From an uncultured Chitinophagaceae bacterium (GTDB lineage: Bacteria > Bacteroidota > Bacteroidia > Chitinophagales > Chitinophagaceae), in contig CALLZY010000058.1 in NCBI GenBank assembly GCA_937858715.1, positions 1 through 37,170 of the forward strand: a stretch of DNA of 37,170 bases, in the 5' to 3' direction. The notes beneath the pieces are model-generated. The model was not told where the DNA came from. It ran no database searches and saw nothing but the letters and a program-made list of their open reading frames with translations. Positions 1-37,170 of this stretch are shown here, piece by piece. How positions within the stretch are numbered: the first letter of the stretch is position 1; each line of letters opens with the position of its first letter. The translations under genes and the position numbers were made by a program.

Positions 1-200
1 GAAAAATTCTTCACAAAGTTTTTATCGCAGCCATCAGACAGGCGGGCAAAACCGCTGTTGGCCATTGGCTGACCGCAGCAGGTTTGATTGAGGGGAAACC
101 CGACAACACATCCCAGTTTTTTCAACAATTCTAATGTAGCGATGCCAACACCAGGATAAAACTGGTCAATATAACAGGGGATAAAAAGACCAACTTTCAT
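1..200 (-). CDS. lutA: LutA/YkgE-type (Fe-S)-binding oxidoreductase subunit, partial (C-terminus outside window)
   Basis: Translating the minus strand from the ATG at 198-200 gives an open frame of 66 residues that runs off the left edge of the window. It begins MKVGLFIPCYIDQFYP and contains the motif QTCCGQP at about residues 44-50. This is the start of a cysteine-rich CCG domain, as found in LutA/YkgE and in heterodisulfide reductase/glycolate oxidase Fe-S subunits. In LutABC systems this protein takes part in oxidation of L-lactate to pyruvate. It starts 6 bp after the stop of the class II aldolase gene and so belongs to the rhamnose operon. The fused aldolase/dehydrogenase upstream should yield L-lactate, so a lactate-oxidising complex here makes pathway sense. 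I expect lutB and lutC beyond the left edge. The gene symbol is by family only. Confidence 0.8.
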   Translation of the reverse strand, partial: MKVGLFIPCYIDQFYPGVGIATLELLKKLGCVVGFPLNQTCCGQPMANSGFARLSDGCDKNFVKNF

Positions 201-206
201 GTAACA

Positions 207-1505
207 CTATTTAAGAAAGGCTTTTCGCAATTCTTCGGTTTGTTCATCAGAGATAGGCACAAAACTTCCTATTGCAGACGACATTACTAAGGACCTGGCG
301 CTGAACTCAGCCACTTCCAGGTAATCGAAAGTCTGAAGCAATCCTTTCCCGGCAATCAGCACACAATCATTCTTTATAAGCAAAGCAGGCTTTTCAGGAG
401 AAATCCTTTTCGTAATCTCATCAATGTTTTTATACTGCACACCAAATTCCAACTGATGAATATCCTTCAGAAATATCCAGCTTTCGGGAATGGTACGGAC
501 ATTAATATTCACACCGGTGGAAGCAAACGACATCAGGTAAGGGGACTGGGTGAGGATGATAGTGTTTATCTCCGGGTGTTTCTTATAAATCTCCTGGTGC
601 AGGTAAACTGAACGGCTGGGAACCTTTCCCGGTTCTTTATGTCCGTCTTTTATCTGCACAATATCTTTAACCTGAAGATCCCACCTGGAGATGCCATAAG
701 GTGTAATCAAAAAATCATCGCCTTTCCACCTGGCAGATACAGTACCATAAGAACTTATCATCAGGCCATGCTGGCAGGCCCGTTTAACAATGGTGTAAAT
801 TTCATCCCTGATTTTTCTTTCATCGCTGGAATACACTACATTTTCCTGCTCGGGCATATCTGCCGGGATCATAGCATTAACCTCATCAATCAGTTCATCG
901 CTCAGTTCATTGAGGTGGCCTATCTGGCTGCCGTAAATTCCTGTTCTTGCACAAAACTCAAGGGTTTCAAACCGCTGAAAACAATCAGACAAATCTGAAC
1001 CGCCTACTACTGTTCCGTGGTTTTCCATAATCACTGAAGAATAACCTTTGTTGAACTCATCAGCAATTTCTTTACCTAATGCTTCGCTGCCGGGCAGTTC
1101 ATATTCTGCATAACCAATTTGGCCACAAACCTGTCTTGCCTGGGATACAATACTTGCTTTTGGAATCTGCCTGACAATGCTGTAAGACACAAGTGCCGGC
1201 GGATGTGCATGTATAATTGCTTTTATATCCTTTCTTGCCTGGTAAATAGCCTTATGAAAAGGAAACTCGGAAGATGGTTTATGGATACCAACAAAAGAAC
1301 CATCGGGTTTTACACAGATAATATCTTTCTCTGTCAGCGACCCCTTATCAATACCAGATGGTGTTATCCAGATATTATCATCATCATCAATGATGGAGAT
1401 ATTCCCTCCGCTTGTAGTGGTTAATCCCCTGCTGTAAATTCTTGCAATAGCAATAGTAATTTGTTTTGCCGGATGTTGCAGCAAAACGTCTAAACTCTCA
1501 TTCAT
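207..1505 (-). CDS. tandem class II aldolase/adducin-family protein, second copy degenerate
   Basis: The protein has 432 residues and looks like two class II aldolase/adducin domains in a row (about 8-215 and 230-430). The first keeps the expected features: a glycine loop SGGNIS (32-37), a PSSE segment with E80, the zinc motif HAHPP (H99, H101) and ENHG with H163. In the second copy the HxH position reads TQSP, the ENHG position reads KNDC and the SGGN loop is lost, so it probably does not bind metal. Family members cleave sugar 1-phosphates to DHAP and an aldehyde, or act as epimerases or decarboxylases. Its start overlaps the kinase stop by 4 bp (ATGA), implying translational coupling. A complete aldolase is already present in the fused gene at 4196-6316. 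The substrate here is therefore unclear: another deoxy-sugar phosphate, or a side reaction of rhamnose catabolism. Confidence 0.85.
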   Translation of the reverse strand: MNESLDVLLQHPAKQITIAIARIYSRGLTTTSGGNISIIDDDDNIWITPSGIDKGSLTEKDIICVKPDGSFVGIHKPSSEFPFHKAIYQARKDIKAIIHAHPPALVSYSIVRQIPKASIVSQARQVCGQIGYAEYELPGSEALGKEIADEFNKGYSSVIMENHGTVVGGSDLSDCFQRFETLEFCARTGIYGSQIGHLNELSDELIDEVNAMIPADMPEQENVVYSSDERKIRDEIYTIVKRACQHGLMISSYGTVSARWKGDDFLITPYGISRWDLQVKDIVQIKDGHKEPGKVPSRSVYLHQEIYKKHPEINTIILTQSPYLMSFASTGVNINVRTIPESWIFLKDIHQLEFGVQYKNIDEITKRISPEKPALLIKNDCVLIAGKGLLQTFDYLEVAEFSARSLVMSSAIGSFVPISDEQTEELRKAFLK

Positions 1506-2866
1506 GTAATTCTTTTTATGTCAACAATAGAAGATGGAAAGGCTTTACCGTTCCAATGTCTGTGCATCACCATGGCCGCACCTAACGAAGAAGCCTGTGC
1601 TACTGTTGCTGCAAACACTTCCATTTCAGGAAAAGCATCTGCCAGTAATTGCATATAGATTGGATTTTTACTGAAGCCCCCATCAACAAAAATACGTTTC
1701 ACCGCCGCACCTTTTAATACAATACTGGTACTCCTTACCTGCTGCTCCATGATGTCAGCAATTAACTGATGGTACGCCTCATCATAATTCTTATATGCAG
1801 AAAGATCTCTTTTGGAAAATCCTGATTCGCCAATCATTACTGTACTGCCTGTTGTGTGCATCGACTTGTATGCAGGCCTGAATCTCTTCAGCAATACCTC
1901 ATCAGCCTTTACCTTTTTGTAATAATCTGTATCGGTAAGAAAATGAGAGGCAAGCCTCTTTACCTGCTGTTCATGTTCATTACCGGCAAATAGCCGGGAT
2001 GCTTTTACAGGATTGCCTTTAAAAGAAAGGTAACATAAACAATCATTATGCAACTCGTAATCTGTAAGAATACTGTGATTAAAAGGATTGAGTGTTATGC
2101 ACCATGTGCCAGTGGATAGCAACACAAAAGGCTCCTGGAAAGTGGTTAAATAAGGAACTAATGCCGCTGAACTGTCATGCAGGCCAATTCCAACCGGTAT
2201 TGAGTTTTCTGTAAGTCCTGCAACTTCTGAAACTTCCTTTATGGCCGGCAGTTTATCAGCTATCTGTTCTTTCTGCACCCACTCATGATAATTCTTTTTC
2301 TGAAAATGCCAAAGGCTGGTGTGGCATCCAATGCTGGTAATATCAGTATTGGGTTTACCCGTTAAAACAAAACTCAAATATTGAGGAAGGTGCAGGGCAT
2401 ACTTCACTTTTGAAAAAAATTCTGGCTTTTCATGCTTAAGCCGGTAAAGCTGCATACCAGAATTCAGGTTTCCCAAAACCGGTGATGCAGTTTGCTTGGC
2501 AACCTGGCTTTCGCCACCATACGTTTCGTAAAACTGTTTCTGAAGTTTGAGAGAGTAAGGTTTAAGGTAATTGTACAATGGCAGCAAAACTTTTCCCTCT
2601 TCATCAAGATAAACAAAACTGGCCCCGTAACCAGAAAAGTTTACTGCCATAACCTGGAAATGATTTTCCGTAAGTATTGCCTGGAAGGAATTTTTCAACC
2701 AGTTGGTCAGAGCAGAAACATCTTCGCAGGGAAATCCATCCTCATCTTTGGTTTCCGGCAGCGACCAGCTTTCCTCATGCACTACTTTATAATCCTCATT
2801 AAAGAGCAATAACTTTTTATTAGTCTTGCCCACATCAAAGATTGCTATGACGGGAATTTTATCCAT
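1502..2866 (-). CDS. rhaB: FGGY-family sugar kinase, probable L-rhamnulokinase
   Basis: The protein has 454 residues, normal length for FGGY kinases, with two ribonuclease-H-like lobes. The N-terminal phosphate loop is IFDVGKTNKK (9-18). Later signatures are GIGLHDSSAAL (about 231), LLSTGTWC (about 248) in the ATP lobe, and VDGGFSKNP near residue 394. It would phosphorylate L-rhamnulose at O1 using ATP in the cytoplasm. That role is inferred from its place directly after a RhaI-type isomerase, whose TGA overlaps this ATG by one base (TGATG), and in the same operon as RhaT and the rhamnulose-phosphate aldolase. A related L-fuculo- or xylulokinase specificity cannot be excluded from sequence alone. 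The symbol is assigned by pathway context. Confidence 0.85.
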   Translation of the reverse strand: MDKIPVIAIFDVGKTNKKLLLFNEDYKVVHEESWSLPETKDEDGFPCEDVSALTNWLKNSFQAILTENHFQVMAVNFSGYGASFVYLDEEGKVLLPLYNYLKPYSLKLQKQFYETYGGESQVAKQTASPVLGNLNSGMQLYRLKHEKPEFFSKVKYALHLPQYLSFVLTGKPNTDITSIGCHTSLWHFQKKNYHEWVQKEQIADKLPAIKEVSEVAGLTENSIPVGIGLHDSSAALVPYLTTFQEPFVLLSTGTWCITLNPFNHSILTDYELHNDCLCYLSFKGNPVKASRLFAGNEHEQQVKRLASHFLTDTDYYKKVKADEVLLKRFRPAYKSMHTTGSTVMIGESGFSKRDLSAYKNYDEAYHQLIADIMEQQVRSTSIVLKGAAVKRIFVDGGFSKNPIYMQLLADAFPEMEVFAATVAQASSLGAAMVMHRHWNGKAFPSSIVDIKRIT

Positions 2867-4149
2867 CAGAGTCCTGTTGCAATAGTACTCGTACCTCTTT
2901 CTTTTGTCAGTTGCTCCCTCACCTTTTCTTCCCTGAAGAATTGTAACGGGTTAATAGCACCGCCGCTTCTTAATCTTGCCTCAGCTACCAGGCTTCTCAC
3001 ATCCGTATGGAAAGTATGCTTCAATATCTCCTGTGCAGCCACCACATCGTTGGCATCCTGCGCAGCGTTAAGTTTTGTCCTGTCAACCAGCAAAGCATGT
3101 GCATAGGCCATCATAATGGCTTCAACTGACTGCAGCAAATCTTCAAGCGGGTCTTTCACATTATGCGAAGCATCAATCATCCATCCCAGGTCTTTGGCAT
3201 GGTCCATGCCTCGGGCATCCATTCCTTCCACCAGTTCGCTGAAGATTAAGAATAACTGGTAAGGTTTGATGCTGCCCACAGTTAAATCGTCATCACCATA
3301 TTTACTGTCGTTAAAATGGAATCCCGCCAGCTTGCCTTCCATCAGCAGCAATGAAACAATCTGTTCAATATTTGCGTTGGGCAGATGGTGACCAAGGTCA
3401 ACTAATGTAAAGGCTTTGGGGCCTAATTTATTTGCATACAATAAAGATTGCCCCCAATCGCCAACAGTCATCGAATAGAAATTAGGCTCAAAAGCTTTGT
3501 ATTCTACAAACATTTTCCAGCTATCAGGCAACGCTGCATAAATCTCCTGAAGGCTTTCCAATGTGTTCTGGAATGCCTTGCGGAAATTCAGCTGGCCAGG
3601 AAAGCAACTGCCATCCGCCAGCCAAACGGTTAATGATTCAGAACCCAGTTCCACACCATGTTTAATCACATCAATGTTATGTTCAATGGCCTGTTTACGA
3701 ATTGCTTTATTTACATTTTGTAATGAACCGAACTTGTATGTAAGCGGCTGACCCGGCTGATCCTGGAAAGTGTTGGAGTTCACAGCATCAAATTTCAGCC
3801 CCAGTTCCGCAGCTAATTTTTTAATAGCCGTATAATCTTTTGGAATATCCCATGGGATATGCAGTGAGATGGCCCCGCTTGAACGGTTGAGTGCATGAAG
3901 CAATCCCACATCTTCCATTTTCTGCTCCAGGCTCCCCGGCTCACCAGGACCTGGGAAACGGCCAAAACGGGTTCCGCCGGTGCCCAATGCCCATGAGGGA
4001 ATAGCTACCTGAAAATCTATTAATTTTTGAATAATGGCATCCGTGTTTTCAATCTCAGTTTTTGCAAAAGCAAAACGCTGCTGATGCTGCTGTAAGTATT
4101 TATCGTTATGCGATGCGATCTGTTGTTTGTCTGGTCTCATAAAACTCAA
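2866..4149 (-). CDS. rhaI: L-rhamnose isomerase, RhaI (Pseudomonas stutzeri) type
   Basis: The protein has 427 residues and is a TIM-barrel sugar isomerase that converts L-rhamnose to L-rhamnulose in the cytoplasm. The metal ligands known from the P. stutzeri enzyme have clear counterparts with matching spacing: E216 in FVEYK, D251 and H254 in LVDLGHH, H278 in FHFND, D286/D288 in YGDDD and D326 in WMIDASH. This separates it from the E. coli RhaA family, which is built differently. The gene lies 46 bp after the fused aldolase/dehydrogenase gene and its stop overlaps the kinase start by one base. Enzymes of this type often accept other aldoses such as L-lyxose, but the operon points to rhamnose as the physiological substrate. 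Confidence 0.92.
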   Translation of the reverse strand: MSFMRPDKQQIASHNDKYLQQHQQRFAFAKTEIENTDAIIQKLIDFQVAIPSWALGTGGTRFGRFPGPGEPGSLEQKMEDVGLLHALNRSSGAISLHIPWDIPKDYTAIKKLAAELGLKFDAVNSNTFQDQPGQPLTYKFGSLQNVNKAIRKQAIEHNIDVIKHGVELGSESLTVWLADGSCFPGQLNFRKAFQNTLESLQEIYAALPDSWKMFVEYKAFEPNFYSMTVGDWGQSLLYANKLGPKAFTLVDLGHHLPNANIEQIVSLLLMEGKLAGFHFNDSKYGDDDLTVGSIKPYQLFLIFSELVEGMDARGMDHAKDLGWMIDASHNVKDPLEDLLQSVEAIMMAYAHALLVDRTKLNAAQDANDVVAAQEILKHTFHTDVRSLVAEARLRSGGAINPLQFFREEKVREQLTKERGTSTIATGL

Positions 4150-4195
4150 TTATTATCCTAAGTTAACTAATCATTCATCTTGCTGGCCTGAGATA

Positions 4196-6316
4196 CTACC
4201 TGTAAAAGCCCATTGATACCCCGCCATCCACATTCAGTGCATTGCCGGTTGACTTGCTGAGCAATCCGCCTACAAAAGCAAAACAGGCATTGGCAATATC
4301 ATCCGGAAGGATGATTTCATTAAGCAATGTTCTTTTTGCATAATAAGCAGGCAATTCATCAACAGTAATTCCATACGCTTTGGCCCGGCCATCGGCCCAG
4401 CCACCAGCCCAGATGTTAGAGTCAGCGATAACGGCATCAGGGTTTACTGTATTCACCCGTATTTTGTCGGCACCCAACTCGGCAGCCATTAAACGGGTAA
4501 GATGTGCCTGTGCAGCTTTTGCACTGCCATAGCCTGGGTTATTAGGTCCGGCCACAACGGCATTTTTAGAAACGATGTTAACAATATCTCCTCCTATGCC
4601 CTGCTTGCGCATCACTTCAATACACTTCTTCGATACCAGGAACTGGCCTTTCACCAGAATATCATACAGCTTGTCCCACTCTTCAATTGAATGGTCGGCT
4701 ATCGATTTTGAAATACTGATGCCGGCATTATTGATTACAATATCCACACCACCAAAAGCAAGTGCCGCAGCATCAACAGCGTTGTCAATACTTGCTGCAT
4801 CGGTAACATTCAGCAATGTACTGCTCACCACATCTTTTCCGAATTGCTTTGCAAATTCTTCTTTCGCTCCTTCAAGTCTTTCGGTATTAATATCATTCAG
4901 CACCACACAGGCGCCTTCTTCCGCAAACTTTTTGGCAATAGCTTTTCCAATGCCACCTGCACTGCCGGTAACTAATGCCACCCGGCCACTAAGTGGTTTT
5001 GGCTTAGGCATACGCTGCAATTTGGCTTCTTCCAGCAGCCAGTATTCAATATCAAAAGCTTCCTGACGTGGCAATGAAGTGTATTCTGACACGGCTTCTG
5101 CCCCACGCATTACATTGATGGCGTTGATATAAAACTCGCCTGCCACCCTTGCTGTTTGCTTGTCTTTGGCAAATGTGAACATACCAACCCCGGGATAAAG
5201 GATTACCACAGGATTTGCATCCCGCATTACCGGGCTGTTCGGATGCTTGCAGGTTGCATAATACTCCGCATACATTTTACGGTACGCTTCAAACTGTGGT
5301 TGCAGTTTTAGCTTAACCTCCTTCACATTGGTGATATCATCCGCAGGTGTAAGGCTTAAAACAAGCGGAGAAATTTTAGTGCGCAGAAAATGATCCGGAC
5401 AACTGGTACCTAACGGTGCCAGCCTGTCAAGGTCATTAGAATTAATAAACTGCAGCACCCTGTCATCATCAGTAAAGTGACCAATCATTTTCACATTCGA
5501 TGAACAGAAGCCCCTTAGTACCGGAGCCAACTGTGCCGCTTTCTGTAACCTCTCTTCTTTAGGTAATGACTGAATTCTCTGACCGCCGAAGATTTCTCTT
5601 TTCTTGCCATAATTATCTTCAAGATACTGGGCACAGCGTTCAATCACTTCAAGGGTATTCATATAGCTTTCATATGCCGTATCGCCCCAGGTAAATAATC
5701 CATGTGAGCCGAGCATAATACCACGAATGCCGGGGTTCTCATCAAGACATTGCTTCAGTTGCAAGCCAAGGTCAAAACCGGGGCGCTGCCAGTTAACCCA
5801 TCCGATAGTTCCGTTGAAGAGTTCCTGTGTGATTTTCTTGCCATCTTTTGCTGCCGCAATGGCAATGGCTGCATCAGGATGCAAATGGTCAATATGCTTA
5901 AACGGCAGAAAACCATGCAGCGGAGTATCAATAGACGGAGCCTTGGAAGCCAGGTCATAAATACAATGATTGAACAACTCCACCATCTCATCTTCAAACT
6001 GCAGCCCCCTGTACACATTTTTCAGGCTGCGCAGCCTGTCAACATACAAGGCAGCAAGTCCGCTGCGTTTCATCGAGCCCAAATCTCCACCACTTCCTTT
6101 AATCCACATAACTTCTGTTTCATTACCTGTAAGCGGATCTTTCGCAATCGCTTTGCAGGATGTGTTACCACCCCCGTAGTTTGTTAACCGGAGGTCGGCA
6201 CCCAGTAAGTTGGAACGATATACCAGCAGGGCTACTTCGTCACCGGCCATGGATGCGGCCTTTTCTTCGTCCCACAAATAACTTACATGTTTAAAATTGA
6301 TTGTTGCCACTGACAT
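4196..6316 (-). CDS. rhaD: bifunctional rhamnulose-1-phosphate aldolase / short-chain (L-lactaldehyde) dehydrogenase
   Basis: The protein has 706 residues in two fused parts. Residues about 20-430 are a class II aldolase, with the glycine loop GGGNTS (48-53), a histidine-rich metal site HIDHLHPDA (H141, H144, H146) and SHG with H205. Residues about 443-700 are a short-chain dehydrogenase, with nucleotide loop TGSAGGIGKA (450-459), NNAG (529-532) and catalytic Y596/K600 in YGSAK. The length and order match the RhaD aldolase-ADH fusion known from rhamnose operons (also called RhaEW). It should split L-rhamnulose 1-phosphate into DHAP and L-lactaldehyde and oxidise the latter, channelling it towards L-lactate. 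It starts 26 bp inside the end of rhaT, so translation is probably coupled. Confidence 0.93.
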   Translation of the reverse strand: MSVATINFKHVSYLWDEEKAASMAGDEVALLVYRSNLLGADLRLTNYGGGNTSCKAIAKDPLTGNETEVMWIKGSGGDLGSMKRSGLAALYVDRLRSLKNVYRGLQFEDEMVELFNHCIYDLASKAPSIDTPLHGFLPFKHIDHLHPDAAIAIAAAKDGKKITQELFNGTIGWVNWQRPGFDLGLQLKQCLDENPGIRGIMLGSHGLFTWGDTAYESYMNTLEVIERCAQYLEDNYGKKREIFGGQRIQSLPKEERLQKAAQLAPVLRGFCSSNVKMIGHFTDDDRVLQFINSNDLDRLAPLGTSCPDHFLRTKISPLVLSLTPADDITNVKEVKLKLQPQFEAYRKMYAEYYATCKHPNSPVMRDANPVVILYPGVGMFTFAKDKQTARVAGEFYINAINVMRGAEAVSEYTSLPRQEAFDIEYWLLEEAKLQRMPKPKPLSGRVALVTGSAGGIGKAIAKKFAEEGACVVLNDINTERLEGAKEEFAKQFGKDVVSSTLLNVTDAASIDNAVDAAALAFGGVDIVINNAGISISKSIADHSIEEWDKLYDILVKGQFLVSKKCIEVMRKQGIGGDIVNIVSKNAVVAGPNNPGYGSAKAAQAHLTRLMAAELGADKIRVNTVNPDAVIADSNIWAGGWADGRAKAYGITVDELPAYYAKRTLLNEIILPDDIANACFAFVGGLLSKSTGNALNVDGGVSMGFYR

Positions 6317-7433
6317 ATGTTATAGTTTTTTCGTTTTTCGATTTTTCATGAAGGCTGTTGCCACGGCCCACCAGCAAGACTGACAGGATAATGGTGGCAA
6401 TACCGATTGCAATCACCGTCTTTGTTTTTTTGCTTACACCTTTCCATTCTTTAAGTACAAGTCCCCAGATATTGGCGACAAGAATGATGAATGCCATGTG
6501 CAAAATCCATGAACTGGGGCCATTTCCTAATTTGCTCTCACCCATACCATAGAAGAAGAACTGCAAAAACCAGGTAGTACCGGCAATAGCCGAAAAAAGA
6601 TAGTTCTTGAATAACGGGGTTTCTTTATTTGTGTAGTCGCCAAATGATTTATTGCGGGCATTCAATACCATACACCAGATAAAGTTTGTTGTTAACCCAC
6701 CCCACAAAAGCACCACATAAATAACATTGTTCCTGTACAGAAATTCGCCTTCGCCGGGATTGGCAGCTTTCCATGCATCATTTGCCACAAGGGCCATTGA
6801 CTGACCAGCCTCCAGTCCGAAGTTAAAACAGGCACTAAGCACACCGGAAACAATGGATACAAACATCCCAAGGGCAAATTTATATTCTGTTTTAACGGTG
6901 GTTCCATGCGGATCTGTAGCAGCGGCAGAAAGTTGCTTCTCTTTCATCATGCCGGCCTTACCGGAAATCACAATACCTATAATACAAAGAAATAAACCGG
7001 CAAGAATGGTAAGCCCCCATTTTGAACTTACCATTTCACCAAAAGTATCTTTACCCGCCACCGGGAAGAAATCGTAATAAATAGAAGGGATTAACGCTCC
7101 AAACACCATACACAGCCCGAGGATGATACTGCTGCCCAGCGACACTCCCAGGTATCGTACACCCAGACCATAAGTAAGGCCACCGATACCCCACAGCACT
7201 CCAAAAAGAAATGTCAGGCCCAATGTTGAACCAGCAGCACCACTGATAATATCACCAAAACCAGGAATGGTAATCCACGCTGCCAGCGGCGGAACAATAA
7301 GCCAGGAAAAAAGACCACCAACAATCCAGAAACTTTCCCAGTTCCAGCCTTTTACCCGCTTATAAGGAATATAGAAGCTACCTGAAGCAAAACCACCTAA
7401 GAAGTGAAAAATAACGCCAAGAATTACATTCAT
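6291..7433 (-). CDS. rhaT: L-rhamnose/H+ symporter, RhaT family
   Basis: The protein has 380 residues and is very hydrophobic, with about ten membrane segments. The N-terminus MNVILGVIFHFLGGFASGSF, followed by YIPYKRVKGWNWESFW, is typical of RhaT transporters of the DMT superfamily. It is somewhat longer than the E. coli protein (about 344), the extra being in the middle loop (about residues 165-185) and a polar tail. It should import free L-rhamnose across the inner membrane. It is the first gene of the minus-strand rhamnose operon, and its end overlaps the next gene by 26 bp. A possible -7 element, TAGTTTTA on the minus strand (7475-7482), lies about 42 bp upstream of the ATG. Free rhamnose as the transported species fits enzymes that release monomeric rhamnose in the periplasm. 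Confidence 0.92.
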   Translation of the reverse strand: MNVILGVIFHFLGGFASGSFYIPYKRVKGWNWESFWIVGGLFSWLIVPPLAAWITIPGFGDIISGAAGSTLGLTFLFGVLWGIGGLTYGLGVRYLGVSLGSSIILGLCMVFGALIPSIYYDFFPVAGKDTFGEMVSSKWGLTILAGLFLCIIGIVISGKAGMMKEKQLSAAATDPHGTTVKTEYKFALGMFVSIVSGVLSACFNFGLEAGQSMALVANDAWKAANPGEGEFLYRNNVIYVVLLWGGLTTNFIWCMVLNARNKSFGDYTNKETPLFKNYLFSAIAGTTWFLQFFFYGMGESKLGNGPSSWILHMAFIILVANIWGLVLKEWKGVSKKTKTVIAIGIATIILSVLLVGRGNSLHEKSKNEKTITYVSGNNQF

Positions 7434-7650
7434 AAATAAAATTTCTGTTTGTCAAGCAATCTGAGAGTGTCAGGTAAAACTATGAATAACAGGAGGTATT
7501 CCGTCATGCCCCGTCATGCCTTTTTCAGCCAATAATAAAAGAAAATATATCCGAAAATATCCTTACTTTGAAACCCGGATTGCTTAAACGGGGTACACAA
7601 ACCAACTGGCACTTATTGCCGGGCTGGTGGTATGCCAAAAAGGCTGACAG
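7434..7650. promoter_or_regulatory. divergent control region between rhaT and the GntR-type regulator
   Basis: This 217-bp gap separates the only divergent gene pair in the window. It contains a perfect tandem 10-bp repeat CCGTCATGCC (7501-7510 and 7511-7520), then two near-tandem GAAAATAT(AT)CC units (7541-7552 and 7553-7562). Candidate -7 boxes are TTACTTTG (7563-7570, plus strand, towards the regulator) and TAGTTTTA (7475-7482, minus strand, towards rhaT). Neither has a convincing -33 TTTG. Repeats spaced by one helical turn between divergent promoters are what an autoregulated operator would look like, but binding is inferred. Confidence 0.5.
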
Positions 7651-8682
7651 ATGAAAAAAAACTCTCTTTTTCAGTACATTAATATTGACTACTTATCTGC
7701 CACACCAAAGTACATGCAACTGGCAAACTCAGTGATAAAAGCTATCAGTGATGAAAAGATTTTACAGGATGATTTGCTCCCTTCTATAAATGAACTGAGC
7801 TTTGAGTTTGAGATTTCCAGGGATACCGCCGAAAAAGGATATAAATACCTCAAACAAATTGGCGTTCTGGGGTCCGTTCCGGGAAAAGGCTACTATGTAA
7901 AATCAACGGAGGTTGAAAAGCCCTTCAAAATATTCCTGCTGTTCAACAAGCTGGGGGCTCACAAAAAAATCATTTATGATTCATTTGTTAATACGCTTGG
8001 AGGTATTGCCCTCATAGACTTCTATGTATATAACAATGATTATTCTCTCTTCAAAAAACTAATCCAGGGACATAAAAAAGAATATACACACTACGTAATT
8101 ATGCCCCATTTTCTGGATGGAGGCGAAGAGGCTTACGAAATCATCAACCAGCTACCATCAGAAAAGCTGCTGATGCTGGACAAAATTATTCCCGGTATAA
8201 AAGGGAATTACGCTGCCGTATATGAAAATTTTGAAAAGGATATTTACGAAGCGATGGAACAGCTCAGAGAAGGATTGAGCAAGTACCATACAATCAAAAT
8301 AATTTTCCCGAGAGACACTTATCATCCTGAAGAAATCCTGAAAGGCTTCGCAAAGTTCTGCAAGCAGTACACCTTCAATTACAAAATTGTACACGACATA
8401 TCTAACGAACCCATAAAAGAAGGCGAAGTTTTCATCAACCTGATGGAAGAAGACCTTGTTTCCTTAATAGAAAAGATACTGGTTACAAAAATGAAAGTGG
8501 GTAAACATGTGGGTGTGATCTCCTACAACGAAACGCCCCTGAAGAAAATAATCCTCAACGGCATTACAACCATTTCCACTGACTTTGACTTTATGGGTAA
8601 AAAAGCCGCAGAGCTGATTCTAACCCACACCAGCGAACAGGTGGAGATCCCCTTTTATGTCACCCAAAGGTGTTCTCTCTGA
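7651..8682 (+). CDS. GntR-type transcriptional regulator with LacI/periplasmic-binding-like sensor domain
   Basis: The protein has 343 residues. Residues about 15-85 form a GntR winged helix, ending in the wing motif GVLGSVPGKGYYV (71-83). Residues about 90-340 form a periplasmic-binding-protein-like fold of LacI/AraR type, closing with ISTDFDFMGKKAAELI. It is the only plus-strand gene and is divergent from rhaT, the classic arrangement for a local sugar-responsive regulator. By context its ligand should be L-rhamnose, L-rhamnulose or a phosphorylated intermediate, and its target the rhamnose operon. Whether it activates or represses cannot be told. It converges with galT, leaving only 51 bp between the two stops. 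Possible operators lie in the 7501-7562 repeats. Confidence 0.88.
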   Translation: MKKNSLFQYINIDYLSATPKYMQLANSVIKAISDEKILQDDLLPSINELSFEFEISRDTAEKGYKYLKQIGVLGSVPGKGYYVKSTEVEKPFKIFLLFNKLGAHKKIIYDSFVNTLGGIALIDFYVYNNDYSLFKKLIQGHKKEYTHYVIMPHFLDGGEEAYEIINQLPSEKLLMLDKIIPGIKGNYAAVYENFEKDIYEAMEQLREGLSKYHTIKIIFPRDTYHPEEILKGFAKFCKQYTFNYKIVHDISNEPIKEGEVFINLMEEDLVSLIEKILVTKMKVGKHVGVISYNETPLKKIILNGITTISTDFDFMGKKAAELILTHTSEQVEIPFYVTQRCSL

Positions 8683-8733
8683 TTTACCCGAATGACTGAA
8701 TATTTTCTTTAATTGAAATTGTTCCCGCTGTCA

Positions 8734-9780
8734 TTAGCCCTGCTTGTAATGCACCTCACTTAAACTCCGCAATTTTTCAGCCGCCCATTCTGCTGTAATA
8801 TCCCGTTGCGGATTAGCCAGCATTTCATATCCTACCATAAATTTTTTGACAGTTGCCGACCGTAGCAGTGGCGGATAAAAGTGCATGTGCAGGTGCCATT
8901 CGGGATGATCGCCATCATTTACAGGAGCCTGGTGAATACCTGCTGAATAAGGAAAAGAAATAGTAAACAGGTTATCATACTTCGCCGTAAGCTTTTTCAT
9001 GATTGATGCAAAAGCATTGCGTTCATCACCGGTAAGCTGAGTTATATTCTGAACATGCCGTTTGCTCACAATCATCGTTTCATAAGGCCATACTGCCCAA
9101 AAAGGAACCAGTGCTACAAAATGTTCGTTCTCCAGTACTATCCGCTCTTGCTGCTGCAATTCCAGCTCTATGTATGCTGACAAAAGACTTTTGTTGTTCT
9201 CTTCAAAATACTTTTTCTGCTGGATGGTTTCTTTCTGCACTTCCAGCGGAACTGAGTTTTGAGCCCATATCTGCCCGTGCGGATGCGGATTGGAACAGCC
9301 CATCACATCGCCTTTGTTTTCAAAAATTTGTATATGTTTAATGGACGGATCTGATGCAATTGTTTCAAATTCTTCACACCAAAGGTCTATTACCTTCCTG
9401 ATGCCTTCTGCGGGGAGCAAAGGCAATGTAAGACTGTGATCCGCTGAAAAACTAATGACACGGCAAATACCTTTTGCACTTTCCGCCTTTAGCAAACCGC
9501 CGATATTCACAGAGCCATCGGGTGTGTCTTTTAGTAATGAAGAAAAATCATTCGTAAAAACAAAAGAATCTGTGTAGGGAGGGTTAATGCTACCGTCAGC
9601 CCTTTTATTGCCGGGGCACAAATAACAATTGTGATCATAAACAGGCCTGTCATCAGCTGGCAATGTTTCCACTTTTCCCTGCCACGGCCTTTTAGTACGA
9701 TGCGGCGAGACTAATATCCAGTCTCCGGTGAGCAAATTGTACCTGGTATGTGAATGTTCTTTTAAGTCAAACATAGTCAT
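8734..9780 (-). CDS. galT: galactose-1-phosphate uridylyltransferase
   Basis: The protein has 348 residues, normal length for GalT. It has the zinc cysteines C52 and C55 in CYLCPGNKR. The active-site motif SNPHPHGQIW carries H166, the nucleophilic H168 and Q170, and a C-terminal EWHLHMHFYPPLLRS segment follows. The enzyme exchanges UMP between UDP-glucose and galactose 1-phosphate in the Leloir pathway. It is the last gene of the minus-strand PUL, separated from the DUF2264 gene by 143 bp that may hold its own promoter. Together with galK in the same cluster, it shows that galactose is a main product of the polysaccharide. An alternative ATG two codons downstream (MFDLKEH) is possible. Confidence 0.95.
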   Translation of the reverse strand: MTMFDLKEHSHTRYNLLTGDWILVSPHRTKRPWQGKVETLPADDRPVYDHNCYLCPGNKRADGSINPPYTDSFVFTNDFSSLLKDTPDGSVNIGGLLKAESAKGICRVISFSADHSLTLPLLPAEGIRKVIDLWCEEFETIASDPSIKHIQIFENKGDVMGCSNPHPHGQIWAQNSVPLEVQKETIQQKKYFEENNKSLLSAYIELELQQQERIVLENEHFVALVPFWAVWPYETMIVSKRHVQNITQLTGDERNAFASIMKKLTAKYDNLFTISFPYSAGIHQAPVNDGDHPEWHLHMHFYPPLLRSATVKKFMVGYEMLANPQRDITAEWAAEKLRSLSEVHYKQG

Positions 9781-9923
9781 CTTTTTAAATTTTTAAAGCG
9801 GTCAGAAAACAGCTTCAATTAATCAAAATTATAGAAACGATGATTTCTGGTATCCTGAACTGTGATACTTGTTGCAGGTGTACTCAGTTACCTGAATTGA
9901 AAACCATTTCCTGTCCTGAAAAA
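9781..9923 (-). promoter_or_regulatory. possible galT promoter region
   Basis: This 143-bp gap contains TAATTTTG on the minus strand (9824-9831), a full match to the Bacteroidota -7 consensus TAnnTTTG, 44 bp upstream of the galT ATG. No -33 TTTG is visible at the expected spacing. A short inverted repeat AGAAA/TTTCT (9833-9848) sits just upstream of the box. A separate promoter would let galT be expressed when the rest of the PUL is silent. Confidence 0.35.
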
Positions 9924-11963
9924 TTAACCGGGATAATTAACCGCCATTTTGCCCTTTCTGAGCCGGAGCCTGATAGTTTTATCGCCTGGCAAAATTTCAA
10001 GCCGCCGTACAGGCAGAAGCTCTTTCTCACTCCATTTTTCTCCTGATTTTTTCCATAACATCAGCGTAACATATATTTTGCTTTCAGCCTTGATTATATC
10101 GCTGCTGTTAAGCACAGTACTTCTCTTGCTCTCCGGATGAATTCCCGTTGTCTTCATTGCTTTAACATCGGTCCAGCCAGAATAGTTTACCATCGCAAGC
10201 TGATAGATGCCGTTATCAACAATCACAACATCATGCCCCTTAACTTTCCTTGGTGTAACCTTAATTGCTGTATTAAACTCAGGTAAAGCATAGTGTCCCA
10301 GTTTTATCTCAGTGGCAGTGTCTGAAGAAATTTTGTCAACACGGAGAATTCCATCTGCTAATGGGATATCTGCCAGGCTAAATTTAATATTGGGGTTTGT
10401 TTCCAGCACTGCATCCCGGTAATAAATACCGCTTTCAAATTTTTTGAAGTCGTATAAACGCAAAGGCTCCCATTCGCTTTTCTTATTTCTGACAATATAG
10501 TTCATGGCTACCGCCCCGCTTACACTATCAGCCTGCCAGGGAAAAGCACTGTTGTAAGAGAGCCGATTATAGTTTTCACTGGCCCTGAACGGTTCGTTGG
10601 CCCCAATCGCCTTTACTTTACACCATGCCCTTATCTCGCTGGCACCTATGTTTGGATAATCAGTAATAAGTATATGTGAACTGTCCTGGTATTTGTTATA
10701 TACATTTCCTCTTTTCAGTTCATTCTCCCATGCACCTTCATTTTCTGTTGCTGTCCAGAAAGGATTGTCCTCAGGTATCATCAGTCCCAGGAAAGCTTTT
10801 CCCATCCAAAACGCACTACCACGGCAGCTATACGGCTGCACTGCAGGCTCAAATGCCCCATAAAAACCCAATGTGGGCACATCATCTTTTAAAAATTCGG
10901 GATGCTGCAAAAACTGTAATAACACTCCCGATGAAATACGGCGCATCCAGCCATAATTAATGTTTGCATCTTTTTCCAAACCCATCAACAGGAACGGAAT
11001 AACTGAACCAAAGCGGTAAGGCATACTGCGGCCCCACATGACCATTTTGCCATCACGGCTAAACAGGTAAGGATAATTATTTTTAACCTCCTTAAAATTA
11101 TTCATGAATTTTTCTGCATACACAGGGTAATATTTCTTGCCAAAAAATTCGCTCCATACCGGCCCGTACATCTGAAATGCCCACATACTGTAATAATCAT
11201 AAGCAGGTGCATCGTTATACCAGCCATTGCCACGGTAATGCGCCAATGATTTATCCAAATATTCCAGCAACAGTTTTTCATTTACTGTATAGCCTTTGCT
11301 CTTAAAAAAACTAAGCACAAAAATGTTAAAGAACTTCCAGTTGCTGCCCACAGTTTTACCATCTCCGTAACTCAGCATAGTTGCAGCCAGCAGATCTTTT
11401 TTATCCTGTGGCAACGGGTCGAACAAGATTTCAGGAATGTAAAACATTGAAACAGACAATGCACCGAACTCCACTAACACCTGGCTGGGTCCACCACCTT
11501 TCGCCTGCGGTTTAATAAAAGAGGGATGAGTACTGTCAATTAAATTGAGGATGTTGCGGCGATAATAGTCAGCTACTTTAATCCCATTTATTTCCAATGA
11601 CGGATTCTCTTTTAGCAACGGTGCTGCCATGAAAAGTGTACGGCACAATCCTTCCAGCTTCTCAGTAGGAATTTGTGATGCAGTTCTGGGATAACTCTTT
11701 CCCGGTTGTTTTGGAAATTGCATCGGGTCATCCGGTGAATGAATGTAACTGAATGCCCCTTCAAGCAAATACAAAGCAGCCTCTTTCCAGTGCTTGCGGG
11801 TCATGCCGGTATGAGGGCTTACTGTATAATCAGGTTTATTAATTGTAAAAACCGTTTTACCATTTACCTGCTGTGAGTATTCCGGCGCATGCACATTTTT
11901 TTGCTGGGCTCCTGCCCCGAAACATAGCATAACAAAAAAACAAATTGTTGCTATATATTTCAT
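9924..11963 (-). CDS. DUF2264-family secreted protein, candidate beta-glucuronidase (GH154-like)
   Basis: The protein has 679 residues with a signal peptide ending near residue 19 (GAGA/QQ). It carries the hallmarks of DUF2264 proteins: MTRKHWKEAALYLLEG (54-69), GNGWYNDAPAYDYY (245-258), the WGRSMPYRF segment (310-318) and a later SCRGSAFWMGKAFLGL stretch. The pattern fits an (alpha/alpha) barrel of about 400 residues plus a C-terminal beta domain. From memory, DUF2264 members include the CAZy family GH154, with beta-glucuronidase activity on arabinogalactan side chains. That assignment is family knowledge, not something visible here. The gene starts 4 bp after the GH51 stop and belongs to the PUL. 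In this setting it would remove saturated GlcA from galactan branches in the periplasm. It could instead act on unsaturated uronic acids. Confidence 0.75.
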   Translation of the reverse strand: MKYIATICFFVMLCFGAGAQQKNVHAPEYSQQVNGKTVFTINKPDYTVSPHTGMTRKHWKEAALYLLEGAFSYIHSPDDPMQFPKQPGKSYPRTASQIPTEKLEGLCRTLFMAAPLLKENPSLEINGIKVADYYRRNILNLIDSTHPSFIKPQAKGGGPSQVLVEFGALSVSMFYIPEILFDPLPQDKKDLLAATMLSYGDGKTVGSNWKFFNIFVLSFFKSKGYTVNEKLLLEYLDKSLAHYRGNGWYNDAPAYDYYSMWAFQMYGPVWSEFFGKKYYPVYAEKFMNNFKEVKNNYPYLFSRDGKMVMWGRSMPYRFGSVIPFLLMGLEKDANINYGWMRRISSGVLLQFLQHPEFLKDDVPTLGFYGAFEPAVQPYSCRGSAFWMGKAFLGLMIPEDNPFWTATENEGAWENELKRGNVYNKYQDSSHILITDYPNIGASEIRAWCKVKAIGANEPFRASENYNRLSYNSAFPWQADSVSGAVAMNYIVRNKKSEWEPLRLYDFKKFESGIYYRDAVLETNPNIKFSLADIPLADGILRVDKISSDTATEIKLGHYALPEFNTAIKVTPRKVKGHDVVIVDNGIYQLAMVNYSGWTDVKAMKTTGIHPESKRSTVLNSSDIIKAESKIYVTLMLWKKSGEKWSEKELLPVRRLEILPGDKTIRLRLRKGKMAVNYPG

Positions 11964-11967
11964 AAGT

Positions 11968-13938
11968 CTATTTTCTTTTTTTAAATCTTATCACAGTTAA
12001 TGAAGAGGCCGGAAGCTCATATTGCATACCATTTTTGACAGCCACCTGTGAAGATGCAGGCATTACCATCTGTGGTTGCTGAAATGTATTCTTCATGCCC
12101 GGTTCGCCTTTTAAAACGTACACATCTGCTTTTGCAGCCAGTTTGCCAAATGCACTGAGCTTTAAAGACGAAACAGCACTTGTGGCACCTGCGTTTACTA
12201 ATTTGATAATCACATCGCCGGTTTTGCTGTCTGTAACGCAGGAGGCTGCTAATGTCGAATCTTTTAATCCTGCTGCATCGCCGTTAAACGAAACGATATT
12301 GTGATAATACCTGTCGCCGCTGTTAAGCGAGAATAGCTGCTGTACATAATAGTTCACCGTTGGTACCACTGCTGCATTAGTGAAATAAATTAAATTCGGA
12401 TTCCAGGATGTATGGTGCTGGTTGGCCAGCAACGGGGCATACGATGCCAGTTCTACGATATCTCCGTTGCGCTCCAGCGATGTCATGTAAGCCGCTTCAC
12501 ATAATGCGTTAAACAAACTGTTCCCTTTTGATGCATATTCTCCAATATATACTTTCGATTTTTTTCTGTTATACGCATCATACCTGAAATGATTATTCAA
12601 AAACCATTTTGGTTCCATGTAATAATGTTCATCCACCACAGAAATATTCAGTTCACCTGCCAGTTTCCAGCCCAGTTCAAAATCCTCGCCATTAGGTGCT
12701 GGCCCAACCGTTCCAATAATTGTTATGTCAGGGTACCTTGCCTTAACAACATTGTATATTGCCGAAAAACGTTCATTAAACTGTGGCGTTATCTTATCTT
12801 CATTCCCTATACCTATATATTGTAAGTTAAAAGGTTCCGGATGACCCGCTGCTGCCCTTTTGGCTCCCCAGACAGATGTAACCGGCCCATTGGCATACTC
12901 AATTAAATCCAGTATCTCCTGAATGTAGTCGATCATCTCATCCATTGGCAATCCTTTTTGCCCTGTTCCTCCAATACGCCATGTACCTCCGCTATTCTGA
13001 CAACTTACTGCAGCAGGTACTACAGGCAAAGGTTTTGCCCCAATGTCTTCACAAAACTGGAAGTATTCGAAATAGCCCAGCCCTGCTGACTGATGATAGT
13101 TCCAGATATTCTTCTGTTCTGTACGCTGTTCCACCGGCCCGATAGTATTTTTCCATCGGTACATATTGCCCAGCCCGTCGCCATGAACCAGGCAACCACC
13201 GGGAAATCGCATAAATTTTGGCTTTAAGCCGGCCACAACCTGGGCTAAGTCTTCCCTCAAACCATTCATCCTGCCTTTAAACGTTTTTTGAGGAAAGAGG
13301 GAAATCATATCCATCGCCAGTTTTCCTTTCGCAGTCGCAATAACAGAAAGAGAAGCAGTATCATAACTTTTTTCAGCCATCAGTACTGCATCATACTTCT
13401 TCCACTCGCCGGCAGCAATATTCAGCTTCGCTTCGGCAAGCAGTTCACCCTTTTTATTCTTTAGTTGAATGGATAAAGGCACTGCCTGCTTCGACAACAA
13501 TCTGGCAAACAATGAAAAATTATATCTCTCTCCTTCTCTTATCACCATACCATCAAATCCGGTGTTCACCAGGCCGATTCCTTTCTGACCTTCTTCTTCG
13601 ATTTGCAAAACAGCATAATGCGGATTGTTTGTGTGCAAAGGCAGTGCCGTTTCAATTGAAAGTTTTCCATAACCAAACCCGTCAGTCATATAATCCCAGT
13701 TCGATAAAGAATGCCAGCCCTTCCTGTCTGTTGGCGAATACTCAAACGACCGGTTTTGCACCAGCTCCGCATACAATCCACCATCGGCAGCATAACTCAG
13801 ATCTTCATAAAAAATACCAAAAAGATTGGGGCTTATCTGCTTAGATGCAGATTTACCAGTAATTGCTGTTTGTGCATTTACTATCTGTATGGCTGCAAGT
13901 GCGATGGCTGTGATGCCAGTAAAAATTTTTCTTCTCAT
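11968..13938 (-). CDS. GH51 alpha-L-arabinofuranosidase
   Basis: The protein has 656 residues with a signal peptide ending near residue 22 (VNA/QT), so it is exported. Its N-terminal SPNLFGIFYEDLSYAADGGL segment and MRFPGGCLVHGDG are typical of GH51. The acid/base glutamate is E380 in IGIGNED and the nucleophile E467 in YIGEYAS. A carbohydrate-binding-like insertion (about residues 80-215) comes before the barrel. A C-terminal beta-sandwich follows it. The enzyme should release L-arabinofuranose from arabinogalactan or arabinan side chains. It lies 25 bp after GH43 and 4 bp before the DUF2264 gene. No arabinose catabolic genes (araA, araB, araD) are in the window, so arabinose metabolism must be encoded elsewhere. 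Confidence 0.93.
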   Translation of the reverse strand: MRRKIFTGITAIALAAIQIVNAQTAITGKSASKQISPNLFGIFYEDLSYAADGGLYAELVQNRSFEYSPTDRKGWHSLSNWDYMTDGFGYGKLSIETALPLHTNNPHYAVLQIEEEGQKGIGLVNTGFDGMVIREGERYNFSLFARLLSKQAVPLSIQLKNKKGELLAEAKLNIAAGEWKKYDAVLMAEKSYDTASLSVIATAKGKLAMDMISLFPQKTFKGRMNGLREDLAQVVAGLKPKFMRFPGGCLVHGDGLGNMYRWKNTIGPVEQRTEQKNIWNYHQSAGLGYFEYFQFCEDIGAKPLPVVPAAVSCQNSGGTWRIGGTGQKGLPMDEMIDYIQEILDLIEYANGPVTSVWGAKRAAAGHPEPFNLQYIGIGNEDKITPQFNERFSAIYNVVKARYPDITIIGTVGPAPNGEDFELGWKLAGELNISVVDEHYYMEPKWFLNNHFRYDAYNRKKSKVYIGEYASKGNSLFNALCEAAYMTSLERNGDIVELASYAPLLANQHHTSWNPNLIYFTNAAVVPTVNYYVQQLFSLNSGDRYYHNIVSFNGDAAGLKDSTLAASCVTDSKTGDVIIKLVNAGATSAVSSLKLSAFGKLAAKADVYVLKGEPGMKNTFQQPQMVMPASSQVAVKNGMQYELPASSLTVIRFKKRK

Positions 13939-13963
13939 TATTGAACTGAATAAAACTTAGACG

Positions 13964-14968
13964 CTATTTACCGAATGGGTTACCCAAAATAATCTTATCG
14001 CCGCTATCATCCACTTCAAACAAACGGGGAATACGGATATATCTTCCATTCGCATTTTTATGGCTGTGCAGGGCCATCAGCAATTTTCCCTCAAAAGTCC
14101 TGAACAACATTCCATGCCCGTAGTTCGGAGGTGTTATGGGTTCTTTTTCCTGTATCCATGGGCCATCCAGTGTGCCGCTTGCCGAGTAGGCCACACCCTG
14201 GGTGTACACATCATAAATCCAGCTTGTCCACAGCATCCCCAGTTTGCCCGTTTGCGTTTTAAAAAGAAAAGGACCATCAGTTACTTTATTGGGCTTATCA
14301 TTTCCTTGCTCATCCTTTTCTTTGCTCCATGGTGAATCACCTGCCCGGAACAGTATCTTTCCTTCTCCGGCAGTGCCGCTGAAATCCTTTTTTAATTCAA
14401 TTTTTTCAACTGTGCCATTCCAGTTTTGTAACCACTCCCAGCAATATACCATGTAAGGTTTTTTGTCCTTATCAATCCACAAGGTAGCATCCAGCGTAGG
14501 TCTGTTTCCCGGCAAATAAACGGAGTCTTTCATAGGGAGATACGGCCCCTCAGCTTTATCACTCACCAGTACATGACATGCACGACGCTCAATTACATTT
14601 CCTTTTACTGAGTCTATTTTAATATTTCTGTTGGTAAAGGTGGCAAAGTAATAATACCTGTTTTCATAGTAATGCAGTTCTGCCGCCCATATCATGGGTC
14701 TTGGGCCCATCCATGAGTTACTGTCTGTTTGCACCACTTTGTACGGCCCCGTCCATTTTTCTAAATCGTTGCTTTTCCAGAGCATGCCGCCGGTGCCGGT
14801 CATGTAGTATGTATTTGTTTTCTTGTCTGCTAAAATAAACGGGTCGCTCAGGCGAATGGAATCCAGCGGAATATTCTCCCGGAAACGCTGTTCCCTGTTT
14901 TGTGCTGATATGTTTACTACACATACCAGGATAAAAAATGTGGATAGAACTCTTTTTACATAACTCAT
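13964..14968 (-). CDS. GH43-family glycosidase, probable arabinofuranosidase or exo-galactanase
   Basis: The protein has 334 residues with a signal peptide ending near residue 22. It is a single five-bladed propeller domain with no accessory module. Visible signatures are SDPFILAD (base D42), IWAAELHYY (93-101), TLDATLWID (pKa-modulating D160), VTDGPFLF (229-236) and GHGMLFRTFEGKLLMALHS near the end. The position usually holding the catalytic acid Glu (EGP) reads DGP here (D231). This is either a subfamily trait or a sign of altered catalysis. GH43 members on arabinogalactan act as arabinofuranosidases or exo-beta-1,3-galactanases, and I cannot choose from sequence. The gene sits 5 bp after GH16 and 25 bp before GH51. 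Confidence 0.87.
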   Translation of the reverse strand: MSYVKRVLSTFFILVCVVNISAQNREQRFRENIPLDSIRLSDPFILADKKTNTYYMTGTGGMLWKSNDLEKWTGPYKVVQTDSNSWMGPRPMIWAAELHYYENRYYYFATFTNRNIKIDSVKGNVIERRACHVLVSDKAEGPYLPMKDSVYLPGNRPTLDATLWIDKDKKPYMVYCWEWLQNWNGTVEKIELKKDFSGTAGEGKILFRAGDSPWSKEKDEQGNDKPNKVTDGPFLFKTQTGKLGMLWTSWIYDVYTQGVAYSASGTLDGPWIQEKEPITPPNYGHGMLFRTFEGKLLMALHSHKNANGRYIRIPRLFEVDDSGDKIILGNPFGK

Positions 14969-14973
14969 CTTTG

Positions 14974-15822
14974 TTACTTTTTCTGGTACACCCTTACATA
15001 ATCCACTTCAAACTTTTGGGGAAAAGCAGTGCCTGAAATATCACCGCCATTCATGCCGCCCATTGCAAGGTTCAGCAGCATATAATGTGGCTGTTTGAAA
15101 GGATTGAAATTGCTGCCATCTTTATTCACCAACTGATCGAGGTTAGTTTTGTTAAGCAACTGGTCATCGCAGTATAATGCAATAAAATCTTCTGTCCAGT
15201 CCATCCGCCAAATATGAAACTGACTGGCCCAGGTTGTTCCGCCAAGCGAATCTGTCTTAAACGTATTGCTGTACCATTCGGGTTTTTTATCTTTTCCCAG
15301 GCAGGCAATATTCGCCAGCATCATACCGCGGTAATATTCCATGATGTCAATTTCGCCATTGCCTGGCCAGCCTTTGCTTACACCCAGCGTCCACCAGGCA
15401 GGCCACATACCCTTACTGATGTCAATTTTTGCCCGCATTTCAAAACGGCCATACAGCCATTGCTGTTTGTTGCGGGTAATTAAGCAAGACGAAGTGTACT
15501 CAATATTCTTCCTCTTCTTTCTCCAGTCCTTGCTTCCTTCTGTATAACGTGGGTTGGGTTTTTCTTCTTTCCTTGCTTCAATAATGAGCAATCCGTTTTT
15601 GCAAAGGGCATTCTCCGGCTGATACCATTGTAATTCTTCGTTACGGACAAATCCATGTTCATAACCCCAGTTAGCGGTATCAGGTCTTCCCTTGTTGTTA
15701 AACTCATCACCCCAAATCAGTCTATAACCATCATCTGCTAAGGTTTGTGTAACAACCGCCTTCCGGCTACAAGCCATGAAGAATGTACTACAGGAAATGA
15801 CAAATAAACAAGCCCTGATCAT
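14974..15822 (-). CDS. GH16-family endo-glycanase lipoprotein
   Basis: The protein has 282 residues. An N-terminal hydrophobic stretch ending at C18 (TFFMAC) looks like a lipobox, so the enzyme is probably a membrane-anchored lipoprotein, perhaps on the cell surface. The jelly-roll fold is supported by LIWGDEFN (35-42), the catalytic GEIDIMEYY (E157, D159, E162), WPAWWTLG (140-147) and the C-terminal FEVDYVRVYQ strand. GH16 enzymes cut beta-1,3/1,4-glucans, agarose, carrageenan or, in subfamily 3, beta-1,3-galactan. With galK, galT and a GH2 beta-galactosidase adjacent, endo-beta-1,3-galactanase is my preferred inference. Laminarinase activity remains the main alternative. It is flanked by GH2 (10 bp) and GH43 (5 bp). 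Confidence 0.92.
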   Translation of the reverse strand: MIRACLFVISCSTFFMACSRKAVVTQTLADDGYRLIWGDEFNNKGRPDTANWGYEHGFVRNEELQWYQPENALCKNGLLIIEARKEEKPNPRYTEGSKDWRKKRKNIEYTSSCLITRNKQQWLYGRFEMRAKIDISKGMWPAWWTLGVSKGWPGNGEIDIMEYYRGMMLANIACLGKDKKPEWYSNTFKTDSLGGTTWASQFHIWRMDWTEDFIALYCDDQLLNKTNLDQLVNKDGSNFNPFKQPHYMLLNLAMGGMNGGDISGTAFPQKFEVDYVRVYQKK

Positions 15823-15832
15823 TATTCAGTAT

Positions 15833-19015
<3,183 letters not shown>

Positions 19016-19079
19016 TTAAAATAAACCTGCCGTAGAAACAGCGGGTTTGCTAAACTGCTACGATTGCTTGTAAAAAACT

Positions 19080-20270
19080 TTACCTGGTAATCAGTTCGGG
19101 TTCTGTCTCAGATACCACCCTGGTTCCATCCCCAACTGAAGCGATATAATAACTAAGAGGCAAACCGGTTGCTGCTTTATAGGCAATAACCAGTTCATCA
19201 ATGATACCCTGGATAGCTTCTTCCTTTATAATATTGATAGTGCAGCCCCCGAAGCCACCCCCCATCATCCTTGCGCCTAAAACGGCATCGTTATCTTTCA
19301 CATAATCCACTAAAAAATCAAGTTCACTGCAACTCACCCCGTATTGATACCTGAGTCCTTCGTGAGTGGCAAACATCTTTCTTCCCAGTTCATGTACGTT
19401 ACCATGCTTCAGGTCTGAACAGGCATGTAGCAAGCGGTTATTCTCCTCTGTTACGTACTTACAGCGTTGATAAATCAGCCTGTCTTTTGGCAGCACATAT
19501 TTATCCAGCATTTCCATGGAAACATCCCTTAATGCCATCACAGAAGGCACATGTTCTTTCACCCACTCAACACCTTGCTCACATTGGCCACGGCGGATAT
19601 TATATTCAGAAGCAGAAAGTTTATGTGGCACATTGGTGTTTAATAATACAATTTTATAGCCATGAAGATCAAGCGGGATATATTCATAAAGCAAACTGCG
19701 GCAATCAAGGTTAATTACATGGTCTTTTTTCCCAAACAGGGAGGCAAACATATCCATCACACCGCATTTTACCCCTGCAAATTCATGTTCAGCATTTTGG
19801 GCAATATGGGCCATCTCAGCTTTGGTTAAATGCAGATCAAACATCTCATTCAAAGCAAATAAAGTGGCACATTCTAATGCAGCAGAAGATGAAAGGCCTG
19901 CGCCTATCGGAATATCTGAGACAAGTAAAATATTAACCCCGCATAACAAGGCATTGCTTTTCTGAAGCTGATCAATTACGCCAAGTATATAATTGGGCCA
20001 GTGTTTTTCTGATTTGCTTATAGCATCAAGTGTGGTTTCGTACTCCTCTTTAAAATCACAGGCATACAGGGAAATAACATCATCATCCCTTTTTGACATG
20101 GCAACATAAGCAGCCTTATCGATGGCTGCAGGCAGCACAAAGCCCTGGTTGTAATCGGTATGTTCCCCAATAATGTTTACCCTGCCCGGTGAACAAACTA
20201 TCAGCGGCTCATCTTCCCCTCCAAAGAAAGTCCGGAACACACCTGCAATATTTTTTTCATTCAGTTCCAT
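19080..20270 (-). CDS. galK: galactokinase
   Basis: The protein has 396 residues and is a complete GHMP kinase. It has the galactokinase signature PGRVNIIGEHTDY (28-40), the phosphate-binding loop PIGAGLSSSAALE (121-133), catalytic D173 in CGVMDMFAS, and the third motif RMMGGGFGGC in the C-terminal half. It phosphorylates galactose to galactose 1-phosphate in the cytoplasm, feeding GalT. It has no signal peptide although it sits between genes for exported enzymes. Its start lies 10 bp inside the end of the GH105 gene, so the two are translationally coupled. A cytosolic catabolic gene placed inside a PUL strongly suggests that the target polysaccharide is rich in galactose. Confidence 0.96.
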   Translation of the reverse strand: MELNEKNIAGVFRTFFGGEDEPLIVCSPGRVNIIGEHTDYNQGFVLPAAIDKAAYVAMSKRDDDVISLYACDFKEEYETTLDAISKSEKHWPNYILGVIDQLQKSNALLCGVNILLVSDIPIGAGLSSSAALECATLFALNEMFDLHLTKAEMAHIAQNAEHEFAGVKCGVMDMFASLFGKKDHVINLDCRSLLYEYIPLDLHGYKIVLLNTNVPHKLSASEYNIRRGQCEQGVEWVKEHVPSVMALRDVSMEMLDKYVLPKDRLIYQRCKYVTEENNRLLHACSDLKHGNVHELGRKMFATHEGLRYQYGVSCSELDFLVDYVKDNDAVLGARMMGGGFGGCTINIIKEEAIQGIIDELVIAYKAATGLPLSYYIASVGDGTRVVSETEPELITR

Positions 20271-21442
20271 TTCTGATTATTGTTGTCTGCAAAATGGTAC
20301 ATTTCACAGGCGGCAAGCAGGAAAGCCCCTGCACCAAAACTGGCCGTGGAATTCTTATCAACCACCTGTCCCGGTATTGCCCTTTCGCCAATAGGCTGAA
20401 CATAGCCCACTTTCCCATCGGGTTGCAGTGCCACTGTGGTTAAATAGTTCCATCCTTTCAAAGCAACCGAATCAAACTCTGCCTTACTCAAATATCCATT
20501 ATTCATACCCCACAAATAAGCATAAGTAAAGAAGGCTGTGCCGCTGGTTTCATATCCGGGTGATTGTGCCGCATCCATAATGCTTCTTGTCCAGTGTCCT
20601 TCCGGTTGCTGATACTTTTTTAAAGCATACGCAATACTTCTGAACCTGTCAATGTACTCCTGCCTGTGTTCGTCATTTTCGGGAAGGTCTTTCAGCACCT
20701 TCGCCAATGCAGCAAACACCCAGCCGTTTCCCCTTGCCCAAAAATCTTTTTTCCCTGCTGTAGTGGAATGTTTTGGATATACATATTTTGCATCACGGTA
20801 GTACATTTGTTCACTGCTGTCAAACATGATACTGTTGGCATAAGTATAGTACTCGTATAATTTGTCTAAATACTTTCTGTCACCTGTAAGCTTGTACATC
20901 TTCGTCATTACCGGCATCACCATGTAAAGGCCATCCACCCACCACCAATATTTATTCTCAGTAGTATTTATTTGATAACTCATCACTTCTTTTGCACGGG
21001 CCACCTTCTTCTCATCAGGTTCAAGATTATATAAGTCAATATAAGTCTGGAAGCAAATCTGCCAGTCGCCAAAGAGTACATAATCCTGTGTCTCACCATA
21101 AGTAAATTTCCATTCCGGTTTATTGGCTGACTTTGCTCCCATCCACTGATTATATTCTGCCCAGGAAACTGAGTACTTCTTGTAAGCCTCATCCCCCGTC
21201 AGTGCATAAACTTCCATATTGGCTGTATGATAGGCAGCATTATCCCAGAAAGCCCTGGCCTGTGCCGGTTTTTTTGCCTGCCAGTAACTGTTTACTTTAT
21301 TTATTATCGCCAGCACTTCATCTTTTGTATCTGCTCTTTCCACAGAGTGAGTATTACCCGGCGAACTGCAGGTTGCACTTAGAAAAACTGTAAGTGCAAA
21401 ACAACCCAGCATAAAAATCTGACCAATTCTCTGATTCCTCAT
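20261..21442 (-). CDS. GH88/GH105 unsaturated uronyl hydrolase
   Basis: The protein has 393 residues and is an (alpha/alpha)6-barrel enzyme of the Glyco_hydro_88 Pfam family, closer in style to GH105. Key segments are WWWVDGLYMVMPV (166-178, catalytic D170), FWARGNGWVFAALAKVL (234-250), YETSGTAFFTYAYLWGMNNG and VVDKNSTASFGAGAFLLAA. An N-terminal hydrophobic stretch ends at C25 (LSATC), so it is exported and perhaps lipidated, though the lipobox is not canonical. Such enzymes hydrate the 4,5-double bond left by a polysaccharide lyase and so release unsaturated uronic acid. Its position 1 bp after the propeller gene suggests that the two act in sequence. The substrate could be unsaturated GlcA-Gal (arabinogalactan) or unsaturated GalA-Rha (pectin). 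Confidence 0.92.
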   Translation of the reverse strand: MRNQRIGQIFMLGCFALTVFLSATCSSPGNTHSVERADTKDEVLAIINKVNSYWQAKKPAQARAFWDNAAYHTANMEVYALTGDEAYKKYSVSWAEYNQWMGAKSANKPEWKFTYGETQDYVLFGDWQICFQTYIDLYNLEPDEKKVARAKEVMSYQINTTENKYWWWVDGLYMVMPVMTKMYKLTGDRKYLDKLYEYYTYANSIMFDSSEQMYYRDAKYVYPKHSTTAGKKDFWARGNGWVFAALAKVLKDLPENDEHRQEYIDRFRSIAYALKKYQQPEGHWTRSIMDAAQSPGYETSGTAFFTYAYLWGMNNGYLSKAEFDSVALKGWNYLTTVALQPDGKVGYVQPIGERAIPGQVVDKNSTASFGAGAFLLAACEMYHFADNNNQKWN

Positions 21443-21443
21443 T

Positions 21444-22760
21444 TTACCATAGTTTGAATTCCTGAACTCTCACCATCCGGGGTCCGGTAACGACGACTCC
21501 TTCCCCATCTGCCTGCTCTGTATGCTGTACGAACAAACAAAACACTTTACTCCGTTGCCACCTCTCCGTATCATAGGTGGGCTCCCACGAACCAACATTT
21601 TCCGTACTTAAATCTTTCAATATCCATTTATTCCCTGCAACATTTTTAATAACAGCAAGTGAAACACCATTACCTCTTTCCAGGTCTCTGAAAACAACAG
21701 CAACTGCCGTTTTCCTTCCTTTACTGCTGCAAACAATCTGCGGACGGGAAACCGGTATTTGTTTTGTTCCTCTTCCGCTCAATGTGAAATCCGTTTTTCT
21801 GAACCCGGGGTCTTTTACTTTCCATGTACCGCCTTTCTTATAAATGACCTGATACTGCGGCACATTATTCTTTCCCCGCCAGTAAGTGGCAATAAACGGG
21901 TTTCCCTTTTCGTCTGCACACATGGATGTCTGGTTTATCAATTCACTGTTTGTTGGAATTGCACAAATGACATCGGCTGTTTCAGCGCTTACTGGCAGAT
22001 TATATTTCTCCCCGGTTGATTTTTGCCAGCTAACACCTCCATCTTTTGATACTGCGTAACACATATCATGGTTACTGGCCACATCCGGGCTTTCACGCCA
22101 CACCCATGAAATATGTATATAGCCTTTTGCATCCACACATGCCTGCCAATAGGCATTACGTTTGCCTTCACCGTCAATAAGGTTTGAGTGAAGGCGTACC
22201 CATTTTTTTTCCTTAATGCTGTACTTGTTTATAACAAGATTTCCATTTCCTGAACCACCATCCCTGTAAAAGAAAAGCAGGTCGCCACCCGGCAGTTTAT
22301 AAAATTCCGGATAGCTTACTTTTTTCTCACTGGTGCCTGTCATAGGCATCATCTCCGTAAATCCGGTTTCCAAAGGCTCTTTGCTCTTTACATAACGTAA
22401 TGCATTATTATGATGATCCCATGCCACATGCAGGTAGCCATCTCCATCAAGCATAACACTGATGCTGTTATGCGCATCTTTTATATTTCCCTTTAAGGAG
22501 GTTTTCGTCAACTGCCATGCGGTATCTGTAAATCTTCTCTTCCCGATAACCACATTGCCATCAGCATCGTAATAGCTGATGAACTGAAGGGAATCGTTAC
22601 TTGTCAAAGAATTTTTCCTGAATACAACCGTGTTTACGGAATTGCCGGCCCAGCCCATACCTGCATTTATTATAGCAGCATTCTCATGCCTGCTGTTTTG
22701 TGCATGACTGTTACCTGTTAACAGCCATGCACAAAAGAATATAAATACAGTCTTCTTCAT
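21444..22760 (-). CDS. BNR-repeat seven-bladed propeller protein, candidate Rha-GlcA lyase (PL25/PL42/GH145-like)
   Basis: The protein has 438 residues with a cleavable signal peptide (NSHA/QN, about residue 20). Repeated blade motifs such as GDGYLHVAWDHH, AKGYIHISWVW and EKGNPFIATYW mark a BNR_4-type beta-propeller. From memory, this fold covers ulvan lyases (PL24/PL25), the GH145 rhamnosidase and PL42 rhamnosyl-glucuronate lyases. Residues H97, H117, Y150, R166 and Y204 occur with nearly the spacing I recall for the PL25 active site. This supports elimination chemistry on a uronic acid. The gene sits between susD2 (11 bp) and GH105 (1 bp), as expected for a lyase followed by the hydrolase of its product. 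The precise activity (Rha-GlcA lyase, rhamnosidase or other lyase) is inferred. Confidence 0.75.
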   Translation of the reverse strand: MKKTVFIFFCAWLLTGNSHAQNSRHENAAIINAGMGWAGNSVNTVVFRKNSLTSNDSLQFISYYDADGNVVIGKRRFTDTAWQLTKTSLKGNIKDAHNSISVMLDGDGYLHVAWDHHNNALRYVKSKEPLETGFTEMMPMTGTSEKKVSYPEFYKLPGGDLLFFYRDGGSGNGNLVINKYSIKEKKWVRLHSNLIDGEGKRNAYWQACVDAKGYIHISWVWRESPDVASNHDMCYAVSKDGGVSWQKSTGEKYNLPVSAETADVICAIPTNSELINQTSMCADEKGNPFIATYWRGKNNVPQYQVIYKKGGTWKVKDPGFRKTDFTLSGRGTKQIPVSRPQIVCSSKGRKTAVAVVFRDLERGNGVSLAVIKNVAGNKWILKDLSTENVGSWEPTYDTERWQRSKVFCLFVQHTEQADGEGVVVTGPRMVRVQEFKLW

Positions 22761-22771
22761 TTCAATTCATT

Positions 22772-24544
22772 TTACCATCCGGGATTTTGAAGCATTGAAG
22801 GCATTTTTCTCACTTCACCATCAGGAATGGGAAGCAAATGCATTTCTGGACGGAAATTGTGCCGGCGTATTGACTCCAGCCTTTCGTAAGTATATGTTCC
22901 GCTTGAATTCTTTGTAATCTTCATGACTTTATTATACTGGTTACTTACTGTCATGGCAATTTTCCAGCGGCGGATGTCATGCCAGCGGTGATCTTCATAA
23001 GCCAGTTCAATCCTTCTTTCATTTCTGATAACAGTTCTCATCTCATCTTGCGTCATATTTGCTTTCAACCCATACAGGCCATCTGCACCGGCATCAATTC
23101 CTGCCCGTTGCCTTAATTCAATAATCTTGGGATAAGCCAGCGATGGTTGTCCCGTTTCATTTATAGCTTCAGCATAGTTAAGCAAAATCTCTGCATAACG
23201 GATAAGCGGCCATGCCCTGTTCGTATTGGCACTGCTGTTTGAACTGATTGTTGAGTCGCACATTTTACGGGAGAAATAACCTGTAGTGGTTCCCACTCCA
23301 AAAGCATCAGATGTTTGAGTTGGTGCAGGTATCGATCCCGTACCATTTACAAAAGTGTAAACCGGTGCCTGGTTATTCGTTGTAGTGCTGAAATAATTAG
23401 CTCCGTTAAAAATGATTGAATAGTTAAACCTTGGGTCCCTGTTAATGTATGGGCTTGACGGGTTGTAACCGGATAATGTGTTCACACTTCCATCAGCATT
23501 GAGGGGCTGCAAACCATTCTTCATAGGAAAAGCATCCACCAGATCCTGTGTAGCCATGCTGTTCTTTGCGCCGCCCCTTGTGGGGGGATTGTAGAATCCT
23601 TCCATATCCCTGTTTGGAGCCCTGTAATAACCAAGTATATATTCAGGATTTACCCGCTGTAAAAAGACATTGTAGAATCCGTACCCGGGCTTTGTTGTGT
23701 TGTCAACGAGTAACGAATACTGGCTGCTGTTTATTACCGCATTAGCTGCATCAGCCGCAGCCTGCCAGTAACTCACATTTGCTGTGGGATAACTTACCAG
23801 CGGAACAAGTGTTGAGTTTGTTGAAGTGGAACCACCATTAAACAATGGACTCGCAGCATACAACAGCACTCTTGATTTAAGAGCAAGGCAGGCACCTTTT
23901 GTGATACGGCCATAATCAATATCAGCCGGATAAGTAACCGGTAATATTGCAGCGGCTGCATCAAGTTCATCACTTATGTATTTAACGGTATTAGCAAATG
24001 TTTCCCTTGGAATATCAATAATATCATCCTTACCATACACATTATCACCAACGATAGGTAAACCGCCAAAGCATACCATTAATTGCGAATAATACCATGC
24101 CCTTAAAAACCTGGTTTCACCCTTCACTCTTTCTTTCAGCTCTGCCGATAAAGGTGTGGTGGGCAACTTTGAGAGCATAAGGTTTGCCCGCCTGATATTT
24201 GCATAAGGTGTGTTCCAGAAATCCTGAAGCATGGTTGCCGAACTGTAAATAGTAGGCGAAATAGAACCGTTGTACAGCACAACAGCCCCCTGGCCTGTAC
24301 CGCTGTAGTTATACTCGGCATCATCTGTGGCCTGCTCAGTGTTACCATGTGAACTCCAGCGTCCCTTGGTGAAACTGAATGCGATATCAGAATATATCCC
24401 TGTAAGGAAAGCCATCGTTCTGGCACTGTCAGTAAATACAAGTTCTTCATTCAAAGTAATGGCCTGCCCGTCTAAAAAGTCGCTTGATTTTTTACATGCC
24501 GCCAAACTGGCTGCCATTATTATCAGTATTATTATTTTTTTCAT
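22772..24544 (-). CDS. susD: SusD/RagB-family outer-membrane glycan-binding lipoprotein (susD2)
   Basis: The protein has 590 residues. A lipoprotein signal ends at C17 (SLAAC). It shows the SusD pattern: an N-terminal TPR-like helical domain, RFLRAWYYSQLMVCFGGLP, LALKSRVLLYAASPLFNGG, LIRYAEILLNYAEAINE, and the C-terminal RRIELAYEDHRWHDIRRWK followed by a terminal NPGW. It binds oligosaccharide at the cell surface and acts as the lid of its SusC partner, encoded 19 bp upstream. It is clearly paralogous to susD1 at 27693-29462, sharing many of these motifs. A neighbouring lyase gene starts 11 bp after its stop, so it is in the main PUL operon. Confidence 0.95.
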   Translation of the reverse strand: MKKIIILIIMAASLAACKKSSDFLDGQAITLNEELVFTDSARTMAFLTGIYSDIAFSFTKGRWSSHGNTEQATDDAEYNYSGTGQGAVVLYNGSISPTIYSSATMLQDFWNTPYANIRRANLMLSKLPTTPLSAELKERVKGETRFLRAWYYSQLMVCFGGLPIVGDNVYGKDDIIDIPRETFANTVKYISDELDAAAAILPVTYPADIDYGRITKGACLALKSRVLLYAASPLFNGGSTSTNSTLVPLVSYPTANVSYWQAAADAANAVINSSQYSLLVDNTTKPGYGFYNVFLQRVNPEYILGYYRAPNRDMEGFYNPPTRGGAKNSMATQDLVDAFPMKNGLQPLNADGSVNTLSGYNPSSPYINRDPRFNYSIIFNGANYFSTTTNNQAPVYTFVNGTGSIPAPTQTSDAFGVGTTTGYFSRKMCDSTISSNSSANTNRAWPLIRYAEILLNYAEAINETGQPSLAYPKIIELRQRAGIDAGADGLYGLKANMTQDEMRTVIRNERRIELAYEDHRWHDIRRWKIAMTVSNQYNKVMKITKNSSGTYTYERLESIRRHNFRPEMHLLPIPDGEVRKMPSMLQNPGW

Positions 24545-24563
24545 ACCTGATTTTTTTAGTTTT

Positions 24564-27500
24564 TTAGAAACCTACACTAATTCCAAAGTTTATAGTTCGC
24601 TGAGGCGGATAAATTGTCCTGTCTGTATTAGTTGTTATTTCCGGATCAAAGTCATACAATTTATCCAGCTTTGTCCATGTAATAAGGTTATACCCATTGG
24701 CATAAACCCTTACACTCTCAAGTTTCCATCTGCTAACCCAGCTCTTCGGCAAAGTGTACCCGATTTCCGCAGTTTTGAGGCGCAGGTAGTCTCCCGGAAT
24801 GAAATAGAATGTGGATGGATAAGCAATGGCATCACTGGCCCCTGCCAGTAATGATATTCTGGGGAATTTGGCATTATCTCCTAATGCAGGTGTCCAGGCA
24901 TACTTATGTATCTCGGTAAGATTGGAAGAGAATGGCCGTATAGCTTCTGCCACTGCCCTCACATTAAAGTTCATCGCACCCTGGAAGAAAGTGCTTATGC
25001 TAAATCCCTTATAACTGAACCCAATCTGAAAACCATAAGTCGTATTTGGCACATTCGAATACCCTGTCACTTCCATATCATAACCATCAATTTTTCCGTC
25101 TTTGTTCAGGTCAGCATATTTCAAATCACCGGGATAGGGCTTTTGTGAAGGCACAGCACTGTTTGCAATATCTGCGCTGTCCTTATAGTATCCTATCCAG
25201 CGATAAACCCTTTGCATCCCGATGCTGTTACCGGTAAACGCCTGGTAAGCGTATGCATAAGATGGCTCATCCTGGAAAATGATTTTATTCTTGGCTACGG
25301 AATAAGTTCCCTTTAAGCGGTAATTAAACTCTTTACCAATCTTGCCATTATAATTCAGTTCAATCTCGTACCCTTCATTATCTACAATACCCAGGTTTAC
25401 CGGCGGTAATGTTTGCCCGAATACTGCTGAAACAGTCCCTCTTGTAGTAAGGATATCGTAACGTTGATTTTTAAAATAATCTACAGTACCATTTAACTTA
25501 CCGTTAAATAAACCGAAATCAATACCTGCATCAAACTTCTTCTCCTTTTCCCAGGTAACCTGGTCGTTTCCTAATGTTCCTTCCCTTATACCGGTAAACG
25601 CATTGCTGGTGGTTCCAAAGTTGATAGACCCTGAGTTGCTCCAGGTGGGTAGATAATAATAGCTGAAATTACTGCCGATTTTATCATTACCTACCAAACC
25701 ATACGATGCCCTTAGTTTAAGGTTGGAAATTACGCCGATATTATCTTTTATGAATTTCTCTTTAGAGATATTCCATCCGATTGACGCTGCAGGGAAAAGG
25801 CCATAACGGTTTGCCTTTGCAAAACGGTCTGAGCCGTTATACGCTGTATTTATTTCAAACAGGTACTTTTCCTTGAAATTATAACCAAGCCTTCCGGTAA
25901 AGCCGCGGTAGTTGTTGGGGATGAAATTATACGTTGAATTGGAACTGTACCTTGTATCTGTTCCCTGGTTAACTAATGCCAGGCCATATACACGGTGCTT
26001 TCCGAATGTCCTGTCATAATTAACCATTGCCTGCAACGTAAGTGTACGAACTGTACTGCCGGCGCTGTATCCGCTGAAGAACCTTCTTACACGATATACG
26101 TTAGGGTCTCTTGGAGTATAAGTGCTCGTTACAGGATTGTAAATAAATGACGGGAACTGGTCCCTTGTCATACTCTTTGAATAGCCGTAGTTGCTGGTAT
26201 AAGCGGCGGTAGCTTTAAAGGATAAGCCTTTTGTCAGAAAATCCAGTTTCTGGTTGGCCGACATGATGAGGTTCATGTTATTCTCATAGGTTCTGTTATA
26301 GCCATAATGGGTAAGCCTGCCAACAATATTATTTACATTATAGCTGCTGCTGGTTCCTCCTCCGCTGATCTGCCAGGTGCTGTAACCATAGGTTCCGTTA
26401 GGATTATACACAGCATAGTTAAATGGCGCCAGTGAAAGGAAACTGCTGTACTCATAAAACACATCGTTATATCCAAACGGGCTTCCTACGTTAGGCGTAT
26501 TGATCTCACCGATATTGCCATACAGATCAAGACGCAGATTAGTGGTATTGGTAACTTTTATGTCCAGGTTGCTGCGGTAGTTATAACGCATATGGTAATA
26601 ATTACCATTTATATCCTGATCCTTACTGAAATTTTTCACCATCCCGTCCTGGAAGAGACCGGCCAGGGAAATAAAGTATTTTACTCTCTCCGTACCTCCG
26701 CTGATGTCAAAATTGGCCCTGTATTGCTTGCTGAATTTTTTGAAGAGAATATCCTTCCAGTTATTAGTAGGATGACCATAAGGGTCAGCGCCATTTTTAA
26801 AAAACTCTAAATCTGCTGCTGTAAAATAAGCCGGTTGTCCGTCATTTATTTTAGCCTGGTTATACAATAAAGCCGTCTCGTAAGAATTCAAATATTCAGG
26901 CATCCTGGTTGGTTGCTGCATACTTGTTTCCAGCCGTGCAGAAATCTTTGGTGCACCTAAACGTCCCCTTCTTGTCGTAATAATCACAACGCCATTCGCA
27001 CCCTTCACACCATATACTGCAGTGGTGGAAGCATCTTTCAGGATACTCAGTGATTCAATTTCATTAGGGTCGAGCCGGGCAAACTGGTCATAACTGTATT
27101 CAATATCATCTACAATTATCAAAGGCGCATTGGAACCCGGGTTATATGAGCTCTGACCACGGATGAAGAAAGTGGCTCCGTCTGCACCAGGTCTTCCTGA
27201 TGGCTGCACACTGAAAAAGCCTGGCAGTCGTCCGGACAAAGTGTTTTGCAAACTTGCAGTGGGATTTTCCCTTAATTCAGCACCGGCCACCACACTCACT
27301 GCACCTGTTAAGGTTACTTTCTTTTGTTTGGCATAACCCACAACCACCACGTCTTCCATTCCTTTCACATCAGAAGAGTAAAGGAAAACCCTGATATTAG
27401 TGGTAGTTGCGGCTGAAACCTCTTGAGTAAGAAAACCAACGGCACTGACAATAACTATATTGCTTTTGCCTTTTAATTCAAGAGTGAACTTGCCGTTTAC

Positions 27501-27662
27501 ATCAGTTGTTGTGCCATTAGAAACTAATCCTTTTTCTATAACTGATGCGCCGATAACAGGTCCGGTACTGTCGGTCACCGTTCCTGTAACGACTTTATTC
27601 TGTGCCTGTATTGACAGCAAAGCAACCAACTGCAATACGAGTATAAAAAATATTCTTTTCAT
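24564..27662 (-). CDS. susC: SusC/RagA-family TonB-dependent outer-membrane transporter (susC2)
   Basis: The protein has 1032 residues with a signal peptide ending near residue 20 (SIQA/QN). A carboxypeptidase-regulatory-like domain occupies about 22-100 (VTGTVTDSTGPVIGASV). A putative TonB box VVVVGYA and the plug domain (about 110-230) follow, with GADGATFFIRGQSSYNPG, LIIVDDIEY and a conserved KDASTTAVYGVKGANGVV segment. The rest is a 22-strand barrel ending in the typical NFGISVGF. It imports oligosaccharides across the outer membrane with energy from TonB-ExbBD. It pairs with susD2, 19 bp downstream, and follows susD1 by 30 bp. Unlike susC1, it has the full N-terminal architecture. Confidence 0.96.
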   Translation of the reverse strand: MKRIFFILVLQLVALLSIQAQNKVVTGTVTDSTGPVIGASVIEKGLVSNGTTTDVNGKFTLELKGKSNIVIVSAVGFLTQEVSAATTTNIRVFLYSSDVKGMEDVVVVGYAKQKKVTLTGAVSVVAGAELRENPTASLQNTLSGRLPGFFSVQPSGRPGADGATFFIRGQSSYNPGSNAPLIIVDDIEYSYDQFARLDPNEIESLSILKDASTTAVYGVKGANGVVIITTRRGRLGAPKISARLETSMQQPTRMPEYLNSYETALLYNQAKINDGQPAYFTAADLEFFKNGADPYGHPTNNWKDILFKKFSKQYRANFDISGGTERVKYFISLAGLFQDGMVKNFSKDQDINGNYYHMRYNYRSNLDIKVTNTTNLRLDLYGNIGEINTPNVGSPFGYNDVFYEYSSFLSLAPFNYAVYNPNGTYGYSTWQISGGGTSSSYNVNNIVGRLTHYGYNRTYENNMNLIMSANQKLDFLTKGLSFKATAAYTSNYGYSKSMTRDQFPSFIYNPVTSTYTPRDPNVYRVRRFFSGYSAGSTVRTLTLQAMVNYDRTFGKHRVYGLALVNQGTDTRYSSNSTYNFIPNNYRGFTGRLGYNFKEKYLFEINTAYNGSDRFAKANRYGLFPAASIGWNISKEKFIKDNIGVISNLKLRASYGLVGNDKIGSNFSYYYLPTWSNSGSINFGTTSNAFTGIREGTLGNDQVTWEKEKKFDAGIDFGLFNGKLNGTVDYFKNQRYDILTTRGTVSAVFGQTLPPVNLGIVDNEGYEIELNYNGKIGKEFNYRLKGTYSVAKNKIIFQDEPSYAYAYQAFTGNSIGMQRVYRWIGYYKDSADIANSAVPSQKPYPGDLKYADLNKDGKIDGYDMEVTGYSNVPNTTYGFQIGFSYKGFSISTFFQGAMNFNVRAVAEAIRPFSSNLTEIHKYAWTPALGDNAKFPRISLLAGASDAIAYPSTFYFIPGDYLRLKTAEIGYTLPKSWVSRWKLESVRVYANGYNLITWTKLDKLYDFDPEITTNTDRTIYPPQRTINFGISVGF

Positions 27663-27692
27663 CTTTATAAGTTTAATTCGTTTAAGTGAAGA

Positions 27693-29462
27693 TTACCATC
27701 CTTCATTCTGGATTAATGCCCTGTTCTTTACAGTCTCATCATATGGTATTGGCATATGATAAAGTTTGTTATCAAACAGCAGGTTGGCAACCTGTACTTT
27801 TTCATATGTATAGGTTGTACCGGTTTTGGTAATTTTTATACCATAAACCGGCCCCGACAAATCAGTGGCACCTGTTTTCCAGCGGCGTATATCCCAAAAA
27901 CGATGCTCTTCAAAAGCCAGCTCAATCCTTCTCTCGTTGCGGATAAGCTCCCGCATCTCATCCTGTGTAATGCCTGTTTTAATTCCGTACCTGTTATTTG
28001 TTCCGGCGGCAATACCAGACCGTTTTCTGATTGCTGCAATCTCGGTTACGGCATTTTCAACACGGCCGGTCTCGTTTAATGCTTCAGCATAATTCAGCAG
28101 GATTTCGGCATACCTGAAAAGCGGGAAGTTGTGGCTTTGATTTGAGTAAGAAGTCCCTGTTTGAAAATTGCCAAGGAACTTCCGCAGGTAATAACCGGTC
28201 TTTGTTTGTATAGCCACAGAAGCTGAATTGGGTTTATCCAAACCGCCTTCAAATGTTTCCACTGCACGGCCAAGCCATTTCAGTGAATCATTATTACAGA
28301 AAACAGAAAAGTTCAGCCTTAAATCTCTTCCTTTATAAGGATCAGCAGGGTTGTATCCTGAAGCGGTGTTTACAGTTCCGTCCGGGTTGAAAGGCTGTAA
28401 TCCGTTACGCATTGGAAATGCGTCCACAAAAGCCTGTGTGGGACTTGTGTAACCCTGGCTGGTAGCTGTTCCTGCAAAACCAACTGGTGCCTGAGAATTT
28501 TCAAGGCCGGTGTTGTTAGCGCTTTGCTTCGCAAGAATGATTTCCTCGTTCTTCTTATTCAGGAAAACGGCAGCAAAATAAGTAGGCGAACCCGCTGTAA
28601 GCAGTTTATAATAAGGCAGCGTTTTGAATTCTTCTGCTGCAGTAATTACAGCCTGCCAGCGGTTAGGGTCTGCTGCCGGATAACCAGCCAACGCTTTCTT
28701 TACCGGGTCAGTTTCTAAACCACCACCATTATACAATGGGCTTGCTGCATATAACAACACCCTGCACTTAAGGGCAATAGCTGCCCCTCTTGGTATTCTG
28801 CCCCAGTCTGCATCCGCTATTGTCTCTTTACGCAGACTGTCCTTAACAATATCACATTCACTGACTATATAACTAACTGTTTCGGCAAACGTATTCCTGG
28901 GTATTTGCAGGTTATCATCCAGCGTAAATATTTTATCTCCTATTAACGGAACGCCACCATATCTTTTCAATAATTCAAAATACAGGTAGCAACGGATAAA
29001 CCTTGCTTCAGCCCTCCAGTATTGCCTCGTAAGCTTGGCAGCTGTACTGTCAGAAGTCTGAACAATAGGAACCCTGCCGATATTCTGCATAAAAATATTC
29101 GTCCTGCGGATGCCATAATAGCTGTTGGCCCAATAAGGGTCAGGATTGCTTACAACACTGATGCGCCTGTTTGTATAGTATTCAACAAGTGTGTTGTTAC
29201 GGCTGGGAATAGCATCGCCACTGGCCGCATCCAGAAAATCGCCGCCAATGCGGTTATACCCGGAGGGCAGGTAATTATACAAATCATTCAGGTTAAATGC
29301 TGCCACAGTGCCTAAGCGGTCAAGTGTATCAAACACCAGGTCTGCACCAAACCAGTCTTTAGGTTCGGTTTCCAGTTTCTTACACGAACTGGTTGATACT
29401 ATTGTGAGCATCAATAAGCTGCCCGCAACAGTTCCAAAAAAAAGTTTCAATTTATTATTCAT
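27693..29462 (-). CDS. susD: SusD/RagB-family outer-membrane glycan-binding lipoprotein (susD1)
   Basis: I set the start at the ATG 29460-29462 (MNNKLKLFFG), giving 589 residues and a lipoprotein signal ending at C27 (TSSC). A longer frame upstream to 29606 overlaps susC1 and is not believable. SusD hallmarks are RFIRCYLYFELLKRYGGVP, LKCRVLLYAASPLYNGG, LFRYAEILLNYAEALNE and RRIELAFEEHRFWDIRRWK, with the last residues IQNEGW. It lies 10 bp after the susC1 stop. Like susD2 it should form the surface lid of a SusCD importer. Two non-identical SusCD pairs suggest uptake of two fragment types, or of two linkages of the same glycan. Confidence 0.95.
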   Translation of the reverse strand: MNNKLKLFFGTVAGSLLMLTIVSTSSCKKLETEPKDWFGADLVFDTLDRLGTVAAFNLNDLYNYLPSGYNRIGGDFLDAASGDAIPSRNNTLVEYYTNRRISVVSNPDPYWANSYYGIRRTNIFMQNIGRVPIVQTSDSTAAKLTRQYWRAEARFIRCYLYFELLKRYGGVPLIGDKIFTLDDNLQIPRNTFAETVSYIVSECDIVKDSLRKETIADADWGRIPRGAAIALKCRVLLYAASPLYNGGGLETDPVKKALAGYPAADPNRWQAVITAAEEFKTLPYYKLLTAGSPTYFAAVFLNKKNEEIILAKQSANNTGLENSQAPVGFAGTATSQGYTSPTQAFVDAFPMRNGLQPFNPDGTVNTASGYNPADPYKGRDLRLNFSVFCNNDSLKWLGRAVETFEGGLDKPNSASVAIQTKTGYYLRKFLGNFQTGTSYSNQSHNFPLFRYAEILLNYAEALNETGRVENAVTEIAAIRKRSGIAAGTNNRYGIKTGITQDEMRELIRNERRIELAFEEHRFWDIRRWKTGATDLSGPVYGIKITKTGTTYTYEKVQVANLLFDNKLYHMPIPYDETVKNRALIQNEGW

Positions 29463-29472
29463 ATAGCGGGTT

Positions 29473-32250
29473 TTAGAGTTTAATTGTAATGCCGAAATTG
29501 AATAAACGCTGCATGGGGTAGCTGAAACCGCTGATGATTTCAGGATCCCTGTCATCAAGTTCTTTCGAAGAAAGAGTGAGCAGATTGTATCCTCTTGCAA
29601 ACACACGGATATTTTGCAGCTTAATATAATTCAGTAACCGTTGCGGAATGCTGTACCCGATTTCGACCTGCTTCAACCTTACATAGTCGCCATTGCGAAG
29701 CCAGTAAGTTGACTGAACCTGGTTATTACTGTTCACTCCGATATTCAACCGGGGATAAGTAGCCGATGCGGCAGTGGAAGGTGTCCACCTGTTCAGGTTA
29801 TTTTCATAAGCCTGGCCAAATCCGCCATTCTGGAATGCCCAGATACTTGAACCACCCACATAAACATCCCTGTTGGTAACGCCTTGTATCAATGCACTGA
29901 AATCAAATCCTTTAAACTCAACACCGGCTGTAAAACCAAAGAACACAAGTGGTTTCCCTACCCTTCCGATTGGCGTAACATCAAACTGGTCAATAACGCC
30001 GTCCTTATTAAGGTCGCTGTATTTAATATCGCCGGGCTGCGGTGTATAACCAACGGTAGTGGCACTGTTGCTGATTTCAGCGGCTGACTGAAATAATCCT
30101 TCCGCTACATAACCAAACATCTGCCCCACAGGCTGTCCTGTTCTCTTCATCCAGTCGTATGGACGATACACCTCATCATTAAACAGCACTTTGGTTTTTA
30201 AAAGACTGGCATTGAGCGAAGCAAAATACTGAAGTCCGTTTTGGGTTTTCTGGTTCCAGCCCAGGGTTACATCCAATCCGCTGTACCTGTTCTTACCAAT
30301 GTTTTCACGGGGATAATCATTTCCAATAAGACTGGTGCTTAAACCTCTTATCTGCAGCAAATCATAGTATTTATTGGTAAAATATTCCAGCGAAACATTC
30401 AACCGGTCGTTTAACAATCCCGCATTAAATCCGGCATTTATTTTCAACGCTTTTTCAAAATCCATGTCAGGATTTGTCAATGGCTGCTCGGTAATAGCTG
30501 TTTGCGAACCGGCTGATGTGCCAAAGTAAACACTGCTGGCATCAAAGAACCGCTGGTAGTAGGAGAAATAACCGGGGTCATCCCATCCTGTTTTACCAAC
30601 AGAGCCAAATACCTTTAAGTGACTGATTACTTTTTGTTTTTGCATGAAGCTTTCTTTTTCAGCATTCCATGCTAAACCAACTGCGGGGAAAAAGCCTCTT
30701 TTGAAATCGCCTTTCGGCGGATAACGGTTTGAACCGTTGTAACCAAAAGCGGCCTCTGCCACATACTTTTCTTTATAGTTATAAGCAACCCTGCCTGAAA
30801 CACCGCTGATGGTATATGGAAGTTCGCTGCCGCTTACAGAGTTGTCACGGTTAGCAAGCAGCAGTGCATTTATGCCATGTTTGTTTTTAATGGTTTTGTC
30901 ATAACCGGCAGAAATTTCAACATAGTTGCTCCTTCCCTGGTAGTCGATGCCGTTGCCATTCGCCTGTGTGCCATCCGTTCCATATTTATTATAGGTAACC
31001 GGAGTGGTTGATGTTACCATCTGGTAAACAGCAAATGTTTTGTTCCGTATGTTGTTTTCTGAAAGTGTGGCGTTAAAGGCTGTTTTCACCTGAACCCACA
31101 AGCCAGGGGTGATGCCATCTAATTTTTGTTTCAGGTAGAAATTGGCCAGCATATCCCTTTTATAGTTCAGCCGGTAACCGCTTGAAATAGCCTGCGCCAT
31201 TATATTGTTCTGGAAAAGATTGGTTCCCCCATAAGAGCCGTTATCGTTATAAACAGGGTAAGCATTATTGGGTGTGTTTACAAGGGCAGACAGAATAGAA
31301 CTGGTTGTGCTGCCGGGTTCGCTTCCGTTCAATATCCTTCCCAGCAAATAAATGCCACCGGTCAGGTTTTGGTTTACACTAATGTCCACATTGCTGCGGA
31401 TAACATACGTTTTGAAATCGTTGTTGGTATTGTAAGTATTCTTATCAGAAGTTACAAGAAAACCTTTTTGGTTAACATGCTCAAGCGATACATAGTACCG
31501 GGCAAACTTATTGCCACCTGAGGCATTCAGAGAATACCTGTCGAACCGTGAACTTGGTTTTATCACCTGGTCTCTCCAGTTAATATCCGGGTGGCCAAAA
31601 GGATCGGTGCCGTTTTTATAGGCGTCCAGGTCGGCCTGTGAATACTTTGCAGGCAATCCATCATTTATTAAAGCCTCATTATATAAAGTGGCATAATTGT
31701 ATGAGCCAAGCACTTTTGGTGTGCCCAGCGATTTTTGAAAAGCCGTTTGTGCAGTAAAGGATATAGAGTGCTTTTCGATTTTACCCTTTCTGGTAGTAAT
31801 CACAAGGGCACCATTGCTGCCCCTTACGCCCAGCATGGCTGTGCTCAGGGCATCTTTCTGTACCGTAACACTTTCAATATCCTCCAGGTTAAAAATAGAA
31901 AGGTTGGCAACCACACCGTCAATAATCACAACCGGGTCAAAACCATGAAGTGAAACCGAAGCCCCGTCTGCTCCCGGCTGACCAGATCCCTGGGTGGCAT
32001 ACAATCCGGCCAGCCTGCCGGTAAGGGCACTTTTGGCGCTTGTAACAGGCGCCCTTAATATATCTTTTGAATAAACAGCACCTGTTGATGCCGCTGTAAG
32101 ATGTGATGGGGCCGGTGTGTAAATCAACTGAGACTGTGGTTTCTTCAGGTCCACCGTATCAGCTGGCTTTGTTTGCTGGGCTATTATTCCTGTGTAAAAA
32201 ATGCCAAGGCATAATAACACAAAAAGGGCCCTTTTAAAGAACCTTGTCAT
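29473..32250 (-). CDS. susC: SusC/RagA-family TonB-dependent transporter lacking the usual N-terminal domain (susC1)
   Basis: From the ATG at 32248-32250 (MTRFFKRALFVLLCLG) the protein has 925 residues and a standard signal peptide (IIA/QQ). An upstream in-frame ATG at 32367 would add 39 residues without a signal sequence of its own. Only about 35 residues lie between the signal and the plug. The carboxypeptidase-regulatory-like domain seen in susC2 is therefore missing. The plug keeps ALTGRLAGLYATQGSGQPGA, VVIIDGV and KDALSTAMLGVRGSNGALVI, and the barrel ends RLFNFGITIKL. It is the first PUL gene, downstream of the regulator gene and its triple CCCC motifs, and pairs with susD1. Confidence 0.92.
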   Translation of the reverse strand: MTRFFKRALFVLLCLGIFYTGIIAQQTKPADTVDLKKPQSQLIYTPAPSHLTAASTGAVYSKDILRAPVTSAKSALTGRLAGLYATQGSGQPGADGASVSLHGFDPVVIIDGVVANLSIFNLEDIESVTVQKDALSTAMLGVRGSNGALVITTRKGKIEKHSISFTAQTAFQKSLGTPKVLGSYNYATLYNEALINDGLPAKYSQADLDAYKNGTDPFGHPDINWRDQVIKPSSRFDRYSLNASGGNKFARYYVSLEHVNQKGFLVTSDKNTYNTNNDFKTYVIRSNVDISVNQNLTGGIYLLGRILNGSEPGSTTSSILSALVNTPNNAYPVYNDNGSYGGTNLFQNNIMAQAISSGYRLNYKRDMLANFYLKQKLDGITPGLWVQVKTAFNATLSENNIRNKTFAVYQMVTSTTPVTYNKYGTDGTQANGNGIDYQGRSNYVEISAGYDKTIKNKHGINALLLANRDNSVSGSELPYTISGVSGRVAYNYKEKYVAEAAFGYNGSNRYPPKGDFKRGFFPAVGLAWNAEKESFMQKQKVISHLKVFGSVGKTGWDDPGYFSYYQRFFDASSVYFGTSAGSQTAITEQPLTNPDMDFEKALKINAGFNAGLLNDRLNVSLEYFTNKYYDLLQIRGLSTSLIGNDYPRENIGKNRYSGLDVTLGWNQKTQNGLQYFASLNASLLKTKVLFNDEVYRPYDWMKRTGQPVGQMFGYVAEGLFQSAAEISNSATTVGYTPQPGDIKYSDLNKDGVIDQFDVTPIGRVGKPLVFFGFTAGVEFKGFDFSALIQGVTNRDVYVGGSSIWAFQNGGFGQAYENNLNRWTPSTAASATYPRLNIGVNSNNQVQSTYWLRNGDYVRLKQVEIGYSIPQRLLNYIKLQNIRVFARGYNLLTLSSKELDDRDPEIISGFSYPMQRLFNFGITIKL

Positions 32251-32367
32251 AAAAGTGTGGTGTTTAATCTTGTGAAAAATAGAAGAGAGTCCGTTTTTTG
32301 CTTCGGCTGCTCTTAATCCTCCGCCAGGATTGGGGAGTTGCAAAAGTTTTGGAGTCAGTTTTCTCAT

Positions 32368-32554
32368 ACAGCAATTGTTTTATTAACTGATTTGGGGAAA
32401 TCAGTAAATAAAAGTACCGTTCATAGGGGGGTAAAACGGGTGATTATGCTGTACAAAAAGGGGGTAAATTCGGAAATTTTGTAAAAAAGAGGGGCAAAAT
32501 GATAGAAAATTACACTTTCATTAAAAAAATAGTCAGAAGCATCTGCCAAAGGAT
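32368..32554 (-). promoter_or_regulatory. PUL promoter region with three spaced TTT(A/G)CCCC motifs
   Basis: On the minus strand this stretch carries TTTGCCCC (32491-32498), TTTACCCC (32461-32468) and TTTACCCC (32428-32435). Their starts are 30 and 33 bp apart. Each is followed, within about 15 bp, by a related GTAC/GAAC-like element. The sites lie just upstream of a -7-like TACTTTTA (32409-32416). The arrangement fits binding of the AraC-type domain of the neighbouring hybrid two-component regulator upstream of susC1. No strong -33 element is present, as expected for an activator-dependent promoter. Confidence 0.5.
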
Positions 32555-32580
32555 CCTTTTTCTGTACAGGCAGAAAAAGG
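32555..32580 (-). terminator. hairpin immediately after the hybrid two-component regulator gene
   Basis: A perfect 10-bp inverted repeat (CCTTTTTCTG at 32555-32564 and CAGAAAAAGG at 32571-32580) with a 6-base loop lies one base after the stop codon of the regulator gene. There is no long U tract after the stem, so it is terminator-like rather than a textbook intrinsic terminator. It would separate the regulator transcript from the PUL operon. Confidence 0.55.
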
Positions 32581-32581
32581 C

Positions 32582-35500
32582 TTACTCTTTCTTATCCCCG
32601 ACAACCTTTTCATTAAGTTTATAGTTCTTTCCCAGTGTTTTCCGGTACTTCTCGATATACTCGGAAGGCTTAATGCCGAAGGTTTTTGTGAACTGCTCCC
32701 TGAAATACTTAATGTCCTTTATTCCCACATAAAATGCCGTTTCGCTGATATTATAATCGGTATTAATAAACAGCTCGGCAGCCTTTCTGAGCCGCAGAAA
32801 ACGTATAAAGGCATTGGCACTTTGCCCGGAAATGGTCTTGATTTTTTTGTAAAGTTTACTGTGGCTCATGCCCATCTCTTTGGCAAAAACCTGGATATTA
32901 AAGTCATCACGGTCAAAATGACGCTCTACCACGGCGATACAATCTTCTAAAAACTGCTTGTATTCTTCCGAAACGTTCAGGGTGTTTTTCTGATGGGTGA
33001 TTTCGTTATAAAAATACTTCTGCAGGCTCTGTTGCTTGCGGATGAGGCTTTTGACCCTTGCCACCAGCATATCTTTTTCAAAGGGTTTGGTAATGTAATC
33101 ATCGGCCCCGTATTCAATACCCTTCAGTTTTGATTCTGTTGAAAAACTTCCGGTTATTAATATAAATGGTATATGGTTCAGCGTAGGCGATTCTTTTACT
33201 TCTTTGCAAAACTCAATTCCTGACACAGGCTCCATCACAACATCGCTGATAATTATATCCGGCATCAGGGTTTTGGCCATTTTCAGCCCTTCAAGACCGT
33301 CTCCTGCCTCATATACAATAAACTCTTTCAGAAATACCTGTGCCAGGTATCCCCGCATCTGCTGATTGTCATCTGTAATAAGGATTGACTGTTTTTCGCT
33401 TACAATAGATTCAAGCCCGTCAGTAAGTGTACCGGCAGTTTCCGCCACCAGTTCGTTTCCAGCGCCAATTTCATCAAGCAGGTCGCCGGGAGTGCTGTCT
33501 GCATTTTCATTTTCAACGGTATCAAAATGCTGCCTTCCTTTTTTCAGCACCACAAAGAAACTCGTCCCCTCGCCCGGCTTACTCTCATAATACACCTTCC
33601 CATTATGCTCTTCAACCATCTTCTTAACCAAATACAAGCCAATTCCAAATCCCGGCTTCAGCGGTACATCTTTTTCATTTACCTGGTAAAACTTATCAAA
33701 TATCTTATCGCCTGAGCCAGGAGGTATGCCCTGCCCGCTGTCTGTTACTTCGCCAAGGATTGTATCAGCCGTTTCAGTTATTTTCACTGTCACCTTTCCA
33801 CCCTTTGGTGTGTATTTTAAAGCATTGGAAAAAAGGTTATAGAAAACCGTCCCCAGCTTTTCTTTGTCAGCATACACTTCTATGTCATGATTTTCGCAAT
33901 CGAAAGTATATTCAATTCCTTTTGATTTTGCCTGCTGTGCAAAATACAGGTATGTATCATGGCATAGCTGGTAAAAATTCAGCTTTGAAATATGCAGTTC
34001 ACCTGTTTCACTTTCTGTTTTGCGGAACAGCAGCAGTTGGTCCACCAGGCTCATCAGCCGCCGGGCATTCCGGTAAACTAAGTTCAGTTCTTCTTTTTCC
34101 GGCTGCTCATTTTCTTTATGCAGCAGGTCTTTTACCGGATTAATGATAAGGGTAAGAGGTGTACGAAACTCATGGGTGATGTTTGTAAAAAACGACTGCC
34201 GCTTCTCATTGATTTCTTTCTCCTTTTCTGCATTCAGTTCCGTCAGCTTTACTTTGTACTTCAGCTTCGTCTGTTGTGTTTTGTACCTGTAATAGGCATA
34301 CAGCAATGAAACACCCAGCGTAAAATACAGCAGGTAGGCCCACCATGTGCGGTACCACGGGGGAAGTATTGTTATCTTCAGCACCAGCTCCTTTGTATTC
34401 CATTCGCCTTTACTGTTGGTGTTCTTTATGCGTAACGTATATGTTCCTTCCCGCACATTGTTATAACTGATGTTCCGGAAATTGCCGGAGTAGTTCCAGT
34501 CCTTATCCCATCCCTGTAAATAATAAGCGTATGAGATTTTGTCCGGAGATGTATATTCCAATGCAGAGAATTTGAAAGAAAGAAACGACTGGTCATAAGG
34601 AATCCGCAGGGCCGTCACACTGCCATCTTCTGTACTTAAGACATCTTTGGCAAACTGAAACACCGGTTTGTTATTAATGAGTATGTCTGTTAAATAAACC
34701 GGTGGCATATAATTACGTACTGAAATCCGGTGAGGATAAAACAGGTTAAACCCGTTAATACCTCCAAAAACCATCTGCCCCGATTTTAAGGCCAAAGCTG
34801 CCCTGTAAGAAAACTGGTTGCTCTGCAATCCATCACTCTGATAAAAGTTAGAAAATTCTTCTTTCTTCGGGTCAAACCGGGATAACCCGTTCAATGTGCT
34901 AAGCCAGAGGCACCCGGTTGAATCTTCGAGAATATTCAGTACAGCATTATTACACAAACCATTCATTTCAGAATACCGCCCGGCAACGGCCCATTTATCA
35001 ATATCAAAACGTATTAAGCCTCCTCCTTCAGTACCTAACCAAAGGTTGTGTCTTTTATCTTCATAGATGCTTCGTACCGGTTTGCCAATCTCGAAGTACT
35101 TACCACCATGCAGCAGTGTTTTATCTACCTGCAGCAACTGTGTGGATGTACCGGCCCACAAATTGCCCCGGCTGTCTTCAAACATTGCCATCAGCGTATT
35201 GTACTCCTGGCTGAAAACCTGGAACCTGTTTGCTTCCCGGTTAAACTTGTACAGCTTACCTCCATAAGTGGATGCCCACAGGTTCTTCATCCTGTCTTCA
35301 AGCAGCCACCACACCACTTTGTTTTCTGTTTTAGCAGAATCGTTAATACAGGCATAATGCTCAAATGTTCCGCTGGCCTTATTAAACCGGTTGATGCCGC
35401 CGCCAAATGTTGCAATCCAGGTATTACCATAAGAGTCCAGCTTGATATTGGCAACTGAGTTATGACTAAGTGAACTTGCCACTCCGTTTATGTGCTTATA

Positions 35501-36697
35501 ATTCCGGAATGTATTGGTCTTGCGGTTCCATACGCTGAGCCCTTCGCCGTCAGTACCAATCAGCAGGTCGCCATCCCTGTCTTCACAAAAAGAATAAATA
35601 AAATTGCCGGGCAGTGAGTTCTCTGTAAACGGAATACGGGAAATTGTCTGAAACCTGTTCTTCTCTTCATCCACCACATTACAGCCACCCCGCAATGTAC
35701 CAATCCATATTCTAGATTCCCTGTCTGAAATAATTGAGTTCACACATTCACTCGACAGGTTATACTTACCCTCACCTGATGAAATATAACTGAAGGTTTT
35801 GCTTTGCGGGTCAAAAATGGAGACTCCTGCCCTCTCCGTTCCTATCCACACCCTCCCCTGCTTATCTAAGCATAAGCTGTTTATTAATGCAGCGCTTAGT
35901 TTTCCGGGAGTCTCGCCATACGATTCTGTTACTTTTCGGGCGGATAATGAATATTTAAACAGACCATCCTCTGCACCAATCCAGAAAGAACCTTTATTAT
36001 CTGCCTGGAAAATATTACCCCTTTTTACTTCCCCGTTTACAATTTCTATACGGTTGGTTTTTACATCATACAGCCCAAGTCCTCTGTCTCGCAGCAGCAG
36101 CCACACTTTACTGTTATAAATACAAACAGACCTGACACTATACCCGGTAACCCTTTGGCCATTTTCTGTCAAAGGCACCGGCCTGGCATACTTTTCACCT
36201 GCTTTAATAACCAGCAGGCCCAGCTCATCAGTGCCAAGAAATACATTGCCTTCATCATCTGAGTTTATGGTTTGTACGCCAAACTGCATTCTTTGTGGCC
36301 TGTCTCCCTGGTAAGGATAATACAACTCCGTCGAAAAACTGTTGGTAACACTGTTGTACATCGTCAACGCCTGACCGGTAGCCACCCACAGCCTGTTGAA
36401 CTTATCTTCATGAATAGTATTGATATAATTGTGGGGAAGCGATGCGGAGTCAGTTAGTTTATTGGTAAAAATTTTAAACTCATTACCATCATACCTGTTC
36501 AGGCCATAATGCGTACCAAACCAGATAAACCCTTTTCTGTCCTGGTATACACACCTCACCGAATTATTGGACAGGCCATTGGCAATACTTAACCGTATCA
36601 AAGGAGGATATTCTCCGGCTGCTGCATATAGGCCGGAGAAAAGGAAAATTAAAAAAGGAATTACCTTAATTCTGATATACCGCCACATCAAAAACAC
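32582..36697 (-). CDS. hybrid two-component system regulator (HTCS) with AraC output domain
   Basis: The protein has 1371 residues. A signal/membrane segment (about 6-26) is followed by repeated periplasmic propeller blades (about 30-670, motifs such as DRKGFIWFGTHYGLNRYDG). A Y_Y_Y domain (about 695-775) and a membrane helix (about 783-805) come next. A HisKA domain with H842 in THEFRTPL, an HATPase with NLFSNALKYTP and GFGIGLYLV, a receiver with D1152 in ISDVVMEP, and an AraC helix-turn-helix (about 1260-1350) complete it. Such proteins sense oligosaccharides directly in the periplasm and activate the adjacent susC promoter. It is encoded just upstream of the PUL in the same direction. An alternative start is MWRYIRIK, three codons in. 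A weak -7-like TTATTTTA lies at 36733-36740. Confidence 0.96.
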   Translation of the reverse strand: MFLMWRYIRIKVIPFLIFLFSGLYAAAGEYPPLIRLSIANGLSNNSVRCVYQDRKGFIWFGTHYGLNRYDGNEFKIFTNKLTDSASLPHNYINTIHEDKFNRLWVATGQALTMYNSVTNSFSTELYYPYQGDRPQRMQFGVQTINSDDEGNVFLGTDELGLLVIKAGEKYARPVPLTENGQRVTGYSVRSVCIYNSKVWLLLRDRGLGLYDVKTNRIEIVNGEVKRGNIFQADNKGSFWIGAEDGLFKYSLSARKVTESYGETPGKLSAALINSLCLDKQGRVWIGTERAGVSIFDPQSKTFSYISSGEGKYNLSSECVNSIISDRESRIWIGTLRGGCNVVDEEKNRFQTISRIPFTENSLPGNFIYSFCEDRDGDLLIGTDGEGLSVWNRKTNTFRNYKHINGVASSLSHNSVANIKLDSYGNTWIATFGGGINRFNKASGTFEHYACINDSAKTENKVVWWLLEDRMKNLWASTYGGKLYKFNREANRFQVFSQEYNTLMAMFEDSRGNLWAGTSTQLLQVDKTLLHGGKYFEIGKPVRSIYEDKRHNLWLGTEGGGLIRFDIDKWAVAGRYSEMNGLCNNAVLNILEDSTGCLWLSTLNGLSRFDPKKEEFSNFYQSDGLQSNQFSYRAALALKSGQMVFGGINGFNLFYPHRISVRNYMPPVYLTDILINNKPVFQFAKDVLSTEDGSVTALRIPYDQSFLSFKFSALEYTSPDKISYAYYLQGWDKDWNYSGNFRNISYNNVREGTYTLRIKNTNSKGEWNTKELVLKITILPPWYRTWWAYLLYFTLGVSLLYAYYRYKTQQTKLKYKVKLTELNAEKEKEINEKRQSFFTNITHEFRTPLTLIINPVKDLLHKENEQPEKEELNLVYRNARRLMSLVDQLLLFRKTESETGELHISKLNFYQLCHDTYLYFAQQAKSKGIEYTFDCENHDIEVYADKEKLGTVFYNLFSNALKYTPKGGKVTVKITETADTILGEVTDSGQGIPPGSGDKIFDKFYQVNEKDVPLKPGFGIGLYLVKKMVEEHNGKVYYESKPGEGTSFFVVLKKGRQHFDTVENENADSTPGDLLDEIGAGNELVAETAGTLTDGLESIVSEKQSILITDDNQQMRGYLAQVFLKEFIVYEAGDGLEGLKMAKTLMPDIIISDVVMEPVSGIEFCKEVKESPTLNHIPFILITGSFSTESKLKGIEYGADDYITKPFEKDMLVARVKSLIRKQQSLQKYFYNEITHQKNTLNVSEEYKQFLEDCIAVVERHFDRDDFNIQVFAKEMGMSHSKLYKKIKTISGQSANAFIRFLRLRKAAELFINTDYNISETAFYVGIKDIKYFREQFTKTFGIKPSEYIEKYRKTLGKNYKLNEKVVGDKKE

Positions 36698-36859
36698 AAG
36701 TTCATATTTCTGTTTTCGTTACTATCATTTGCTAAAATAAGGCATCGGCAGCTAACTATTTATGAGAGGAGCCAACCCGGCAGGGCAAAAAAAAGTCTGT
36801 CAAACTTCCCTGCGTTCTCAGCGTACCCTGCGTGAGCAATATTTCTCTGTGTATTTGTC

Positions 36860-36958
36860 TTCTTTGTGAAAAAATCTTTGTTCCCTTTGTGGTTAAAAGC
36901 TTGCCACGAATGACACGAAATTTCACGAAAGATTCCGCTGAAGCGGAATGAGATCTGC
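36860..36958 (+). repeat. 99-bp direct repeat, copy 1, containing a perfect hairpin
   Basis: This segment is repeated at 37072-37170 with a single mismatch (G at 36903, T at 37115), offset by 212 bp. Its right part includes three CACGAA units and a perfect 8-bp inverted repeat ATTCCGCT/AGCGGAAT with a two-base loop (36932-36949). Near identity amid otherwise degenerate sequence points to recent duplication or homogenisation. Confidence 0.9.
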
Positions 36959-37071
36959 GCCAAAAAATCGAACCGCAGCGGCCACAGAGAGCACAGTTTT
37001 CTCTGTGCAACTCAGTGTGTCCTCCGTGTAACTCAGTGTAACCATTCTTTAGAAACACAGATTTCTTTGTG

Positions 37072-37170
37072 TTCTTTGTGAAAAAATCTTTGTTCCCTTT
37101 GTGGTTAAAAGCTTTCCACGAATGACACGAAATTTCACGAAAGATTCCGCTGAAGCGGAATGAGATCTGC
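37072..37170 (+). repeat. 99-bp direct repeat, copy 2, reaching the window edge
   Basis: This is the second copy of the 36860-36958 unit, with its hairpin at 37144-37161. The match runs to the last base of the window, so the true repeat may be longer and more copies may follow. Confidence 0.9.

Follow-up and report, generated by a model that had tools for sequence, protein, structure and literature searches.

A predicted arabinogalactan utilisation locus with probable eliminative uronate chemistry adjoins a rhamnose operon in an uncultured Chitinophagaceae bacterium

The stretch of DNA analysed here (hereafter, the window; 37,170 bases, the complete contig C58 of a Chitinophagaceae genome) quite probably encodes a type II arabinogalactan (AGP) utilisation locus with wholly eliminative uronate chemistry, to which a general rhamnose module is docked. 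This reading draws on which genes are present, on their active-site residues, and on synteny and co-occurrence across related genomes.

Pfam and NCBIfam scans covered 20 of the 27 ORFs of at least 120 aa (Table 1); among the seven left out, six are on the plus strand and overlap annotated genes, and one is open at the right contig end. The gene list of the original prediction was recovered in the scanned ORFs, from the HTCS through to RhaI and the FGGY kinase. Its statement that sulfatase, PL9/PL11, GH28, GH78 and GH106 are missing held for the window, where none of the 20 ORFs matched these models in Pfam, and for PL11 and GH78 did not hold genome-wide, as other contigs of the same genome give two PL11 matches and five matches with the model for the GH78 catalytic domain. 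The rhamnose operon that it described stood in gene content, with the corrections that a tandem class II aldolase had been omitted and that the lut part is a fragment only.

Table 1 Features of the window and the matches on which their assignment rests.
Feature	Position	Strand	Basis or remark
lutA-like, initial 66 codons, truncated at contig end	3..200	-	PF02754 at contig positions 6-194
Tandem class II aldolase	207..1505	-	Pfam; between rhaB and lutA
FGGY kinase, probable rhamnulokinase RhaB	1502..2866	-	Pfam/NCBIfam, below equivalog cut-off
L-rhamnose isomerase RhaI	2866..4149	-	TIGR02629 479.5 bits, below 646.75 cut-off
RhaEW, rhamnulose-1-P aldolase / lactaldehyde dehydrogenase	4196..6316	-	TIGR02632 967 bits, cut-off 567.75
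RhaT rhamnose/proton symporter	6291..7433	-	PF06379; NF010024 520 bits, cut-off 468
Divergent rhaT/gntR gap	7434..7650	none	Direct repeat CCGTCATGC within 7501-7520
GntR-type domain + periplasmic-binding-protein-like domain, probable rhamnose regulator	7651..8682	+	Pfam
galT	8734..9780	-	Pfam and NCBIfam
DUF2264, probable beta-D-glucuronate dehydratase (former GH154)	9924..11963	-	PF10022 277 bits; 9o4u 63 bits
GH51 alpha-L-arabinofuranosidase	11968..13938	-	Pfam
GH43	13964..14968	-	Pfam; best PDB match 5c0p
GH16, possible lipoprotein, probable endo-acting galactanase	14974..15822	-	Pfam; activity predicted
GH2 LacZ-type beta-galactosidase	15833..19006	-	NF052611 1000.7 bits, cut-off 999
galK	19080..20270	-	TIGR00131 above cut-off
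GH105/GH88-type predicted unsaturated glucuronyl hydrolase	20261..21442	-	PF07470 291 bits; 5noa 552 bits
PL42 (former GH145) predicted Rha-GlcA lyase	21444..22760	-	BNR_4 propeller; PF15892 318 bits
SusD 1	22772..24544	-	Pfam
SusC 1	24564..27662	-	TIGR04056
SusD 2	27693..29606	-	Pfam
SusC 2	29473..32367	-	TIGR04056
HTCS hybrid two-component sensor/regulator	32582..36697	-	Pfam
Direct repeat, 105 nt, two copies, contig end	36854..37170	none	Outside pathway

The propeller belongs to PL42, to which the GH145 family has been reassigned (PMC8377490). It is homologous to BT3686/BACCELL_00856 and matches 5muk at 488 bits, with 5muk, 5mum, 4irt and 5mvh all at 470-488 bits. In the alignment to 5muk, H97, Y150 and R339 of the window protein fall on His90, Tyr143 and Arg333 of BT3686, the anterior lyase triad, and N55 falls on His48, the posterior hydrolase site. 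BT3686 and the fungal FoRham1 have the BNR_4 propeller and the anterior His/Tyr/Arg in common with the window protein, which differs from BT3686 in having Asn at posterior position 48. Passages of PMC8406133 report that BT3686 mutants of the anterior residues are inactive on wine AGP, and that natural Bacteroides enzymes in which the posterior His is missing work as lyases, active on red-wine AGP and not on gum arabic; FoRham1 is reported to cleave gum arabic via the anterior site (PMC8377490). Removal of the Rha-GlcA cap by elimination is likely, since the anterior triad is kept and the posterior His is replaced by Asn, and PL42-GH105 fusions in relatives (below) agree. The original prediction, in which rhamnose is released by elimination, is in this respect well supported, the product itself being predicted. 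Because the posterior-His-less Bacteroides enzymes spare gum arabic, the exact cap recognised by the window enzyme is uncertain and an assay on gum arabic could mislead.

It is barely credible that the propeller is a retaining alpha-L-rhamnosidase (a GH145 hydrolase) and that rhamnose is freed by hydrolysis. The sole NCBIfam model that it matches (NF052497) does bear the name alpha-L-rhamnosidase BT3686, but the catalytic posterior His48 that marks the hydrolase subset of GH145 is Asn55 in the window, and passages of PMC8406133 and PMC8377490 report GH145 enzymes without this His to be inactive as rhamnosidases towards AGP from gum arabic. The match of the propeller to this model (604.4 bits) is under the curated cut-off of 700 bits, a point against our own reading of the locus. 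As none of the 396 genomes of our order survey passes this cut-off and the control Bacteroides ihuae does, it seems to mark close BT3686 equivalogs, not PL42.

Among the 396 genomes of the order survey, 28 encode PL42 family members (29 proteins). Four of these proteins were set aside as weak (<190 bits, anterior Arg not seen), which gives a strong set of 25, the window's included. The anterior triad is present in all 25. The posterior His is present in only four, with Y, F, N, S, L, R, D or V in the remainder, whereas about 70% of the published homologs described in PMC8377490 have it, the substitutes there being Gln, Asp, Phe, Tyr or Ser. Two of nine named PL42 loci have the posterior His, and the three congener proteins have Gln at this position (two) or are truncated there (one). 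In the PL42 tree, the protein of the best-matching named locus, from a Chitinophagaceae MAG, pairs with that of genome G177, which is of the same family as the window (support 100/100). With 21 of the 25 strong proteins lacking the posterior His, it is suggested that most surveyed Chitinophagales PL42 enzymes are pure lyases.

Single-ORF fusions of PL42 and GH105 (BNR_4 + GH88/105) were found in genomes G369 and G242, and at locus L010 a second BNR_4-GH88 fusion adjoins PL42. A GH105 homolog of at least 60 bits was detected near PL42 for 10 of the 24 other strong proteins, a weak GH88-like neighbour (22-38 bits, one under the Pfam cut-off) for five, and none for nine, within fetched stretches of at most 20 kb. 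The congener G018 has no match to GH105 or DUF2264 within 60 kb around its PL42 gene. These counts speak against a strict PL42-GH105 pairing. A DUF2264 homolog lies near PL42 at 7 of the 24 other strong loci.

The PDB match of the window GH105 (5noa) is labelled Family 88 glycosyl hydrolase, and the window motif WWWVDGLYM at residue 166 aligns to WWWADGLYM of 5noa. The Asp in this region we take to be the conserved catalytic Asp. For DUF2264, a fragment alignment places Y258, R312 and Y316 on the proposed BcGDH catalytic residues Y229, R285 and Y289 (with an offset of 5 between chain and published numbering, deduced from residue spacing), and the Tyr/Arg/Tyr set is kept in the window protein and in all nine other aligned homologs. 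BcGDH is described as a glucuronate dehydratase that makes the unsaturated substrate for GH88, and BT3677, the founding GH154 member, also has dehydratase activity (PMC12269599). Since the BcGDH residues are kept, the window DUF2264 protein is probably a dehydratase, and not a hydrolase, of saturated GlcA that supplies GH105; counting against this, two members of the GH154/DUF2264 family were initially reported as hydrolases. The match to BcGDH is distant, and the window protein (679 aa) is longer than BcGDH (about 400 aa) and similar in length to the BT3677 construct 30-673 used in PMC12269599. GH105 and DUF2264 had been proposed to clear unsaturated and saturated GlcA, respectively; the elimination scheme with GH105 stands, and the DUF2264 protein is reassigned from glucuronidase to probable dehydratase feeding GH105. 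Each of these eliminative steps is already published for Bacteroides.

The 5c0p match of GH43 is labelled endo-arabinase, and the window GH43 and GH51 are 65% and 48% identical, respectively, to those near PL42 in Neptunitalea. No GH43_24 exo-beta-1,3-galactanase was identified in the window, whose single GH43 is assigned at family level; this is a point against the AGP reading. The true starts of GH2 and SusD 2 are probably downstream of those listed, that of SusD 2 overlapping susC2. The window order PL42-GH105-galK-GH2-GH16-DUF2264 recurs, without GH51 and GH43, in two congeners (G027 and G004); the PUL of G027 additionally has an HTCS and a distant SusCD pair, and the PL42 gene of G004 is cut by the contig end. 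Both SusCD pairs (56-78% identity) occur with PL42, GH2 and GH16 in four more genomes, in which GH105 is separate (G260 and G204), fused (G369) or undetected (G081). The proposal of an arabinogalactan-type PUL is supported by homology and synteny; by homology the locus is a real AGP PUL, with AGP as its predicted substrate.

In a comparison drawn from published descriptions rather than from the BT locus sequence, the Bacteroides AGP PULs (B. plebeius PUL5 and the BT3686 locus of B. thetaiotaomicron, in which BT3677 also lies) combine GH145/PL42 and GH105 in a SusCD-type PUL, as the window does. The window differs in that no GH43_24 was identified, the posterior His is Asn, and a rhamnose operon adjoins.

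GH105, GH43 and GH51 are found in pectin PULs too. Together with the position of the rhamnose module beside rhamnogalacturonan I (RG-I) PULs in congeners, this would favour RG-I, or another Rha- and uronate-containing glycan, as the target in place of AGP. We consider such a target distinctly unlikely, given that the window has no match to PL11, PL9, GH28 or GH78 and that G027, which has both loci, carries the block of PL42, GH105, GH2, GH16 and DUF2264 on one contig and the RG-I PUL on another.

We also considered whether the PUL as a whole was acquired recently by horizontal transfer. The SusC/SusD (74-78% identity) and GH16 (72-77%) proteins are nearest to those of another genus (g40). In the trees PL42 groups with congeners (support 95/85) and GH2 groups weakly with congeners plus G177 (86/89), and the GH105 and GH16 trees do not resolve placement beside congeners. 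Such a transfer was therefore not adopted as an explanation, although it may still have occurred.

On the other side of the window, RhaEW scores above its cut-off and is accompanied by RhaI, a kinase and RhaT. The congeners G018, G027 and G012 have the order gntR/rhaT-rhaEW-rhaI-rhaB followed by lutA, lutB and lutC (lutABC by Pfam for G027 and by homology for G018 and G012, the last split over two contigs). The window RhaI is 86-88% identical to those of the congeners, gntR is 83-85% identical and at the same operon edge, and rhaB is at the same operon place with 59-65% identity. The idea that a foreign kinase has taken the place of rhaB was rejected, as the congener kinases also differ among themselves (65-82%). 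The tandem aldolase keeps the metal-site motifs in its first domain and has lost them in the second; it occupies the corresponding place in the operons of G555 and G177, both of another genus, and is missing from all three examined congeners.

The genes lldEFG we take to be of the same kind as lutABC. RhaEW in Bacteroidetes has already been named, and in some Actinomycetales and Rhodobacterales the RhaEW pathway reaches pyruvate via lldD or lldEFG, according to passages of PMC3870299. The RhaEW regulons with lactate dehydrogenase genes described there have the extension to pyruvate in common with the operon studied here, which differs in its GntR-type regulator, its tandem aldolase (in some genera) and its AGP PUL neighbour. 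The predicted route from the glycan to pyruvate is encoded in part within the window: lutA is truncated to its first 66 codons (80-83% identical to congener lutA), lutB and lutC are seen in relatives only, and a KduI-family gene, for the step that would follow GH105, is on another contig (C174), where its neighbours are an SDR and a glucuronate isomerase. The presence of this gene and the adjoining SDR in the genome favours the eliminative scheme.

The junction of the rhamnose operon and the PUL could in principle be an artefact of assembly or binning, as the genome is a draft (4.42 Mb in 282 contigs; completeness 98.95%, estimated contamination 3.76%) and this adjacency was found in no other genome checked. 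An artefact is nevertheless very improbable. The GC content is 41-45% throughout the window, and both halves fit the genus on account of the identities of the rhamnose genes to those of congeners (83-89% for rhaI, rhaEW, rhaT and gntR, with lower values for the lutA piece and rhaB, as above) and the grouping of PL42 with congeners.

The adjacency is real on this contig, yet it appears lineage-specific and is no demonstration of a dedicated circuit. In G018, G027 and G012, the far side of gntR is occupied by an RG-I-type PUL (called by Pfam on G027 and by homology in the others), with two GDSL esterases and PL11 in all three. The contigs of G027 and G018 extend far enough to show GH28, SusCD, GH2, GH43 and GH97 as well. 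In G555, too, genes for PL11, GDSL and an SusD of RG-I type are within about 7 kb of gntR. The window's own genome has RG-I PUL genes split between two contigs, at the end of C251 and at the beginning of C151; the 17 kb stretch of C251 that was inspected contains no gntR. RhaEW above the cut-off was found in 6 of 58 relatives searched, among them the window's genome and the congeners G018, G027 and G012. A fourth congener (G032) has a partial RhaEW match only, at a contig edge.

Across the order survey, RhaEW is present in all 28 PL42-positive genomes (E up to 1e-150) and in 130 of the 396 overall (Fisher p 3e-15, in a test with no correction for phylogeny or genome size, and with the four weak PL42 genomes counted; 24/24 without these). 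A strict rule is disfavoured because G004 of the relatives set (83% complete) has PL42 and no RhaEW above the cut-off. In 10 of the 23 other genomes with strong PL42 the two genes share a contig and are at least 90 kb apart; in the other 13 they are on different contigs, some of them short, so they may still be linked there. In G027 and G018 of the relatives set the two genes are likewise on separate contigs, and in no genome checked other than the window's are they close together. Rhamnose release and catabolism therefore co-occur by genome and are usually not adjacent.

These counts bear on the claim that the AGP PUL and the rhamnose operon form a dedicated design, selected to stay together and co-regulated. 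The two operons are adjacent and mostly on the same strand, and RhaEW accompanies PL42 in every PL42-positive genome, as such a design would have it; it is still unlikely, considering the separation of the genes in the 23 other genomes, the RG-I PUL beside the module in congeners, and the PL11 and GH78 matches elsewhere in the window's own genome. The direct repeat in the rhaT/gntR gap also gives it no help, as the window holds a single occurrence of the 20-mer at 7501. The motif AAGCAATC occurs six times against two expected (2 of 100 shuffles reach six); the rhaT/gntR gap contains two of the copies, whereas the region 32300-32620 upstream of susC2 contains none. Repeat and motif searches of the window found no operator common to the rhamnose operon and the PUL, a weak negative, and a sigma-70-type scan of 7300-9950 remained at chance level. 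Dedicated coupling, put forward in the original prediction, was thus not supported, and it looks as if a general rhamnose module has come to be docked here in this lineage.

In the scheme that we propose for this docked AGP locus, with localisation and transcription as well as substrate and reaction products predicted, the HTCS would act as the glycan sensor and SusCD as the importer. The anterior face of PL42 would remove terminal rhamnose from Rha-alpha-1,4-GlcA by beta-elimination and leave unsaturated GlcA; where terminal GlcA has no cap, dehydration by DUF2264 would give the same product, and the single GH105 would clear it in both cases. Opening of the galactan and release of galactose and arabinofuranose would fall to GH16, GH2, GH43 and GH51. 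The products of gntR/rhaT-rhaEW-rhaI-rhaB-aldolase-lutA would convert rhamnose to DHAP and lactate, the latter passing to pyruvate via lutABC.

More tentatively, two things may hold together: that the Chitinophagaceae gntR-rha-lut unit docks beside varied rhamnose-releasing PULs (RG-I in the three congeners and G555, AGP in the window), and that terminal Rha-GlcA and GlcA are removed in the window solely by elimination, with one GH105 and without rhamnosidase or glucuronidase. If the docking reading is true, catabolic operons recombine with depolymerisation loci as modules. Titles found in a literature search, and passages of PMC5061871 and PMC3878776, mention no comparable Chitinophaga AGP locus and no PL42-GH105 fusion, which is not proof of absence.

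The locus offers a testable case of elimination-only uronate removal, in which a lyase and a dehydratase would feed one GH105, outside gut Bacteroides, and the fused PL42-GH105 enzymes are possible tools to trim AGP caps. What lies next to the rha-lut module varies, and this bears on the rewiring of sugar catabolism to glycan digestion in bacteria.

Single open reading frames joining a PL42-type propeller, the predicted Rha-GlcA lyase, to a GH88/105 domain of the unsaturated glucuronyl hydrolase type were found at three loci (L093, L097 and L010), and at two others the propeller was fused to GH2 or to a region matching Peptidase_M14.

Positions of the features in the window and at the loci compared
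Feature	Location	Position (nt)
Tandem class II aldolase	Window	207-1505
Tandem copies of CCGTCATGC	Window	7501-7520
105-nt repeat, two copies, end of contig	Window	36854-37170
PL42-type propeller-GH88/105 fusion	L093	9317-11788
PL42-type propeller-GH88/105 fusion	L097	9364-11769
PL42-type propeller-GH88/105 fusion	L010	11230-13590
Propeller-GH2 fusion	L091	7538-10705
Propeller-Peptidase_M14-matching region fusion	L012	7403-11293

Copies related to the 105-nt repeat occur on three further contigs of the window's genome (C247, C51 and C42), and the repeat is the probable cause of the break at the end of the window's contig. The rhamnogalacturonan I PUL genes of this genome lie at the end of contig C251 and the start of C151 (stretches L152 and L153); the break dividing them seems to fall inside a PL11 gene.

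The tandem class II aldolase was detected in 10 of the 244 genomes of the family, the window's included. In the window and all nine aligned homologs, the SSE, HAH and NHG motifs are present in domain 1 and gone from domain 2. The neighboring RhaEW already includes an aldolase.

The two tandem copies of CCGTCATGC in the divergent rhaT/gntR gap, partly retained in congeners, are a possible operator.
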